64,000 nt of DNA, from the NCBI RefSeq assembly GCF_003286915.1, contig NZ_QMFY01000004.1:62001-126000 (forward strand), read 5' to 3'. Shown here piece after piece: positions 1 through 64,000 of the stretch. Made by a program: the position numbers and the translations under genes. Position 1 is the first letter of the stretch. The number at the start of each line of letters is the position of its first letter. Origin of the DNA: Pseudochryseolinea flava (GTDB taxonomy: Bacteria > Bacteroidota > Bacteroidia > Cytophagales > Cyclobacteriaceae). The notes beneath the pieces are model-generated. The model did not search any database. It saw only the letters and a program-made list of their open reading frames with translations, and was not told the DNA's origin.

Positions 1-46
1 TGCTGAAGCAACGCCAGCGGAGAATTAATTGAGATATCCTATAAGC

Positions 47-82
47 AAAGAGCCCTGTACAAATGACTGGGCTCTTTTTTTT
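47..82 (+). terminator. Rho-independent terminator of an off-window gene
   Basis: A 9-bp perfect stem (AAAGAGCCC at 47-55, GGGCTCTTT at 69-77) is followed by a run of T. It would end a plus-strand transcript that enters from left of the window. No coding sequence for that gene is visible in the first 46 bases. Confidence 0.75.
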
Positions 83-83
83 C

Positions 84-175
84 AGAGTTGAACGTCACTT
101 CAAGCACCCCAAACCATGAAGATGGTTTTCCTCATCCGTTATTAGTTCAACTCTGGCCGCGCGCAGCCAGAGTTG
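84..175. repeat. Overlapping inverted repeats that can fold in two ways
   Basis: CAACTCTGGC (148-157) is perfectly complementary to GCCAGAGTTG (166-175) around an 8-base GC loop. The same left arm, read as GTTCAACTCT (145-154), is also complementary to AGAGTTGAAC (84-93). The middle element can therefore pair with either neighbour. No gene is associated with it; it may be a palindromic repeat remnant or an RNA switch. The function is unknown. Confidence 0.6.
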
Positions 176-815
176 ACTGCTTCGATTCTTGGCAACTTCA
201 ACAAATTAACAACGCGCTCAACCCTACTTATGGTAATGAAGTGCATAATCAACCATTAGCGTAAATGCACCGTATTCTGTTAGCCTAGTATTATAATAGG
301 GAAGACAATTAGTGCCAATTACCTGACGACGCTTAAAAATTTTATCGCCTTATCTGAATCCGTCTCATCGATCAAGAATTTTATGGCCATTACCCATTTG
401 AGCAGACGCACTCACATTGACGAATAACAGGGGAATAAGAGCCAACAACGCATGGTGCAAGGTAGTGAATTTAGAATAGTGAACCGGATTCATGCTTAAA
501 ATTAATGGCTTTACTTGTTCACCGACGCGCGCTATCCGCGCATCATCTTCACGCGAATAGTCGGAAGACTTGAATTATTTTAGGTCCAAGTCCCGCTAAC
601 GGCGCGTGGCCTCGCTCAGACTTGAACTAGCGAATGATGCGGAACACTTGTGCGAAACGGGGGATCTTCAAGAAACGAAGTCTGTGGACGAAGATGTCGG
701 AAGAGCTGATTCTATATACTCGCCTCATCCAAATTCGATCAATCTTCCAACTTATTTAATTGCAACGCCCATTAACGACAGTTGTGCTCGCAGTACAAAA
801 TTCAAATTCTAAGTC
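176..815. other. Intergenic stretch without a recognisable gene
   Basis: No reading frame here has convincing composition or similarity that I recognise. The longest (about 68 codons, from 606) gives a protein without domain, signal or hydrophobic pattern. Short inverted words are present (for example GTGCAT near 242 and ATGCAC near 266), but no tRNA or rRNA fold was recognised. Confidence 0.5.
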
Positions 816-844
816 GAAAAAAGCTCGGCCGTTCAGACCGAGCT
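816..844 (-). terminator. Terminator of the amylase-locus operon
   Basis: AGCTCGG (822-828) pairs with CCGAGCT (838-844). Read on the minus strand, the hairpin is followed by six T. It lies 39 bases downstream of the stop of the SusE-like gene and so closes the susC-susD-amylase-susE operon. Confidence 0.8.
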
Positions 845-882
845 CTCGCGAAATTTAAAAATGAGTTATTCAACAAATTCTT

Positions 883-1632
883 TTAACATCCTACGCCGCC
901 CCACTTAGGTACGGAAATAACCACCAATGTTCCTTGTGTTGTTCTGTAAACCTTATTGTTACCATCATTGCAGTTGTCTTGTTTTTCTTGAAGACCCCAG
1001 TTTGATTGTCTACGGAACTTATATTCAGCACCTTCTACAAGCGGTGCTGCCGCGCAAAATACACCGTTCTTTATTTTATGCATGGCAATATCAGCCTGAC
1101 CTCCCCAACCTGTAATACTTCCAACGAGTCCAACATCATCGGGAGTATCACTGTTAGTCAACAACACCACTGTTACTTTTCCTTCCTCTTGACAAAGATC
1201 AGGAATTACATAGTCAGGCACCGTGAATTTTGCTGATCTTATCGTCTTGTTTCCATCAGTATCAGTTGCTGTGACTTGGAGAATATAGTCACCAGTAGTG
1301 AGGTCGCCAATGCCAGATTCTGCTCCACTCCAAACAACAACATTTTCGCCTTCTTCAAAATCATCTTCAATTGTTCCGTTCTTTAATGCAGTCATTCCAT
1401 TCAACTGAAACACCTCAAACAATACAGCGCTTAGAGGGCTCTTTTCGGTTTCTTGAATAGTCGCTGACACGTCAGTTGGTACGCCAGCAAAAACCAAGGT
1501 TCCAATGCCAACATTTACAGATTTAACGTTTGGTGCAAGTGACGGAATACCCTTAAGATCATCATCATTATCACAAGCGATTGTTATTAAAACAATCAAT
1601 GAAAATGTTAGTAAACTATATTTAAATCTCAT
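883..1632 (-). CDS. SusE/SusF-like glycan-binding surface lipoprotein
   Basis: The 249-residue product starts with a lipoprotein signal ending at Cys20 (hydrophobic run, then I-A-C), followed by a D-rich stretch as in surface-exposed Bacteroidota lipoproteins. Residues about 30-145 look like one Ig-like beta domain; residues about 146-249 form a second beta-rich, Trp-containing domain of the kind found at the C-terminus of SusE/SusF starch-binding proteins (family knowledge). It is the last gene of the operon, 38 bases after the amylase gene. The inferred job is to hold alpha-glucan at the cell surface for the neighbouring SusCD pair. The exact glycan cannot be read from the sequence. Confidence 0.75.
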   Translation of the reverse strand: MRFKYSLLTFSLIVLITIACDNDDDLKGIPSLAPNVKSVNVGIGTLVFAGVPTDVSATIQETEKSPLSAVLFEVFQLNGMTALKNGTIEDDFEEGENVVVWSGAESGIGDLTTGDYILQVTATDTDGNKTIRSAKFTVPDYVIPDLCQEEGKVTVVLLTNSDTPDDVGLVGSITGWGGQADIAMHKIKNGVFCAAAPLVEGAEYKFRRQSNWGLQEKQDNCNDGNNKVYRTTQGTLVVISVPKWGGVGC

Positions 1633-1670
1633 ATGGTTAAGTTTTTAGGTTGTCAAATTTTATTTATGCA

Positions 1671-4517
1671 CTAGTGTGCTTTTATAATTTTTACTCTTTC
1701 TACTTTATGCTTGTACACAAGCTCTGCAATGTAAAGTCCCGCTTTTAATGCACCCGTGCTCCATGCGTGGGCGGATACTTTTGCGAGATTGGTAACTGCT
1801 CCCTGAATACTTACGAATCGTACTTCTTCAGGAGTATTATGTCCGTCTACAATCAAGATATCGTTCACAGGATTAGGATAAACCGAATAGAACGTGCTAA
1901 CCTCTTCTGATCCAGTAACAGACAATGGTGGTGCCTCAATCTTAATGTCGGTGAACAACATGTATTCTCCTGGAGAGAAGCTGATCTTCGCGCTGTTTGC
2001 ATCCGTAATTTCGAAGGGCAGTCCTCCTCTGTAGTATTCGTACCACACGCCAGTATGCGGAAAACTTACAGCAATATCCTTGGCTGTCACATCGAAATTA
2101 GCAACAATCTGAACGTTCATTTCAGCAGCAGTTGAAGGTGCCGTTGTGTACGGAGAATTCTTTAACGTGATCTGTTTCGATAATGAAGATCCTCCAAGTA
2201 TTGTCGCTGTTCCTTCACGAAACACGTCATACTCCTTTCTTAATCTCAACAGATCAGAAATATGATCAAAAAGTTTAGCCCGGTCCGCATCATCTTGAAA
2301 ACTCCAACGAACAGGTTTTACCGTAAGCCGACAATCGTTATTTATTGTTCCATCTGCACATCGATTAATGCTTTCCTGATACCCAAGTTCTCCAAATTGC
2401 CAAATCATTTTCGGACCTGGAATGGTAAGGAACATCGTATTTGCAGCACGCATTCTTTTGAGCGAAGTGGTGACGTCCTTCACGTTGTACTTACCTTGAA
2501 AATTTCCGTAGTTGATATTTTGGTACATTAATCTTTCTTCATCGTGGCTTTCCATGTACCCAATCAAGTTAGGAACAGTCCAATTTCTGTTCTTGTAGTA
2601 AATACGGCTGATGTCAGCATTATCTCCATACCCTTTCGTATTTTGATTATAGACATGATTCATATTTCCCCACAGCATCATACCATGATTTGATAATTCT
2701 ATCTCTTCCGCATCTTGCGCGAAATGCTCTAGGATTACATAAGCATCGGGTGAATGGCTCCATATTTCATTAGCCATACGCTTTAGTATTGCAATTCGTG
2801 AGTCATCCTTTACGCCAAAGCAGGCCTCGTCAGAAGTACTTCCATTACAAACTGTGTTCTGCGTAAATCCTTTGGACAAATCGAAACGAAATCCATCTAC
2901 CTTAAATTCGTTCAACCAGTAATGTGCCACTGTATCGACGTAATTTTTAGTATACGTGCTTTCATGGTTCATATCGTAAAACACGTTATACGGATGTTTT
3001 GCCGATACATTAAACCATTTGTTGGTTGGGTTTGGCTGACTAGTTGAAAAATTGAAATCAAGTAGTACCAACGGATTCGGCGTATCTTGATGATTCAGTG
3101 CAATGTCTAAAATCACTGCAATACCATTTTCATGAGCCTTGTCAACCAATTCCTTGAGCTTATCTTTCGTTCCATAATACTTATCAGGAGCAAGCATGAA
3201 GGTCGGATTATATCCCCAACTCTCATTGCCATTAAACTCCATGATTGGCATCAATTGAATCGCATTCACGCCCAATCGTTTAAAATATCCAAGTGTATCA
3301 ATTAAGCTTTTATAGGTGCGCGCGTTGGTACCAAAAAGATCTCTGATCAGTAACTCGTAAATAACAAGTTCCTCTTTCTTGGGCTTTTGGTAATCCTCGG
3401 TCTGCCACTCGTAGGGCTGTTGATTTGTTTGGAGTACTGCGACGCGATTGAAACGCTCATCCTCATGCAAAGCTTGAGCTGGGTATAACTTCAGATTAGG
3501 GTAGCTTGATGCTGGTATATACTGGTCGTTTGGATCTAGTATCTTGTCAGCGTAAGGGTCTGCAAGATATATCTCCTCATCGACTAGGTATTGAAAACCG
3601 TATTCAACGCCAGGAGAAAGGTCATCGATTGTCAACCAAAAATGCTCCCCATCTTTTTTCATATGGTAGTCGGAAGAAATTGTCCAATCATTGAAATCCC
3701 CCACAACGTAAACTGATGTCTTTCCAGGTGCAAGTAAACAAAGTGTCGCAGAGGTAGCTTCGGCAGAATTATAGTTGATACCGTCGATCACTCCTACCGG
3801 CCTCTTCTGACTGACAGCGGTCTCTCGCACGACAAATCGAAATTCATCTTTCGCCGTGGTCCCTTGAAATGTCCCTTCTACAGCAACGTGGTACGTGCCT
3901 GTCGATGATACGACGTAATCGAAATCAAAGGTCGTTGAAGGGTTAGGAGTTGTCTCTATTGCCTCTCCATTTACTTTTAGTGTGAAGGTTGTCGCCGCGC
4001 TTCCACCACCTTCTACGGAGATAGAAGAACCAGCATTAACAAACATCATCTCGTCTTGCGGATTACTCAATACAATGGCAAAACCCTGCGTAAAGCTTAC
4101 GAATCTATCTGTATCAGTCTGTTTTCTATCGTCCCAGCTTTTGGATTTAAGCTTCAATCCAATCTTACTAATCTCCGATGCCGGCTTACCAAAAAATGTC
4201 GACGGGGTAAACGTGATTTGATATTTATCTGGGTTCGTGCTTATCCGCGTACATTTTGCTGCATCAGCGGCCGAAGTAGCAGGATCGATATTCGTAGGCG
4301 CATCAGCGTCCCCACTTGCATTGTCGATCCAAGTCCATATGTAAACAGGATTTGAACTATTGTTCCAGGCAAAACCATCCAATGACGTCCCTGTTACATC
4401 GACGGTAATCGTCACGGGTTCATCCGCCTTCGGAAACAATGGGTCTGTCGTTACTATCTGTGCTTCAATCACCCCGCTACTCAAAAGCAACAACAAAGTC
4501 AGAAACTTAATTTTCAT
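1671..4517 (-). CDS. Secreted GH13 alpha-amylase with type IX sorting domain
   Basis: The 948-residue product has a signal peptide (start MKIKFLTLL, ending near V-I-E-A-Q); an in-frame ATG 17 codons upstream would spoil this signal, so the later start was chosen. N-terminal beta domains follow, including a CBM48-like/early-set part with VYVVGDFNDW. The GH13 barrel shows the usual conserved regions: ILDIALNHQ near residue 469, GFRFDLSKGF with the nucleophile Asp near 542, ILEHF with the acid Glu near 596, and ESHDEER near 657. The C-terminus has a YPNP-containing type A sorting domain ending in basic residues, so the enzyme is probably exported by type IX secretion and placed outside the cell. 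It sits between susD and a SusE-like gene, which fits starch or maltodextrin cleavage. Exact bond specificity is not determined. Confidence 0.92.
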   Translation of the reverse strand: MKIKFLTLLLLLSSGVIEAQIVTTDPLFPKADEPVTITVDVTGTSLDGFAWNNSSNPVYIWTWIDNASGDADAPTNIDPATSAADAAKCTRISTNPDKYQITFTPSTFFGKPASEISKIGLKLKSKSWDDRKQTDTDRFVSFTQGFAIVLSNPQDEMMFVNAGSSISVEGGGSAATTFTLKVNGEAIETTPNPSTTFDFDYVVSSTGTYHVAVEGTFQGTTAKDEFRFVVRETAVSQKRPVGVIDGINYNSAEATSATLCLLAPGKTSVYVVGDFNDWTISSDYHMKKDGEHFWLTIDDLSPGVEYGFQYLVDEEIYLADPYADKILDPNDQYIPASSYPNLKLYPAQALHEDERFNRVAVLQTNQQPYEWQTEDYQKPKKEELVIYELLIRDLFGTNARTYKSLIDTLGYFKRLGVNAIQLMPIMEFNGNESWGYNPTFMLAPDKYYGTKDKLKELVDKAHENGIAVILDIALNHQDTPNPLVLLDFNFSTSQPNPTNKWFNVSAKHPYNVFYDMNHESTYTKNYVDTVAHYWLNEFKVDGFRFDLSKGFTQNTVCNGSTSDEACFGVKDDSRIAILKRMANEIWSHSPDAYVILEHFAQDAEEIELSNHGMMLWGNMNHVYNQNTKGYGDNADISRIYYKNRNWTVPNLIGYMESHDEERLMYQNINYGNFQGKYNVKDVTTSLKRMRAANTMFLTIPGPKMIWQFGELGYQESINRCADGTINNDCRLTVKPVRWSFQDDADRAKLFDHISDLLRLRKEYDVFREGTATILGGSSLSKQITLKNSPYTTAPSTAAEMNVQIVANFDVTAKDIAVSFPHTGVWYEYYRGGLPFEITDANSAKISFSPGEYMLFTDIKIEAPPLSVTGSEEVSTFYSVYPNPVNDILIVDGHNTPEEVRFVSIQGAVTNLAKVSAHAWSTGALKAGLYIAELVYKHKVERVKIIKAH

Positions 4518-4599
4518 GCAATACCAATAAAATAGATTGAATAGAAATTGATCATAAGCTTGCCACACTCAATAGAGAGTGTGGCAAGTCTCAAATCAT

Positions 4600-6240
4600 T
4601 TAATAGTCGTCGTTTTGTGTTAGATTGGTATTGGCGATGATTTCGGTTGCTGGGATGGGGAAAATGTTTCTAAAACTTTCAGTTGCTTTTCCATCCTTCA
4701 CGCCACCTTTCCACGGCCAAACGCCACGCGGGTTATTGGTAGGATTATCTGTAAACACACCAAATCGTACCATGTCAGTTCTTCTTTGGCCTTCCCAATA
4801 AAGCTCGCGGGCACGCTCGTCTAAAAGGAAGTTGAGTGTAAGGTCCGATGCATCGATCTGTCCCTCGGCGGGGTACTCCGGATATGCTCGTTCTCTAATG
4901 AGGTTTACAGCTTCAACAGCATCATCCATGCTTGCACCATCGCCACCTCTTACGACAGCCTCTGCAAACATCAGGTAAACATCGGCAAGCCTGAATAATG
5001 GAAAGTCAGTATCTGTAAATTGTGGATCTTGACCAGGTTGACCATCGCGATTAACATTGCGATACTTGGTCACGATAATACCGTCTCTAAAGTCATTGAC
5101 ATCCTCAATTTCCAATTCTTGTCCATCCGTCCAGAAAAGCGCGCGGGTATCCGCCTCACCGTCTGTGTCAGGGAATAAATTTACGATGCTCTTGGTCGTT
5201 CTATGACCTGCCCAGTTTGCATTATTACCGATAATTGAATTTCGTCCGTTAGTAACTTGATTCGCCAACGTTCCGCCACATGCGCCATTAATGATCAAGG
5301 AAACACCACCGAAGCTCTGTGTTTTCAAGCCGTCATGCGGTACACCGAAAATGATTTCCGTTGTTTCGTTATTGTCAGTTAAAAAAAGATGCTGATAAAC
5401 TGGCTCAAGCGTATATCCTGCAGCCATAATCTTCTTACAATAAGTAATACAATCTGTGTATCGGTCTTGGCCTAAGTATACCTCAGCATTCAAATAAAGC
5501 TTAGCGAGTACAATCCATGCTGCAGCGCGGTCAACGCGACCATACTGATTCGCTCTTGGTTCAGGAAGAATCGTCTCGATTTCTTTAAGTTCTGCTTCAA
5601 CGAAATCAAAGATTTGCTGAGGTGTTGCTTGTGGAGGCTTCGCACTAGACGAACTGTTCTCATCGACAAACGGAATGTTTCTAAAATAATTTAATCCATG
5701 CCAGTAAGCCATCGCGCGAAGGAATCTTGCTTCGGCACGATAAGAGTCTGCCGTCGCTGTAAATGAAGCGGGAAGCCCCCGCTCCGTGAGTTTCGTCGGC
5801 GCTATTTCACGAATGAACAAATTGGCTAATGCAATCTGATAAAAAATACGATAGTAGAACTGCGTTATGAATGGACTTTGCGAAGTCCAATTCTGTTGAT
5901 GATAGTCTTTCAAACCAATATCACCCCAAGACGTTACGGCTTCATCCGTTGATAAGGTCTCCATATTCCAAAGACCTCTCATGTATTGAGAAAAACCTTC
6001 ATCTCCCGTGCGGATATCACGCAAATCTGGACGGTCACCAGGGGCTGCAGGTCCATTCTGGCCGGTCGTAGTTAGACCAGCATACAATTTTGCCATAAAC
6101 TGCTTATAGCCTTCTGGCGTCGTTAAGAGGACATCTGAAGTCGCACTGCCCTTCGGCTTCACATCGAGGTCAGTACAAGAGAATACTCCCAAGATGCAGC
6201 ATGATAGTACTATTATAGATTTAATATTTTTCATTGTCAT
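4600..6240 (-). CDS. susD: SusD/RagB-family glycan-binding lipoprotein
   Basis: The product has 546 residues with a lipoprotein signal ending G-V-F-S-C22. The body has the helical TPR-like SusD pattern, with the family's typical C-terminal features: a [11 protein letters not shown] motif followed by R-R-T-D-M-V-R-F-G. SusD caps the SusC barrel and binds the oligosaccharide. The gene starts 5 bases after the susC stop, so the two are co-translated as in other sus loci. The start could be the first or third codon (M-T-M-K); either leaves the signal intact. Alpha-glucan as substrate is inferred from the neighbouring amylase. Confidence 0.93.
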   Translation of the reverse strand: MTMKNIKSIIVLSCCILGVFSCTDLDVKPKGSATSDVLLTTPEGYKQFMAKLYAGLTTTGQNGPAAPGDRPDLRDIRTGDEGFSQYMRGLWNMETLSTDEAVTSWGDIGLKDYHQQNWTSQSPFITQFYYRIFYQIALANLFIREIAPTKLTERGLPASFTATADSYRAEARFLRAMAYWHGLNYFRNIPFVDENSSSSAKPPQATPQQIFDFVEAELKEIETILPEPRANQYGRVDRAAAWIVLAKLYLNAEVYLGQDRYTDCITYCKKIMAAGYTLEPVYQHLFLTDNNETTEIIFGVPHDGLKTQSFGGVSLIINGACGGTLANQVTNGRNSIIGNNANWAGHRTTKSIVNLFPDTDGEADTRALFWTDGQELEIEDVNDFRDGIIVTKYRNVNRDGQPGQDPQFTDTDFPLFRLADVYLMFAEAVVRGGDGASMDDAVEAVNLIRERAYPEYPAEGQIDASDLTLNFLLDERARELYWEGQRRTDMVRFGVFTDNPTNNPRGVWPWKGGVKDGKATESFRNIFPIPATEIIANTNLTQNDDY

Positions 6241-6245
6241 TGTCT

Positions 6246-9245
6246 TTAGAAACCAACATTCACACCAACCAAGAACGTTCTAGAGCGTGGATAAACATTG
6301 TTATCAATACCGCTCGGAATTTCAGGATCCATTCCAGAATAATTTGTTAGGATGAACAAGTTCTGAATCGTTCCATAGACACGAATTTTTGCCTGCTTCA
6401 ACTTTTCGATTCTATATCCGAGCGTCAAGTTATCCATGCGCAGGAATGACCCGTCCTCCAGATAGTGATCAGAAGAAAGTTGGAAGTTAGAGAAACCGGT
6501 TTCAAGGGCCGATGATGGAATATTCGTGAGCACTTGGTTCGCTCCGAGAATATTAATCGCACCATTCGCACTCGCTACATTGTTATAAACATAATTTCCG
6601 ATGCTTCCACGAAGTGTAAAGCCCAGATCAAAGTTCTTGTAGGTCAGATTAGAAGTTAACCCTAATAGAACCTTAGGATTTGGTGATTCTGTTGGTACGC
6701 GGTCTTGGTCGTTTACATTGCCGTCACCATTTAAATCAGCATACATATCTTTAAGATCGGCAACGCCATCGTGATTGTAATCAACACCGTCTAAAGCTAA
6801 CTTACCATCCTCTGTCTTAAGATGTTCAAATACGCGGTAGGCATTAACAGGGTTCCCTACTTTCAAGATCTGGATATTACTTCCGACACCACCAGCAATC
6901 CCCCCGGTCTCATAGCCCTGGAACGCAGGGTCGTCAGTCCCATCTAAAGAGATGATTTCATTTTTATTTGTTGATATATTAAATCCAACATTCCAACGAA
7001 GATCTCCCTTATCAATAGCAACAGCCTCTAATGAAAGCTCAACACCACGGTTCCTTACTGATCCGATATTCGTAAGCACTCGATCACCAGGCGCGGTTCC
7101 CGCGGGCGTATTAACCACAAATAATAAATCTGTTGTCTTCTTGTTGTAGAATTCTACGCTACCTGTTAATCTACCCTGCAACAAGCCAAAGTCAAGACCA
7201 ATATTAAGCGATGCAGTCTCTTCCCACTTAATATCACGATCGACTGCTGTCGGTTTAATCGGCGATACAAATTCATCACCAAAAGGATACTCCGCAAATC
7301 CATTTGTTGCCGTGTATGTCGGGATATACAAGTAGTTGCCAATTTCCTGGTTACCATTTATACCATAGCTTGCACGAAATTTGAAGTCGGCAAACGTATT
7401 CTTCAAGCCTGTGAAGAAGTCCTCATCAGAAATTCTCCAAGCAAACGCTGCCGAAGGGAATGAACCCCAACGATTCGATTCACCAAATCTTGATGAGCCA
7501 TCGCGACGGTAATTCACAGTAACTAGGTACTTATCTTTCCATGAGTAGTTAACGCGGCCGAAGAATGATATCAATCTATTTTCCTGTGGATCAGCAAACA
7601 CTACAGTTCTCTCAGGGTCTCCAACAGAAGGATTTTCATAACCATAGTCATTGGTTGTTAATCCACGGGCTGTTAGTCCGCTGCGATTCACGGTAAAGTC
7701 TTGCCATGAATAACCTGCAGTCGCATCAATTTTACCAAAGGAGAATTCTTTCACATAGTTGAAATAGTACTCAATCAGTTTATTCATTCTATTCGTTGTC
7801 TCGATATCCACTTGACCTGGAGCACTTGCGGTTGCTTGCGCTTTCAAATACGTAGGCTGGAAAAATCTTCGTTGCGCATTGATGATATCCGCACCAAGGT
7901 TAAGATTTGCGCGCAAGCCTGGCAGCAGATTATCGAATCTGTAATCAAATTGAAGATTACCTAATCCACGATAAACTTTTCCAATATGTTTTGTCAAATC
8001 CTGAATAGCAATTGGATTTTGTGCGCCCTGCGGGCTAGACCACTCAAAGTATCCGCCATACTCGCTGTCTTCATCATAGATAGGTTGTGTTGGAGCAAAC
8101 GCATAAGCCGCGCCGATGCCTGCACCATTGTAACGATCTTTGGTTTCTGCAACTTTCAAATTTGCATCAATGCTCAATTTGTCATCGAACAATTTTTGAT
8201 TTGCATTAACAGCAAAGGTAGTTCTCGTGGTTCCTGATTTAGTAATTGTACCGGTTTGATCCACATAACCTACCGAAGCACGAATACCTGTTTTTTCTCC
8301 ACCGCCAGAAACTGAGATATTATGGCTCTGCGTTATTCCATCCTGAAGCAACTCGTCTTGCCAATTTGTTGATGTGTTTTCTGAAAGCTCTCCTAATCTA
8401 TTCGGGAAATACTGAGCAACTACCTCAGTGAATTGAGCTGCATCTAGAACATCAAGCTCCTTTGTTACTTTTGAAATTGAATAAAATCCATCGTAAGTAA
8501 CAGTGGCTGCAGAACCTGCCTTACCTTTCTTCGTAGTAATGATGATTACGCCGTTGGCTGCGCGAGAGCCGTAGATGGCAGCAGCTGAAGCGTCTTTCAA
8601 TACTGTAAAGCTTTCGATTTCGTTCGGATTTAAAAAGTTAAGTGGATTCCTTCCACCTGGATACCCAACGTTGTCTACGGGCACACCATCGATAACATAC
8701 AATGGGTCATTGCCGGCATTAATTGACGTACCGCCTCTAACACGAACCGTCAATCCACCACCAGGCTCACCACTGTTTTGCGTCACTTGCACTCCCGCAA
8801 TTTTACCAGAGATCAATTGTTCAGGTGCAACGATTGCACCACGGTTGAATGATTCTGTGGTGATCGCCGTTACAACGCCAGTAACGTCCTTCATTTCTTG
8901 TTGGCCATATCCAACAACAACAACTTCTGAAAGCGCAGTGATATCAGACTGAAGATCAATATCGACAACAGATCTTCCAGTCACCGAGGCCTCTTGAGTA
9001 GAATACCCTACAAATGAAAAGACTAATGTTGAATTTTCTGGCACTTGAATAGAGAACCTGCCTTCCGAGTCAGTTACAGTCCCGTTGTTTGTTCCTTTTT
9101 CGACCACACTTACGCCAGGGAGGCCTGTACCGTCGTCTGCGGATTTCACTGTGCCTGTAATTTTAGCCTGTGCCCAAGCCTCCGAGCTTATCAGCATCAA
9201 GATTAAAAACAGCACCTTACTACAGGTTTGATAGAGTTTCATCAT
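6246..9245 (-). CDS. susC: SusC/RagA-family TonB-dependent outer-membrane transporter
   Basis: The 999-residue product has a signal peptide (cleavage near E-A-W-A-Q), then a carboxypeptidase-like regulatory domain (about 26-110, with KITGTVKSADDG and G-R-F-S-I-Q-V), then the SusC plug signature VVVVGYGQQE and a long beta-barrel ending in aromatic Phe. This is the transport barrel of the SusCD pair and takes up oligosaccharides using TonB energy. It is the first gene of the minus-strand operon. The 201-base gap to the divergent LacI-type regulator holds a palindromic operator and phased half-sites, so its expression is probably controlled by that regulator. Confidence 0.95.
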   Translation of the reverse strand: MMKLYQTCSKVLFLILMLISSEAWAQAKITGTVKSADDGTGLPGVSVVEKGTNNGTVTDSEGRFSIQVPENSTLVFSFVGYSTQEASVTGRSVVDIDLQSDITALSEVVVVGYGQQEMKDVTGVVTAITTESFNRGAIVAPEQLISGKIAGVQVTQNSGEPGGGLTVRVRGGTSINAGNDPLYVIDGVPVDNVGYPGGRNPLNFLNPNEIESFTVLKDASAAAIYGSRAANGVIIITTKKGKAGSAATVTYDGFYSISKVTKELDVLDAAQFTEVVAQYFPNRLGELSENTSTNWQDELLQDGITQSHNISVSGGGEKTGIRASVGYVDQTGTITKSGTTRTTFAVNANQKLFDDKLSIDANLKVAETKDRYNGAGIGAAYAFAPTQPIYDEDSEYGGYFEWSSPQGAQNPIAIQDLTKHIGKVYRGLGNLQFDYRFDNLLPGLRANLNLGADIINAQRRFFQPTYLKAQATASAPGQVDIETTNRMNKLIEYYFNYVKEFSFGKIDATAGYSWQDFTVNRSGLTARGLTTNDYGYENPSVGDPERTVVFADPQENRLISFFGRVNYSWKDKYLVTVNYRRDGSSRFGESNRWGSFPSAAFAWRISDEDFFTGLKNTFADFKFRASYGINGNQEIGNYLYIPTYTATNGFAEYPFGDEFVSPIKPTAVDRDIKWEETASLNIGLDFGLLQGRLTGSVEFYNKKTTDLLFVVNTPAGTAPGDRVLTNIGSVRNRGVELSLEAVAIDKGDLRWNVGFNISTNKNEIISLDGTDDPAFQGYETGGIAGGVGSNIQILKVGNPVNAYRVFEHLKTEDGKLALDGVDYNHDGVADLKDMYADLNGDGNVNDQDRVPTESPNPKVLLGLTSNLTYKNFDLGFTLRGSIGNYVYNNVASANGAINILGANQVLTNIPSSALETGFSNFQLSSDHYLEDGSFLRMDNLTLGYRIEKLKQAKIRVYGTIQNLFILTNYSGMDPEIPSGIDNNVYPRSRTFLVGVNVGF

Positions 9246-9368
9246 AGGTTAAATAGTTTGGTAATAGTTACTGGTAAATTTGGGTTTACGTCATGAAAGT
9301 ATTGGGATTGTGTATTCGAAACATAAAAACACACATAAAAATTCACGAAACCGCTACCGGAATCGGAA

Positions 9369-9384
9369 TCGCATACGTTTGCGA
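9369..9384. promoter_or_regulatory. LacI-type operator upstream of susC
   Basis: TCGCATACGTTTGCGA is a 16-bp palindrome with one mismatched pair and a central CG, the architecture of LacI/GalR-family operators. It lies in the gap between susC and the LacI-family gene. Nearly the same core (CGCAWWCGWTTKYG) recurs at 10687-10700 and 59205-59218. Confidence 0.6.
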
Positions 9385-9416
9385 ATATTTGCGAAAAAGT
9401 TGCGGAACGTTGCGGT
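9379..9416 (+). promoter_or_regulatory. Four helically phased TTGCGR half-sites
   Basis: TTGCGA/TTGCGG words begin at 9379, 9389, 9400 and 9410, that is, every 10-11 bp, so all four face the same side of the helix. The first is the right half of the palindrome at 9369-9384. The series ends about 30 bases before the regulator's start codon, which would suit autoregulation by a protein that binds half-sites cooperatively (inference). Confidence 0.45.
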
Positions 9417-9446
9417 GATTACACAAAGTTTTACAATCTTGCATGC

Positions 9447-10490
9447 ATGAAGTATAATCAGGTTACCATTAAAGACATTGCCCGCGAATTGGGCATCTCT
9501 CCTTCCACTGTTTCCCGCGCTCTCAAAGATCACCCAGACATCAGCCCGGAAACTAAAAAAGCTGTCAACGAACTCGCTGAAAAACTGAACTACCAGCCGA
9601 ACATCGTTGCCCTCAGCTTGCGCCAAAGCAAAACCAACACCATCGGCGTTATCATCCCTGAAATCGTTCACTTCTTCTTCTCTACTGTTATCAGCGGTAT
9701 CGAAGACGTAGCCTATAGCGCCGGATACAATGTTATTATCACACAGTCAAACGAATCTCTCCAACGGGAAAAGACTGATATTAAAGCGCTCTTCAACAGC
9801 CGTGTTGACGGTATGCTTATCTCATTATCACGCGAAACCAGCAGCTTCGAACACATCGATAGCATCCTTGCCAAAGGTGTACCGATGGTATTCTTCGATC
9901 GCGTGTACGATACACCGAATGCATCTACTATTATAGTAGACGACTTGAGTGGTGCGAAAGAAGCAACACAACACCTCATCGACCAAGGTTGTACGCGCAT
10001 CGCACACTTGGAAGGTCCGCCAAACTTGGGCATCACCAAGCAACGCCTCGAAGGATATTTGGAAGCGCTCAAGGAAAATAATCTTCCTGTCATTCCTGAA
10101 TTGATCGTTTCTTGTCCGCTGGGTACGATTGAAGAAGGAAAACTCGCTGCGGAAAAACTGCTCGCGATGGCACAACCACCGGATGGTATCTTCTCTACCA
10201 ATGACCCTGCTGCCATGGGTGCCATGCAGGTTATCAAAGACTCTGGATTAAAAATTCCAAAAGACATCGCTGTCGTTGGTTTTAGTAACTGGTTCTTCAG
10301 CAGCTTGATGGATCCACCATTGACATCTGTTGATCAGCCTGGTTTTGAAATGGGACAAGAAGCGGCGAAGTTGTTGATCCGTCAGATCGAAGTAAAATCA
10401 AAAGAAAACATCGATCCAACACCAGAAACAAAAGTTCTCAAGACACGTCTGGTCGTTAGAAATTCTTCCCTTAAGAAAGGCAAGAAGTAA
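9447..10490 (+). CDS. LacI/GalR-family transcription regulator
   Basis: The product has 347 residues, the normal family length. The N-terminus carries the LacI helix-turn-helix (V-T-I-K-D-I-A-R-E-L-G-I-S-P-S-T-V-S-R-A-L), then the hinge helix (N-Y-Q-P-N), then a periplasmic-binding-protein-like sensor domain with N-T-I-G-V-I-I-P and the late VVGFSNW motif. It diverges from the susC operon and is followed on its own strand by a GH31 glucosidase and a sugar permease, so the inducer is probably maltose or a related alpha-glucoside (inference). Palindromes matching a LacI operator lie upstream of susC, the GH31 gene and a second susC. Confidence 0.93.
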   Translation: MKYNQVTIKDIARELGISPSTVSRALKDHPDISPETKKAVNELAEKLNYQPNIVALSLRQSKTNTIGVIIPEIVHFFFSTVISGIEDVAYSAGYNVIITQSNESLQREKTDIKALFNSRVDGMLISLSRETSSFEHIDSILAKGVPMVFFDRVYDTPNASTIIVDDLSGAKEATQHLIDQGCTRIAHLEGPPNLGITKQRLEGYLEALKENNLPVIPELIVSCPLGTIEEGKLAAEKLLAMAQPPDGIFSTNDPAAMGAMQVIKDSGLKIPKDIAVVGFSNWFFSSLMDPPLTSVDQPGFEMGQEAAKLLIRQIEVKSKENIDPTPETKVLKTRLVVRNSSLKKGKK

Positions 10491-10514
10491 TTCTGATTGC
10501 CCGATTCAATCTTC

Positions 10515-10549
10515 AAAAGCCTGTTCATGATTTATGGACGGGCTTTTTT
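10515..10549 (+). terminator. Terminator after the LacI-family gene
   Basis: AAAAGCCTGTTCAT (10515-10528) pairs with ATGGACGGGCTTTTTT (with one G-T pair) and runs into T. It separates the regulator's transcript from the GH31 gene. Confidence 0.8.
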
Positions 10550-10555
10550 GTTTTA

Positions 10556-10638
10556 GTTCACTGTTCACAGTTCACGGTTGACGGTTCACTGTTAATACGT
10601 TTAAACAGTTCGCAAACCAAACAGTGAACAGTGAACCG
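10556..10638. repeat. Heptamer array TTCACNG with inverted copy
   Basis: Five tandem 7-mers (TTCACTG, TTCACAG, TTCACGG, TTGACGG, TTCACTG) fill 10557-10591. After about 30 bases, two copies of the reverse complement CAGTGAA follow at 10622-10635. The two sides can pair into a hairpin. It lies directly 3' of the terminator of the LacI-family gene. Confidence 0.8.
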
Positions 10639-10684
10639 ACACACCGTAAACTCTCACACCACAAACGTTGTAGGTAAAATGTTA

Positions 10685-10700
10685 CCGCAATCGATTTCGG
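10685..10700. promoter_or_regulatory. LacI-type operator upstream of the GH31 gene
   Basis: CCGCAATCGATTTCGG is palindromic except for one pair and has a central CG. Its 14-base core matches the site upstream of susC at CGCAWWCGWTTKCG. It lies 79 bases before the GH31 start codon. A TAGGTTTA box (10721-10728) resembling the Bacteroidota -7 element follows 20 bases downstream. Confidence 0.55.
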
Positions 10701-10778
10701 ATTTTTAGTGTCATCAGCGGTAGGTTTAATCTTCTTATTTACTTTTAATTAGAAGAACATTAACGCATCAAAAACCGC

Positions 10779-13181
10779 ATGTCTAGAAAAATCAATGCGC
10801 CTCTCAGCAAAAGTTTAGGTGACCTGAAAGAATGGAAGAAGATTCACAGTGGTTTGGAAGGCACCACATCGGCAGGACATTTTCGAGTACTCACCTATGG
10901 CGAAGGAATCATTCGCATCACAATATCGCTCGACACATTCGAAGACTTCTCTTATGCTGTCGTTGCAAAACCAGAAGATGTAAAAGCATCGATCACAGAA
11001 TCGTCAGATGTTATTCAGATTAAGACGAAGAGCGTTGCGTTGCAGATAAGCAAAAGCCCAGTTCGCTTTACACTCCTTACACTAGACGGACGCATCATCA
11101 ACGAAGATGACGCTGCTTTCGGAACGAACTGGAATGGAGAGCAAGTGACAGCGTATAAAAAGCTTCAAGAAGGAGAGCGTTTTATTGGCTTAGGAGAAAA
11201 AACAGGACCGCTCGATCGTAAAGGTCATGGCTATACACATTGGAACACCGACAACTTCGCTTACTCTCCTGGCGCGGATCCACTTTACTGCTCAACACCA
11301 TTTTACATCGGCATTCATAATAAGCTAGCCTACGGAGTATTTTTCGACAACACACATAAAACATTTTTCAATTTCGGTGCTTCCAACAATAGATTTGCAA
11401 GTTTCTCCGCCGACAGTGGTGAAATGGATTACTATTATTTCCACGCCGCTTCTGTTGCCGACATTATCAAGCAATACACGCATGTGACGGGGCGCATGGA
11501 GATGCCACCGTTGTGGAGTATTGGATACCAACAGTGTCGTTATAGTTATTATCCCGATAAAGAAGTATTGACCCTTGCGCGAACATTTAGAGAAAAAGAT
11601 ATTCCCGCAGACACGATTGTATTTGACATCCATTATATGGAGCAGTACAAGATATTTACGTGGAGCAATCGCGACTTCCCCGATCCAAAAGCATTATTAA
11701 CACAATTGCGCGACCTCGGATTTCAAGTAGTTGTGATGTGTGACCCAGGAATAAAAGTAGAACAGGGCTATAAAACGTACGACGACGGCGTTGAGCAAAA
11801 CGTATTCTTGAAATATCCTGATGGAACAAATTATACCGGACAAGTTTGGCCGGGATGGTGTCACTTCCCTGACTTCACCAACCCAACCACACGCCAATGG
11901 TGGCAAGATCAGTTTAAGGAATATGTTGATTTAGGAATTCAAGGTTTTTGGAACGACATGAATGAGATCGCCACTTGGGGACATATGCTTCCTGAGCACG
12001 TCGAGTTTGATTTCGAAGGAAATAAAGCAACGATGCGCCGCGGACGAAATATTTATGGTTTCCAAATGGCGAGAAGTACGTACGAGGGAACAAAAGCATT
12101 ATTGAAAGGAAAGCGTCCATTCAATTTGACGCGTTCTGGCTTCTCTGGTATTCAACGATACGCTGCCGTGTGGACGGGCGATAATGTGGCCTACGATGAA
12201 CACATGCTCTTAGGGGTTCGCCTTGTCAACAGCATGGGCCTAACCGGCATTGCATTCGCAGGCTATGATGTTGGTGGATTTGTAGGCGACGCAAACTCAA
12301 AACTTTTCGCGCGGTGGATTTCTATCGGTACCTTCTCTCCTTTCTTCAGAGGTCACTCGATGATTAACAGTCGTGACTCTGAACCTTGGGCATACGGCGA
12401 AGAAGTAGAACAAATTTCACGCAACTACATTAAATTCAGATACCGTCTTCTTCCCTACATCTACTCGTTATTCTTCGATGCTGTCACCACGGGGATGCCC
12501 GTGCAACGATCATTGGCCATCGACTATCCACATGATCAAAAGATCTACGATGGACAATTTCACAACCAATACCTTTTTGGCCCTTCGATTCTTGTTGCAC
12601 CTGTGGAAAGCAACAAGGAATTTGTAAAGGTGTACCTTCCGGAAGGTGAATGGTATTCGTTGTATTATGGAACAAAACATCAGGGAAACACAGAGCTTAT
12701 CACGGAATGTCCAACGCACAGGCTACCGGTTTTTGTGAAGGCAGGTGCATTGATCCCGATGCAGCCTACAAAACAAAACACACAGGAAGCAACGACCACG
12801 CTTCAATTACATGTGTATGTCGGAGCAAATAACAACTCCTTCACTTACTATGAGGATGATGGTTCAACTTTCCAATATCAACGTGGCGAGTACGCAAAAC
12901 GAGAACTTCGTTACGAAGGCGAGACAAGAAAGTTAACAGTGGGACCTGTCGAAGGACACTACACGACTGGCATCAAGAAGCTGAAAGTAATTTTTCATGG
13001 TCTGCACATGAATCAAATCACCGTGAATGGACAACATCACACGTTGCATCACGAGGTGAATCAATTTTTTGCTCCCCTTGAAAAGTTCGATCCTATTTAT
13101 GATCCAGAACCGGCGCCACAAGAAGATGTACTTGCCATTGAGGTAGATTATACAGCAGAAGCTATCCTGATGAAATGGTAA
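10779..13181 (+). CDS. GH31 alpha-glucosidase
   Basis: The 800-residue product has the GH31 order: an N-terminal beta domain with G-E-R-F-I-G-L-G-E-K, then the barrel with FDIHYM, the nucleophile motif W-N-D-M-N-E (Asp393), the acid/base region L-T-R-S-G-F-S-G-I-Q-R-Y-A with W-T-G-D468-N, the substrate-binding R-G-H-S motif, and C-terminal beta domains. The enzyme releases glucose from the non-reducing ends of alpha-glucosides. No signal peptide is visible, so it is probably cytoplasmic and acts after import by the neighbouring permease. A LacI-type operator precedes it. Alpha-1,4 versus 1,6 preference cannot be told from sequence. Confidence 0.93.
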   Translation: MSRKINAPLSKSLGDLKEWKKIHSGLEGTTSAGHFRVLTYGEGIIRITISLDTFEDFSYAVVAKPEDVKASITESSDVIQIKTKSVALQISKSPVRFTLLTLDGRIINEDDAAFGTNWNGEQVTAYKKLQEGERFIGLGEKTGPLDRKGHGYTHWNTDNFAYSPGADPLYCSTPFYIGIHNKLAYGVFFDNTHKTFFNFGASNNRFASFSADSGEMDYYYFHAASVADIIKQYTHVTGRMEMPPLWSIGYQQCRYSYYPDKEVLTLARTFREKDIPADTIVFDIHYMEQYKIFTWSNRDFPDPKALLTQLRDLGFQVVVMCDPGIKVEQGYKTYDDGVEQNVFLKYPDGTNYTGQVWPGWCHFPDFTNPTTRQWWQDQFKEYVDLGIQGFWNDMNEIATWGHMLPEHVEFDFEGNKATMRRGRNIYGFQMARSTYEGTKALLKGKRPFNLTRSGFSGIQRYAAVWTGDNVAYDEHMLLGVRLVNSMGLTGIAFAGYDVGGFVGDANSKLFARWISIGTFSPFFRGHSMINSRDSEPWAYGEEVEQISRNYIKFRYRLLPYIYSLFFDAVTTGMPVQRSLAIDYPHDQKIYDGQFHNQYLFGPSILVAPVESNKEFVKVYLPEGEWYSLYYGTKHQGNTELITECPTHRLPVFVKAGALIPMQPTKQNTQEATTTLQLHVYVGANNNSFTYYEDDGSTFQYQRGEYAKRELRYEGETRKLTVGPVEGHYTTGIKKLKVIFHGLHMNQITVNGQHHTLHHEVNQFFAPLEKFDPIYDPEPAPQEDVLAIEVDYTAEAILMKW

Positions 13182-13231
13182 TTTGAATTCAATGATTGGC
13201 AATCTCCGTGTTTTTGCAGATTTTAGTAGAC

Positions 13232-13245
13232 AACAATCGATAGCG
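13232..13245. promoter_or_regulatory. Weak LacI-type operator candidate before the permease gene
   Basis: AACAATCGATAGCG matches 11 of 14 positions of the CGCAWWCGWTTKCG core seen upstream of susC and the GH31 gene and keeps the central TCGA. The word AGCGGTAG overlaps it (13242-13249) and also occurs at 10716-10723 upstream of GH31. The gap before the permease is 99 bases, so a separate regulatory site is plausible, but this match could be chance. Confidence 0.3.
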
Positions 13246-13280
13246 GTAGCTGTTGAAGAATCCGATTTAACCATATCCTC

Positions 13281-14624
13281 ATGAGTTCCCCTTCCTTCAA
13301 CCGACCGCGCTTAAGTGTCCTTCAAATTATCAACATGAGCGTTGGGTTCTTCGGAATTCAATTTGGGTTTGCATTGCAAAATGGTTTCGCTTCAAAAATC
13401 CTCACAACCTTTGGCGCCAACGTAGAACACCTCTCCCTTTTTTGGCTGGCGGCTCCATTGACGGGGATGATTATTCAACCCATTATTGGCCACTACAGTG
13501 ATATTACCTGGACGCGACTCGGAAGACGTAGACCGTTTTTTCTCACGGGTGCGATCATTGCCTCGACCGCATTGATCTTCATGCCGAATGCCGATATCCT
13601 GGTGCACGTATTACCGCCACTTTATGTAGGTGCAGGCATTTTGATGATCATGGACGCCTCTTTTAACGTGGCCATGGAGCCATTTCGTGCCCTTGTCGCC
13701 GACTTACTCCCATCAGATCAACGCACCCTTGGCTTCGCAATCCAGACGTGCCTCATTGGTTTAGGCGCTGTCATTGGATCAACGCTTCCGTACATCCTTA
13801 CCAAAGTATTCGGTGTTACAAATGTAGCCGCAACCGCAGGTGTTGTAGCGCCAAATATTGTTACCGCATTTTACATCGGCTCTTTCATTTTCATTGCTGC
13901 TATTGTGTGGACTGTGATTACGACAAAAGAATACCCAGGAGAACATACCACGGACCAGCTAGCGAAGGAAGGTATCGGACAAATCTTTCGCGATTTTGTC
14001 GCAATGCCCAAGACGATGAAACAACTTGGTGTAGTCCAGTTCTTTTCATGGTTTGCATTATTCTCCATGTGGGTATTTACCAATTCAGCCGTCGCCGGTC
14101 ATATTTACAAAATTGCACCTGAAAATATGGTTGACAGCAATCCTACGTACGGAGATGCCAGCGATTGGGTCGGCGTGATCTTCGGCGTATACAATGGTGT
14201 GTCGGCGCTATGTGCACTCTTTCTCCCAGCGATTGCATTTCGTCTTGGCAGAAAACTAACGCACGCCATCTCGTTAACCATCGGTGGTGTTAGTTTGATC
14301 TCCATTTATTTCATTACGAATCCAACACTACTCGTCATACCGATGATTGGCGTTGGGGTTGCTTGGGCGAGTATTTTAGCCATGCCGTATGCCATCCTCG
14401 CCGGCGCTATTCCGCCGCACAAAATGGGAATCTACATGGGGCTGTTCAACTTCTTCATTACCCTTCCGCAAATTATCAATGGTTTTGTCGGTGGACTTAT
14501 TGTCAAGCACATGTACAACGGACAGCCTATACTCAGCATCGTCATGGCGGGTGTATTCTTCATCATTGCAGCAGCTTGTGTCAGGTTTGTCGACGACCGA
14601 GACGATACATTAACAACAGCATGA
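13281..14624 (+). CDS. SLC45/GPH-like major facilitator sugar permease
   Basis: The 447-residue product has about 12 membrane helices. The loop between helices 2 and 3 carries G-H-Y-S-D followed by T-R-L-G-R-R-R-P-F-F, the signature of the SLC45/GPH type of disaccharide:proton symporters, which includes bacterial maltose and plant sucrose carriers. It follows the GH31 gene and overlaps the next gene by ATGA, so it belongs to the locus. Import of maltose or short maltodextrins across the inner membrane is the likely role (context inference). Confidence 0.85.
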   Translation: MSSPSFNRPRLSVLQIINMSVGFFGIQFGFALQNGFASKILTTFGANVEHLSLFWLAAPLTGMIIQPIIGHYSDITWTRLGRRRPFFLTGAIIASTALIFMPNADILVHVLPPLYVGAGILMIMDASFNVAMEPFRALVADLLPSDQRTLGFAIQTCLIGLGAVIGSTLPYILTKVFGVTNVAATAGVVAPNIVTAFYIGSFIFIAAIVWTVITTKEYPGEHTTDQLAKEGIGQIFRDFVAMPKTMKQLGVVQFFSWFALFSMWVFTNSAVAGHIYKIAPENMVDSNPTYGDASDWVGVIFGVYNGVSALCALFLPAIAFRLGRKLTHAISLTIGGVSLISIYFITNPTLLVIPMIGVGVAWASILAMPYAILAGAIPPHKMGIYMGLFNFFITLPQIINGFVGGLIVKHMYNGQPILSIVMAGVFFIIAAACVRFVDDRDDTLTTA

Positions 14625-15814
14625 GAACGATTTGTCTTGTAGCTTTTATGGTCGTGGCTTTCACGGTTAACGGTCAAGACCGGTACAAGACATTTTCCTC
14701 GATTCTCAAGAATCTCAGTAATGCTGGTACAGCAGACCAACAATGGTCCACGCTAATTGCAGAAAACACCATTCCGCTCGTGGCAGACGACTCCGTTGCC
14801 TTCCTTTACCGCGGTGAGGCGACCAGCGTGCGTTGGATGGGTGACTTTAACGAATGGGGCTACGACAAAACATTTAAAAACACCGGTACGAATATCCCAG
14901 GAACAAATATCTGGATACTCAAAACCTCCTTCCCTGCTGATGCGCGACTCGATTACAAAATCGTATTGAACGATACGGAATGGATTCTTGATCCCAACAA
15001 CCCAAATCAACAGTGGTCTGGCGTTGGCGGTGGCAGTCCCAACTCCGAATTACGAATGGGTCAATGGAAAGTCGACCCCATAACGGAACCCCTAGACGCC
15101 ATCTTCCATGGCCGTGTGATTCAAGATGTCCTGATTAGAAGTAATACACTCAACTACCAAGTATCTTATTCGATTTACCTTCCTGCGAACTTCAAGAATG
15201 TAACCAACGAAGTTTACCCCGTCTTATATGTGACTGACGGGAACGAGTACATGCACGAGAAGATGGGAAACATGATCACAATTCTTGACAACCTCATTCA
15301 CCTGAAGAAGATCAAGCCGGTAATTGTCGTATTTATCGACCACCGCGAACCCGTAAACCGTTCTAACAATCGCCGTATGAAAGAACTCGCGATGAACGAA
15401 CAATATCTAAACTTCATCGTGAAGGAGCTAATCCCCAAGGTCGAAAAGAACTATCCGATCTCCACCCATCCGGAAGAGCGTGGCATCCTGGGCACATCTA
15501 TGGGAGGTCTTACGGCAGCCTACTTTGCTTTCTCCAAGCCAGATATATTCGGCCTGGCGGGAATTCAATCGCCGGCATTCTGGTACAAGCCAGAGATCTA
15601 CCTGCATTGCGGTAATCCGGCTCGCCCACCCGTCAAAACGTTCTTAACTACCGGCACGATTAAAGACACTGAAGAAGGCGCTAAAAAGATGGAATCTATC
15701 CTGGATAAAAACACATGTACCTTTCAATACCGGGAAGTACACCAGGGACACTCCTGGGGCAACTGGAGAGACCTTATTGACGACGTCTTGATTTACTTTT
15801 TCCCCGCCAACTGA
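14621..15814 (+). CDS. Enterochelin-esterase-like hydrolase with CBM48-like N-terminus
   Basis: The 397-residue product starts at the ATG that overlaps the permease stop (ATGA). A signal peptide ends near V-N-G-Q. Residues about 55-150 form an early-set/CBM48-like domain (V-R-W-M-G-D-F-N-E-W). The rest is a PF00756-type alpha/beta hydrolase with the nucleophile elbow G-T-S293-M-G-G and a late H-Q-G-H-S-W motif for the catalytic His. The family removes acyl or ester groups. In this operon it may deacylate imported sugars or act on the envelope; the substrate is unknown. Periplasmic location follows from the signal. Confidence 0.8.
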   Translation: MRTICLVAFMVVAFTVNGQDRYKTFSSILKNLSNAGTADQQWSTLIAENTIPLVADDSVAFLYRGEATSVRWMGDFNEWGYDKTFKNTGTNIPGTNIWILKTSFPADARLDYKIVLNDTEWILDPNNPNQQWSGVGGGSPNSELRMGQWKVDPITEPLDAIFHGRVIQDVLIRSNTLNYQVSYSIYLPANFKNVTNEVYPVLYVTDGNEYMHEKMGNMITILDNLIHLKKIKPVIVVFIDHREPVNRSNNRRMKELAMNEQYLNFIVKELIPKVEKNYPISTHPEERGILGTSMGGLTAAYFAFSKPDIFGLAGIQSPAFWYKPEIYLHCGNPARPPVKTFLTTGTIKDTEEGAKKMESILDKNTCTFQYREVHQGHSWGNWRDLIDDVLIYFFPAN

Positions 15815-15868
15815 TTAAATTTGCGGCACCGTAATTGTTTAAAACCCTTCGCCTTAATATTTACACTT

Positions 15869-17011
15869 ATGAAAATCGGACGTTTACTTGTCGTATCAAG
15901 CCTTGCCATTCTATGCGCTTGTAGTTCAGGAAAAAAAGCCTACGAGCGCGGTGACTACTATGAAGCTGTGATGAAGTCTATCGGCAGACTTCGAAAAGAT
16001 GGTGACAACTCTAAATCGACAGAGACGCTCAAAAATGCATATCCGCTCGCCGTCGAATTCTTCGAGACGCAAGCCAACAATGAAATTGCTTCCAACTCTG
16101 CTTTCAAATGGAAGAATGCGATCCAATCGTACAATGCCATTAACCAGATGTACGAAGAGATCAGACAGTGCCCTGCCTGTATGAAGATTGTGAAGAACCC
16201 GGTGAACCACTATGCTGATCTTGGCCCGCTAAAAGAGAAAGCCGCAGACGAGAGTTACAAAGCTGGTATTGAAGCGCTCATGAAAGGAAATAGAAATGAC
16301 GCACGCCGTGCCTATTTCAATTTCGTTGATGCGCAGAACTTCGTTCCTGGCTTCAAAGACGTGGTTGAGTATCTTGACAAAGCGAAATTCGAAGCAACAC
16401 TCAAGGTCGTTGTTGAACAAATACCGGTTCCTGCACGCTACAATCTAAGCGGTGGATTCTTCCAAGACAATGTGGAGCAATACCTTCATAACAATTACCC
16501 TGACCAGGCGTTCATTAAATTCTATACACCAAAAGAAGCTGAAGCAATGAAGCTTGCCCAAGTGGATCAAATTCTCCGAATTCAATTTGACGATTTCTCC
16601 GTTGGCAACTCTGTTCTAAAAGAAAAAGAAGAAACGGTAACGAAAGACAGTGTGAAAGTAGGCGAAGTAAAAGTTGATGGAAAAACTATTCCAGCTTACA
16701 ACACGGTGAAAGCAAAACTCACCACCTATCGTAAAGAAATTATCTCGAATGGTTTATTGAGCATGGTTGTGGTCGATGCCAAAACAAAAGGCGTATTATC
16801 ACATCGCAAGTTCAATGGTGAATACGTGTGGGTAAGTCAGTGGGCTAAATTTAACGGCGATGAACGTGCCCTCTCCGACCAACAACTTGCTATCTGCAAA
16901 CAAAAAGAACTGCAACCTCCCGTGAATCAAGATCTGTTCTTAGAGTTTACGAAGCCAATTTACAATCAGTTGATACCGGCGTTGAAAAGTTTCTACCAGA
17001 CGTATCAATAG
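15869..17011 (+). CDS. Lipoprotein of unknown function, TPR-like helical N-terminus
   Basis: The 380-residue product starts at ATG 15869 and has a lipoprotein signal ending I-L-C-A-C18. A TTG start 16 codons upstream would place extra residues before the signal and was not chosen. The first 150 residues are helical, with A-Y-E-R-G-D-Y-Y-E-A-V resembling a TPR start; the rest is mixed alpha/beta with a K-E-K-E-E-T-V-T-K-D region. I do not recognise a named family. It follows the esterase by 54 bases and may be the last gene of the operon, though it may simply be an envelope protein. Confidence 0.75.
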   Translation: MKIGRLLVVSSLAILCACSSGKKAYERGDYYEAVMKSIGRLRKDGDNSKSTETLKNAYPLAVEFFETQANNEIASNSAFKWKNAIQSYNAINQMYEEIRQCPACMKIVKNPVNHYADLGPLKEKAADESYKAGIEALMKGNRNDARRAYFNFVDAQNFVPGFKDVVEYLDKAKFEATLKVVVEQIPVPARYNLSGGFFQDNVEQYLHNNYPDQAFIKFYTPKEAEAMKLAQVDQILRIQFDDFSVGNSVLKEKEETVTKDSVKVGEVKVDGKTIPAYNTVKAKLTTYRKEIISNGLLSMVVVDAKTKGVLSHRKFNGEYVWVSQWAKFNGDERALSDQQLAICKQKELQPPVNQDLFLEFTKPIYNQLIPALKSFYQTYQ

Positions 17012-17027
17012 GTTTCCGATACTGTAT

Positions 17028-17066
17028 AATCCTGCCCATCATATAATATGATCGGCAGGATTTTTT
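17028..17066 (+). terminator. Strong terminator closing the sugar operon
   Basis: AATCCTGCC (17028-17036) pairs with GGCAGGATT, and the inner part ATCATAT/ATATGAT also pairs, giving a long nearly continuous hairpin followed by T-rich sequence. It lies 16 bases after the lipoprotein stop. Confidence 0.85.
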
Positions 17067-17168
17067 ATTTCTCGATCACGATAGCAAGACTTCCTGCTCC
17101 TGGAGAGAAACATTTTTCACCATCCCATCAAACCATTTTCTACGTACATAGGTTATGTTTAAAACAAC

Positions 17169-17837
17169 ATGAAAATGAAGATCAATCTTTTATCATTATG
17201 CTGCTTTATGCTTATCGCGGGCAGCTCATGTGGTCAAAAAAGTAATGACAAAAAACAAGAGGTAACGCAAAACAAGGCTATGGTAAATCAATCGAATGAA
17301 GGTCTCTCGCTTGCAACTTTTGGTTCCGGATGTTTCTGGTGCACTGAGGCTGTATTCTTAAATGTAGATGGCGTGGTTAAAGTCGCTTCCGGTTATAGCG
17401 GCGGTAAAGTTAAAAATCCAACGTATAAAGAAGTTTGCAGTGGTTTAACGGGGCATGCAGAGGTGATTCAGGTAACTTACGATGCCACCAAAGTATCCTA
17501 TGATGAGCTGCTAGAGATCTTTTGGGGTACACACGATCCAACAACCCTGAACAAACAAGGTGCTGATGAAGGTACACAGTATCGCTCAGTCGTCTTTTAT
17601 CATAACGACGAACAGAAGCAGCTGGCTGAGGGATATAAAAAGAAACTTGATGAATCCGGAGCGTTTTCTGATCCGATCGTAACTGAAATTTCGCCGCTCA
17701 CAACATTCTATGTCGCAGAGGACTATCACCAAAATTATTATAACCTCAACGGCAGTGCGCCCTATTGTAAATTTGTGATTCAGCCTAAACTGGAAAAGTT
17801 TAAAAAGGTGTTTAAAGAGAAACTTAAAAAATCATAA
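17169..17837 (+). CDS. msrA: Lipid-anchored peptide methionine sulfoxide reductase A
   Basis: The 222-residue product has the MsrA signature F-G-S-G-C-F-W-C with catalytic Cys55, plus G-Y-S-G-G and the A-E-D-Y-H-Q-N-Y motif. MsrA reduces the S epimer of methionine sulfoxide in proteins. Unlike the usual cytosolic form, it starts with a lipoprotein signal ending A-G-S-S-C21, so it is probably an envelope enzyme that repairs periplasmic or outer-membrane proteins (inference). It stands alone between two terminators. Confidence 0.93.
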   Translation: MKMKINLLSLCCFMLIAGSSCGQKSNDKKQEVTQNKAMVNQSNEGLSLATFGSGCFWCTEAVFLNVDGVVKVASGYSGGKVKNPTYKEVCSGLTGHAEVIQVTYDATKVSYDELLEIFWGTHDPTTLNKQGADEGTQYRSVVFYHNDEQKQLAEGYKKKLDESGAFSDPIVTEISPLTTFYVAEDYHQNYYNLNGSAPYCKFVIQPKLEKFKKVFKEKLKKS

Positions 17838-17932
17838 AAAATTTTATGGCCGATCGCAACCTCAGGTGGAGAGTCCCGTTAGTATTCTCAAGAGTAGAGT
17901 AATTCTTCTCATAGGTTTAGGTTTAGGTAAAC

Positions 17933-17961
17933 AAAAAAGCCCTGGGACGCAGGGCTTTTTT
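17933..17961. terminator. Bidirectional terminator
   Basis: AAAAAAGCCCTG and CAGGGCTTTTTT form a perfect 12-bp stem with a 5-base loop, with T runs on both strands. It separates msrA from the convergent sensor gene. Confidence 0.9.
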
Positions 17962-17984
17962 GCATTTATGAGGTTTCTGAATTT

Positions 17985-19922
17985 TTACTTCAGCTCGTAT
18001 GCTATCTCCATTACCTTCGTTACTTCTCCAGAGCGATTCTTAATCGGTGAGAACGCTGAGCGAACGTTGATCATCTCGCCCTTGCGATTAATGCGCATGA
18101 ACATGCCTTTCTTCGGATAACCACTCGCAAGATCTTTCCAGAGCTGCTTATACTCGTCGCTTCCCTTGTCTTGCTTGGTCGCAAATATTCTATGATGCTC
18201 ACCTACGACTTCGTCTTGTGTGTAACCAAACAACTCAAGGAAGTTGCTATTCACTTTCGCGATGGTACCATCAGGATAATATTCAGCCACAGCAAGCGAA
18301 CTATGAATGGCATTCAATGTACTCTCTGTTTCCGCCTGTGACCGCTGCATCTCTTCTTGCGTTGCCTGCAACTCTTCCATGTTCTGACGCATCTCTTCTT
18401 CCTGTGCACGCATCTGCTCCGTCATCTCTTGAGACTCTTCCAACAAGAGTTGCGTTCTCGCATTTACCTTTACCGACGAAATAGTCGATGCTATACTTTC
18501 TGCAATCTTCTGCACAAACTCAATTTCGAAATCACCAAACACATTGAAAGATGCAATCTCTACAATACCGAAAATCTGGTCATTGATTTTTAAAGGCACG
18601 ATCAATACGCTGGTCGGATTCGCGTCTCCCAAGCCCGATACAATCTTGATGTAATCTTGTGGTACTTCGGTGAGATATATCGTATCGCCTTCTTGCCAAG
18701 ATTGACCGGATAGTCCCTCGCCGCGATGGATCTTATGATTCAAAAATTTCTTCTTATCCCATGCATAACATGCCTTCATCGACATGGTAGCCTCTTCGTC
18801 TTGCTGCGTATCGTCAATGATGTAAAGCGCGCCTTGGTTGGCACGTAGGTACTTCACAAGATTACCAATGATCTCATCGGCGAGCTTGTTGAGGTCACTG
18901 CTATTGGTACGTAGAATCTCCCCAAACTTTGCTTGTCCTTCTGTTGCCCAGTTACGCTTCTTATCATCTTCCGCTACCTTGGCAAGGTTGTTACGCATGT
19001 TGATCAACGCGTTTCCAAGTACGTCGTGTTCGCTAAGCGGCTGGAATTCCATGTTGTAGTTTCCATTACCAATATTCTCTGCAAACAAGCTTGTTGACTT
19101 CAAACCCGTCACCAGGCTATCCATCGCGACAGCCATTTCGCCAATTTCATCGTTGCTGGTATTGGCCTGTTTTTCCTCCACCAACTCTCCGCGACCGAGT
19201 TTTACAACTACGTTCTTCAAGAAGTTTACAGGTCTTGTAATCGCTCTTCTCAACAGAAGGGCGCTCACAATGGCGATCAGAATGATTGTCAATCCAAGAA
19301 AGAGCGTATAGTTACGAAGACTCGCGATCGAGTCAACGATGTCCTGATCAGACTCTGAAATCACGGCATCTTGCATCGCTGTAATTTTGTCAAGATTAGC
19401 AATGATGCGTGTTGTGCGAGGGATGACTTGATTCTCAATTACATCTTCCGCCAAAAGTTTTGTCAAACCATCTTCATAGCTGTCGAAAGTTTGCAAGTTC
19501 GCCATGATGTTTTCCTGCTGGATTTTCAGCAACGAGTCGAACTGTGCGAAGGCTAGTTTCATCGCTTCCTTCTGTTCATCATCCCAAGTTGCCATCAATG
19601 TCGAGATGTCGTTGCGGAGCGTTGGATAGTCATTCTGTTGAAGTGTCTTCAACGCATTCTTATCCGTTTCATTGGACATCAAATAAACCCAGTTCGTGAC
19701 CAACATCTTCGACTGGGTTGCCATCAACTTGAAGTCTTTGATCTTGGATTGAGAAGGTCGATAAGTTTCCTTGGATGCCTTCACGACATCGTCGATAACA
19801 TTACCTTGTATAAAAATGATTCCTACGATGACGATGAACAGGACAATCAAAATAAGAAAACCACCGAGTATCTTCGTCCCGATGGTTAACCGAATGCCTG
19901 TCTTCCTTTTTTCTCTTTCCAT
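17985..19922 (-). CDS. Membrane HAMP-GAF-PAS sensor without an output domain
   Basis: The 645-residue product has a first membrane helix (about 16-38), a helical periplasmic sensor of about 165 residues, a second helix (about 206-226), a HAMP region, a GAF domain (about 340-480), a Gln/Glu-rich coiled coil (about 485-530) and a C-terminal PAS domain ending the protein. No histidine-kinase, GGDEF, EAL or chemotaxis methyl-accepting domain follows. Such proteins are known in Cytophagales but their output is unclear. The YfiR-like gene lies 8 bases upstream on the same strand, so the two probably work together. Confidence 0.85.
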   Translation of the reverse strand: MEREKRKTGIRLTIGTKILGGFLILIVLFIVIVGIIFIQGNVIDDVVKASKETYRPSQSKIKDFKLMATQSKMLVTNWVYLMSNETDKNALKTLQQNDYPTLRNDISTLMATWDDEQKEAMKLAFAQFDSLLKIQQENIMANLQTFDSYEDGLTKLLAEDVIENQVIPRTTRIIANLDKITAMQDAVISESDQDIVDSIASLRNYTLFLGLTIILIAIVSALLLRRAITRPVNFLKNVVVKLGRGELVEEKQANTSNDEIGEMAVAMDSLVTGLKSTSLFAENIGNGNYNMEFQPLSEHDVLGNALINMRNNLAKVAEDDKKRNWATEGQAKFGEILRTNSSDLNKLADEIIGNLVKYLRANQGALYIIDDTQQDEEATMSMKACYAWDKKKFLNHKIHRGEGLSGQSWQEGDTIYLTEVPQDYIKIVSGLGDANPTSVLIVPLKINDQIFGIVEIASFNVFGDFEIEFVQKIAESIASTISSVKVNARTQLLLEESQEMTEQMRAQEEEMRQNMEELQATQEEMQRSQAETESTLNAIHSSLAVAEYYPDGTIAKVNSNFLELFGYTQDEVVGEHHRIFATKQDKGSDEYKQLWKDLASGYPKKGMFMRINRKGEMINVRSAFSPIKNRSGEVTKVMEIAYELK

Positions 19923-19930
19923 AGATTAGT

Positions 19931-20434
19931 TTAGATGATCACTGCGAGGCGTGTCAATTCAATACTCACTTTAAGACTTTGTTTTGCTACGGCGCCTTGA
20001 TTTAATTCAAAGGCTAATTTACCGTCTTTCACGATAAAATTAATATCGCTTCCCTTGGCGCCCAGTCCTGGTTCTTCGGTAATCACCAGAATAGACTGTG
20101 TTCCAACTTTAGCCAATACGTTTTCTATTTGATTTGATTTTGCAGAGGGCACATACAATATGTTGCACTTTCGGATCTCAGAAGGGCTGTTAATCTTCGT
20201 TACCTTGATGGTACGATCACCTTGCACTTTCTTGGCTGCCGACATGGCTTTTAATTCGTCTAGAATAGGGCAATCGCCTAAAACTAAAATCTCAAAATCG
20301 CCTTGATTGTAAGCATCTGGCCACTGTACATAGCGTGTAAAACTAAAGATAAAGACAGACTGATATTTTTGGGTCTGCGAGAAAACTTGGATGCTCGCGA
20401 GGGTTAGGGCCAGAAGTAATAAGCTTTTCTTCAT
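19931..20434 (-). CDS. YfiR/DUF4154-like periplasmic protein
   Basis: The 167-residue product starts with a signal peptide (M-K-K-S-L-L-L, cleavage near V-F-S-Q). The mature part begins K-Y-Q-S-V-F-I-F-S-F-T-R-Y-V-Q-W-P, the hallmark of the YfiR/HmsC-like family (DUF4154). In Pseudomonas, YfiR binds and represses the membrane diguanylate cyclase YfiN. Here the partner encoded 8 bases downstream is a HAMP-GAF-PAS protein without a cyclase domain. An upstream in-frame start would add 18 residues before the signal and was rejected. Confidence 0.8.
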   Translation of the reverse strand: MKKSLLLLALTLASIQVFSQTQKYQSVFIFSFTRYVQWPDAYNQGDFEILVLGDCPILDELKAMSAAKKVQGDRTIKVTKINSPSEIRKCNILYVPSAKSNQIENVLAKVGTQSILVITEEPGLGAKGSDINFIVKDGKLAFELNQGAVAKQSLKVSIELTRLAVII

Positions 20435-20808
20435 GCTTTGGTAATTATAATGCTTCTTTGAGAAGCAAGCAAAAATATGCCCGTCCATATACTAAAATGT
20501 TTAAAATTTCGGTGTTTTCTAACATCTGCCTGTAATTGCAAGAAGTTAGCCAATTTTTTAAAATGGTTAAACGACTTTCATCGTATTCCGTCGTCGTGCT
20601 TCCCAATCACCGTGCGCCGAATTTCAACACATAGTTCCTTTTGCGACCGCCGTCGCCTTCAAGCCCATCGCTAATTCCTACAACGGGAAGTTTCCTTCCA
20701 AAAAATATCGCTGCAAAGTGACCGGAAGGCGCGACAAACTTTTATCTTGTTATCCAGAATACCCGCTACCGAAGCGGCCTAGTTCTATCGGCCACCAACC
20801 CCGCTACT
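20435..20808. other. Intergenic region between divergent genes
   Basis: This 374-base gap must hold the promoters of the YfiR-like gene (minus) and the amidotransferase gene (plus). I see no convincing gene, terminator or repeat in it and no perfect TAnnTTTG box. Confidence 0.4.
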
Positions 20809-21666
20809 ATGTGTCGATTACTTGCCTACATGGGTACGCCCATAGTCATGGATAAAATTCTTTATCAACCCAAGAACTCGCTGGTAAATCAAAGCATCAA
20901 TGCCCGCGAAATAGAAGAACCGCTCAATGGCGACGGCTTTGGTATTGGGTGGTATGTTCCGGACGTCAACAACGAGCCGGTGACCTTTGTATCGGTAAAT
21001 CCCGCATGGAGTAATCGCAACTTAAAAAACCTAGCGCCAAAAATCCGCACACCTTGTATGATTGCTCACGTGAGAGCCGCCAGCGTCGGCGAAGTTTCCG
21101 AAAGCAATTGTCACCCTTTTCAATACAAGAACTTACTGATGATGCACAATGGTGGTGTTGAGAATTTTGAACGCATTAAACGTAAAATCCGACAGCCCCT
21201 TTCAGACGAACTGTACAATTGGATAAAAGGCCAAACCGACTCGGAGCATATCTTCGCTTATTTCCTAAACGAACTACTTGCTGGTCAAACCGACATTGTG
21301 AACATTGAACAGGTTATCCAAGCCTTTGAAAAAACCTTCCGTGCACTCAGCCGCATGATGAAAGAAGAAGGTATTACAGAACCTGCCTACCTGAACATGC
21401 TCGTCACCAACGGGCTTTTCTTTGTAGCTACCCGCTACGTTTCTGATCCTAAAGAAGAGCCATTAACACTATACCACTCGGAAGGCGGACGATATACGGT
21501 GGAAGATGGTATCAGCCAAATGGTAGCACCTGCAGACGACGATCAGGCAGTACTGGTGGTGTCTGAAAAACTCACCGACGACAAGCATTGGACACTCATT
21601 CCGACGAATCATTTTGTAACTGTGGATGCGGCGCTGAATGTTAAGATTCGCCCGATACAAGCCTAG
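20809..21666 (+). CDS. Class II glutamine amidotransferase (YafJ/EgtC-like)
   Basis: The 285-residue product begins M-C-R-L-L-A-Y-M-G; removal of Met exposes Cys2 as the N-terminal nucleophile. Further Ntn-type glutaminase motifs are A-H-V-R-A-A-S-V-G and M-M-H-N-G-G. There is no attached synthase domain, which matches YafJ/EgtC-type stand-alone proteins. These hydrolyse a gamma-glutamyl amide; the true substrate here is unknown, and no ergothioneine genes lie nearby. The next gene on the strand, lhgO, starts 58 bases downstream. Confidence 0.88.
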   Translation: MCRLLAYMGTPIVMDKILYQPKNSLVNQSINAREIEEPLNGDGFGIGWYVPDVNNEPVTFVSVNPAWSNRNLKNLAPKIRTPCMIAHVRAASVGEVSESNCHPFQYKNLLMMHNGGVENFERIKRKIRQPLSDELYNWIKGQTDSEHIFAYFLNELLAGQTDIVNIEQVIQAFEKTFRALSRMMKEEGITEPAYLNMLVTNGLFFVATRYVSDPKEEPLTLYHSEGGRYTVEDGISQMVAPADDDQAVLVVSEKLTDDKHWTLIPTNHFVTVDAALNVKIRPIQA

Positions 21667-21724
21667 CCGACCCTGCATTTTTTTCGAGAACGTTTAATGC
21701 TTAGTTTCGCCAAAAATTCAAGCA

Positions 21725-22927
21725 GTGCATTACGACGTAATTATTGTTGGTGGCGGCGCCGTGGGTCTGGCGACAGCGCTTCAAATGGCAAAACAAAATC
21801 CAGGTTTAAAAGCTGTAGTGATTGAAAAGGAAAACGCCGTCGGCAATCATCAAACCGGGAACAACAGTAACGTCATTCACTCTGGGATATACTATAAGCC
21901 CGGCAGTCTCAAAGCAAAAAATTGTATACACGGCTATAACCTACTGCTTGAGTTTTGTAAAGAGCAGCAAATTCCATTCGATATATGCGGCAAAATTATC
22001 GTCGCTACGGAAGAACGTGAAATCCCACTACTCAACACAATCTTTGAACGCGGTCAGCAAAACGGGTTGACGGGTCTAAAGATGCTCAACGCGGCAGAAC
22101 TCAAACAACATGAACCGCATGTAGCAGGCATTGCTGGTATTCATGTTCCGCAGACGGGAATTGTCGACTATAAGATCGTAGCGGAAAAATTTGCAGCGGT
22201 GTTCAAAAAACATGGTGGCGAAGTGAACCTTGGCGAAAAAGTGACGGACATTAAATTATCAGATGATGCTGTCACGGTAACAACAAGCAAAAACAAGTAC
22301 ACGGCAAATTTACTCGTGAATTGTGCTGGACTCTACTCTGATAAAATTGCCAAACTCACGTCCCAAAAGATCGACGTGCAAATCATTCCGTTCCGAGGCG
22401 AATACTATAAACTCAAAAAGGAAAAAGAATATCTCGTCAAAACACTGATCTACCCTGTGCCTGATCCGAGTTTCCCATTCCTTGGTGTTCACTTTACGAC
22501 AATGCCTGGCGGTGGCGTAGAGTGTGGCCCAAATGCAGTACTCGCATTTCGCAGAGAAGGCTATAAAAAATCTGACTTCAGCTTATCGGAATTTTCGGAG
22601 ACGATGGCGTGGCCAGGCTTCCGCAAAATCGTATCAAAATATTGGCGCACGGGAATGGGCGAAATGTATCGCTCACTTTCAAAGGCTGCATTTACAAAAG
22701 CACTTCAAAAATTACTCCCTGAAATTCGTGAAGAAGATTTGGCGCCAGGTGGTGCGGGCGTTCGTGCCCAGGCCTGCAGTCGCGACGGCGCTTTGTTAGA
22801 TGACTTCCTGATACTCGAAGACAAACGCGTGATCAACGTCTGCAACGCACCATCTCCTGCGGCAACCTCGTCTCTCTCTATCGGCGAGACAATCGCAGGA
22901 CTTGCGGCTGGCAAACTGAAGGGGTAA
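21725..22927 (+). CDS. lhgO: L-2-hydroxyglutarate oxidase, FAD-dependent
   Basis: The 400-residue product starts with GTG and opens with the FAD-binding motif V-I-I-V-G-G-G-A-V-G-L-A, followed by G-N-H-Q-T-G-N-N-S-N-V-I-H-S-G-I-Y-Y-K-P-G-S, which is characteristic of LhgO. The C-terminus has the second dinucleotide-contact region near N-A-P-S-P-A-A-T-S-S-L. The enzyme oxidises L-2-hydroxyglutarate, a by-product of central metabolism, back to 2-oxoglutarate. Length is normal for the family. Confidence 0.92.
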   Translation: MHYDVIIVGGGAVGLATALQMAKQNPGLKAVVIEKENAVGNHQTGNNSNVIHSGIYYKPGSLKAKNCIHGYNLLLEFCKEQQIPFDICGKIIVATEEREIPLLNTIFERGQQNGLTGLKMLNAAELKQHEPHVAGIAGIHVPQTGIVDYKIVAEKFAAVFKKHGGEVNLGEKVTDIKLSDDAVTVTTSKNKYTANLLVNCAGLYSDKIAKLTSQKIDVQIIPFRGEYYKLKKEKEYLVKTLIYPVPDPSFPFLGVHFTTMPGGGVECGPNAVLAFRREGYKKSDFSLSEFSETMAWPGFRKIVSKYWRTGMGEMYRSLSKAAFTKALQKLLPEIREEDLAPGGAGVRAQACSRDGALLDDFLILEDKRVINVCNAPSPAATSSLSIGETIAGLAAGKLKG

Positions 22928-22941
22928 TCTACGCAAGCATA

Positions 22942-23661
22942 TCAGTTGATTCTAAACATCAACCCAGCTTGCATTCCCCATACGTTGACAGTTTTATAAT
23001 AACGTTGGTAAACGGCGCCTCCGGTACCATACACATGAAAACGTTCTGTCCCACCGAGTCGAAACTGAAGGTGCGCCGAAAACTCCTTACGTGGTAACGA
23101 TGTCCGGTATTCAATCACACCGCCTAATTTGCGATGGTCACTTTGCAGTTGCAAACCTGCTGTCCATTCTTGATAGGTATTTCCTCCGCTAAAGTCCTCA
23201 TGGATAATTCCGCCCCCAACGCGAAATGTTACGTTATTCGCCGTGATGACGTTGAGCTGCAATATTTGCCAATCATCGGTACGCAAATACTCAACACCGT
23301 CAACACCTTCCTCAATCAGATAATTGAATCTGAAGTCCGTTGAGAACACCCCCCAATTACCGCGAATGCGCGGCTGAACAATGTAATAAGAAGATGGTTG
23401 GATCCCGGATTGCACGTAGCACTCAAGCGAAACGAGGTTCTCATTTTCAACGCGTTTTTTCAACACTTCGCGTTGCCAAACTTCCAACCACTGTATCGAA
23501 TAAAATGCTATTTCTAATCCAAACGCGCCCGCGTTGCTAGACGAACCTGACGACTCCCCTTTAGCGGTTCCTGACGACAGATCTTTTATTTCACCCACCT
23601 GCGCATACAATACGAATGGAAGCAGGCAGAGTAGAAACACCATCAGGCTTTTCACTTTCAT
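22942..23661 (-). CDS. Putative outer-membrane beta-barrel protein
   Basis: The 239-residue product has a signal peptide (M-K-V-K-S-L-M-V-F, cleavage near L-Y-A-Q) and a Ser/Gly-rich linker, then alternating amphipathic strands with many aromatic residues and ends M-F-R-I-N. This suggests a small barrel, but I do not recognise a named family. It is convergent with lhgO, 14 bases apart, and the Rid-family gene lies 72 bases upstream. Confidence 0.7.
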   Translation of the reverse strand: MKVKSLMVFLLCLLPFVLYAQVGEIKDLSSGTAKGESSGSSSNAGAFGLEIAFYSIQWLEVWQREVLKKRVENENLVSLECYVQSGIQPSSYYIVQPRIRGNWGVFSTDFRFNYLIEEGVDGVEYLRTDDWQILQLNVITANNVTFRVGGGIIHEDFSGGNTYQEWTAGLQLQSDHRKLGGVIEYRTSLPRKEFSAHLQFRLGGTERFHVYGTGGAVYQRYYKTVNVWGMQAGLMFRIN

Positions 23662-23733
23662 ACAACTTAGGGGGTTTAGGGTTGTAATTTTGAAGCGAAA
23701 TCAGTGCCAATATCGCTAAGAAAGCAAGATGCT

Positions 23734-24117
23734 TCAAGACTTAATCGCTGTTACTTCAACTTCGATCAAATAATCCGGATCTATCAGTGCGCTCACCTCG
23801 ATCATCGATGTCGCCGGTTTAATCTTCTTGAAGTACTCGCCATGGGCGCGCCCGAACTCCTCCCACCGCGCAATATCGGTTACGAACATCCTTGTACGTA
23901 CGACATCGTCGAATGTAAATCCAGCTTGATTTAACACCTTCCCGATCTTTTCTAAAACAAATTTTGTTTGACCATACGGATCGCCTTTTGCGACAACGCC
24001 GTTTTCATCTGTGGCCACAGTTCCCGAAATCTCTAAATGATTGCCGACTTGAACAGCACGTGAATACCCGACAATGTCTTCCCATGGCGCACCCGATGAA
24101 TAAATTTTTCTTTGCAT
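23734..24117 (-). CDS. Rid-family (YjgF/UK114) protein lacking the RidA arginine
   Basis: The 127-residue product has the normal length and fold markers of the Rid family (V-G-Y-S-R-A-V-Q-V-G, S-G-T-V-A, V-V-R-T-R-M-F-V-T-D). True RidA imine deaminases have an Arg in the P-A-R-S motif (Arg105 in E. coli). Here that position reads K-P-A-T-S-M-I-E-V, so the Arg is replaced by Thr. The protein therefore probably belongs to another Rid subfamily, and imine hydrolysis should not be assumed. It diverges from the MoeB-rhodanese gene with only 28 bases between start codons. Confidence 0.88.
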   Translation of the reverse strand: MQRKIYSSGAPWEDIVGYSRAVQVGNHLEISGTVATDENGVVAKGDPYGQTKFVLEKIGKVLNQAGFTFDDVVRTRMFVTDIARWEEFGRAHGEYFKKIKPATSMIEVSALIDPDYLIEVEVTAIKS

Positions 24118-24140
24118 GACTACAGATCGTATTATTTTTG
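24111..24140 (+). promoter_or_regulatory. Bacteroidota-type promoter of the MoeB-rhodanese gene
   Basis: TTTG (24111-24114), an 18-base spacer and TATTTTTG (24133-24140) match the Bacteroidota TTTG/TAnnTTTG promoter. The -7 box ends 5 bases before the ATG at 24146, so the transcript would be nearly or fully leaderless. The -33 element overlaps the start codon of the divergent Rid gene. Confidence 0.55.
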
Positions 24141-24145
24141 AATAG

Positions 24146-25279
24146 ATGAAGTTAAGTACCGACGAAGTTAAACGTTACAGTCGACACCTTGTGTTGCAAG
24201 AGTTTGGACTCGAGAACCAATTAAAGTTAAAAAAATCAAAAGTGCTTGTCGTGGGTGCTGGAGGATTAGGCTCTCCTGCCCTCCTCTACCTTGCGGCCGC
24301 AGGTATCGGAACCATTGGCATCGCCGACTTCGACCGTGTGGACGTGAGCAATTTGCAAAGACAGGTTTTGTTCGACATCAATGCGGTGGGCAGGAACAAA
24401 GCACAAGCTGCCAAAGAAAGACTTTCGTTGCTAAATCCTGAGATCAATTTCGAAATCTATACCGAAAAACTAACATCGCTAAACGCCTTGGCAATTGTTC
24501 AGCAATACGATGTTGTTTTGGATGGCACGGATAACTTCCCGACACGTTACTTGATGAACGATGCCTGCGTGTTGGCCAATAAGCCATTGGTTTATGGCTC
24601 TATCTTAAGGTTCGAGGGACAGGTTGCCGTGTTCAACTATCGGAAGACTGATGGCAGTTATTCCGCCAACTACCGTGATCTTTTTGCATCACCACCAGAC
24701 CCAGCGAGCGTTCCAAATTGCGAACAAGCTGGCGTTTTAGGTGTCCTCCCAGGAATGATCGGCAGTATGCAGGCCAGTGAAGTCATTAAGGTTATCACTG
24801 GGCTGGGCGAACCTTTATATGACAAGCTCCTTCTATTTGACAGCCTGAGCATGCAACAAACCATCATTGGATTACCGCGTGGAAATTCACGGAATTCAAT
24901 TCAAAAGCTTATTGATTATGACGAATTTTGTGGCCTATCTTTAGGCGCTAATAAAAATGATATGAAAGAAGTAACTGTTCAGGAATTGAAAGAACTGATT
25001 GATTCAAAGGCAGACTTTCAATTGATCGATGTTCGTGAGCCCCACGAATTTGATATTTGCAATCTCGAAGGTGAATTGATTCCTCAAGCGGAAATTCCAT
25101 CGAATGTTGACCGTATCTCCAAGGACAAGAAAGTTGTTATCCATTGCCGCAGTGGCGCCAGAAGTGGCAACATGGTGCAGTGGCTTGAGAAGAATCACGG
25201 CTTTACAAACTTGTACAATCTAAAAGGCGGTATTCTTGCATGGGCAAGAGAGATCGACCCAACGATGCCATCGTATTAA
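24146..25279 (+). CDS. moeB: MoeB/ThiF-type adenylyltransferase fused to rhodanese, zinc site absent
   Basis: The 377-residue product has an E1-like domain (1-250) with the ATP motif G-A-G-G-L-G-S-P and R-Q-V-L-F, the conserved Cys192 in N-C-E-Q-A-G-V-L-G, and a C-terminal rhodanese domain with Cys334 in H-C-R-S-G-A-R-S. Such fusions adenylate and sulfurate the C-terminus of MoaD- or ThiS-like carrier proteins. The two CxxC pairs that bind zinc in E. coli MoeB are absent (the first region reads S-A-N-Y-R-D-L-F; only one Cys remains in D-E-F-C-G). No molybdenum-cofactor or thiamine genes lie nearby, so the carrier is unknown. Confidence 0.88.
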   Translation: MKLSTDEVKRYSRHLVLQEFGLENQLKLKKSKVLVVGAGGLGSPALLYLAAAGIGTIGIADFDRVDVSNLQRQVLFDINAVGRNKAQAAKERLSLLNPEINFEIYTEKLTSLNALAIVQQYDVVLDGTDNFPTRYLMNDACVLANKPLVYGSILRFEGQVAVFNYRKTDGSYSANYRDLFASPPDPASVPNCEQAGVLGVLPGMIGSMQASEVIKVITGLGEPLYDKLLLFDSLSMQQTIIGLPRGNSRNSIQKLIDYDEFCGLSLGANKNDMKEVTVQELKELIDSKADFQLIDVREPHEFDICNLEGELIPQAEIPSNVDRISKDKKVVIHCRSGARSGNMVQWLEKNHGFTNLYNLKGGILAWAREIDPTMPSY

Positions 25280-25283
25280 AATA

Positions 25284-25318
25284 AAACGGGAGTTCCATCA
25301 TACGATCGACTCCCGTTT
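25284..25318. terminator. Terminator between convergent genes
   Basis: AAACGGGAGT (25284-25293) and ACTCCCGTTT (25309-25318) form a perfect 10-bp stem. It serves the MoeB-rhodanese gene and possibly the convergent metZ gene. Confidence 0.8.
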
Positions 25319-25336
25319 CCTTTGTATTGTCATCAA

Positions 25337-26515
25337 CTATCCTCTGATCGCCTGATCAACATCGGCGATAATATCCTTCACATCTTCTAGTCCAACAGAT
25401 ATACGGATTAACCCAGCCGTAATTCCTACTGCATTTCTCTCTGGCTCTGTGAGCTTAGAATGCGTTGTTGACGCTGGGTGAATTGCTATCGTGCGTGTAT
25501 CTCCTAAGTTTGGAGAATGCGAAATCATCTTCAAGTTGTTCAAGAAACGACGTCCTTGTTCAAGACCCCCCTTCACTTCGAATGTTACTAGTCCACCACC
25601 AAGGCGCATCTGTTTTTTAGCCAGTGCGTAATTCGGGTGTGACGGTAGGTGTGGATATTTAACCTTCACAACTTCTGGATGTTTCTCCAAAAATTCAGCT
25701 AATGCCAATGCGTTTGCACAATGTCTTTCCATACGCACAGCCAAAGTCTCTAAGCTCTTGCTTAACACCCAAGCATTAAAGGGCGACAGCGATGGCCCTG
25801 TATGTCTGGTGAAGAAACGAATCTCTTTGATGAGCTCTTTTTTGCCAAGGATAACACCGGCAATCACACGCCCTTGACCATCCATGAACTTGGTTGCAGA
25901 ATGTGTTACGATATCTGCGCCCCATTTGGCAGGGTTTTGGAGATACGGCGTCGCGAAGCAGTTGTCTACATTGAGAATGAGGTTATGCTTCTTTGCAAGT
26001 TTGCCTATCCATTCAAGATCGATAAGATCGAGTGCAGGATTCGAAGGCGTCTCCACGAAGATCATCTTGGTGTTTGGTTGAATCTTCGCCTCCCAAGTAT
26101 CAGGCTCAGTGATGTCGGCGTAGCTATGGCTGATACCGAATTTCGGAAAGATTATATTGAGAATCTGATGCGTAGATCCAAATACAGACCGACATGCCAA
26201 CACGTGATCGCCAGACTTTAACAATGCGGCCATACTGCTGAACATCGCCGCCATACCCGATGACGTCGTTACACCATCTTCAGTGCCTTCCATCAAACAA
26301 AGCTTTTCAATAAGCTCATTCGTGTTGGGGTTTGAATAACGGCTATAAATGTTTCCTGGAATTTCATCTGCAAACATCGCACGTGCTTGCTCTGCATCTT
26401 CAAACACAAAGCTTGAGGTGAGATAGAGCGGAACAGAATGCTCACGGAATTGTGATCGTTCTTGTTGCGTGCGAATAGCGTCTGTACTAAAAGATCTTTC
26501 GTTTTGGTCTTCCAT
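25337..26515 (-). CDS. metZ: O-succinylhomoserine sulfhydrylase, PLP-dependent
   Basis: The 392-residue product is a Cys/Met-metabolism PLP enzyme with S-S-G-M-A-A, N-C-F-A-T-P-Y and the PLP lysine in S-H-S-A-T-K-F-M-D-G-Q-G-R-V; the D-G-Q-G-R-V form is typical of MetZ. MetZ makes homocysteine from O-succinylhomoserine and sulfide. Cystathionine gamma-synthase is the main alternative. The gene is 14 bases after the OsmC-family gene and probably in one operon with it and the symporter. Confidence 0.85.
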   Translation of the reverse strand: MEDQNERSFSTDAIRTQQERSQFREHSVPLYLTSSFVFEDAEQARAMFADEIPGNIYSRYSNPNTNELIEKLCLMEGTEDGVTTSSGMAAMFSSMAALLKSGDHVLACRSVFGSTHQILNIIFPKFGISHSYADITEPDTWEAKIQPNTKMIFVETPSNPALDLIDLEWIGKLAKKHNLILNVDNCFATPYLQNPAKWGADIVTHSATKFMDGQGRVIAGVILGKKELIKEIRFFTRHTGPSLSPFNAWVLSKSLETLAVRMERHCANALALAEFLEKHPEVVKVKYPHLPSHPNYALAKKQMRLGGGLVTFEVKGGLEQGRRFLNNLKMISHSPNLGDTRTIAIHPASTTHSKLTEPERNAVGITAGLIRISVGLEDVKDIIADVDQAIRG

Positions 26516-26529
26516 TTCTCCCGTATGTA

Positions 26530-26952
26530 TTATCCATTAATGATTTCGAAGCTGTACGTAACCTTCGCTGTTGCCTCTAACGTTTTGGCTACTGAACAAT
26601 ATTTATCGACCGACAAAGTAACGGCCTTCTCCACTTTACTTTGATCGAGGTTACCGAACAATTTAAAATGCGCATGCACCTCGGTGTACAACGAAGGCAC
26701 TACATCTTTCTGGCGTTCTCCAGTCACCGTTACTTTTACGTCTTGTAAATCCTGACGTTGCTTTTTGAGAATATTGATAATGTCAATGACGCTACATCCT
26801 CCGAAAGCGGCTAACAACAGCTGCATCGGACGCATGCCCAGGTTTTGTCCTCCGATATCGGGAGAAGCATCAAGGTGAATAATACTGCCTTGTTCATTTC
26901 GCGCTTCCATATGAAACGCGTCATTCAATCGACTCAACTCTACTTTTATCAT
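26530..26952 (-). CDS. OsmC-family redox protein
   Basis: The roughly 140-residue product (start M-I-K-V-E-L-S-R; another ATG lies two codons upstream at 26958) has the two redox Cys of OsmC/YhfA proteins, in G-G-C-S-V-I-D and K-Y-C-S-V-A-K. The family reduces organic hydroperoxides or acts on sulfur compounds. The start lies inside the end of the symporter gene, an overlap of about 30 bases that suggests translational coupling. Position before metZ hints at a role in sulfur metabolism (inference). Confidence 0.88.
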   Translation of the reverse strand: MIKVELSRLNDAFHMEARNEQGSIIHLDASPDIGGQNLGMRPMQLLLAAFGGCSVIDIINILKKQRQDLQDVKVTVTGERQKDVVPSLYTEVHAHFKLFGNLDQSKVEKAVTLSVDKYCSVAKTLEATAKVTYSFEIING

Positions 26953-28333
26953 ATTCATTTTCGTTCTGCGGCCACCCTATCGATCCGACGATCATTCCCA
27001 CAAGACTAACAAGTGTTGCTGGAATTAGTGATGGCCACGCGGTTTCCAAAACTTCAAAGATAATCCAAGTTATCATACCGCCCACCATCGCCACCATCGC
27101 GCCTGTTCTACTCGACCGTTTCCAATACAGCCCTAAGACCAGTGGGATAAATAACGAGACTAAGCTTAAAATGGATGACTCTCCGACCAATTCATAAATA
27201 TTTGATCTGATACAAGCCATGATGGTCGCTACGGCGGCAAATAACAAAACAGAAAACCGGGTTAAAAACAGAAAGTGCTGATCATCCAGCCGATGCTTGA
27301 GCAACGGTTTTACAAGATTCTCCGAGAAAATCGACGCTGGCGCTAGAATAGCAGCACTCGCCGTGCTCATGATGGCAGAGAGCAACGAGCCAAAGAACAA
27401 AATTTGAATGGGTAGCGTTGTATGCAGCAGCACCATGTTGGGCAATGCCAGTTGTTTATCGCCCGCGATTTGATCGCCATACAACTGATTCGTACATACG
27501 CTGATAAAAATCGGAAGCATGGCGATCGTTAGGTAGAGCCCAGCCGCGAAATAACATGATCTCACCGCCGTCTTTGCCGACCCCGAAGACATCGCGCGCT
27601 GAAAAACATCTTGGGAAGGAATCGATCCTAATCCTAAAACGGACCACGCTGCTATGTACATTAATATCTCTTGAAGATTGAAGGACGGAAGGAACCGCAG
27701 ATCTTCTCTTGGAATTTTACTCATGACAACATCAACACCACCAGCCTTCTGCGACATGATATAGGCTAACACAAACAAGCCAAGAATGATGAGTATACTT
27801 TGGACGAAATCTGTAATCGAGATCGCCCACATCCCACCGATGTAGGTGTATAAGGTGACAACAAACGCACTGATCAGCACACACTGCCATTGCTCTATTC
27901 CGGTAACAACATTGAGAATAAGTCCCATCGCGACGAGTTGCGCGGCAATGTACCCGATGTAGGGAAGCGCCAGAAATAAGCTTGCTGTGAGCTCCGTAGA
28001 CTTCCCAAAGCGTATCTTAAAAAAATCTCCCAATGTAAGGAGATTCATGTTGTACAGTTTCCTTGCGAAGAAGGCACCAAACAATAAAAGGCATAGCGCG
28101 GCACCGAACGGATCTTCAATGACGCCATATAATCCTTCTTCGAGAAATTGAGATGATGCTCCGAAAACGGTTTCGGATCCAAACCACGTCGCAAACATGG
28201 CTGCCGAACTCAGCATCAAAGGCAAGCTTCTACCGGCGAGCATGTAGTCGCCTGATGTCTTCACACGACGAGAAGCCCAGAAACCAATCAGGATCGTAAG
28301 CAGCAGGTATATGATGATCGATGCCAGGAGCAC
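26921..28333 (-). CDS. Sodium:solute symporter (SSS family)
   Basis: The 470-residue membrane protein has about 13 helices and the SSS features G-D-Y-M-L-A-G-R-S-L near the N-terminus and G-G-M-W-A-I-S-I-T-D-F-V-Q in the middle. It would import a solute with sodium. The solute is unknown; co-transcription with OsmC and metZ suggests a sulfur or amino-acid compound, but this is weak. The start was placed at the first ATG before the first helix. Confidence 0.88.
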   Translation of the reverse strand: MLLASIIIYLLLTILIGFWASRRVKTSGDYMLAGRSLPLMLSSAAMFATWFGSETVFGASSQFLEEGLYGVIEDPFGAALCLLLFGAFFARKLYNMNLLTLGDFFKIRFGKSTELTASLFLALPYIGYIAAQLVAMGLILNVVTGIEQWQCVLISAFVVTLYTYIGGMWAISITDFVQSILIILGLFVLAYIMSQKAGGVDVVMSKIPREDLRFLPSFNLQEILMYIAAWSVLGLGSIPSQDVFQRAMSSGSAKTAVRSCYFAAGLYLTIAMLPIFISVCTNQLYGDQIAGDKQLALPNMVLLHTTLPIQILFFGSLLSAIMSTASAAILAPASIFSENLVKPLLKHRLDDQHFLFLTRFSVLLFAAVATIMACIRSNIYELVGESSILSLVSLFIPLVLGLYWKRSSRTGAMVAMVGGMITWIIFEVLETAWPSLIPATLVSLVGMIVGSIGWPQNENEYDKSRVESIE

Positions 28334-28402
28334 AACTTCGCGCTTTTAATAAGCATCAAAATAAAACACCGCTGCCTACAACCTAAAATTTTATTGACGC
28401 GA

Positions 28403-29314
28403 TTACTTATTTTTTTTCAGTTGAAATGTCCGGGTAACGTTGAAGCCCAAGTGGATATCGCCACCGAAGAAATCACCATTTGTTTCCGTGATCACCGTTC
28501 GTTCAGTAAGGCTCGACGTATTGGTGAGCACCAACTGGAACACGTGACCACCCGTTTCAATGTCGATACCAAAACCAAGTGCATTGTAACGCTTCTCATC
28601 GCCAACCGAGGCTAACAGGTCGTTGTCTGGTGGATCGAGACGGTAATAGTATTCCGTGGTAAGCGCCACACTCTTCGTAACTTTCAAACGCCCACCAAAG
28701 CCGATCGCGATTTGATCATTTTTTTCTGCAAACTTATTCACCGCGTTTTTGTGAATGAACGTCGGCATGAGTTGTAGCGAAAGATTGCTCGTGATTTTGC
28801 GCGCAATGAGCAACTGTCCTGTGTATGCCAAACGATCTACCGATTTAAATCCTTCCGGTTCGTCGTCTTTCTTCGGTGAAATGCTATACGCCGCACCACC
28901 TAGCGCCGTAATCGAGAAAGGCATATTTTTTTCTCCTGAACTTTGCTTCAAGATCTTATACTTCAGATATCCATCCATGATCTTATCAGCAGAGTTACGG
29001 CCAATGCTCACCGATAGATTATCGGTAATACCATAGTCGAGCCCGAGTCGAACATAAGCTTCGTCAAGACCGAACATTTCATACAGCCCGCCATCAAGCG
29101 CACCGAAACGATGTTGAAAGATAAACTCCAATGATCCGGCATTCTTTGTCTCGATAGTGTGACCATTCACTAACCGTGTACCTTTGAAAGTAGCGAAGGT
29201 ATAGTCAGTTTCTTTTGTTTTTTCTTTTTCCAATTCACCCAATAAGTCTTCCTGAGCGTTCGCGAAAAATGGAAGAAGAATAAAAAGTAGTATTATTTTT
29301 TTCATATTCATCAT
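28403..29314 (-). CDS. DUF5777-type beta-barrel protein
   Basis: The 303-residue product has a signal peptide (cleavage near A-N-A-Q) and a long barrel-like body with F-K-G-T-R-L-V-N-G-H, F-I-F-Q-H-R-F-G and Y-G-I-T-D-N-L-S-V-S-I-G-R, a pattern I associate with DUF5777 outer-membrane proteins of Bacteroidota. Its ATG shares one base with the stop of the upstream YceI gene (TAATG), so translation is coupled. In this operon it follows a cytochrome-like lipoprotein and two YceI proteins. Function of the family is unknown. Confidence 0.8.
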   Translation of the reverse strand: MMNMKKIILLFILLPFFANAQEDLLGELEKEKTKETDYTFATFKGTRLVNGHTIETKNAGSLEFIFQHRFGALDGGLYEMFGLDEAYVRLGLDYGITDNLSVSIGRNSADKIMDGYLKYKILKQSSGEKNMPFSITALGGAAYSISPKKDDEPEGFKSVDRLAYTGQLLIARKITSNLSLQLMPTFIHKNAVNKFAEKNDQIAIGFGGRLKVTKSVALTTEYYYRLDPPDNDLLASVGDEKRYNALGFGIDIETGGHVFQLVLTNTSSLTERTVITETNGDFFGGDIHLGFNVTRTFQLKKNK

Positions 29315-29853
29315 TAAAGCTGTCGATACGTAAATTCAATTGTTACTTCCACTTGCTGTGCGATATTCTTCCACACGATTTGTGGTACATTGATGTTGTA
29401 ATCCAGAAGTTTCACATTAAATTTCGATTTCACCTGCAAGAAACTCCCATTCTTTTCAATCGTTCCAATGGCATCCACATCTTTTGTAACACCATGAATT
29501 GAAAGTTTACCCACGGCACGAACTTGTTGTACACCTTCTTCTGCCGAATTAAATCCAACGATCTTACCTTGAAACGTCGACTTGGGATATTTTTCTGATT
29601 CCATGTACTTCTCATTGAAGTGCACCTGCATCAACTTCTTTTCGAATTGAAAATCTTTGATGCTCATCAAGAATGCAACATCGCCTTTAAATGCGTCAAA
29701 GATACTTGTCACTTTCTCGTTCACAGCCGTGATGTCTTCGACTACGCCATCCGAATAAAAGCTCACCTTTGATTTCTCAGCGAAGTATCGTTGCTGCGCC
29801 GATGTTGTAAAGTTTAAGGCAACGGCGAAGACCATAAAAAGAAAAAATTTCAT
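29314..29853 (-). CDS. YceI-family periplasmic lipid-binding protein, copy 2
   Basis: The 179-residue product has a signal peptide (cleavage near T-S-A-Q) and the YceI lipocalin-like fold: F-N-E-K-Y-M-E-S-E-K-Y-P-K-S-T-F-Q-G, then L-S-I-H-G-V-T-K-D-V. YceI proteins bind isoprenoid or lipid chains in a barrel. It is a paralogue of the gene 23 bases upstream; both keep the same central motif but differ at the termini. It ends in a one-base overlap with the DUF5777 gene. Confidence 0.9.
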   Translation of the reverse strand: MKFFLFMVFAVALNFTTSAQQRYFAEKSKVSFYSDGVVEDITAVNEKVTSIFDAFKGDVAFLMSIKDFQFEKKLMQVHFNEKYMESEKYPKSTFQGKIVGFNSAEEGVQQVRAVGKLSIHGVTKDVDAIGTIEKNGSFLQVKSKFNVKLLDYNINVPQIVWKNIAQQVEVTIEFTYRQL

Positions 29854-29876
29854 GCTTGATTTAATATGTTATCAAA

Positions 29877-30410
29877 TTACTGCGGCTTATACACAAAATC
29901 GACTGTTACCTCAACTTGTTCTGCAATATTTTGAAATACAACAGTGGGTATTTCGACTTTATAGTCCGCGACTTTTACGATGAACTTCGACTTCACGTAG
30001 ATCTTACTGTCTTTGACCTCAATGGTCCCTGGAATTTCCACGTCTTTCGTTACGCCGTGAATCGTCAATTTACCGGTAGCTTTCACGTTTTGGACCGACG
30101 TGCTTTTCATGTCAAACCCATTGAGTTTCCCTTGAAATGTGGACTTCGGGTATTTGTCCGACTCCATATATTTTTCATTAAAATGCTCTTGCATCAGAGA
30201 CTTTGCAAATTGAAATTCTTTGATGGGAATTGAAAATGCAATGTCGTTAGTAGCGGTATTAATGATGCTTGATGCTTTCTTATTATCGGCAGTGATATCC
30301 TCAAGTAATGCATCCGAGAAGAACGACACAAATGATTTTTCAGAGACGTACTTTTGCGCATGCGCGGATAAACAAGCGAAAATAAGCGAGAGTATGAGGA
30401 GTTTTTTCAT
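29877..30410 (-). CDS. YceI-family periplasmic lipid-binding protein, copy 1
   Basis: The 177-residue product has a signal peptide (cleavage near A-H-A-Q) and the same YceI motifs as its neighbour (E-K-Y-M-E-S-D-K-Y-P-K-S-T-F-Q-G and L-T-I-H-G-V-T-K-D-V). It starts 9 bases after the cytochrome-like lipoprotein gene, which fits one transcript. The two copies may bind different ligands; the ligand cannot be read from sequence. Confidence 0.9.
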   Translation of the reverse strand: MKKLLILSLIFACLSAHAQKYVSEKSFVSFFSDALLEDITADNKKASSIINTATNDIAFSIPIKEFQFAKSLMQEHFNEKYMESDKYPKSTFQGKLNGFDMKSTSVQNVKATGKLTIHGVTKDVEIPGTIEVKDSKIYVKSKFIVKVADYKVEIPTVVFQNIAEQVEVTVDFVYKPQ

Positions 30411-30419
30411 AGACGTTCA

Positions 30420-30785
30420 TTAATTGTCTAGCGCGCCTTGTTCAATCCAGCAAAAAAGTTTTTGTCTTTCTTCAGCGGTAATGCTACCGACACGAGGCAT
30501 CTTAGCCGGATCGTTCAACGGTAGGGTTATGCGTCGTTGAACCTCAGCGCCTTCGCCCGCCAACGTTTCATGGTCTGTCCAATCCGGCAATGAATTGCTC
30601 CCGTCATGGCAACCGCTTATGGCACAATTCGCATTGATGATGGGAACAATATCCACCTCGTAGCGCAATACTTCTTCTGTACACTCCACCACGAAAGGGC
30701 CTGCGAGGTCGTGACTCACACAACCATATAATACATTAAAGAGAATAGTAATGACGAAAAGAAAAATGGAGAATCTAATTTTCAT
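30420..30785 (-). CDS. Cytochrome c-like lipoprotein with a CX4CH site
   Basis: The 121-residue product starts at the ATG giving a lipoprotein signal ending Y-G-C22; longer upstream starts lack a signal. A single haem-type motif N-C-A-I-S-G-C-H has four residues between the Cys, not the usual two, a spacing seen in many Bacteroidota lipoprotein cytochromes; a downstream Met (K-M-P-R) could be the sixth ligand. It heads the operon with two YceI genes and DUF5777. Haem binding is inferred. Confidence 0.8.
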   Translation of the reverse strand: MKIRFSIFLFVITILFNVLYGCVSHDLAGPFVVECTEEVLRYEVDIVPIINANCAISGCHDGSNSLPDWTDHETLAGEGAEVQRRITLPLNDPAKMPRVGSITAEERQKLFCWIEQGALDN

Positions 30786-30980
30786 AATAGTTGAATATAA
30801 CACAAACTGTTTCGAAGTACAACGGTCCAAAGATGGAGAAACAATGGAATCTGTTCTCAGTGCATTCGTCACAGATTCTGAGACAACAGCGTCAAGGGAG
30901 ATATGAATCAAAGCCAGTTAACATCATTGGGGGAGCTGGCGTGCGAGGAATAACATGACCTGGGTCGTATTGGCACTGCC

Positions 30981-31048
30981 ATAAAATGAAAATCCCTCGA
31001 GATCCTAGATCACGAGGGATAATCACTGTCTATAGTTGGCTTTAATCT
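30981..31048 (-). repeat. Hairpin module 1 (terminator-like, possible small RNA end)
   Basis: On the minus strand the module reads AGATTAAAGCCAACTATAGA, a short spacer, then the hairpin ATCCCTCG/CGAGGGAT followed by TTTTCATTTTAT. Both flanks recur at 31158-31224 with a different stem sequence. It looks like a Rho-independent terminator preceded by a conserved 22-base box. Confidence 0.6.
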
Positions 31049-31157
31049 TAAACCAAATGTAATGGCCGGCTTGGAAAATCCCTGATTTAAATCGATTACT
31101 AGAAAATTTTGGAGACGAATTGCATTACGCGAAGATTAAGCGCATTATGCAATCGTT

Positions 31158-31224
31158 ATAAAATGAAAATCCCCCAAAGTACTCGACTAAGGGGGATTGT
31201 CATGTCTATAGTTGGCTTTAATCT
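31158..31224 (-). repeat. Hairpin module 2 (terminator-like, possible small RNA end)
   Basis: The same minus-strand 22-base box precedes a hairpin with stem AATCCCCC/GGGGGATT and the same T-rich tail. Compared with module 1 the stem bases changed on both sides while pairing was kept, which points to selection on the RNA structure. Confidence 0.6.
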
Positions 31225-31312
31225 GCTTCAAATTTAAGGGAAAAATTTTTAAATACAACCGTTTGCATCCTGAAAATGTAGAAAAAGTTAAATTCTGATG
31301 AATTTTATGGAT

Positions 31313-31489
31313 CTACTCCACCTTTTTCGCCGTCGAATCTTCTTCCCCATGCCGCTTCAGCAGTCGCTCTTGCAGCTGTGGCTTGGATCCGGGGAACGTT
31401 GTTCTTCTGCTAATATCATAGCTCGCATAGGCCAGCAGTATCGTAAAAATCGCACACCCAATTGCAAATATCTTCTTCTGCCTAGTCAT
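31313..31489 (-). CDS. Small single-pass membrane protein (58 residues)
   Basis: ATG at 31487-31489 opens a 58-codon frame ending TAG at 31313-31315. The product starts M-T-R-Q-K-K, has one hydrophobic helix (about 7-24, I-F-A-I-G-C-A-I-F-T-I-L-L-A-Y-A) and a charged, cytoplasm-like tail ending K-K-V-E. It begins 11 bases after the stop of the large translocase-like gene on the same strand, so it is probably co-transcribed. Positive-inside topology and tight spacing support a real gene; no family was recognised. Confidence 0.6.
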   Translation of the reverse strand: MTRQKKIFAIGCAIFTILLAYASYDISRRTTFPGSKPQLQERLLKRHGEEDSTAKKVE

Positions 31490-31500
31490 CGCCTACCCCT

Positions 31501-34500
31501 TTATATATACGCTATAATCTTGTCCGCGAGTCGAACATTGTCCGACAGCAATTCATAAAACTGATCTTTATTCAGCCGCAAAATGACGGCATCCGACTTG
31601 GCCACGATAAAATTTGTATTCACAAAATTAGGCGTGCCGAGCATCTCACCAATAAATTGTCCTTGCTCAAAACGACCTGCAGGTTTTCCTTGCTTAAAGA
31701 ACTCCACCTCGCCGGACACCAACATGAAGAATGAATTGTTGGATCGCTCATCCAAGGTAACTGAATCGCCGTTCTTCATGCGACTCTCTTCACTCAAATC
31801 CGCTAAGTGCGAAAGCGTAATACCTGGAATATTTTCAAAGACGCTGTTACGTTGGAAGAACAGTACTTTCTCGAACCGCGTCATTTTCTTCGATTGAATA
31901 ATCACCAGATCGAGTTCTTTCTTAAAAGCTTGACCGAGCCGTTTCGTGTTTACTTCATATTCCGCGGGATCGATTTGATGAAGTGCCCACGCCGACACCT
32001 CATGAATGATCGGATCTGGATTAAACAACTGCGCAATAAGATCTAACTTAAAGGCATCGATCTTCTGTATGCCGATTTGGAATAATACACACGCTTTGGT
32101 CCATCGATTGGATTGTGTAAAGTCCCGGTTGATAATAAACTTCAACACCAACTTTGAATCAAGCTTGATGCGCGGATAAAAATCTTGCAAACGATCAATG
32201 CGCTCTGCATTGGTAAGATCATCAAGGATTGGGATTACCCGTTGTTTCAATTGCTCCGACAAGAACACATCTAACAACTCCACAGCATAGGTTATGCCTT
32301 CCGCTGTACCACTATCAATATTTTCTTTTACAAGCTGAATAGAGCGCGTATCGTAAAGCATTGTCAACAACATGTAGATGTGCTCAATATCGCTCTGCAC
32401 TTCCCATTGTAACGCTGATTTAATTTGCTCACTGAATCCATCGTCACCAACTTCATGCATCGCAGCCAAGTTCCAGCTGATATCAGCAATATCCGACTCA
32501 ATTGCATATTTGATACGTGTGATCTGTGAAATACCGGCTTTGAAACCACACTCCCCTAACGACAATAGCACTTGCGACACAATAACTTTGTTCGGATAAT
32601 CCATTTTATTCCAGAGGATCTCCCGCGCACGTTGCCCTCCTATCCGACCAATCACTTGTACTTGACGCAACATCATCTGCGTACTTTGGCCACTTCGATA
32701 GAAGGCAGCCTCCAGCGCAGGTAACGTATCCTGGCCCATCAACACCAGTGCATTCATCGCCTGATTACTATAAACAGGATTACCAAGGTTCTCGATTACA
32801 GCATTAATGATCTCCGGATTGTTCTTCTTTACCGATGTCTTGATCGCGGTGTTCCTCACTTTCGGCTCCATGTCGGTAAGCAACTCCATCAGGTACGACG
32901 TATACTCTGTCTGTGCGGTATGCAGCAGTAACTCGGCAGCATAGTGTCTATCGTTAGGATCTGTCGATCGCGTTAACCGCAAGATCCGTGCTTTCGTGAT
33001 GTCACCACCGTTCTCAATGATCTGCTGAAGATCTGCCTTACTCAAAATATTCTTATCCGTGCTGATATTGGCTTTTCCTTGATCCAATCGAATCACGTAA
33101 CGATCAGAAACGGAAAGTCCCTTCAACTCATTCATTTTTTCTTGCGCATAATGACGAATCGTTTCGTCGCCGTTACGCATCAAGGTATTCACGAACGAAG
33201 GCACTTGAGCAGCGTTTATTTTTTCTAGCAGCTTATAAGAAAACACCGCGCGTTCTGCTTGATGGTCATGCAGCATCTCTTCCAATCGCGTGGTGATTCG
33301 TCCGTATCCTTTTTCGAGTCGCTCTTGCTTTTGAACCTCGGTACTCTCAAGCTTCATCCGGATTTTGTTACGGTAACCCTGATAGAGGTTGTTCACCACA
33401 AAAAAGTATGCACCGGAAAGCACCAGCATAAAGAGCATGATGTGTATCACTTCAAAGAACGGAATGGCCGCGAGCGCAAAAATCAAAAGGCCTGCAAAGA
33501 AACGAGCACTTTCGTTCATAAGCCCCTCTACCTTCGATTGGATGTTGAACCGCAGCCTATTGTCGAGTGGGATAAAAAACAGTTTGAATACAGGATTTTC
33601 AAGTGAGTCACGAAGGGTCCAATTGAACAATCGGCTCAATGCCACAAACAGGAAGAAGTATATAAATCCTGTCGGCGCCAATCCCTTTTCAAAGCCAAAG
33701 AGACTTCCCGTCACAAATGACGCTGATGCAAAAAGGGCCACCACGATCGGCAAAATGAATAATGATATGCGCAGCCCGTAGTTGCTAATGATTCTGTTAT
33801 TGATGAAGGTCTGCATGATCAAGCTGATCACGTAGACTGCCCCCGTGAAAAAGGAGTTGAAGTTGGTGAGCTCGCGTTCGCGTGGATATTGTTCCTTGAC
33901 CAGCTGTTGGAAAGCATATTGGCTAAGGATGAAAATCATCATTGAAATGAGCAAAAACAGCGAAAGCATCCTGATATAGGGCTCTTTTGCGAGTTTGGTT
34001 AATCGTGTTTCACGGCGAACAGTGATTCCGAATTCTTTCGGATCGTTCTTCGAAAGCGTAAAAGAACTGGCAATGAAAATGAGCAAGCCTGAAACAATGG
34101 CGATACTAATTGCACAAACGAGCAAGTAATTCGCAGTATCCTTAATGATTTCAGAGGTTAAAGGAATGGCTACCAAGGTTGCGATAATCGCGGCGATCAA
34201 CTGCCCCGTATCAATCCATCCGATAATTCTCTTCGATTGACGGAAGTTGAACAATCGTCCGAAGAGCCCCCAGAAACTGAGCAACAACACCGCAGTAATC
34301 GGCCCGGACATGCAATAGAGCGCGAAAATGAAGTAATCGTGGAGCGCGTCGCTTCCGAATTGGAGGAGCCAAAAAGCCGTCAGGGTGAAAACGAATACCA
34401 GCACGATGCTTCCAATGGCGAGCGTTGTGAAGCGTATTCGGTTTTGAAAAAAAGAAAAGGCTCCTGTCGTTAGAATTCCGAGCACCCCCGCTACCAAGAA

Positions 34501-34665
34501 CGCCTTATCCAGGTATTCTCCCATTCTATTGAGAAATAGAGAATCCGCTGTTACTTGATAGGTTGCAATGAACACCCCCATGAAGAACCCCGTACAGAGC
34601 ATCGTAATGATTTGCTTTTGCTCTTGGGTTCTCGACTTAACAGAAATGATGAAACGATTCAGCAT
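31501..34665 (-). CDS. Nucleotide-translocase-like transporter fused to HEAT repeats and a cNMP-fold domain
   Basis: The 1054-residue product has about 11-12 membrane helices (1-430) resembling the ATP/ADP translocase (NTT) branch of the MFS superfamily. Residues about 440-900 form HEAT/armadillo-like helical repeats, and residues about 920-1054 fold like a cyclic-nucleotide-binding domain (G-E-V-E-F-F-K-Q-G, F-I-G-E-M-L-G). The Arg of the canonical phosphate cassette is missing (the stretch reads T-P-N-F-V-N-T-N-F), so ligand binding is doubtful. Similar fusions exist in Cytophagales; true nucleotide transport is unproven. A small membrane protein follows 11 bases downstream. Confidence 0.8.
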   Translation of the reverse strand: MLNRFIISVKSRTQEQKQIITMLCTGFFMGVFIATYQVTADSLFLNRMGEYLDKAFLVAGVLGILTTGAFSFFQNRIRFTTLAIGSIVLVFVFTLTAFWLLQFGSDALHDYFIFALYCMSGPITAVLLLSFWGLFGRLFNFRQSKRIIGWIDTGQLIAAIIATLVAIPLTSEIIKDTANYLLVCAISIAIVSGLLIFIASSFTLSKNDPKEFGITVRRETRLTKLAKEPYIRMLSLFLLISMMIFILSQYAFQQLVKEQYPRERELTNFNSFFTGAVYVISLIMQTFINNRIISNYGLRISLFILPIVVALFASASFVTGSLFGFEKGLAPTGFIYFFLFVALSRLFNWTLRDSLENPVFKLFFIPLDNRLRFNIQSKVEGLMNESARFFAGLLIFALAAIPFFEVIHIMLFMLVLSGAYFFVVNNLYQGYRNKIRMKLESTEVQKQERLEKGYGRITTRLEEMLHDHQAERAVFSYKLLEKINAAQVPSFVNTLMRNGDETIRHYAQEKMNELKGLSVSDRYVIRLDQGKANISTDKNILSKADLQQIIENGGDITKARILRLTRSTDPNDRHYAAELLLHTAQTEYTSYLMELLTDMEPKVRNTAIKTSVKKNNPEIINAVIENLGNPVYSNQAMNALVLMGQDTLPALEAAFYRSGQSTQMMLRQVQVIGRIGGQRAREILWNKMDYPNKVIVSQVLLSLGECGFKAGISQITRIKYAIESDIADISWNLAAMHEVGDDGFSEQIKSALQWEVQSDIEHIYMLLTMLYDTRSIQLVKENIDSGTAEGITYAVELLDVFLSEQLKQRVIPILDDLTNAERIDRLQDFYPRIKLDSKLVLKFIINRDFTQSNRWTKACVLFQIGIQKIDAFKLDLIAQLFNPDPIIHEVSAWALHQIDPAEYEVNTKRLGQAFKKELDLVIIQSKKMTRFEKVLFFQRNSVFENIPGITLSHLADLSEESRMKNGDSVTLDERSNNSFFMLVSGEVEFFKQGKPAGRFEQGQFIGEMLGTPNFVNTNFIVAKSDAVILRLNKDQFYELLSDNVRLADKIIAYI

Positions 34666-34689
34666 ATGGGATTCACCAAATATAAAAAA

Positions 34690-34708
34690 AACCGGCTTTT
34701 AACCGGTT
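34690..34708 (-). terminator. Terminator of the OmpH-like gene
   Basis: AACCGG (34690-34695) pairs with CCGGTT (34703-34708); on the minus strand the hairpin runs into a T8 tract. It separates the OmpH-like gene from the translocase-like gene. Confidence 0.75.
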
Positions 34709-34737
34709 CTCTTTGATGTTTTTAGACTGAAGCGATA

Positions 34738-35367
34738 TTACTTGGCTTTCGCGGTTGAATCTGCTTTCACTGCTGGCGCGCCTGTTTTCTCGGCTGCATA
34801 CTCTGCATTTAAGGCATCGATTACAATTTTCGAGATATCAAGGGCTTCGTCAGCGAAAAGGACATCGCTGGTTGGGTCTCGTTTCAAAACAACCTTCAGA
34901 CCTTTTTCTTTGCCGTATTTCTTCAAGTAATTCGTCACGCGATCGTAAAGCTCCTTGTTAATCTTAGCTTGCTCTTCCGCCAATTGCTGACGAAGTGTTT
35001 GCTCGTACATCGCAAGATTTTGTTGCTTGCGCTGAAGATCTTCTTCAGTAGCCTTCACTTGACCAAGTGTCATGCTGTTTACATTGCGTTGGTACGCCGC
35101 AGCTTCGTTTCTCAAGGAATTTACACGGTTTGTATAATCCTGGTCCATTTTCGCTGCCTTATCTTCAAAAGCCTTATTGGTTGCTTTCAGATAGTCGTAA
35201 TTCTTAACTACGCTGTCTGAATTAACATAAGCGATGGTTAGATCACCAGCTTCCGTTGTAACGCCCGTTGCAGATGTTGAGGGCGCTTTCGATGAAAAGT
35301 GGAGGTAAAATAAAACCGCAACAGCGATCAGCAGCACGGCATTGAGTATCAGGGACAAATTCTTCAT
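34738..35367 (-). CDS. OmpH/Skp-family periplasmic chaperone
   Basis: The 209-residue product starts M-K-N-L-S-L-I-L-N (an ATG four codons upstream is also possible) with a membrane/signal helix, then the Skp pattern: a short beta strand (I-A-Y-V-N-S-D-S-V), a long charged coiled coil (about 60-150), and a closing strand (G-L-K-V-V-L-K-R-D-P-T-S-D-V-L-F-A). Skp-like proteins hold unfolded outer-membrane proteins. An Ala/Lys-rich tail follows. It has its own terminator. Confidence 0.88.
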   Translation of the reverse strand: MKNLSLILNAVLLIAVAVLFYLHFSSKAPSTSATGVTTEAGDLTIAYVNSDSVVKNYDYLKATNKAFEDKAAKMDQDYTNRVNSLRNEAAAYQRNVNSMTLGQVKATEEDLQRKQQNLAMYEQTLRQQLAEEQAKINKELYDRVTNYLKKYGKEKGLKVVLKRDPTSDVLFADEALDISKIVIDALNAEYAAEKTGAPAVKADSTAKAK

Positions 35368-35544
35368 ATAGGGATTCAAGTTCAGGGCGCAAATATAACC
35401 CGCAATCTAGGATAGCCGAGAAAAATGGATAAAAAATGTCGTGACAGGCATTTTTGCTGCTGTTATCCATTTTTTAATCCAACAGCGATGAGCCAACACT
35501 AGGCAACTTCATCACCGTCGATTAGTTTTGGGCATTTATCACCC

Positions 35545-36066
35545 ATGGCGCTCATCAAAACCGTAAGAGGACACTCCCCAAAATTTGGTCAAAACTGCTA
35601 CCTAGCCGAAAACGCTACGGTTGTCGGCGAAGTTGTGATGGGTGACAACTGTACGGTTTGGTTTAATGCCGTAATTCGTGGCGATGTTCATTCGATCACG
35701 ATCGGGAACAATACCAATATTCAAGACGGGGCAATTATCCATTGCACCTATCAAAAAGCAAAAACAGTAATCGGTAATAACGTGTCGATTGCGCACAACG
35801 CAATTGTTCACGGATGCACCATCGCGGATAACGTACTCATTGGTATGGGGGCCATTGTGATGGACGATGCCGTTGTTGGCAGTGAATCGATCATCGCTGC
35901 GGGCGCTGTAGTCCTGGCCGGCACGATCGTAGAACCCGGGAGCATTTACGCCGGAATGCCCGCTAAAAAAGTAAAAGACATTGGCGACGATATGAAAGCT
36001 GTGATCCAACGGACAGCGAAAAACTATCCTATGTACGCCGACTGGTTCAAAGAATCAGGATCCTAA
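35545..36066 (+). CDS. Gamma-class carbonic anhydrase-like protein
   Basis: The 173-residue product is a left-handed beta-helix of hexapeptide repeats with the three metal-type His of the gamma-carbonic anhydrase/PaaY/YrdA family: His66, His84 and His89. The C-terminus has A-G-M-P-A-K-K-V and a closing helix. Many such proteins bind zinc but their activity varies. TAGTTTTG (35523-35530), a -7-like box, lies 15 bases before the ATG, so the leader is very short. Confidence 0.9.
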   Translation: MALIKTVRGHSPKFGQNCYLAENATVVGEVVMGDNCTVWFNAVIRGDVHSITIGNNTNIQDGAIIHCTYQKAKTVIGNNVSIAHNAIVHGCTIADNVLIGMGAIVMDDAVVGSESIIAAGAVVLAGTIVEPGSIYAGMPAKKVKDIGDDMKAVIQRTAKNYPMYADWFKESGS

Positions 36067-36164
36067 ACCGCTATGCGTGGTATTTAAATTTAGCGAAGAT
36101 TATTTTCGCTTTTTCCCAACACAATTTCACTGAATAATGTTTATCTTAAACTACAACTAATATC

Positions 36165-36737
36165 ATGGCACGCTTAGAGAATAAAGGCTTCGACCCGACG
36201 GAAATTGACGCATATCAGGCGCAGATGAAAGCGCTCGGACAATCTTTCCTATGGGATGACGAAGATGAAAATTCAGAAGAGTATGCGCATTTTTTCTTCA
36301 TTGGAAAATTTGAAGGAAAAGATGTAATCTACGATGCCGTGATCTACACCCTAAGACTTCAACATGAAAGCGAAATGTTTGAGATCGCCGAACACCGCGC
36401 TGCAAAACACTTCCCGCATTATAAGAAAATCTCTTACGAAGAAGATGAGAACGGAAATCTAGAGACACTTGATCCATTGCAAGAAGAAATTGGTTTGTAT
36501 ATGGCGGAGGTGATTATGGAACTCGAGGAAGAAGATGCCGTAAAAGTAAAAGAGCACGTCGACCTCGATCCGCATGCGGAATTTGGAGTAAGTCTCGATG
36601 CCGGTTTACACCACGAAAAGATCACCCCGAAAGTGATTGAAAAATTCATCAAAGACTTCAACGAAGATAACCTTCAACTGGACCCTACCCTGTACACCTT
36701 CCAGACACAAGACGAAGAAGCCATTAACGAGGATTGA
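36165..36737 (+). CDS. Conserved acidic protein of unknown function
   Basis: The 190-residue product is highly acidic with no signal peptide or membrane helix, so it is probably cytosolic. It contains Y-A-H-F-F-F-I-G-K-F-E-G-K-D-V-I-Y-D-A and several E-E-D runs. I recognise the type as a conserved Bacteroidota hypothetical, but no function. It is a single gene ended by a strong terminator. Confidence 0.8.
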   Translation: MARLENKGFDPTEIDAYQAQMKALGQSFLWDDEDENSEEYAHFFFIGKFEGKDVIYDAVIYTLRLQHESEMFEIAEHRAAKHFPHYKKISYEEDENGNLETLDPLQEEIGLYMAEVIMELEEEDAVKVKEHVDLDPHAEFGVSLDAGLHHEKITPKVIEKFIKDFNEDNLQLDPTLYTFQTQDEEAINED

Positions 36738-36759
36738 AATCAGACACGTTATAAAAAAT

Positions 36760-36793
36760 AAAAGCCCAATGATTCTGTAGTCATCGGGCTTTT
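36760..36793. terminator. Bidirectional terminator at the island border
   Basis: AAAAGCCC (36760-36767) pairs with GGGCTTTT (36786-36793), extended inward by GAT/ATC, with A- and T-rich flanks on both sides. It lies between the plus-strand acidic protein gene and the minus-strand accessory genes. Confidence 0.85.
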
Positions 36794-36817
36794 ATTTTTT
36801 ATTCATGGAGCACTTTG

Positions 36818-37411
36818 CTAACTGAGCTTTTCTCTCAGCAATTCCTCAACAACTTTGTAATTTGATTTATCACGCTTGTCATTAACATTCACCTTCATGA
36901 CTTCAAATTCACAAAACCTTACCGTCGGATTCAAATTTTCAATTTTAGGATACGCGTCTTTAATAAAATCAATTAAAGTCCTTTTTGCCGACTTTCCGTT
37001 GGGCGGATTAAATCCATTTATTTTTTGATTTTTTTGATACTGGTCAGCTTGTACTTTATAAATTCTACAATAGCTAATCCATTTGTCAATATCGTAATGC
37101 GTTTTTAGATTTCCTTCATACAGATTGAGCGTATTTTCCCGATGCGTGCAAAAATCAATAAGGGTGTCAAACTCAAAAACAAAATTAAATGAACCACCAA
37201 CATATGCATCACATGAAAAATATGGTTTATGAATTTTACCAATCATTGAGGAATCAACGCCTAAAGTGCTATATACTTTTGAAAACAAATCGTGATAGAC
37301 ACGTACATCTATTTTATTGTATTGAGTTATCTTAGACCACTCAAAAGTTTTATCTCGTTCGATAGGAACCTTTAAGATTTCAGAAATTATGTCAATCAAT
37401 AGATCTTTCAT
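36818..37411 (-). CDS. Accessory protein of unknown function
   Basis: The 197-residue product is cytosolic (no signal or membrane helix), rich in Lys, Asp and aromatic residues, with a central C-D-A-Y-V-G-G-S-F-N-F-V-F-E-F-D. The gene is clearly AT-richer than the housekeeping genes. It is the last of the minus-strand accessory genes, downstream of intron-like repeat copy 1. No family was recognised; a phage- or defence-related origin is possible but unsupported. Confidence 0.7.
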   Translation of the reverse strand: MKDLLIDIISEILKVPIERDKTFEWSKITQYNKIDVRVYHDLFSKVYSTLGVDSSMIGKIHKPYFSCDAYVGGSFNFVFEFDTLIDFCTHRENTLNLYEGNLKTHYDIDKWISYCRIYKVQADQYQKNQKINGFNPPNGKSAKRTLIDFIKDAYPKIENLNPTVRFCEFEVMKVNVNDKRDKSNYKVVEELLREKLS

Positions 37412-37434
37412 TTTTTAAGACGGTCTTTAATGGT

Positions 37435-37595
37435 ATTCATTGCAGGTAGTAGAGAATCACGCAAGGAGTTTCACCGCCTGGTTCTTACAACAGTAATTGA
37501 TCACGGCGCGAGTGCCACGTGAAGCGTTGATCCAATATCGCCATGGCAGCAAGTAGCAAAAGTATTATCCATTGGAACACTTTGTTGGACTGCCG
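37435..37595 (-). mobile_element. Intron-like repeat copy 1 (fragment)
   Basis: On the minus strand it begins with AACAAAGTGTTCCAATGGAT, as in the other copies, and ends with GAACC followed by GGTGAAACTCC and GTGATTC, the same 3' layout as copies 3 and 4. A middle stretch around GATCAATTACTGTTGTAA also matches copy 4. The first part of domain V is not recognisable, so this is a deleted copy. Confidence 0.5.
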
Positions 37596-37599
37596 CTTT

Positions 37600-38727
37600 T
37601 CACTTCAACACATATATAATCTGTGTCACAATTCTCGGTTTTCTTAATTCAACGTCATCCAACGAATGAAATCTAATCTCAACAGGTAGATTACAATCAC
37701 CTACTTCTTTAAATTCAGCAACATACAACTCATCAAATGTGCTGTGTCCAGAAGCTGAATATGCATGAATTATTAATTTACCTTCAATTCGTTCAATTAC
37801 TCCAGAGTCCAAATTTTTAGTAACAACAATGTCCTTTAGGTAATGATTAAGATAGGGCTGGTTACTCTCAATTTTGATTTTAGCTCCACCCTCAAGTTCT
37901 TGCCTTTTATCAGTCGAACTAAAAAATGGGAATGTCGTAACTCCTGTTAACTCCTGCGATGTTGAAGAATAGTACAAGTCATAGTCTTTCTCTATTCTTG
38001 GGTATTCATTTTTTACTTTTCCCAAAGAGTCATAGGAATACACGGTTGTCTTAATCTCTCGCGACTTCACTTTTAAAATTGCACAGTCCTGGTACTCGAA
38101 AAGAGGTTTAATCATTTCTGTTTTCGTCAGCAAGTAGTCAGATGGAATGGAGTTAGTCAAATCCATTTCTATCAATGTCTGTACTGTGGATTTAATTTCT
38201 GAGTACGGCTCGACTCTTGTGAAATAGTCCCAAAACTTTATTCCCTTGCCCACAACACTCTTTCCCTCTGGCGTCTGAAAAACCACCATGTGTTCAAATA
38301 AGGAACCGCCAGCATTTACCTTGTCGATCGTTTTAAGAATGTCGTTCTCGTAGCCGGTTCTATCAAAAAGATCTGAACTCGTTTCATCAAGAATGTCAAT
38401 TAGAAAATAATTCTTGGTTCTTTGCTTTATTGGATTGCCCCTCAAAACATAAAGCCGATTAAGCTTCTTTTTTTTATTTGTGGCGATAAAAACATAAAGC
38501 GGATTATTGTGCAAGTAGTCCGATAGAATTCCAAATTTCTCAGTCGATGTCTTTGTGTCAAAGTCAGGATACAATCTCGCCATTTGTATCATCGGGTCAT
38601 TGAAATAAACCCTGATATCAGTCTTCCCTATTTTAAACTGGTCAACCTCCTTCAATTGATTGAGGTTCATCCCATAGGTTGTCACTGTCAACGACACTAA
38701 AAAAGTCAAAAGTTGTATTCTCTTCAT
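37600..38727 (-). CDS. Secreted protein of unknown function
   Basis: The 375-residue product starts M-K-R-I-Q-L-L-T-F with a signal peptide (cleavage near T-Y-G); the chosen ATG at 38727 avoids 15 extra N-terminal residues. The mature protein is beta-rich with a Y-D-L-Y-Y-S-S-T-S-Q-E-L-T-G segment. AT-rich, single gene between spacers. No family was recognised. Confidence 0.65.
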   Translation of the reverse strand: MKRIQLLTFLVSLTVTTYGMNLNQLKEVDQFKIGKTDIRVYFNDPMIQMARLYPDFDTKTSTEKFGILSDYLHNNPLYVFIATNKKKKLNRLYVLRGNPIKQRTKNYFLIDILDETSSDLFDRTGYENDILKTIDKVNAGGSLFEHMVVFQTPEGKSVVGKGIKFWDYFTRVEPYSEIKSTVQTLIEMDLTNSIPSDYLLTKTEMIKPLFEYQDCAILKVKSREIKTTVYSYDSLGKVKNEYPRIEKDYDLYYSSTSQELTGVTTFPFFSSTDKRQELEGGAKIKIESNQPYLNHYLKDIVVTKNLDSGVIERIEGKLIIHAYSASGHSTFDELYVAEFKEVGDCNLPVEIRFHSLDDVELRKPRIVTQIIYVLK

Positions 38728-38865
38728 TGCTCTACTTAGTCTTGAAAAAATGGCTGCCCGTCGAGTCACCAATTACACCCTGCTCTGTAATCTTGATTGT
38801 TTTGACCGTGTCACTCAATGGCTTTCAGCGCGGCGTCATTATCGATTTCTTGTGCACGTCTGTTC

Positions 38866-39651
38866 TTAGTCCTCGTTGACCATTACTGAGTCACTCGCTA
38901 AATCGTGAATTGCTCTATGTTGAGGGTTAAAATGTATCGTCACAAACGAAATCCAGCCCAATATTCCTTTTACAAACCACCTGACATACGCGTTCCACAA
39001 AGTAATTTTCTTTTCAGGGTTTCTGTGATTGCGCACTTTAATTCTCATCATTCGCTGTCCAACCGTTTTGGAATACGATGTCATAAAGGGTTCATATATC
39101 ACCAACAGAAGTACAGCAGTAGAAACCATGACAGGCGTTCTGAATTCGCTCTGCTGTACGATAATCATCGTGACAATTAATGTAAACAAAATTAATAGCC
39201 CGTCTATCATTAGAGCCTTATAGCGTTGAACAAGGGTTGGATATACTTGCTCTTGATTCAAAACTGATATTTCCTCGTCCTTTTGAATTTTTACTTGGCG
39301 CATTTGCTCAGATTGAGCATCTTCTTTTCTAAATGACCTAAGAGCCTCTGACTTATGGATATAAACTCCAAAAAAGATATTATACAGCCCAATTAAGTAA
39401 AATACTGGCATTAGCTCAAATCCAAGAAGTAGGCAGACCAATCCATATAGTATTAATGCTATTGATAGAATCCATTTTGCCCAAGTAATTTTTTTTGAAA
39501 AAAGTAAAATACCGAGAAGAAAAAATACTGTCTTGGTCGTCGCATCAAAAAAGTCTACGTCTCCGCTTGATAACAATACATAATTGAAAAAAATATCGGT
39601 CAAAAGGAATAAAGTAGTTAGTAGCAGTAAAGTTGTCCGTCCTTGTCTCAT
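38866..39651 (-). CDS. RDD-family membrane protein
   Basis: The 261-residue product has about four N-terminal helices (1-100), a charged linker, and an RDD domain (about 150-255) with R-Y-K-A-L-M-I-D-G-L-L-I and the later G-Q-R-M-M-R-I-K-V and H-R-A-I-H-D-L motifs. RDD proteins are poorly characterised; some are proton or sodium transporters. The extra N-terminal helices are unusual for the family. Confidence 0.8.
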   Translation of the reverse strand: MRQGRTTLLLLTTLFLLTDIFFNYVLLSSGDVDFFDATTKTVFFLLGILLFSKKITWAKWILSIALILYGLVCLLLGFELMPVFYLIGLYNIFFGVYIHKSEALRSFRKEDAQSEQMRQVKIQKDEEISVLNQEQVYPTLVQRYKALMIDGLLILFTLIVTMIIVQQSEFRTPVMVSTAVLLLVIYEPFMTSYSKTVGQRMMRIKVRNHRNPEKKITLWNAYVRWFVKGILGWISFVTIHFNPQHRAIHDLASDSVMVNED

Positions 39652-39693
39652 TGTTTTGTTTAGCCTTTTGTCTTTGAAAATGTGTTCCCGCAG

Positions 39694-39990
39694 TACCGTA
39701 CATGAATGCCTGTTCTAAATACGGCTCTCCTGTTTAATCACAAAGGTAATTAATCCTCAACGCATCCACCAACTTCACAATACCATTGTTGGTGTGCAAT
39801 AAGTCACGTCGTACTGCCACTGGAGCTATAGTCATGCGCGTGATGAAGAGAGCATACAGAATTCTCATTTTCACAATATGCATTTGTTTGATAAAGAAAC
39901 TGCTTTGTATGAATCTCGAGAGAAGAACCAGTAATTCGTCTCAACGTTAGCAAAAAAGGAGATATTCATGGAATACTTTGTTGTAGGTAA
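39694..39990 (-). mobile_element. Intron-like repeat copy 2 with diverged domain V
   Basis: On the minus strand the copy runs from AACAAAGTATTCCATGAATA (near 39985) to a domain V-like stem at 39694-39727, where GAGCCGTA pairs partly with TACGGTA. The approach to this stem (GATTAAACAGGA) is the same in copies 3 and 4. It fills the gap between the RDD gene and the next lipoprotein gene. Confidence 0.55.
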
Positions 39991-39998
39991 TATGCGCG

Positions 39999-40526
39999 TT
40001 AGAATACTCTCAATAGTCCTCTGTCTTTAAACTTCCATCGCTCGTTGATTTTTTCAAACAGCAAGGTGCCGCCTTCGGTCTCGATTACAGCTTTGGAATG
40101 GTCCTCGTTGAATATTGGAAGACTGACATGTCCGCCCGAAACTGAATCACAATTCACGAACTTGGAAAATCTCATATTGTTAGTGAGACGAAGATCAGTT
40201 ATTATATTTTCATAGTCTATTGTGATCGGTTGCGGAATTGAAGCCGACCGAAGGGTCATAGCTTTAAATCTTTCTTCAAATTCTAAATAGTTATCCGCTG
40301 TTTTGGTTCCGACCGAATCCAAGTAGTTACGCATTGCCGCTAACCTCAGGTCCCCCAGTTCCTTGATCCAGTAATCATTGTTAATCTTCTTCGGACAAAA
40401 ACGCTTTTCTTCTGAAATAACGTCTCGATAGAATTTTACAGCTTCATCATAAGAGGACACCTTCTTCGTTGTCACACAGGAAAAGAAGAGTAAAACCAGT
40501 GACACTATGACTATCTTTCTTTGCAT
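39999..40526 (-). CDS. Lipoprotein of unknown function
   Basis: The 175-residue product has a lipoprotein signal ending F-F-S-C17. The body contains two Cys (F-C-P-K-K and F-V-N-C-D-S) and ends with a beta segment G-G-T-L-L-F-E-K-I-N-E-R-W-K-F-K-D that resembles ends of small SnoaL/NTF2-like folds. No family was recognised. It is one of several lone lipoprotein genes in the island. Confidence 0.65.
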   Translation of the reverse strand: MQRKIVIVSLVLLFFSCVTTKKVSSYDEAVKFYRDVISEEKRFCPKKINNDYWIKELGDLRLAAMRNYLDSVGTKTADNYLEFEERFKAMTLRSASIPQPITIDYENIITDLRLTNNMRFSKFVNCDSVSGGHVSLPIFNEDHSKAVIETEGGTLLFEKINERWKFKDRGLLRVF

Positions 40527-40621
40527 ATTCTACAACGTTCGTGTTATGCGCATTTTAAATTCTTCTTAATAAAGAATTAATCACTTTGTCGGCAAATCTA
40601 CATCGTCGTGTGCAGGCCAAT

Positions 40622-41032
40622 TTACTGAATATCCAAGTCCTTCACTTCATTTATTGTCCCTGAGTAGGAATTCAAGTGTCCTGTGTGATCCTTGTCAAAT
40701 CGACCTTTTAAATGAACTTTCTTCCGATTTGCTAATCTGAGCTTTGCATCTGACAAGCTATCTGAGTTAACCCAGAATGCATTACTCGAAATCAAACTAT
40801 CGGAGTCCTTGTTAGTCAGATAGATTGCAACATTCTCAGATTCATACCTAAATATTCCTGTCAGCTCCAATTCAACACCGTCAAACTTTTCTGGGCTTAG
40901 AAGAACAGATTTAAATTGTTCATCGACTTTTTCATCTGGCGGGCTTTTCACGATTTCAGGTTTATCATTCCTGCCCGTACACCCCAGAACCATGATCAAA
41001 AGAAATACACCGAGTTTAGAAAGGCCTCTCAT
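40622..41032 (-). CDS. Small lipoprotein, possible OB-fold
   Basis: The 136-residue product starts M-R-G-L-S-K-L-G with a lipoprotein signal ending V-L-G-C18. The mature part (E-L-T-G-I-F-R-Y-E-S-E-N-V-A-I-Y-L-T, then V-H-L-K-G-R-F-D) looks like a small beta-barrel of the tRNA_anti/OB type found in periplasmic proteins (inference). An upstream in-frame ATG adds 22 residues without signal character and was rejected. Confidence 0.65.
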   Translation of the reverse strand: MRGLSKLGVFLLIMVLGCTGRNDKPEIVKSPPDEKVDEQFKSVLLSPEKFDGVELELTGIFRYESENVAIYLTNKDSDSLISSNAFWVNSDSLSDAKLRLANRKKVHLKGRFDKDHTGHLNSYSGTINEVKDLDIQ

Positions 41033-41087
41033 AATTGGGTTGATTTTGTTGTTGTCGCGACATGCCGCGTAGGCGGATTTACACGGA

Positions 41088-41113
41088 GGATTATTCATAG
41101 AAAACGTTGTTAG
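41088..41113 (-). mobile_element. Short remnant of the intron-like repeat 5' end
   Basis: On the minus strand CTAACAACGTTTTCTATGAA followed by TAATCC matches the start of the other copies (AACAA, GTnTTCC, ATGAATAATCC). No domain V follows before the lipoprotein gene, so only the 5' end remains. Confidence 0.4.
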
Positions 41114-41134
41114 TGCTAGTCGGTGTCCTCGGTC

Positions 41135-41584
41135 CTATTTCTTTACTGAGTAAAATTCCTCTTGAGTAATCATTTTGTCGGATAGCATTCTATTTAACCA
41201 TTCAACAATTGTCTTTCTCGATTGATTGTCGACACTTGTCAAGTCTAGGTTATAAAGTCTATCAAATTTAATTTTGTTCTTCTCACACAGCACGTCTAGG
41301 TGGTCATAATATGCTCTCGGGTAATTGAATCTTTCAGCCATTATCCGTGAATAGTAAAGAATGCTGTCAACTCTTTCTTTCGGAGCCAATTCAATAAGGC
41401 CATAAAATAATTCGTCATACGCATTTGTGTCCCCCTTGATGGTCACACCGCGAATCAAACTGTCGTAGTTAGCAGTTCTTTGATTCATCGAAACAGCGTG
41501 TTTAGTTTCGTCCGTTCCTTTCTTGTCGCACGAAATTACGATCAAGAGTAGGGATGTAAGAATGAATTTTGTCCTGAATGCCAT
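41135..41584 (-). CDS. Lipoprotein of unknown function
   Basis: The 149-residue product has a lipoprotein signal ending V-I-S-C19. The mature part is helical, with Y-D-E-L-F-Y-G-L-I-E-L-A-P-K-E-R-V and D-K-M-I-T-Q-E-E-F-Y near the end. No family was recognised. Repeat copy 3 begins 20 bases upstream of its start codon. Confidence 0.65.
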   Translation of the reverse strand: MAFRTKFILTSLLLIVISCDKKGTDETKHAVSMNQRTANYDSLIRGVTIKGDTNAYDELFYGLIELAPKERVDSILYYSRIMAERFNYPRAYYDHLDVLCEKNKIKFDRLYNLDLTSVDNQSRKTIVEWLNRMLSDKMITQEEFYSVKK

Positions 41585-41604
41585 CTGTCTTCTTTCAAAC
41601 GCCC

Positions 41605-41870
41605 TGCACGAGTCACCGAGGGAATTTCACCCTTCGGTTCTCACAGACCCGTATCCCGACTGGTCGGGACAGGTCCCGAGTGGTCGGACAGGCTGTGAAA
41701 GTCTCCCTTCATATGCTTACGCCGAAGCTGCTTCAGCATAATAGGCGCTACGGCTCTCCTGTTTAATCACAAAGGTAAATAATCCTTAACGGAGCATCCT
41801 GAGAACAGAGACAGTAAATATGTCTCGACGTTAGCGAAAGGGATTATTCATGGAAGCTTTTGTTGTATGC
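41605..41870 (-). mobile_element. Intron-like repeat copy 3, domain V split by two palindromic inserts
   Basis: The copy runs on the minus strand from AACAAAAGCTTCCATGAATA (near 41868) to a GGTGACTCG end near 41610. Domain V begins GAGCCGTA (41749-41756), continues TATGAAGGGAGACTTTCACA (41694-41713) and ends TACGGGTC (41646-41653). A 35-base palindromic piece (41714-41748) and a 40-base double palindrome (41654-41693) interrupt it. Joining the parts restores a 34-base domain V if a duplicated TA is removed. Confidence 0.6.
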
Positions 41871-41877
41871 AGTGCCA

Positions 41878-42348
41878 TCACTCGAAATCATAAACAACAG
41901 TCTCAACACCCGCTTCTGTCAATTCATGTGTCAATGATGGTTCAATCTGATCCCAAGTCCCTCCTGCAAGTCCACACCCAATGCGAGGCATATGAACAGA
42001 TGCGTTAATTTCTCTGGCGAAGACACTTACTTTGGTGAGTCCCTTTTTTATTGCATCGTATCTAACAGGTGGGGTTCCGTCCTTTCCTTTTTTGATGTCA
42101 CGTTGTCCGATCATGTTGGCAATCCAAATTGTCGGCTCAACCTGAACGAATTGGACTTCTCCCAGTTCAAAATCTTTACCGCTCTTGGCCCAGTCCCTGT
42201 AGCTGTTCTCTGGTCCTTTCCATTTTTTTGAAATTGCCATCACAAATCCTTTTCCCCAACCTCCCACGTCATTGCATACATGCACAATGATTTTGTTTCC
42301 TTGTCCGACGGGCTGTGTTGCGTCACCCTTTAAGTATTTTATTTCCAT
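41878..42348 (-). CDS. Macro-domain (ADP-ribose-binding) protein
   Basis: The 156-residue product is a stand-alone macro domain: I-K-Y-L-K-G-D-A-T-Q-P at the start, V-C-N-D-V-G-G-W-G-K-G-F as the Asn-containing ligand loop, and P-R-I-G-C-G-L-A-G-G-T-W as the phosphate loop. It resembles the ADP-ribose-1''-phosphate phosphatase (Poa1) type. It may remove or bind ADP-ribose; in an accessory island it could counter an ADP-ribosylating toxin, but no toxin is visible nearby. Confidence 0.9.
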   Translation of the reverse strand: MEIKYLKGDATQPVGQGNKIIVHVCNDVGGWGKGFVMAISKKWKGPENSYRDWAKSGKDFELGEVQFVQVEPTIWIANMIGQRDIKKGKDGTPPVRYDAIKKGLTKVSVFAREINASVHMPRIGCGLAGGTWDQIEPSLTHELTEAGVETVVYDFE

Positions 42349-42379
42349 GTCGTCACTGTGTCAATGGCATTGCATACAG

Positions 42380-42790
42380 TCGAGTCACCCATGGGAGTTT
42401 CACCCTTAGGTTTTCACGGAACCGTGCTTGAGAGTCTCCCCTCACACGGCTCTTCCTGTTTAATCACAAAAGTAAATAATCCATAACGGATCTACCAACC
42501 CCATGGACCTACCAACTTCCAGTGGGCAAATAAGTCGGGATGCACAGCATGCTATGTTGTAACGATAAGTGATGCGGTGGTGTGAGAGAATTACAACAGT
42601 AACGGATCACGCCTCAAACGCCACGTAACGCTCCATATCGCACAGGCGAATTACGCGTCCACCCTTGACAGAGCGTTCATTTTTTCGAATACAGCATTTG
42701 TAGAAAAATGAGTTTTAATATGCATCCTGAGAATAGAAACACTAAATTCGTCTCAACGTTAGCAAAAGGGATTATTCATGGAACACATTG
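42380..42790 (-). mobile_element. Intron-like repeat copy 4, with intact domain V
   Basis: This is the longest copy, about 410 bases, without an open reading frame. On the minus strand it starts near AACAATGTGTTCCATGAATA (42790), contains GGATTATTTACTTTTGTGAT before the domain V hairpin (42452 to 42419), and ends with a domain VI-like stem around AAGGGTGAAACTCCC and GGTGACTCGAC. No reverse transcriptase is encoded, so any mobility would need help in trans. Confidence 0.6.
42419..42452 (-). ncRNA. Group II intron domain V
   Basis: The 34-base element folds exactly like a group II domain V: an 8-bp lower helix (GAGCCGTG with CACGGTTC, including the usual G-T pair), a 2-base AG bulge, a 6-bp upper helix and a GAGA (GNRA) tetraloop. 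The AGC catalytic triad is present in the first strand. Length, bulge and loop together make chance unlikely. Confidence 0.75.
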
Positions 42791-42898
42791 TTATGCACTG
42801 TGCCGCATCCACCGTACTTTGAACCACACGGGGCTACCAAAGCTTCGATTGTGTGTAGGGCCTTGTGGCTTTGGTATTGGTGTGGTTTTTCGAAGACG

Positions 42899-43843
42899 TT
42901 AATCAACTCTAATGTTAAACCATTTAACCAATTTTCCATTCAATGATAGTTCTGGGTTGATGACGCTTTCATTCATTCGATCTTTCAAGTCGACAGTTAA
43001 TCTCTCGTTTGATACTAACTCACCTCGTTTCGATCCATTAATTAAATACGCAATTCGTATTTTGCTCGTCACGATAAGCGAACTCAGAAGATTTTTTGGA
43101 AATGAGAAAACAAGCCAACACCTCATCTTATTGTACGAGAGTAGAACGTCATCCAACTGTCCTAATGGTACATTACCCTGTTGAACAGTTAGGATATTTT
43201 CAAATACTCCCGTCCTTGAATCAAGTGTTTTGAAATTTATCTTTGGTGAACAAAATTCTATGTCAGCCATCTTTCCTGTCGTGTCACTCCAGATCATATA
43301 GGTCTCACATTTAGGAGGTTCACTCCAAGTTGGATATGGATTACCATTCCATTCTCCCGAGAATTCGATATACACCGAAGCGGAGAAGCTTTTAATTGTT
43401 TTCTTTTCAACAGTTAATTCTGACGATAAAGCCCCGATTCTTTTTGTTCCAATTGAAACTTGTGCATCCAACGAGTCAATTCTTTCATGCAGTTTTTCTA
43501 GTGCTTTACTTGAATTGAGGTTGGGATACTTGCTAGTTGCTAAGTCAAGGAACGGTTTTATCTGAAGTTTCAAAGTGTCGCTGTTGGATTTAACATATGC
43601 TAATGTATTACTAGCACTATCCAGCTTACTCTTTAAAGTCCCTATCTCACCATTTTTGTCTTGTTCATCATAATAAGTAATCAGCACTCCAGCCATCAAT
43701 GAAAAAATTGTTAAAAGCACGAGAGCATTTCTCAGGTGTTTAAAAATCTTTCTTCTTTTATCGTGCCATTTATAGTCGAGAAGTAGCGCTAATAGTCCCG
43801 ATACACCCGTCAGGATTTGAGTAACTATCTTGAGATAAATCAT
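42899..43843 (-). CDS. Membrane-anchored coiled-coil protein of unknown function
   Basis: The 314-residue product has two N-terminal hydrophobic segments (about 2-20 and 38-55), a coiled coil (about 65-130, with L-K-S-K-L-D-S-A-S-N-T-L) and a beta-rich C-terminal domain with W-S-E-P-P-K-C-E-T-Y-M-I-W. It is the first gene of the accessory series (all on the minus strand). A GTTAGGC word 140 bases upstream (43977-43983 on the minus strand) resembles an integron core site. No family was recognised. Confidence 0.65.
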   Translation of the reverse strand: MIYLKIVTQILTGVSGLLALLLDYKWHDKRRKIFKHLRNALVLLTIFSLMAGVLITYYDEQDKNGEIGTLKSKLDSASNTLAYVKSNSDTLKLQIKPFLDLATSKYPNLNSSKALEKLHERIDSLDAQVSIGTKRIGALSSELTVEKKTIKSFSASVYIEFSGEWNGNPYPTWSEPPKCETYMIWSDTTGKMADIEFCSPKINFKTLDSRTGVFENILTVQQGNVPLGQLDDVLLSYNKMRCWLVFSFPKNLLSSLIVTSKIRIAYLINGSKRGELVSNERLTVDLKDRMNESVINPELSLNGKLVKWFNIRVD

Positions 43844-44661
43844 CAGCCGTGTGTTTTAAAATGTAGACTATGTCGATCAGGTACACCTCGGCTCTTTTGC
43901 TTGCTTTGGTGTCGCGAGGGAATGTGCGGCAAGCAAATGTGCCAATGTTCGAAGCACCAAATCTGTCCTGCGGCATTGTGCCTAACGACCGAATATATGC
44001 AATTACCTGATATTTCCTTATAGCAACATTCGCGTTTGTAAGTTCGAAATTCGCCTAAAAATCACGATTCCTATTTTTAAGGTGCACCGCGCGTCACGTA
44101 GAAAATTCTTTACTCCACGCGGTACAAATTGCCGCCACTGCGTGACAACTGGTGACACGCCTCCTTTACTTTCTGTGTTGCAAAACGCACCGTCTTCAAC
44201 TTTCTGTCTTTCCTTTTAGAGTCCGCTTCACCCCTGGCCCCTTAAGGGGAAACTATTTCAATTAATGTTCATGTGTGATGAGCTATTAGGGATAAAGAGC
44301 GCAAAGAAGTAAACATCTAGTACGCTCAGAAACGTCATCCTGGCTTCATCCTCCAGAGAAGCTATAGACATCCTTTCATTTTCTCCATATGTTCTCCATA
44401 CGCGTCCAGTAGTTCTATCATTGTTCTATAGATGTTGGTTCATCACGCTATAGACGATGTATCATAAATTCCGGTGTTTGGTTCATTCTTCTCTCATCGC
44501 GCGTTCATTATTCTCTTATTAATTCGCAGTTTGTCCAGATGTCCTTTCATTGCGCTCTCATAATTCTGCATATCTCTCCTAGGAAGATGCGGTGTTTGTT
44601 TCATAGAATGGGTCGTTTATGAAGCAAATAGGGAAGCTACACGGGAAGATCACGGTAGAGA

Positions 44662-44739
44662 GCTGCGAGCTACGAGCTTCGAGTTGCGAGAAATGCATTA
44701 GACTCAGAAAAGCTGCGAGCTACTAGCTACGAGTTGCGC
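44662..44739. repeat. Heptamer array GCTRCGA, two blocks
   Basis: Block one is GCTGCGA, GCTACGA, GCTTCGA, GTTGCGA (44662-44689); block two is GCTGCGA, GCTACTA, GCTACGA, GTTGCGC (44712-44739). Both blocks are followed by GAAATGC/CGAAATGC, so the whole block was duplicated. A further GCTGCGA starts at 44763. Confidence 0.8.
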
Positions 44740-44961
44740 GAAATGCGTTATACGTCAGGCGGGCTGCGAGCTCCTTAGCTTACGTACCTCAAGGTGAAGG
44801 ATTTTTTTTACCGCAAAGTCGCGAAAGCGCAGAGATGCGCTGAGCCTATGATCAAAAAACATGGAACGATGTATTCAACACCAACACGCCAACACGTTCC
44901 TAGAAAGCTGCAGTGAATACGGCTACGCGTGGCGTTCGTTAGACGAAACTTGATCTGATAA

Positions 44962-45012
44962 CCAGAAACCGGCAAACCGGAAACCGGAAACTAGCAACCC
45001 GGAAACCGGGAA
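44962..45012. repeat. Heptamer array AAACCGG
   Basis: Units AAACCGG, AAACCGG, AAACCGG, AAACTAG, AACCCGG and AAACCGG, with an extra base in three places. It lies about 80 bases before the miaB promoter box. Confidence 0.7.
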
Positions 45013-45088
45013 CACACCTGAACTCGGCCGCCAAAAGAAAAACCCGCAAATCCACTGACAAGATGTCACAATAAAAGACTAAAAAGTG

Positions 45089-45096
45089 TATTTTTG
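45089..45096 (+). promoter_or_regulatory. Bacteroidota -7 box of miaB
   Basis: TATTTTTG matches the TAnnTTTG consensus exactly and ends 17 bases before the miaB ATG. A clear TTTG -33 element is not seen at the expected spacing. Confidence 0.45.
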
Positions 45097-45113
45097 CGAC
45101 CTAAAGTGAGTAT

Positions 45114-46580
45114 ATGGAGAATTTGATTGGAGATCTTGATGTGCTGAAGCCGTCAGAGACCGACGCATGCGAGACTTTTACGGTATCGAAAGAGCAGAAC
45201 ACCGGCAACAGCCGGAAATTATATATTGAAAGTTATGGCTGTCAGATGAACTTCTCCGACAGCGAGATTGTGGCATCTATCCTCCAGAAAGAAGGTTTTG
45301 ACACCACCTCCGACATCCATACGGCCGACATCGTGTTCCTGAATACCTGTTCAATCAGAGAAAAAGCCGAGCAGACTGTTCGTGGCCGCTTGAACTTCAT
45401 CAACGCGTTGAAGAAGCAAAAACCAGAAATGCTCGTCGGCGTGCTGGGTTGTATGGCGGAACGCTTAAAGTCCAAACTTCTTGAAGAGGAAAAAATCGTT
45501 GACCTCGTTGCCGGACCCGACGCTTACCGCGACCTACCTAAATTGATCTTCCAGGTTGATGAAGGTGATCGCGCCGTGAACACCATCCTTTCACGTGAGG
45601 AAACATATGCGGATATCAGTCCGGTAAGGTTGAATTCTAATGGCGTCACCGCCTTCATTTCGATTATGCGGGGTTGCGATAACATGTGCTCGTTTTGTGT
45701 GGTACCATTTACAAGGGGCCGCGAACGTAGCCGTGATCCACACTCGATCGTGGATGAAGCAAACGATCTTTTTGCGAAAGGATATCGCGAGGTAACGCTG
45801 TTGGGACAAAACGTGGACTCATACAAATGGAGCGCGGAAGAAAACAACAAAGCGTGGCTCGAAAAGCAAGGCATTACCGAGGTCGTTACATTTGCTAACC
45901 TGCTTGAGTTGGTGGCGAATGTAAATCCAGAACTACGTGTCCGTTTTTCTACCTCCCATCCGAAAGACATCACTGACGATGTGCTGCACATGATGGCCAA
46001 GCATGATAACATCTGCAAGTACATTCACCTGCCAGCACAAAGTGGAAATAGTCGCATCCTCGACATGATGAACCGCGGTTATACACGCGAGTGGTATCTC
46101 GAGAAAATTGCGCGGATCAAAGAAATACTCGGCGATGAATGCGGTATCTCTTCCGACATGATCACGGGATTCTGCAGTGAAACAGAAGAAGAACATCAGG
46201 AAACCCTGTCGATGATGGATCTCGTTCAGTATGACTTTGCCTATATGTTCTACTACTCAGAAAGACCAGGAACGCTTGCGGCGAAAAAATACCAAGACGA
46301 CATTGATCTGGATACGAAAAAGCGTAGGCTCGATGAGATCATTATTAAACAACGAAAACATTCTGCGTTTCGCAATGGTCAAGATGTTGGTAAGACACAA
46401 CGCATTTTGGTGGAAGGATATTCAAAACGTTCTGATGAATATCTGCAAGGAAGAACCAGTGCCAATAAAGTTGTCGTGTTTCCGAAAGCGCATTACAAAC
46501 TTGGCGACTACGTTAATGTAAATATTGAAAGCTGCACCGGCGGTACGTTGATTGGCAAAGCCGTGACTGCTGGCGCATAA
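45114..46580 (+). CDS. miaB: tRNA-2-methylthio-N6-isopentenyladenosine37 methylthiotransferase
   Basis: The 488-residue product has an N-terminal UPF0004 domain ([13 protein letters not shown], with further cluster Cys in N-T-C-S-I-R and G-C-M-A-E-R), a radical-SAM core with C-D-N-M-C-S-F-C, and a C-terminal TRAM domain. It adds the 2-methylthio group to i6A37 in tRNAs. About 35 residues precede the UPF0004 domain, which is common in Bacteroidota. The sigma-54 activator gene starts 12 bases after its stop. Confidence 0.97.
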
Positions 46581-46592
46581 CAAAAAAGAAAA

Positions 46593-47852
46593 GTGGCGAT
46601 TACAGAAACAGAAATTCAAAGCGTAAAACAGCGATTCGGAATCATTGGCAATTCACCATTGCTGAACAATGCCGTGAACGTTGCTGTGCAAGTTGCGCCA
46701 ACAGATATGACGGTGCTCATCACCGGCGAAAGTGGTAGTGGAAAGGAGTCGTTTTCAAAAATTATACATCATTTAAGTCAGCGTAAGCATGGTCAATTTA
46801 TCGCGATCAACTGCGGCTCCATTCCAGAGGGCACCATTGACTCCGAATTGTTTGGTCATGAGAAAGGATCGTTCACCGGTGCACATGAAGCACGTAAAGG
46901 ATATTTTGAAGTAACCAATGGTGGTACCATCTTCTTAGACGAAATTGGTGAGATGCCCCTCGGCACACAGGCTCGTCTACTCCGTGTATTGGAGAACGGC
47001 GAGTTCATCAAAGTTGGTTCTTCTAAAGTGCAGAAAACCGACGTGCGTGTCGTGGCCGCAACCAATGTGAACTTGATGAAGAGTGTAGAAGACGGAAAGT
47101 TTAGAGAGGATTTATATTATCGCCTAAGCACCGTTCCTATCTACGTGCCACCGTTGCGTGAACGTGGCAAAGACATTGAATTGTTGTTCCGCAAATTCGC
47201 GGGCGATTTCTCCGAAAAATACAGAGTGAAACCCATTTCACTTACTGATGACGCTAAGGAGATCATCGTAAAATATCGTTTCCCGGGTAACATCCGCCAG
47301 CTCAAGAATTTAGTGGAACAGATTTCTGTGTTGTCTACGGATAGCAAAGAAATTACGGGTGAAATCTTGCAGCGCTATCTACCAAAGGAAAATAGTCTTC
47401 CCGCGTTGTATCGCGGCGCTGGACAAGACAAAGATTCCATTTCAGAGCGCGACATCCTATACAAGGTGTTGTTCGACATGAAAAAGGATTTCAATGACTT
47501 GAAGAAACTGGTCCTTGACACCTACAATAACCAAGGAAATGCGGGTCAAATTGTAAAAGATCACCCCCTGTTTGCCGATGTTGATGCGCCGAAAGAAAAA
47601 GTGATGGATGAACCTTTGGTGTTAAATGTCAGTCCCACGATACAAGCTGTCGATGATCATCACGTCGAAGATATCCATGACATTACGCACGAGACCGAGG
47701 ATGATTCATTGTCCATTGAAAAGAAAGAAAAGGAATTAATCATCCGGGCGCTTCGAAAGAATAATAACAAACGCAAATACGCGGCACGGGATTTGGGAAT
47801 CTCTGAGCGCACTTTATATAGAAAAATTAAGCAATACGACCTTGAAGACTAG
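46593..47852 (+). CDS. Sigma-54-dependent activator without a receiver domain
   Basis: The 419-residue product begins almost directly with the AAA+ domain: Walker A G-E-S-G-S-G-K-E, the sigma-54 contact loop in the form G-S-F-T-G-A, Walker B G-G-T-I-F-L-D-E, and the R-F-P-G-N-I-R-Q-L motif. A linker (about 270-370) and a Fis-type helix-turn-helix (K-Y-A-A-R-D-L-G-I-S-E-R-T-L-Y-R-K-I) end the protein. The start is GTG. No sensory domain is present, so activity is set by partners or amount. It overlaps or touches the first lptE-like gene. Confidence 0.93.
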   Translation: MAITETEIQSVKQRFGIIGNSPLLNNAVNVAVQVAPTDMTVLITGESGSGKESFSKIIHHLSQRKHGQFIAINCGSIPEGTIDSELFGHEKGSFTGAHEARKGYFEVTNGGTIFLDEIGEMPLGTQARLLRVLENGEFIKVGSSKVQKTDVRVVAATNVNLMKSVEDGKFREDLYYRLSTVPIYVPPLRERGKDIELLFRKFAGDFSEKYRVKPISLTDDAKEIIVKYRFPGNIRQLKNLVEQISVLSTDSKEITGEILQRYLPKENSLPALYRGAGQDKDSISERDILYKVLFDMKKDFNDLKKLVLDTYNNQGNAGQIVKDHPLFADVDAPKEKVMDEPLVLNVSPTIQAVDDHHVEDIHDITHETEDDSLSIEKKEKELIIRALRKNNNKRKYAARDLGISERTLYRKIKQYDLED

Positions 47853-47874
47853 TTCCCAATTCAATGTGACCCAC

Positions 47875-48405
47875 GTGCGTTACGGCATGGCCGCCATAAA
47901 CCTCATCATAATAGCGGGCATGTTTCTGCTTGAGTCGTGCGGGGCATACTCCTTTACGGGCACCTCTACAACCGCTAAAACCATATCGTTTACTGAATTC
48001 TATAACAACGCAGACTTGGGGCCGGCGAACATGGGACAGACGTTCACCAACTCTCTAAAAAACTATATCATCCAAAACTCTAGTTTGAAGGTAATTCCAG
48101 AAGAAGGAGAACTTCAACTGTCGGGCGAGATCATGGACTTTCGTTTGAATCCTATCGCGCCAACATCGACGGGTGATCAAAATGACATTAACACTGCTGC
48201 CTTAACGCGATTGACCATTGTTGTTCGCGTAACTTTCGTGAATACCGTCGACGAAACCATGTCGTTTAAGGACAAGTCATTCTCTTTTTATCAAGATTTT
48301 GACAACGAAGCGGGCAATCTTGCCGACCTGGAAGAAGGCCTTACACGCAAAATATTCGATCAACTCGAGATGGACATCTACAATGCGTCAATTGCCAATT
48401 GGTAA
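47875..48405 (+). CDS. lptE: LptE-like lipoprotein, tandem copy 1
   Basis: The product is about 176 residues with a lipoprotein signal ending L-L-E-S-C and the Bacteroidota LptE opening C-G-A-Y-S-F-T-G. LptE plugs the LptD pore for lipopolysaccharide insertion. The start is uncertain: GTG 47875 gives M-R-Y-G-M-A before the hydrophobic run; ATG 47887 and GTG 47866 are alternatives. From about 47996 to the stop the DNA is nearly the same as the next gene, with a constant offset of 562 bases. Confidence 0.85.
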   Translation: MRYGMAAINLIIIAGMFLLESCGAYSFTGTSTTAKTISFTEFYNNADLGPANMGQTFTNSLKNYIIQNSSLKVIPEEGELQLSGEIMDFRLNPIAPTSTGDQNDINTAALTRLTIVVRVTFVNTVDETMSFKDKSFSFYQDFDNEAGNLADLEEGLTRKIFDQLEMDIYNASIANW

Positions 48406-48967
48406 ATTTTTTCAAGTGGTGGCGGCAGGTAAGAGCTCCGTTACATGGCTCTTTCTTTATACACTATATACACTATCTTTCATCCCCTTATTACAATCTT
48501 GTGGCAGTTACTCCTTTAATGGAGCGCCGACTACTGCCAAGACCATATCGTTTATTGAATTCTATAACAACGCAGACTTGGGGCCGGCGAACATGGGACA
48601 GACGTTCACCAACTCTCTAAAAAACTATATCATCCAAAACTCTAGTTTGAAGGTAATTCCAGAAGAAGGAGAACTTCAACTGTCGGGAGAGATCATGGAC
48701 TTTCGTTTGAATCCTATAGCGCCCACGTCGACGGGTGATCAAAACGATTTTAACACTGCGGCATTAACCCGGTTGACCATCGTAGTTCGTGTAACTTTCG
48801 TAAATACCGTTGACGAGACCATGTCGTTTAAGGACAAGTCATTCTCTTTTTATCAAGATTTTGATAACGAAGCGGGCAATCTTGCCGACCTGGAAGAAGG
48901 GCTTACGCGCAAAATATTCGATCAACTCGAGATGGACATCTACAATGCGTCAATTGCCAATTGGTAA
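48383..48967 (+). CDS. lptE: LptE-like lipoprotein, tandem copy 2
   Basis: The 194-residue product starts inside the last codons of copy 1 (23-base overlap, other frame). Its own signal (W-L-F-L-Y-T-L-Y-T-L-S-F-I-P-L-L-Q-S-C) differs fully from copy 1, but after F-Y-N-N-A-D-L-G the two proteins differ at only one residue (Ile versus Phe in D-I-N-T-A/D-F-N-T-A). The DNA is identical in the first part of this region and has scattered silent changes later, as expected from gene conversion. Both copies look intact. Confidence 0.85.
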   Translation: MRQLPIGKFFQVVAAGKSSVTWLFLYTLYTLSFIPLLQSCGSYSFNGAPTTAKTISFIEFYNNADLGPANMGQTFTNSLKNYIIQNSSLKVIPEEGELQLSGEIMDFRLNPIAPTSTGDQNDFNTAALTRLTIVVRVTFVNTVDETMSFKDKSFSFYQDFDNEAGNLADLEEGLTRKIFDQLEMDIYNASIANW

Positions 48968-49004
48968 AATTTAGTATTTTTACCTTACGGCTTAAGGGCA
49001 CATT

Positions 49005-49943
49005 GTGGAAAAAGACCAATTTATACACGTCGTCAATCACTTTTCAGGAAGCTCCGTGCAAGAGGCACAGGAGGTTCTTTCATTGAAGGAAAGCTTCCCT
49101 TACAGCCAACTTCTCCATGCACTTTCTGCCCGGGTAACCAAGGACCATGGCTTTAGCAATCACGCGGGTGAACTGCAATTAGCAGCTGTTTACGCCGCCG
49201 ACCGTGCTGCCCTGAAGGAAATTATGTTAGAGGAATTTGATCCCGAAGAGCAACCTGTTGCTGAAGTCGCTGAAATCAACGCGCCACAAGCAGCCGTTGC
49301 AACGATCGACGATAATGACAATGTTGCTGAAGAATTACTTCACGACTTAGAGCGGCTTAACGCGCTTAAAGTGAACTTCGAAAAGATGTTTTCAGATGGT
49401 TTTGTCGCTGATGTTCCAACAGCCGCGGCCGAAGCTACACCTGCAGAACCACCGGCAATCGAAACACAAACAGAGCCGACTCCAATAAAAAGTGGTCTTT
49501 CGAAAAAGGAACGGATTGTTGCCCTGGCAAAGGCGCTCGAAAATAAGTCAGCTGAAAAGCCCGCCGAGGCCGAGCCGCCGAAGACACGAAAAAAAAGGAA
49601 AGCACAAGAAGGTGAAGAACTGATCGCTGAGATTGTGAACTCAAAGAGCCAGATCGAGCCGGAAAACGAAAAGCAGAAAGAGCAGATCGATCTGATCGAT
49701 CAGTTCATAAAGACCCAGCCTTCAATCTTAAGCGCAAAAGATAAGCTTAATAATTCACCGGAAGGAGACCTATCTAGTCCGCATGCAGATTTTGGTGACA
49801 ATATTATTTCAGAAACTTTAGTGGAAATTTTGCTTAAACAAGGCAAAAAAGATCGCGCAATCGAAGTTTTAAAAAAGCTGATTTGGAAGTTTCCGCAAAA
49901 AAAGGCTTACTTTGCGGCTCAAATTGAAGACTTAAAAAAGTAA
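49005..49943 (+). CDS. Conserved TPR-like protein of unknown function
   Basis: The 312-residue product starts at GTG and has a helical N-terminus (about 1-80, Y-S-Q-L-L-H-A-L-S-A-R), a long Ala/Glu/Pro-rich low-complexity middle, a K-K-R-K basic patch and a C-terminal TPR-like hairpin (L-V-E-I-L-L-K-Q-G-K-K-D-R-A-I-E-V-L). I recognise it as a type found next to secG in Bacteroidota, but no function is known to me. It is 37 bases after lptE and 11 before secG. Confidence 0.8.
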   Translation: MEKDQFIHVVNHFSGSSVQEAQEVLSLKESFPYSQLLHALSARVTKDHGFSNHAGELQLAAVYAADRAALKEIMLEEFDPEEQPVAEVAEINAPQAAVATIDDNDNVAEELLHDLERLNALKVNFEKMFSDGFVADVPTAAAEATPAEPPAIETQTEPTPIKSGLSKKERIVALAKALENKSAEKPAEAEPPKTRKKRKAQEGEELIAEIVNSKSQIEPENEKQKEQIDLIDQFIKTQPSILSAKDKLNNSPEGDLSSPHADFGDNIISETLVEILLKQGKKDRAIEVLKKLIWKFPQKKAYFAAQIEDLKK

Positions 49944-49954
49944 CTTAAGGATTT

Positions 49955-50293
49955 ATGTACGGTTTTGTTATTGGATTGATCATCGTATTGTGCGTGTTGC
50001 TCGTGTTAGTGATCTTGGCACAAAATGCAAAAGGTGGTGGACTTACAAGTCAGTTTGGCGGCTCTTCTGCCAGCAACATCATCGGTGTAAAACAAACCGG
50101 CAACTTGCTTGAAAAACTCACTTGGAGCTTTATCATCGCCATTATGGTGTTGACACTTTCAACAGACTTCCTTGATCAAAATGCTGAAGGTCCTGAAAAC
50201 ATTATGGACAAAGCTGGTCAACAAGCACCTGCAGCACCACAACAAGCGTTGCCTTCTGCTCTTCCTAGCACAACGGATTCAGCAGGAAAATAA
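49955..50293 (+). CDS. secG: Protein-export membrane subunit SecG
   Basis: The 112-residue product has two membrane helices (about 3-24 and 54-72) joined by the conserved loop L-A-Q-N-A-K-G-G-G-L-T-S-Q-F-G-G, followed by an Ala/Pro/Gln-rich tail common in Bacteroidota. SecG assists SecYE during translocation. It ends the miaB-to-secG block, with a terminator 25 bases downstream. Confidence 0.95.
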   Translation: MYGFVIGLIIVLCVLLVLVILAQNAKGGGLTSQFGGSSASNIIGVKQTGNLLEKLTWSFIIAIMVLTLSTDFLDQNAEGPENIMDKAGQQAPAAPQQALPSALPSTTDSAGK

Positions 50294-50318
50294 GATTCTA
50301 TCTAAACCTATTAATAAG

Positions 50319-50347
50319 AAAGGCTGTTCGAAAGGACGGCCTTTTTA
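50319..50347 (+). terminator. Terminator of the secG operon
   Basis: AAAGGCTG (50319-50326) pairs with CGGCCTTT (50337-50344, one G-T pair), followed by T. A heptamer array starts 25 bases later. Confidence 0.8.
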
Positions 50348-50371
50348 GTTATTGGTTATCGGTAATTACGA

Positions 50372-50448
50372 GTTGCCAGTTACCAGTTGCCAGTTACCAG
50401 TTGCCAGTTACCAGTTGCCAGTTGCCAGTAGCCGGTGGCCAGTTGTCA
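50372..50448. repeat. Heptamer array GTTRCCA, 11 units
   Basis: Eleven perfectly phased 7-mers: GTTGCCA and GTTACCA mostly alternate, with GTAGCCG, GTGGCCA and GTTGTCA at the end. A second array of the same unit lies at 51239-51296, on the other side of the next gene. Confidence 0.9.
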
Positions 50449-50466
50449 GAAGCTAATAGTCATTTC

Positions 50467-51180
50467 TCACGCTTGCGATATGTGTTTAACAAAAAGTCTT
50501 TTTGCTACGGGCATGAGGGTTTGGGAGAACGGAAATTTCATTTTGGAGATAATCAGATATGCTGCCGGGTTCGGTAGATCCTGGAATTTGCGAATGAGGT
50601 CGAGTTTGATTCTTTCGTAGGTATTTTTCAGATTCTTCTCGACACAGTCAACCAGTTCAGTATTGAGGCTTCGAAGCTGCTCCTGACTACCTTCAAAAAT
50701 GCTCACCTGATAGCGGAATACGCGTGTTTCCTTTTCAGGCGGCTGTGTTACAAACAAATAGCCTTCGTTGGCATACAGCGGCGTGACACCAATAGGTGAA
50801 ATTTCACACTGTGACTGCACGTATTCATAAATGACGGAGCCTTCCTGTAACGAATCTTTGATCTGCGGAATGGCAAATTCGATAATCGATTCCAGCTCGC
50901 TCATCACCGCATCGTCTTCTATCATTTGGCGATAACTCAATTCCAATTTCTTAAATTCTTCAAGCGAAATCTCTTTGGGGAACGATTCTTTCAAAAGCGT
51001 TTTATTCTCCTTCACCGCCACCAAGTTACGATAGTGAAATACAAGATCGCCCATAAACGGATAGAGCTCCACCCTATCAAAAGAGCTTCTCACTGTTTTA
51101 AGATATGCCAGCAGCAGATACTTTTTGTATTCGAAATCAATCATCCCCTGAGTCAGCCAGTCTTTCGATAGTTTCTCCAT
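50467..51180 (-). CDS. Conserved protein of unknown function between two like arrays
   Basis: The 237-residue product has no signal or membrane helix. It is mixed alpha/beta with E-L-Y-P-F-M-G-D-L-V-F-H-Y-R-N-L and G-Y-L-F-V-T-Q-P-P-E-K-E-T-R-V-F-R-Y. No family was recognised, though the composition is that of a normal chromosomal gene. It is the only gene in the core block on the minus strand and is framed by two arrays of the same heptamer. Confidence 0.75.
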   Translation of the reverse strand: MEKLSKDWLTQGMIDFEYKKYLLLAYLKTVRSSFDRVELYPFMGDLVFHYRNLVAVKENKTLLKESFPKEISLEEFKKLELSYRQMIEDDAVMSELESIIEFAIPQIKDSLQEGSVIYEYVQSQCEISPIGVTPLYANEGYLFVTQPPEKETRVFRYQVSIFEGSQEQLRSLNTELVDCVEKNLKNTYERIKLDLIRKFQDLPNPAAYLIISKMKFPFSQTLMPVAKRLFVKHISQA

Positions 51181-51238
51181 AAGACAGAATTTTGAATGGA
51201 TATAATATAGGCAATTCCGTCGACTTTTGACAAGGCTC

Positions 51239-51296
51239 GTTGCCAGTTACCAGTAGCCAGTTACCAGTTAGCGAGTTGCCAGTTAGCCAGTTGTCA
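51239..51296. repeat. Heptamer array GTTRCCA, second copy
   Basis: Units GTTGCCA, GTTACCA, GTAGCCA, GTTACCA, GTTAGCGA, GTTGCCA, GTTAGCCA and GTTGTCA. Two units have an extra base. It has the same orientation and the same last unit as the array at 50372-50448. The remaining gap to groES (51297-51490) shows no other recognisable element. Confidence 0.85.
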
Positions 51297-51490
51297 GAAA
51301 CAAACCCGGCAACCGGAGACGACCTAACCTGACAGCATGGCTTATTCAGTGACAGACACCAAATAAAAGCAGTCAGTTTTAAGGTGGATTCTTGAAAAAT
51401 TGTCCGTTATTCGCGTCTCATTTCGCGATGGCATAATTGCTGATAAGCGAAGGCAGGTTTAAAACGTAACACTTAAAATCCATCATTTAT

Positions 51491-51769
51491 ATGGCAAACA
51501 TCAACTTCAAACCGAACGAGGACAGGGTACTAGTTGAACCCGCTGAAGCTGAAACAAAGACTGCATCTGGAATCATCATTCCTGACACAGCAAAAGAAAA
51601 ACCACAGAAGGGCAAAGTAATCGCCATTGGTGAAGGCTTGAAAGATAAGCCGGTTACTGTAAAAGTTGGTGACAACATTCTTTACGGCAAATATGCTGGC
51701 ACAGAGATCACCATCGAAGGTAAGGAGTACCTTATCATGCGCAATTCCGACATCTTCGGAACAATCTAA
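51491..51769 (+). CDS. groES: Co-chaperonin GroES
   Basis: The 92-residue product has normal GroES length with the N-terminal L-V-E-P strand, the mobile loop region ([12 protein letters not shown]) and the conserved [13 protein letters not shown]. It caps GroEL during protein folding. groEL follows 30 bases downstream. No clear CIRCE element was recognised upstream. Confidence 0.98.
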
Positions 51770-51793
51770 TTTGTCTCTCATCTAAAAAATTGA

Positions 51794-53428
<1,635 letters not shown>

Positions 53429-53435
53429 TTCTGAA

Positions 53436-53477
53436 AAGCTACAGGCTTCTAGCCACAAGCTACAAGCCTTTAGATGC
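53436..53477. repeat. Degenerate heptamer array after groEL
   Basis: Six phased 7-mers: AAGCTAC, AGGCTTC, TAGCCAC, AAGCTAC, AAGCCTT and TAGATGC. It lies between the groEL stop and its terminator, so it is in the groEL transcript. Confidence 0.6.
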
Positions 53478-53485
53478 TTTTATAA

Positions 53486-53515
53486 AAAGCTCTGTCGTAA
53501 CTGGCAGAGCTTTCC
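53486..53515 (+). terminator. Terminator of groESL
   Basis: AAAGCTCTG (53486-53494) pairs perfectly with CAGAGCTTT (53505-53513), followed by a T-rich stretch. Confidence 0.85.
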
Positions 53516-53526
53516 TTTTAATAGCC

Positions 53527-53623
53527 GCAAGTGGCAAGCCGCAAGTTGCAAGCTTCAAGTTGCTAAAGCTCCCACGGATGAAAAAAGGGCTTGAAACTTG
53601 AGGCTTGAAGCTTGAAGCTTCAC
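53527..53623. repeat. Heptamer array GCAAGYT with inverted partner GCTTGAA
   Basis: Left side: GCAAGTG, GCAAGCC, GCAAGTT, GCAAGCT, TCAAGTT (53527-53561). Right side: GCTTGAA, ACTTGAG, GCTTGAA, GCTTGAA, GCTTCAC (53589-53623), largely the reverse complement. The two sides are separated by 27 bases and can pair. It lies just upstream of the TerB-like gene. Confidence 0.8.
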
Positions 53624-53656
53624 TAAATTAGCCGTTCACCTAAAACAAGCAGTACC

Positions 53657-54007
53657 ATGGTTCTCCACTCCTCCTTCCCCGATTTCGTGCTTTTCCTTTA
53701 TGTGCACTTGTCGAATGCCGATAGCAGCTATGATCCAAAAGAATTGGCGGCGATTAAAGACAAAATGAGAGTCCTTTTCCCTGAATCAACAGACTTCGAG
53801 AAAAAGCTCTACCAAACGATTCGTGAATACAACGCACTCGACAAATCGAATCTGGATGAAGTACTGCAACGCTCCGCAGAACATTTTAAAAAAGAAAAAC
53901 CATCGAAAGACATCTACGATGCGTTTCAAGATATCATTGCCGCAGATGGTAAGATCGAACCCACAGAAGCAAAAGCATTGGATACGCTTCGGCAAATCAT
54001 TGGCTAA
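53657..54007 (+). CDS. TerB-like protein
   Basis: The 116-residue product is all-helical with two acidic, metal-binding-like loops, N-A-D-S-S-Y-D-P-K-E-L at the start and A-A-D-G-K-I-E-P-T-E at the end, as in TerB/tellurite-resistance-like domains. Such stand-alone domains are common; a role in tellurite resistance should not be assumed. It lies between two heptamer arrays, and the second begins directly after its stop codon. Confidence 0.8.
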   Translation: MVLHSSFPDFVLFLYVHLSNADSSYDPKELAAIKDKMRVLFPESTDFEKKLYQTIREYNALDKSNLDEVLQRSAEHFKKEKPSKDIYDAFQDIIAADGKIEPTEAKALDTLRQIIG

Positions 54008-54084
54008 AAAGCAGAAAGCTAAAAGCAGAAAGCAGAAAGTTTAAAGTAGAAAGTTTAAAGTAGAAGGGTTGAAGCAGAAAGCTT
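54008..54084. repeat. Heptamer array AAAGYAG, 11 units
   Basis: Eleven perfectly phased 7-mers start at the base after the TerB-like stop: AAAGCAG, AAAGCTA, AAAGCAG, AAAGCAG, AAAGTTT, AAAGTAG, AAAGTTT, AAAGTAG, AAGGGTT, GAAGCAG and AAAGCTT. Confidence 0.9.
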
Positions 54085-54113
54085 TTTATGATCAGTTGAT
54101 GTGATAAAAATAA

Positions 54114-54143
54114 AAAGGACTTCACCTTTCGATGAAGCCTTTT
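54114..54143. terminator. Terminator between convergent genes
   Basis: AAAAGGA, a mismatch and TTCA pair with TGAA and CCTTTT around a short loop. T-rich flanks on the minus strand fit the end of the second susCD operon; it may also serve the TerB-like gene. Confidence 0.7.
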
Positions 54144-54160
54144 ACCCATTACATCCCTAT

Positions 54161-56011
54161 CTACTGAATGTCTTCTAACACCGTCACAGATGCATCGTAG
54201 CCGATGTATCCTTTATTTTGTTTGATCTTCCCTCCTACGTTTGAGTTGATTGAGCCTTGAGGCACTGGCCACAGCACGTGGTAGGCACTCATCGTATACT
54301 CATCGCCGTGAACGGTAATCACACCTTTATTATAAAACTCGTTTTTTTCATTGACGCGATCGATGAAGAAGTTGTCTTCCGAAAAATTTGACAACGAGTA
54401 GCTCTTACCGTTGTAAGCTGTTTTTCCAGTCTGTGCGAAAATGAAAGCAATACGGGTAAGTTCTGTCTTACGATATTCTTCATAATACAGTTCACGTGCG
54501 CGCTCGTCGAGAATTGTGCCGATGGTAACATCGCCTTCCGCTACTCCCGAAGCACCAGCACGCGCACGAATTGTATTGATATCCGCAGCCGCTTCGGCAA
54601 GTTGACCTTTCCAATAATAAGCTTCAGCACGCACAAGGTATGTTTCCGCTAAACGCATCACGTACCAATCGGTGTTACCACCACGCGCCGGATTGTTGAT
54701 GTTATCGGGGACAAACAATTTGTAGTGAGGCCATTCGAACCAGTTACGAATGGTATCCGCTGTTAGCAAGTTTCCGGTTGTACCATAAAGCTGTAGCGGT
54801 TGCCCGTACCACGGATCGCCACCGGTTTTAAGTGCTGGCTCATTGTACACAAGATCTTCCATGCGCATCCAGTTGCCGGGCTTGTGACGAAGGTCATTCG
54901 CGTCATCCCAGATCGTATGTGTTGCATACCACGTTGCCCGACACCTTCCCAATCCACGGCCATAGTAAATCGATAATGGGAACTCAAGTTGTTGACCGCT
55001 GGCGTTCGTATGATTTCCATTCAAGCCAGCCTTACCTGTTGGCGTATTGATTCTATTCGCACCCGATGCCGCAAAGAACGGCAACGCTTGACGCATGCTT
55101 TGAATACCTGCCGCTACGTTACCGATCATGTTCGGGCGATCGATGGTCATATATAAAGCTTCTTTGTTTGCGCCAATGGCTTTGTTTTCCGGACGGTGCA
55201 AATCCCAAACAACATCTTTCGCTACGTCACCGGCATTCGCGCCGAAGCGTGTTGTCATGAGTGCGTATGCCGGATCATTGATCGCATTAGACGCCGCTTC
55301 GATCGCATCGTCAAATTCGCCTAGTGCCAAATTCACTTTAGCCAACAGTGTGCTTACAGCGCCTTTGGTAACTTGTCCGCGATCGACAACAGAAGGAACC
55401 CATTGCTCAGCAAATTCAAGATCTGCTTTCATCTTGCGGAGAATCACTTCACGCTTCGTAGAATAAAAATCTACTTTAGGCTGTGTATATTCCTGCAGCA
55501 GTAATGGCACATCGCCAAATTGATGTGTAAGCAAATAGTAACGCAAGGCTCTATGCCAATAGGCCGTTCCGAGTACTGCATTTTTTTCTGCTTCGTCTTT
55601 GAAGTCGGTAGCGAGATCGATACGTGAAATAACCGTGTTTGCATATTTGATCCCCTTATATCCTTCATACCAAAATAGACCAATGCGATTTGTGTTTACA
55701 TCGTTCAAGTTTGCGCCGGGCTGAATCTGAATGTTCATATTCTGTGCGGGACCAGACTTATCCGTCGTGCCTTCAACGGCAACATCAGAAAAAATCAATT
55801 CTGTAATAATCGGGGCACCATCGCCATAGAACGAGGCGAAACGAATATTGGCATCACAGGCAGCAATACCTGCTCGAAGACCTTTCGCGTTAACAAAAGT
55901 ATTCTCCGGTGTATAAATCGACAACGGTTTTGGCTCAAGCCAATCTTCGCTACACGCCGACATCGAAACCGCCGTTACGACCAGCAACGATTTAATATAT
56001 TTCATTTTCAT
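54161..56011 (-). CDS. SusD/RagB-family lipoprotein (second locus)
   Basis: The 616-residue product has a lipoprotein signal ending S-M-S-A-C20 followed by S-E-D-W-L-E-P-K-P, and the SusD C-terminal pattern with [17 protein letters not shown]. It forms the lid of the neighbouring SusC. The start lies 28 bases after the susC stop. No glycoside hydrolase is encoded with this pair in the window, so the ligand is unknown; the shared operator motif upstream hints at a link with the amylase locus. Confidence 0.92.
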
Positions 56012-56039
56012 AATTACTTCTTCAATTTCATGTTAAACA

Positions 56040-59000
56040 TCACAGCGAGAGATCAACACCGAAAGTCCACGTGCGTGGCGTTGGGCCGTTGCCATCGATA
56101 ATTTCTGGATCCCAGAATTCCCACTCAGGCGCATAGAATCCTACGTTGCGCACACTCGCAAATACTTTCATGCGTTGAATACGCACCTTATCCAGAACAG
56201 CTTTTGGAATGGTGTATCCTACGGAGATGTTATCAAGGCGAATGATCGACTTCTTCCGATAAACGTTGAACGCTGCACCACCACTGTTTGAGTTTAGTCT
56301 GGCGTAGTTGTTGGTAGGATTTTCTGGTGTCCAGTAAGGAACAACGTAGGAGTTATTACGATCTAGCAGAAGTCCTGATGAATAGTCATTCTTCGCCTGA
56401 TTGTAGGTATTGATATGTCCCCATAGTGAGTATAGCATGAAGGATACATCAAAGTTTTTGAAGATCGTGAAGTCATTGCGGAGCGACCATCTTACACGTG
56501 GCTTGTAGTAGCCTAAGAATTCTTTATCATCATCGCTAAACGCTTTGTCGCCGTTCTTATCAAGCAATTTAAAATCGCCAGGCTTTTGACCATACTCCGC
56601 AGCCTGATCTGCTTCATTCGTCTGCCACACACCCAACACCTTGTAATTCCATACCGCGTCAATGGCGTGACCAATAAACCAACCGTTGGCTTTGTCGTCG
56701 CCTTCTTTTTGACCGATTACATTACCCTCAGCATCGAGTACGTTGACCATGTTTCCATAAAGATGTAAAATCTTGTTACGATTCATCGACAGGTTGAGCG
56801 TGGTTCGCCATTCGAAGTTTTCGCGCACCATATTTTTCGATGTCAGTGAGATCTCAAGTCCTTTGTTTTCAACTTCGCCCAGATTATCCCACACGTTGCT
56901 GAAGCCCAGGATATCGGGAAGACTTCTGCGGATCAGCAAGTTTGTTGTATTCGACTTATATGCATCGATACTACCGCTAACCAATCCTTTTAAGATCGAG
57001 AAATCGAGTCCGACGTTAAGTGCTTTAGTTTCTTCCCACTTCAATTTATTGTTGCTCATTCTATTCACAAACAATTGAGATGTGGTGTAAGCGTTTCCGT
57101 TGGTTGCAGAAGCATAAAGATATTTACCACTGGTCAGGTCAGACAACGCATCATAGCGACCGATATCACGATTACCATTTGCTCCCCAAGTGACGCGGAG
57201 TTTACCATTATCTAACCAGCTCGCACTTGTCAAGAAGTTTTCATCGGAGAATAACCACGCAGCACCGAATGATGAAAAAGTTGCGCGTGGATTATTCGTT
57301 CCGAATGCAGAATAGCCATCGCGTCGAATGGTATAAGTAAGCATATACTTCTCGCGGAATGAGTAAAACATGCGAGCCATGAGTGCATCGCCTGTTGAAT
57401 AATCATCTGAAGTACTAATCACTGGTGTAGAACCTGCTCCTAAATTGTGGTATCCGAGATTATCATTCGGATCGAATTGGATATTGCTGTTGTTGCTTGA
57501 CCAGAATTGATACTTTTCCGCGTTGGCCAAGAAGGTCGCGTCGAAACGGTGATCACCAAAAGTCTTTTCCCATTTGATGATATTATCGAGTTGCCAATAA
57601 TACAGTTGATGATTGTATCGGCTTGCATTTCCGCCACGAGAAATCCAGTCGGGATGCTTTGCAGATATCGATTGGTAATCGCGATGCCATTCTAAACGTG
57701 GTGTAAAATTCGCTTGATACGAAAAACCAAAAGGTAATGTGACTTTCGCATAGAGGGTTGGCGTGATCGTATAAAAATCGCGTTTCTTATCGTTGTAATG
57801 ATTAGACAAGAAAGGATTTCTGGAATTTCCACCAGGATCATCTTGAGGACTGTAGCGAAGTTCACCGTTGTTGTCATAGAATGATCCATAAGGAGAATCG
57901 CGAACAATCTGTCCCCAATCAGCAGGTACTTGACTTTCGTCGCGTGCAGCAAACTGTAGGTTCGTACCGAGGCTCAGATAATTTGTGACCTCCACATCTA
58001 GGTTAAAACGATTTCTAAACGTTGAAAACTTATCGCCGGCGATTATACCTTCGTTGTCGGTATAGCCCAATGACCAATAGTAGCTTACGCGCTCTCCTTT
58101 TCCGGAAATGCTCACCGTGTGATCTTGACGTTTACCGCGTTGAAAAACTTCATTCTCCCAGTTGATTGTCTTTCCCGCTTTGAAGTTTTCAATTTCGATT
58201 GCTGTTAGTCCTAGACGGCCGAGCCAAACATCAACGGGATCGCCGGTTGCGCCGTCGTACGCAAGCCAATCCGCTATCGTAATGTTAGGTGGGAGATTTC
58301 TCGGGTCTGCAAATTTCTCAGCCGGGTCCGTCGCTTTGATCGCGCGTGCAACATCGGCGCGATAGTTCAAGTATGCTTCTCCTTGATAGACGTGTTCTTG
58401 AACGCCTTCGCCTACAAAACCGAATGTAGAATTAACATTGATCACCGGCTTTGTTGTTGTTCCTTTCTTGGTAGTAATAAGAATAACACCGCTGGCGGCT
58501 TTCGCGCCAAATACAGCCGCAGAGCTCGCATCTTTCAATACGTCTACTTTATCGATGTCATTTGGATTGATGTCGGCTAAGTCGCCATAGTAGATAACAC
58601 CGTCGACAACAATGAGTGGAGATGTACCTGCGTTGATCGAATTCTGCCCGCGAACTTCAAGGTTTGCATTTCCTTTTGCAGAAACACCATATCCTACTAC
58701 GTTCACACCGGGAACATTTCCGCGGAGGATGTCAGTAACACTATTAGGATTTTCGTTCTCGAGTTGCTTAGCGTCAACTTGCACAACAGATCCTGTCAGA
58801 TCACGCTTGCGTTGCGTACCATATCCAACAACGACGACGTCGCTGAGGAGTTTAACGTTAGGAGCAAGTGCTACACTAATGTCAGATTGATCTTTCACGA
58901 GCACTTCCTGTGTGTCGAATCCGATGAAACTAAAAACGAGGACTGCGCCTTCCGACACGACGATGGAGTAGTTTCCATCGACGTCAGTAACCGTTCCTGT

Positions 59001-59168
59001 TGATGTGCCCTTTTCGACGATGTTGACACCGGGCATCGCCGTGCCGTCTTCGGAGGAAGTGATCTTTCCTTTTACCGTTACTTGTGCGAAAGCCGACGTG
59101 GACAATAGCAACAAGAACACGGGAAAGAACACTCGCCATTTGCGTTGGTAGTTTTTCCTCATAGCCAT
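56040..59168 (-). CDS. SusC/RagA-family TonB-dependent transporter (second locus)
   Basis: The 1042-residue product has a signal peptide (cleavage near A-F-A-Q), a carboxypeptidase-like domain (V-K-G-K-I-T-S-S-E-D-G-T), the plug signature D-V-V-V-V-G-Y-G-T-Q-R-K-R-D-L-T-G and a barrel ending W-T-F-G-V-D-L-S-L. It imports a large ligand together with the SusD-like protein. A strong LacI-type palindrome lies 35 bases upstream of its start, nearly the same as those at the amylase locus. Confidence 0.94.
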   Translation of the reverse strand: MAMRKNYQRKWRVFFPVFLLLLSTSAFAQVTVKGKITSSEDGTAMPGVNIVEKGTSTGTVTDVDGNYSIVVSEGAVLVFSFIGFDTQEVLVKDQSDISVALAPNVKLLSDVVVVGYGTQRKRDLTGSVVQVDAKQLENENPNSVTDILRGNVPGVNVVGYGVSAKGNANLEVRGQNSINAGTSPLIVVDGVIYYGDLADINPNDIDKVDVLKDASSAAVFGAKAASGVILITTKKGTTTKPVINVNSTFGFVGEGVQEHVYQGEAYLNYRADVARAIKATDPAEKFADPRNLPPNITIADWLAYDGATGDPVDVWLGRLGLTAIEIENFKAGKTINWENEVFQRGKRQDHTVSISGKGERVSYYWSLGYTDNEGIIAGDKFSTFRNRFNLDVEVTNYLSLGTNLQFAARDESQVPADWGQIVRDSPYGSFYDNNGELRYSPQDDPGGNSRNPFLSNHYNDKKRDFYTITPTLYAKVTLPFGFSYQANFTPRLEWHRDYQSISAKHPDWISRGGNASRYNHQLYYWQLDNIIKWEKTFGDHRFDATFLANAEKYQFWSSNNSNIQFDPNDNLGYHNLGAGSTPVISTSDDYSTGDALMARMFYSFREKYMLTYTIRRDGYSAFGTNNPRATFSSFGAAWLFSDENFLTSASWLDNGKLRVTWGANGNRDIGRYDALSDLTSGKYLYASATNGNAYTTSQLFVNRMSNNKLKWEETKALNVGLDFSILKGLVSGSIDAYKSNTTNLLIRRSLPDILGFSNVWDNLGEVENKGLEISLTSKNMVRENFEWRTTLNLSMNRNKILHLYGNMVNVLDAEGNVIGQKEGDDKANGWFIGHAIDAVWNYKVLGVWQTNEADQAAEYGQKPGDFKLLDKNGDKAFSDDDKEFLGYYKPRVRWSLRNDFTIFKNFDVSFMLYSLWGHINTYNQAKNDYSSGLLLDRNNSYVVPYWTPENPTNNYARLNSNSGGAAFNVYRKKSIIRLDNISVGYTIPKAVLDKVRIQRMKVFASVRNVGFYAPEWEFWDPEIIDGNGPTPRTWTFGVDLSL

Positions 59169-59202
59169 TAAATTGGGTTAAGATTGATTGGTTTATTTGT
59201 TC

Positions 59203-59220
59203 TGCGCAATCGATTGTGCA
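59203..59220. promoter_or_regulatory. LacI-type operator upstream of the second susC
   Basis: TGCGCAATCGATTGTGCA is an 18-bp palindrome with a single mismatched pair and central CG. Its core CGCAATCGATTG shares 10 of 12 bases with the site upstream of the GH31 gene. It lies 35 bases before the susC start, close enough to block transcription. CATTTTTG, a -7-like box, lies just upstream on the minus strand. Confidence 0.6.
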
Positions 59221-59721
59221 GACAAACAAAAATGCAGGTCTTTCAAAAAAATGAGGCACTGAGCCCTACGCTTCTCATACTTCAGAATTTTTACAAGCAC
59301 TCGCCAACGCCACTTCACTACACCGTAAATCCCCTACACCATGTTCAGAATGTATTGATATCCAACAAGAAGAACGCTTTCAAGAATTTCTCCAACACCC
59401 GTCGATGAACGCTCAACTTTTTTCCATTTTATTACGCGGCAAAATTTTCGGGAACGGTCCCAAGAAAAAACGCTACTAGAATTTCTGTTAGATTTTTTCG
59501 ACGACCGCTATGAAGTGAACGATATCTGTTGGCGTGCGCCGTTATTGGGAACGAGACCGGAAAAACGCAAAAGGACATTTGTCTGTCTCGAAATGATGTT
59601 GATGAGTCTAAAATTTAGCGGCATCCCGGGATGAACAAATACCAACACAAAACTGTGTTAATCTTACGCCGACATTTGTACGTGGCTTTAATTGCCGATA
59701 TTGTTTCCCTAATTAACCTAA
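59221..59721. other. Intergenic region between divergent susC and the TPR-HTH gene
   Basis: About 500 bases without a recognisable gene. Small open frames exist on both strands but show no signal, domain or codon pattern. The promoters of both divergent genes must lie here; only the operator at its left border was recognised. Confidence 0.4.
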
Positions 59722-61425
59722 GTGAGCCCTACTTGTCGACTTGTGTTAGTCCTACGCAAAAGGATATTCCTGTCTGGAATCCTCTTGGCTTGCGTGGTGA
59801 CAAGCGTGTGCGGTCAACAGAACAAAGGCGATAGCTTAAAGACAGAACTCTCCATTGCTAGCGAAGGCCATAAGATTGGAATCCTTCTTCAACTTTCACA
59901 ATACTTCATAAATGTCAACGTCGATACCGCCATGGCATATGGTGAACGTGCCATGCACCTCGCCGAAGAATCAAAAATCCCGATCGACCTGGCACGTGCG
60001 AATAGCCAGTTGGCGAGGATAAAATTGATTACCGCTGCCTACGACGATGCCCTTGATCACCTGTTGAAAGCGGAAAACATTTTAATGGAACAAGACCCTG
60101 TAGATCGAAACGAACTTCTCCGCGTGTATTCAAACCTCGGCTCGATCTATGAACGACAGGACGAATTAAAAAAATCACTCCCCTACTTCGAAAGAGCCAT
60201 CGCACTATTGGATCAACTGGATCGCGAGGCAAATGCAAAAACACCCTCGCCATTACACGCACCGCTATTGAATAACATGGCGAACACGCTGATAAAAATG
60301 GGCGATACAGCAAAAGCTATACTTTGTCATAAGAAAGGGCTGCAGTACGCAATGGCCGCGCACGACTACTTCCATGCCGGAAACCTTCTTAACAATCTCG
60401 GAAAACTTTATCTGGAACAAAACAAAATAGCAGAAGCATATCTGCATTTACATCAGGGGCGAGTTTTGAGAAAACAAAATCAAGACGATCGTGGGCTTGC
60501 GTCATCTTGCAGAAACCTGGCTTTGTATTTCATGAAACAACAGAATGCGGACTCGGCCAAGCACTACATTGCACAATCGATCAAACTATACAATCAGATT
60601 GGTGAAATGACTGAACCGTTGAGCGGCGTGTATATGATCTTGTCGGAAGTATACCTTACTGAGAAAAAATATGACAGCGCTCTCATTTCCTACAAGCTTC
60701 ACGTGGTATATAAAGACAGCATTTACAGCGGTGATAAATTCAAAGACATCGCACGTGTTGAAGCAAAGTACGAGATGATCAAGAAAGCGCAGCAAGAAAA
60801 GGCAATACAAGAATCTAAAGAAATAAAGACCATATTATTTATCTGCGCGCTTGTAGCTGGACTGATTATCCTCCTACTTTTTTTCGCGGTACAACGGTTC
60901 AGGTCCAAAAATCAAAAATTGCAGTACGAGCAGCTCAAACTTCGTGAAGAAAAGCTATTGACGGAGCAACAACACCTGCAATTGGAACTCGACTATAAGC
61001 GAAAAGATATTGCCGCACAGATGCTCTTCTTGCTTAAGAAAGATGAGCTTATTCACAAAATCTCCGAGCGAATCGGATCCGTGAAAGACGAAGTTCCATC
61101 AGAGGTTCAGCCAAAATTGCAACGCATCACGAAAGAGCTTCATGGTATTTCCAAACGCAACGACGGATCATGGCAAGAATTTGAGCTACGATTTAAAGAA
61201 GTTCACCAAGATTTTTATGCTCACCTCGAAGCACAATTCCCAGAGCTGACACCTAAAGAACGGAGGTTATGCGCGCTGCTTAAATTGAATATGACCACAA
61301 AAGAAATTTCATCGATTACACATCAATCCACGCGAAGTCTAGAAGTTGCGAGAACACGCCTTCGTAAGAAACTAAACCTTACTAACTCAGAAATTGGCCT
61401 CGTGGACTTCTTGTCCAAATACTAA
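59722..61425 (+). CDS. TPR-transmembrane-HTH regulator
   Basis: The 567-residue product starts near GTG 59722 with a signal or anchor (R-K-R-I-F-L-S-G-I-L-L-A), then about six TPR repeats (50-350, for example Y-S-N-L-G-S-I-Y-E-R-Q-D-E-L), one membrane helix (about 371-392), a coiled coil, and a C-terminal LuxR/GerE-like helix-turn-helix (L-T-P-K-E-R-R-L-C-A-L-L-K-L-N-M-T-T-K-E-I-S). This layout places sensing in the periplasm and DNA binding in the cytoplasm, a Bacteroidota type. It diverges from the second susC and may regulate it (inference). Confidence 0.85.
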   Translation: MSPTCRLVLVLRKRIFLSGILLACVVTSVCGQQNKGDSLKTELSIASEGHKIGILLQLSQYFINVNVDTAMAYGERAMHLAEESKIPIDLARANSQLARIKLITAAYDDALDHLLKAENILMEQDPVDRNELLRVYSNLGSIYERQDELKKSLPYFERAIALLDQLDREANAKTPSPLHAPLLNNMANTLIKMGDTAKAILCHKKGLQYAMAAHDYFHAGNLLNNLGKLYLEQNKIAEAYLHLHQGRVLRKQNQDDRGLASSCRNLALYFMKQQNADSAKHYIAQSIKLYNQIGEMTEPLSGVYMILSEVYLTEKKYDSALISYKLHVVYKDSIYSGDKFKDIARVEAKYEMIKKAQQEKAIQESKEIKTILFICALVAGLIILLLFFAVQRFRSKNQKLQYEQLKLREEKLLTEQQHLQLELDYKRKDIAAQMLFLLKKDELIHKISERIGSVKDEVPSEVQPKLQRITKELHGISKRNDGSWQEFELRFKEVHQDFYAHLEAQFPELTPKERRLCALLKLNMTTKEISSITHQSTRSLEVARTRLRKKLNLTNSEIGLVDFLSKY

Positions 61426-61428
61426 GGA

Positions 61429-61623
61429 ATTGGGTATTGGGTATTAGGTATTAGGTATTAGGTATTAGGTATTAGGTATTAGGTATTGGGTATTGGGTAT
61501 TAGGTATTAGGTATTGGGTATTAGGTATTAGGTATTGGGTATTAGGTATTAGGTATTAGGTATTAGGTATTGGGTAATTCGGGGTTGGGTATTGGGTCCT
61601 TGTCCTATGACCTAATACCCAAG
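61429..61623. repeat. Heptamer array ATTRGGT, 21 units, with inverted end
   Basis: Twenty-one perfectly phased 7-mers, ATTAGGT or ATTGGGT, fill 61429-61575 without interruption. After a short degenerate part and another ATTGGGT (61591-61597), the reverse complement ACCTAAT plus ACCCAAG follows at 61610-61623. It begins 3 bases after the stop of the TPR-HTH gene. This is the longest array in the window. Confidence 0.95.
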
Positions 61624-61634
61624 ACTCTTTCTTT

Positions 61635-61690
61635 CTTCTTACTTCTTGCTTCTTGCTTCTTACTTCTTACTTCTTGCTTCTTACTTGATA
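61635..61690. repeat. Heptamer array CTTCTTR
   Basis: Seven phased 7-mers, CTTCTTA or CTTCTTG, fill 61635-61683, followed by CTTGATA. It lies 11 bases after the ATTRGGT array but has an unrelated unit. Confidence 0.85.
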
Positions 61691-61691
61691 G

Positions 61692-61726
61692 TGTTGGTGC
61701 CGCCCCCTCTCTGGCGAACACCAACA
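61692..61726 (-). terminator. Hairpin at the 3' end of the small lipoprotein gene
   Basis: TGTTGGTG (61692-61699) pairs with CACCAACA (61719-61726), and TTGATAG/CTATCAA on either side could extend the stem. There is no T run after it on the minus strand, so terminator function is unsure. Confidence 0.4.
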
Positions 61727-61734
61727 GTAGCCTA

Positions 61735-62184
61735 TCAATTTTTCTTAATCAATACGATTTCAAAATCACCAAACATTCCTTTCAAGCGCCCTGCATTATC
61801 AGCGATAGAAAAATTCAGTGTAAGCTTTTCATCCGCGGTCGAAAACAACATATTGACTTGATCTTGACCCCGTACGATAGATTTGTATTGGCTATCACCA
61901 AATGACCATGTATCGACATTGATATTATGAAATGCGTAACCGCCGTTTTTTACTGTGTACAATAACTGACCATCCGTTGTCTGATCGAAAGTGATCGAGA
62001 AGTTTGAATAGTCAGCGGTATGATTGGCATCGTCTACGATCACGTGACCACCACCGCCAACAGTCCATGTACCTTGAATTGATTTCGCCGCCTTCTCTTC
62101 TGGCGAGAGGCTATCATCATCTTTACAAGACAATAGAACCACGATCATCATGACCGTTATTAAAAGTGAAGAAAATCTTTTCAT
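61735..62184 (-). CDS. Small lipoprotein, lipocalin-like
   Basis: The 149-residue product starts M-K-R-F-S-S-L-L-I with a lipoprotein signal ending V-L-L-S-C20 and a D-D-D stretch. The mature part begins I-Q-G-T-W-T-V-G-G-G-G, like lipocalin-type small beta-barrels of Bacteroidota, and ends I-V-L-I-K-K-N. An in-frame ATG 35 codons upstream lies inside the previous gene and was rejected. It is 64 bases downstream of the large secreted protein gene on the same strand. Confidence 0.75.
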   Translation of the reverse strand: MKRFSSLLITVMMIVVLLSCKDDDSLSPEEKAAKSIQGTWTVGGGGHVIVDDANHTADYSNFSITFDQTTDGQLLYTVKNGGYAFHNINVDTWSFGDSQYKSIVRGQDQVNMLFSTADEKLTLNFSIADNAGRLKGMFGDFEIVLIKKN

Positions 62185-62203
62185 ACTCGTTATGTTAATG
62201 GGA

Positions 62204-62231
62204 AGCAGGCCATCTATGGAGATGACCTGCT
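62204..62231 (-). terminator. Weak hairpin between two secreted-protein genes
   Basis: AGCAGG/CCTGCT with an inner CATCT/AGATG stem forms a bulged hairpin 18 bases after the stop of the large gene. No T run follows, so it may only be an attenuating or stabilising structure. Confidence 0.35.
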
Positions 62232-62248
62232 GGTTTAAATTGGGGAAA

Positions 62249-64000
62249 TTAATGTTTGATAAACTTGATCGTATGCGCACCGTCTGCACCTTCTAACTTC
62301 ATTAAGTATAAGCCAGGTGCAAGCGAGGACACATCAATTGTCGTTAACTCTTGATTTACCTTTGTGATGCTAATCAGCTTGCCCGCGAGATCAACTATTT
62401 TTGCTTCAGCACCCGAGGATGGAATTCTCGACACCGAAACATTCAATCTGTCCGCTGTCGGTACTGGATAAACCTTCACGCCGCCGAATATAGGTGTCTC
62501 AATTTCTGTAACCATTTTGATAATCACTTTTACCGTTACTGATGCTGTTGCACCATTTTGATCTGTAACCGTGATCGTCACATTTGTTTCACCAGGCGTG
62601 AGTGCTTTAAACCGAAGCTTGTTCATCGAGGCGAATATCTCAACCACGCTTTGGTCTGCCGCAACTGCCGACACACTTAGTATGTCGTCACTGTCCGCAT
62701 CTGTGATGATCGATGACGTAGCAATGTCCAACGTAGCGCCATAGGCGACTTCGATATCGTCGGTGCTTACCACTACAGGCGTTCTATTGACATTATACAC
62801 GGCCAATGCGATAAGCTTTGTATTGCTACGTTGCCCTGCATCTTTTGCAACGATCGAGAGATTCACTACGCCGGCAGATAAGAAATCGGGTGTATATGCA
62901 AAGGCGATGCCGTCGCTGTTCTTTTCCCAAGTCATTCCTTCAGGAGCATCGTTTACTGCGTAGGAAATTTCATCACCTTCTGCATCAACAACAGGAACTG
63001 TGAATGTGAGCGTTTCGTTTTCGTCTACCCAGTAGCTATCATAGCCATTTACAAACTGAGGCGCTTGATTGAGGTGAAGATTCGCCGCGATGGTTTTCAT
63101 AGGTTCACCAATTGCATTACTGGCTACCGTAATGACGGCATGCGCATCTGCCCCATCCATGTTCACAGCTTTTGCTGTAAGCGTAAGGTTAGAAGAGGCA
63201 CCAGCTTCAATCACTCCGTTCGCCGCGTCATTAAGTACAAGCCAGTTTCCATCGACAAAGTTCTTCTCAAGTGCTTTCACAAACCAGCCTGCCTTTTTAA
63301 AACTAGGATCATCTGTTAAGTCAAACCAGACACCGGCGTCAGCCACGTAATATAAGAACGTGCCTCTGATCGGTTCTTCTGTTACAACCGTTCCTTGTGG
63401 GCTGTATGTTCCAAATGGATAACTCAACACCACGTAGAATGTTTCGCCTGGAAAGAAATGCAATGGCTTATCCAGTTGCAGTATCTGCGCCGTTTGAGTT
63501 TCTTTTGCAACATTAATTCCGAATGTCTTCGACGCTAACAAGGAAGACGACGAAAATGTATTGCCAATATATACTTCAGCTTTAATCGAGCTTACATCCA
63601 GATTACCAGAAGCATAATATGTCTGGATATCACTTAATGTAAATCCATCGTTCGGCACAGTGAATTTTGTGGCACCAACAAAAGCGGCGCCAGCACCAAA
63701 ACCGAGGTATGAATCAGCCTCGTTCGCATCACTGTATGCTAGCGTTCTGTTATATCCCGCAACACCCAAAACACCTGTCGCTGTTGACGGCGATGAAGCC
63801 ATAGCTCGTAACTTCGACGGATTACCACCGCTTACATTTTTCGGTAAATACGATGATGCAGATAATCCTTCCCGTTGATAAGCAACCGATAATGTATACT
63901 TCAATGTCGACTGGCCTGCCGTATTATCAATCTTGATTACGTCAGTTCCAACGAAATTTTTATCTGGCGCCTGGAAAGAAACCGACATCTTATCGATGCC
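62249..64000 (-). CDS. C-terminal part of a large secreted protein with sorting domain (partial)
   Basis: The frame is open to the window end (codons G-I-D-K precede the first ATG at 63988), so the N-terminus is missing. The visible 583 residues hold a beta-sandwich region, a segment with P-G-E-T-F-Y-V-V-L-S-Y-P-F-G, two cadherin-like/Ig-like repeats (V-D-E-N-E-T-L-T-F-T-V-P and I-T-D-A-D-S-D-D-I), and a C-terminal type A sorting domain (V-Y-P-V-P-T-A-D-R-L-N-V). It is exported by type IX secretion. The catalytic part, possibly a subtilisin-like protease as in similar architectures, lies outside the window. Confidence 0.85.
   Translation of the reverse strand, partial: GIDKMSVSFQAPDKNFVGTDVIKIDNTAGQSTLKYTLSVAYQREGLSASSYLPKNVSGGNPSKLRAMASSPSTATGVLGVAGYNRTLAYSDANEADSYLGFGAGAAFVGATKFTVPNDGFTLSDIQTYYASGNLDVSSIKAEVYIGNTFSSSSLLASKTFGINVAKETQTAQILQLDKPLHFFPGETFYVVLSYPFGTYSPQGTVVTEEPIRGTFLYYVADAGVWFDLTDDPSFKKAGWFVKALEKNFVDGNWLVLNDAANGVIEAGASSNLTLTAKAVNMDGADAHAVITVASNAIGEPMKTIAANLHLNQAPQFVNGYDSYWVDENETLTFTVPVVDAEGDEISYAVNDAPEGMTWEKNSDGIAFAYTPDFLSAGVVNLSIVAKDAGQRSNTKLIALAVYNVNRTPVVVSTDDIEVAYGATLDIATSSIITDADSDDILSVSAVAADQSVVEIFASMNKLRFKALTPGETNVTITVTDQNGATASVTVKVIIKMVTEIETPIFGGVKVYPVPTADRLNVSVSRIPSSGAEAKIVDLAGKLISITKVNQELTTIDVSSLAPGLYLMKLEGADGAHTIKFIKH

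Follow-up and report, generated by a model that had tools for sequence, protein, structure and literature searches.

In most genomes, heptanucleotides outnumber all other classes of long simple repeats, a result credited to Mrazek 2007 (PMC4679880); a 2007 study is cited for the same excess elsewhere (PMC4692102), and slippage together with the footprint of the polymerase has been proposed to account for it (PMC4679880; PMC4692102). In Xanthomonas and Nostoc, GGGAATC and GGGGA(C/T)T heptamers are intergenic (89–93% in Xanthomonas), have heterogeneous units in which some positions are constant and others vary, lie nearer the upstream open reading frame (ORF; 28 nt on average) than the downstream ORF, come as inverted pairs that converge in 70 and 75 cases and are few between divergent genes (PMC4692102). 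Of the Xcc repeats, 30% are on the same strand as the aligned ORFs, 35% on the opposite strand and 16% convergent, and most Xanthomonas repeats have the same flanking genes in the two Xanthomonas species (PMC4692102). The short repeats known as STRR in filamentous cyanobacteria are usually 7 bp long and hairpin-capable, with one case near a 3' end (PMC2670836). TAACTGA direct repeats are described from Beggiatoaceae, Cyanobacteria and some Bacteroidetes, including 14 sets in Flexibacter litoralis DSM 6794, and intergenic regions of Gramella and Aequorivita hold other heptamer repeats too, which close relatives lack (PMC4679880). NCBI lists F. litoralis DSM 6794 under Bernardetia litoralis, in the Cytophagales, so the statement in the initial annotation of our sequence that no equivalent family was known from this order does not stand.

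Heptamer arrays and their period

The window analysed here, a 64-kb stretch of the Pseudochryseolinea flava genome, contains ten arrays or clusters with a period of 7 or a multiple of 7 according to Tandem Repeats Finder (TRF; Table 1). The initial annotation had listed at least nine strictly 7-bp arrays; TRF bore this out apart from the AAGCTAC set, which was seen by eye, with 'strict' a slight overstatement, as 7- and 8-base steps are mixed at 44960–45013 and 51242–51292 (TRF periods 7, 15 and 22). At the gathering threshold, Rfam returned one match in the window and none at an array.

Table 1. Heptamer arrays and associated inverted copies in the window (TRF, Tandem Repeats Finder).
Feature	Position	Strand	Evidence	Context
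GTTCACN array, 5.4 units	10556..10593	+	TRF; gene family match, sequence	64 bp past stop of LacI-family-like regulator gene (family match below curated cut-offs); preceded by terminator-like hairpin (by eye)
Inverted partner of 10556 array (AACAGTGAACAGTGAACC), possible hairpin arm	10619..10638	-	Sequence	
GAGYTRC heptamer clusters within longer dispersed repeat	44660..44780	+	TRF (44660–44690 called)	Away from gene 3' end; left flank shares 97.6% identity over 253 bp with that of C11:914 array
AACCRGN array, mixed 7/8 steps	44960..45013	+	TRF	100 bp upstream of miaB
CAGTTRC array, 11 units (TRF), GTTATN-like units at left edge	50342..50453	+	TRF 50371–50449	48 bp past secG stop; 13 bp from stop of convergent gene 50467–51180
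CAGTTRC array, 7/8 steps	51239..51297	+	TRF 51242–51291	Divergent genes either side
Degenerate AAGCTAC units	53436..53469	+	By eye; absent from TRF output	groEL stop to terminator-like hairpin
AAGYNGC array	53523..53563	+	TRF (period 14 only)	3' of groEL terminator-like hairpin
GCTTGAA array, inverted relative to 53523–53563	53588..53620	-	TRF 53589–53620	
AAAGYNN array	54007..54079	+	TRF 54006–54081	Begins inside stop codon of 116-aa gene 53657–54007; convergent junction
GGTATTR array, 21.7 units	61425..61576	+	TRF	Begins inside stop codon of gene ending at 61425; convergent junction
Short inverted copy ACCTAATACCCAA	61610..61622	-	Sequence	
CTTCTTR array	61629..61686	-	TRF	YAAGAAG read outward from convergent gene with stop at 61735

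A scan of 1,657,531 bases of the genome (25%; 139,531 of them, on C33, C9, C3, C24 and C1:150–170 kb, picked for pattern hits) bore out the expectation of a sharp excess at 7 over 5, 6, 8 and 9: 62 intergenic arrays had a period of 7 and 12 a period of 8, against 1 at 5, 2 at 6 and 0 at 9. Only three period-7 arrays were coding, and a local shuffle of all sampled DNA yielded one array each at periods 2, 3, 5, 7 and 8. At a stricter threshold, a 1.02-Mb sample leaving out the window and the stretches picked for repeats (but with contigs C22, C45 and C11 already known from pattern hits, two stretches of which, C45:360–380 kb and C11:1–20 kb, contain such hits) gave 12 intergenic arrays at 7 (plus 2 coding), 4 at 8 and none at periods 5, 6 or 9–11, and five shuffles produced no array at 7 or 8. 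The window, itself selected in the initial annotation, and the hit-picked stretches were excluded from these 1.02-Mb period counts only and are included in all other statistics. The period recurred at 80 other loci (the best 80 of 593 groEL relatives, mostly Bacteroidota, with a few records titled otherwise (L068, L078, L096 and L117)), where 41 arrays were found at 7, 20 at 8 and at most 2 each at 5, 6 or 9. As first proposed, one period is common to a class that is not confined to one sequence.

Placement, strand polarity and unit reuse

Arrays were anchored at stop codons. Among the 59 arrays that had a gene on either side and at least one 3' end next to them, 24 began 5 bp or less beyond the closest stop codon, arrays overlapping it included, compared with a mean of 6.2 and a maximum of 12 under random placement. 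The predicted enrichment at 3' ends was therefore found. Some arrays of the window do not conform: 51239–51297 has divergent genes on its two sides, and the region 44660–45013 is part of, or adjoins, a dispersed repeat and is away from any stop. Restricting the genes to those of at least 100 aa with a good coding score, 17 of 41 arrays lay within 15 bp at or after a stop (6.3 expected; maximum 13 in 2000 draws). Gene calls throughout came from a purpose-built Markov ORF caller rather than a published annotation. Array density per kb was 1.09 between convergent, 0.22 between codirectional and 0.13 between divergent genes, excluding 11 of the 80 arrays because they lay at the edge of a stretch, and with a rough p value for the convergent class in which bases were treated as independent. 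This convergent enrichment did not repeat at the 80 groEL loci (0.215, 0.393 and 0.117, respectively), where arrays in the groES–groEL gap may inflate the codirectional class. In 30 loci from array-rich genomes of other genera (five places each from six genomes, many overlapping), stop-adjacent placement in the sense orientation held in some loci only (for example L242, L256 and L263) and was not established genome by genome, the exceptions including one array between divergent genes (L240) and one antisense to a 3' end (L238).

Arrays beside stops were also polar. The coding strand was G-rich and C-poor in 28 of 31 stop-adjacent arrays and the opposite in 1 (overall A 0.358, C 0.089, G 0.267 and T 0.286), and at the 80 other loci it was G-rich in 15 and the opposite in 3, with 2 equal. 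Read outward from the gene, G exceeded C within 60 bp of 3' ends by 32 arrays to 2 in P. flava and, near 3' ends at the other loci, by 19 to 4. Composition fails to explain this polarity, because array-free DNA after stops showed no G excess. An outward excess of G over C also appeared within 60 bp of gene starts (8 to 1 in P. flava; 16 to 2 at the 80 loci), but because the coding strand is poor in G immediately before starts even in array-free DNA (C exceeded G in 479 of 676 skewed segments 0–15 bp upstream), the 5' half of the polarity may be a translation-start effect.

The units, initially described as unrelated, proved otherwise: exact heptamers recurred at unlinked loci, where 39 arrays separated by over 2 kb formed 31 same-unit pairs (1.07 expected; at most 5 in 200 draws), and AAAGYNN and GTTAAYN recurred in other genera as well. 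Independent generation from random seeds is therefore insufficient. Apart from the GAGYTRC repeat and clusters on C9, unlinked arrays with the same unit mostly lacked common flanks beyond short array-like pieces. Units consisted of a core and more variable linker positions: in 26 arrays, the two positions that varied most accounted for 135 of 239 variant differences (null 117.8, s.d. 3.6). A wobble or purine/pyrimidine design, suspected from GAGYTRC, GGTATTR and CAGTTRC, was rejected, as variants comprised 89 transitions and 150 transversions.

Inverted partners (score of at least 12) lay downstream of 17 of 80 arrays, whereas the complement control gave 1 and the reverse control 3; at a score of 10, swapped flanks gave 2–9 matches compared with 18 observed. 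Direct partners were equally common (17 of 80 downstream and 18 upstream), and inverted pairs were therefore discarded as the defining structure. A 'sense arm first' order was seen at some loci: of the 18 arms with a downstream inverted partner, 13 had G>C, 4 had C>G and 1 was equal.

Possible origins of the arrays

The arrays appear to be young and lineage-specific. Period-7 intergenic arrays numbered zero in 400 kb of one congener (G004) and zero in 380 kb of another (G002), and AAAGYNN matched 229 times in P. flava versus 1–11 times in each of six congeners; the control for genome-wide pattern counts of this kind was the reversed pattern, itself a heptamer pattern and not a clean zero, which was high in some genomes (for example G014, G039, G373 and G423) where other repeats were being measured. 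At a convergent gene pair at C11:562.7 kb, P. flava carries arrays 3 and 4 bp past the two stops; five of six congeners have a hairpin there (by eye) and no array, and the short stretch from the sixth congener, G003, is without array, hairpin or partner gene. The second gene of the pair is followed by AAGTAAG-like units in P. flava and, at the same stop, by GTTAATC-type units in congener G005.

The explanation we favour, tentatively, is that the arrays grew by slippage in dispensable 3' spacers, seeded one another and arose within this lineage. Growth would proceed by slipped-strand copying in replication or repair, with 7 as the preferred step and 8 as the second choice, and the step of 7 might reflect the polymerase footprint in the sense credited to Mrazek 2007; long perfect arrays such as AAGAAGT × 13.9 fit recent slippage. 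Arrays would occupy the spacer past the stop codon, often ahead of the transcription terminator and mostly at converging genes, persisting only where neither coding sequence nor promoter is harmed. New arrays may be seeded from short pieces of other arrays via ectopic conversion or template switching, a route that would account for the reuse of units without common flanks. Plain slippage from random seeds predicts neither this reuse, the core and linker pattern nor the polarity; for the last, one guess is that transcription exposes the C-poor non-template strand.

Alternatively, the arrays could be polar gene boundaries, an unlikely account in which the C-rich, G-poor incoming strand would act as a regularly spaced Rho-loading tract, so that antisense RNA from the convergent neighbour is terminated at the stop codon and the outgoing C-poor RNA is spared. 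Consistent with such a role, YC dinucleotides were more frequent in the antisense than in the sense direction (0.78 versus 0.31 per 7 nt in the 31 stop-adjacent arrays), and the outward G excess at 3' ends and the enrichment between convergent genes in P. flava point the same way; Rho, moreover, needs few sequence rules and would allow many units. However, 0.75 or more YC per unit on the antisense strand was reached in only 15 of the 31 arrays, their median length of 41 bases (range 25–152) is below that of a typical rut site, the convergent enrichment is missing from the 80 groEL loci, the congeners do without arrays at these gene ends, and a literature search on Rho and rut spacing found no paper.

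Distinctly unlikely, too, is that the arrays are repeated sites for RNA- or DNA-binding proteins, or hairpin arms with a role in mRNA stabilization or termination, as has been suggested for the STRR of cyanobacteria and the TAACTGA repeats of Beggiatoaceae. The core and linker organization and the excess of downstream inverted partners over controls would suit such sites, but direct partners were as common, swapped flanks reproduced part of the inverted matches, arrays by themselves folded only a little more stably than shuffled sequence (mean z −0.99 over 29 arrays), and the cores were many and free of wobble bias. Nor were terminator-like sites clearly in excess after arrays (6 of 31, compared with 150 of 943 array-free 3' ends and 16 of 143 convergent ones).

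More speculatively, and to our minds improbably, the arrays might be direction-reading gene boundaries, with the G-rich, C-poor strand facing outward and the C-rich strand inward on the 3' and often the 5' side, and with a machine that is ring-shaped or moves in steps, Rho for instance, dictating the rhythm of 7 or 8 bases, such that only incoming transcription is blocked. Were this true, the heptamer families of Xanthomonas, Nostoc and Bacteroidota would form one convergently evolved class of insulators, with period and strand composition, and not sequence, being what counts.

Dispersal by a transposase (RAYT, Y1 transposase) as a REP/BIME-like family seems very unlikely. REP/BIME elements likewise sit at the 3' ends of genes, come in inverted pairs and are not known from divergent promoters; they differ from the P. 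flava arrays in having a longer palindromic unit, made by RAYT, and no heptamer period. Strong, near-full-length Y1 matches (E below 1e-15) were present in 9 of 10 array-rich genomes but also in 11 of 20 array-poor ones (Fisher p 0.10), so that Y1 does not discriminate between the two groups; one array-rich genome (G239) had weak partial Y1 matches only and may lack a working Y1 gene, long flanks in common are mostly missing from unlinked arrays, and one RAYT-like gene of P. flava adjoins a different, 47-bp repeat. G-quadruplex formation as driver or selector of the arrays, a subject of discussion for the Xanthomonas and Nostoc repeats, where similar placement and strand preference are stated (PMC4692102), is highly improbable and as a general cause largely refuted, with a three-tier pattern in 1 of 31 stop-adjacent arrays, a two-tier pattern in 5 of 31 and no fixed G runs in AAAGYNN, AAGTAAG or GTTAATC. 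A templating enzyme, which the initial annotation had offered as a generator, would account for an equal step despite different units, yet a telomerase-like or DGR-like reverse transcriptase is hardly credible: 6 of 10 array-rich genomes had no RVT_1 match (E 0.001) and 13 of 20 array-poor genomes had one, which contradicts such an origin unless an enzyme not related to RVT_1 is at work.

Relation to described heptamer repeats

Like the long simple repeats of Mrazek 2007, known here via citing papers, the P. flava arrays are head-to-tail 7-base units in excess of chance, with heptamers predominant; the citing passages hold no analysis of placement, polarity or unit reuse. With the STRR, which come from another phylum, they share, by description, a 7-bp period and degenerate units dispersed in intergenic DNA, and the parts of PMC2670836 considered describe no strand rule or stop-codon anchoring. 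Both they and the TAACTGA system are intergenic heptamer arrays; TAACTGA, however, is a single unit, which in the genome at the centre of that work is found for the most part directly before start codons (PMC4679880), whereas P. flava has many units, often just after stops. Single TAACTGA units occurred in 4 of 80 P. flava arrays, and the 1.66-Mb sample contained no doublet, so tandem TAACTGA upstream of starts does not describe the sampled part of this genome. The Xanthomonas and Nostoc heptamers, as presented in PMC4692102, resemble the P. flava arrays in period, intergenic position, constant and variable unit positions and a G-rich coding strand downstream of ORFs. They differ in that one quadruplex-forming unit was studied there, whereas P. 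flava has many unit families, nearly all without G tracts of the quadruplex type; in that same-strand repeats in Xcc do not outnumber opposite-strand ones; in the convergent-gene excess and the start at the stop codon in P. flava; and in that most Xanthomonas sites are kept between species, whereas sampled orthologous gene ends of most congeners have no arrays.

The heptamer excess was noted in 2007, and its explanation is so far speculative in the literature as seen through citing papers. The many units under one period set aside G-quadruplexes or a single binding protein as a general cause, and three measurable regularities, a step of 7 (then 8), a start at the stop codon and a G-rich strand facing outward, all repeat at the 80 other loci, making the question of 'why 7' testable in culturable relatives. 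With part of this anatomy in agreement with the Xanthomonas reports, the P. flava arrays are most likely a many-unit, mostly non-quadruplex and lineage-specific version of a repeat type known in other bacteria.

Period and position of the arrays

At ten places in the window, which spans positions 62001-126000 of contig C43, Tandem Repeats Finder reported, between 10556 and 61686, repeats with a period of 7 bases or a multiple of 7, in agreement with the heptamer arrays listed in the initial annotation. The period was less strict than claimed there: the excess at 7 stood, but the arrays at 44960 and 51242 combine 7- and 8-base steps. Across 1,657,531 bases sampled as stretches of the Pseudochryseolinea flava genome (6.54 Mb, 48 contigs), 62 intergenic arrays had period 7, compared with 12 at period 8, 1 at 5, 2 at 6 and 0 at 9, which is the sharp excess that the annotation had anticipated (longer periods: 1 at 12 and 4 at 14; coding arrays with period 7: 3). 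A local shuffle of all sampled DNA gave one array each at periods 2, 3, 5, 7 and 8. At a stricter threshold, applied to 1.02 Mb with the window and repeat-picked stretches left out, 12 intergenic arrays remained at period 7 and 4 at 8 (with 2 more at 7 in coding sequence), with none at 5, 6, 9, 10 or 11; five shuffles yielded no array of period 7 or 8. Intergenic triples of any 5-base core numbered 683 at period 7, 85 at 8 and 15 at 6; there were none at 5 or 9. The comparison set of 80 groEL-region loci (public records, mostly Bacteroidota, 1.40 Mb) held 41 intergenic arrays at period 7, 20 at 8, 2 each at 6 and 9, and none at 5 or 10–13; arrays with period 7, 8, 14 or 16 were present in 32 of the 80 loci.

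Per kilobase, the P. flava sample had 1.09 arrays where genes converge (29 arrays), 0.22 in codirectional gaps (31 arrays) and 0.13 where genes diverge (9 arrays), with 11 of the 80 arrays omitted because they lay at edges (convergent versus rest, a rough P = 9 × 10−11). A flanking 3′ end was present for 59 arrays, of which 24 began at most 5 bp beyond the nearest stop codon, overlaps included, versus a mean of 6.2 and a maximum of 12 in 1,000 random placements in the same gaps. Because arrays can themselves provide stop codons, this was retested with genes of at least 100 amino acids and good coding score and with arrays that do not begin before the stop; of 41 such arrays, 17 lay no farther than 15 bp away, compared with 6.3 under the null and at most 13 in 2,000 draws. 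In the 80 groEL loci, 12 of 54 arrays began at most 5 bp after a stop, compared with 4.4 under the null and at most 10, so that the proposed enrichment at 3′ ends was borne out in both samples. Convergent junctions held 23 of the 31 stop-adjacent P. flava arrays; a convergent-gene excess was absent in the groEL loci.

Strand polarity and reuse of units

Read on the coding strand, G exceeded C in 28 of these 31 stop-adjacent arrays, C exceeded G in 1 and the two were equal in 2 (28 versus 1, P = 1.1 × 10−7), with an overall composition of A 0.358, C 0.089, G 0.267 and T 0.286; in post-stop DNA lacking arrays, G (0.197) did not exceed C (0.202). The groEL loci gave 15 G-rich, 3 C-rich and 2 equal. 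Of the P. flava arrays with two neighbours, those in the left half of a gap were mostly G-rich on the plus strand (27 to 6) and those in the right half mostly C-rich (23 to 8; P = 1 × 10−5). Near gene starts, too, the outward strand was G-rich (8 to 1 in P. flava, 16 to 2 in other loci), but the coding strand of background DNA there is itself poor in G.

The 31 stop-adjacent arrays fell into the families AAAGY (10), AAGTAAG-like (6), GTGTTNNN with period 8 (4), GGTATTR (3), GTTAATC (3), GGTTATC-like (2) and other (3). The commonest exact units of the 62 period-7 arrays, in canonical form, were AAGAAGT (6), AAAGCTG (5), AACGATT (5; GTTAATC when read from the opposite strand) and AGCTCGC (4). 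Contrary to the suggestion that the units are unrelated, 39 arrays separated from one another by over 2 kb yielded 31 pairs with an identical unit, against 1.07 expected (at most 5 in 200 draws of intergenic heptamers). Some flank similarity was found in 45 pairs of unlinked arrays: the GAGYTRC set at 44.2–44.9 kb of the window belongs to a longer dispersed repeat (flank matches of 181–253 bp), and the other matches listed were short (21–73 bp) and array-like or from a cluster on contig C9. Within-array variants were somewhat concentrated, 135 of 239 falling in the two most variable positions (26 arrays; null 117.8, s.d. 3.6, maximum 129 in 2,000 draws), and the linkers behind AAAGC include AG, TT, GT, GG, TC, TA, TG and GC.

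Coordinates of individual features in the window, other P. flava contigs (C) and loci (L; from groEL regions, apart from L008 of P. flava)
Feature	Sequence	Position	Observation
20-base unit TCCCGACTGGTCGGGACAGG	window	41654-41692	hairpin-like; two tandem copies (Tandem Repeats Finder)
Group II intron match	window	42379-42454 (-)	Rfam RF00029, 52.3 bits (gathering 40)
Dispersed repeat	window; C11; C22	44200-44900; 650-1360; 309100	several hundred bases; GAGYTRC heptamers, plus AACACNNN octamers in some copies; window and C11 copies 97.6% identical across 253 bp
AAGCTAC units	window	~53436-53469	seen in sequence; without Tandem Repeats Finder report
47-bp repeat	C22 (L008)	115205-116140	19.8 copies, with CCCCGAAGGGG palindrome; resembles REP array
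Y1 (RAYT-like) transposase gene	C22 (L008)	116169-116513	47-bp repeat directly 5′
groEL-upstream arrays	L093, L100, L107, L074, L063, L080	near 9960-10000	units TCTAACA/TCTAATA, ATCGTAA, ATCTCAA, AATTTTCA; end a few bases before start codon
8-base arrays	L080 (Pinibacter aurantiacus)	2290-16018	many (AATTTGAA, AATTTTCA, AATAACTG), some near inverted copy; more numerous than heptamers

Orthologous gene ends and distribution among relatives

At a convergent pair on contig C11 (562.7 kb), arrays 3 and 4 bp past the two stops flank a GGCCTTACGGCC hairpin, as judged by eye. Alignment of the upstream protein reaches the last residue in all six congeners (G001–G006). In G001, G002, G004, G005 and G006, where the partner-gene end is also present, the orthologous junction has a hairpin between the genes, again as judged by eye, and no array (in G002 with a T run on the opposite strand); 361 bases of the G003 end contained no array, hairpin or partner end. 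Past the gene ending at C45:235720, the P. flava spacer carries AAGTAAG-like units; that of G005 carries GTTAATC-type units at the corresponding site, with a period-7 score of 17.6, and G002, G003, G004 and G006 gave no period-7 score (G001, with a partial protein match of residues 1–167, was left out). The groEL gap is 98 bp with a hairpin in G002 versus 228 bp in the window.

No period-7 intergenic arrays were found in samples of two same-genus genomes (400 and 380 kb) or of one family and one order member (200 kb each). The AAAGYNN unit three times over matched 229 times in P. flava (5 for the pattern backward, as control) and 1–11 times in the congeners; among 245 family genomes, counts (controls) included 80 (5) in G103, 62 (13) in G177, 61 (7) in G112, 48 (7) in G070, 39 (4) in G023 and 29 (3) in G239. 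P. flava had the highest count among 198 phylum genomes, 85 of which had at least one match. GTTAAYN matched 112 times in P. flava, 7 in G005, 6 in G001 and 0 in the other four congeners, and in 42 of the 245 genomes.

Period-7 or -8 arrays also lie just 5′ of groEL in Chryseobacterium, Pedobacter, Mucilaginibacter and Pinibacter. The title of one contig, L078 (a Streptomyces griseus MAG), looks wrong because its groEL is 74% identical to that of the window.

Possible origins and published repeats

We favour an origin in which arrays grow by slippage inside dispensable 3′ spacers and would seed one another. Units common to loci without shared long flanks suggest spread as short pieces, the perfection of long arrays points to recent expansion, and the confinement of arrays to spacers points to purifying selection. 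Strand polarity is the weak point of slippage and seeding. A functional alternative, suggestive only, would account for the same facts by a polar boundary, at which arrays let Rho stop incoming RNA. A RAYT transposase might conceivably disperse the arrays. Generation by a reverse transcriptase, one form that the templating enzyme of the initial annotation could take, is unlikely; quadruplexes were excluded as a general cause. The group II intron match in the window may be a remnant, because both reverse-transcriptase matches of the genome lie elsewhere (C45 and C14).

The GGGAATC heptamer of Xanthomonas and Nostoc is reported to lie near the upstream open reading frame, to form convergent inverted pairs and to be scarce between divergent genes (PMC4692102). 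According to the discussion there, repeats downstream of a reading frame favour its coding strand, or those upstream of it the non-coding one; 30% of repeats in Xcc are on the same strand as the aligned reading frame and 35% on the opposite one, figures that pool upstream and downstream repeats (PMC4692102). Much of the anatomy of the P. flava arrays is thereby already known for one G-tract unit (PMC4692102); the arrays described here, whose combination of features was not found in the open-access literature searched, differ in their many, mostly non-G4 units and in their anchoring to stop codons.
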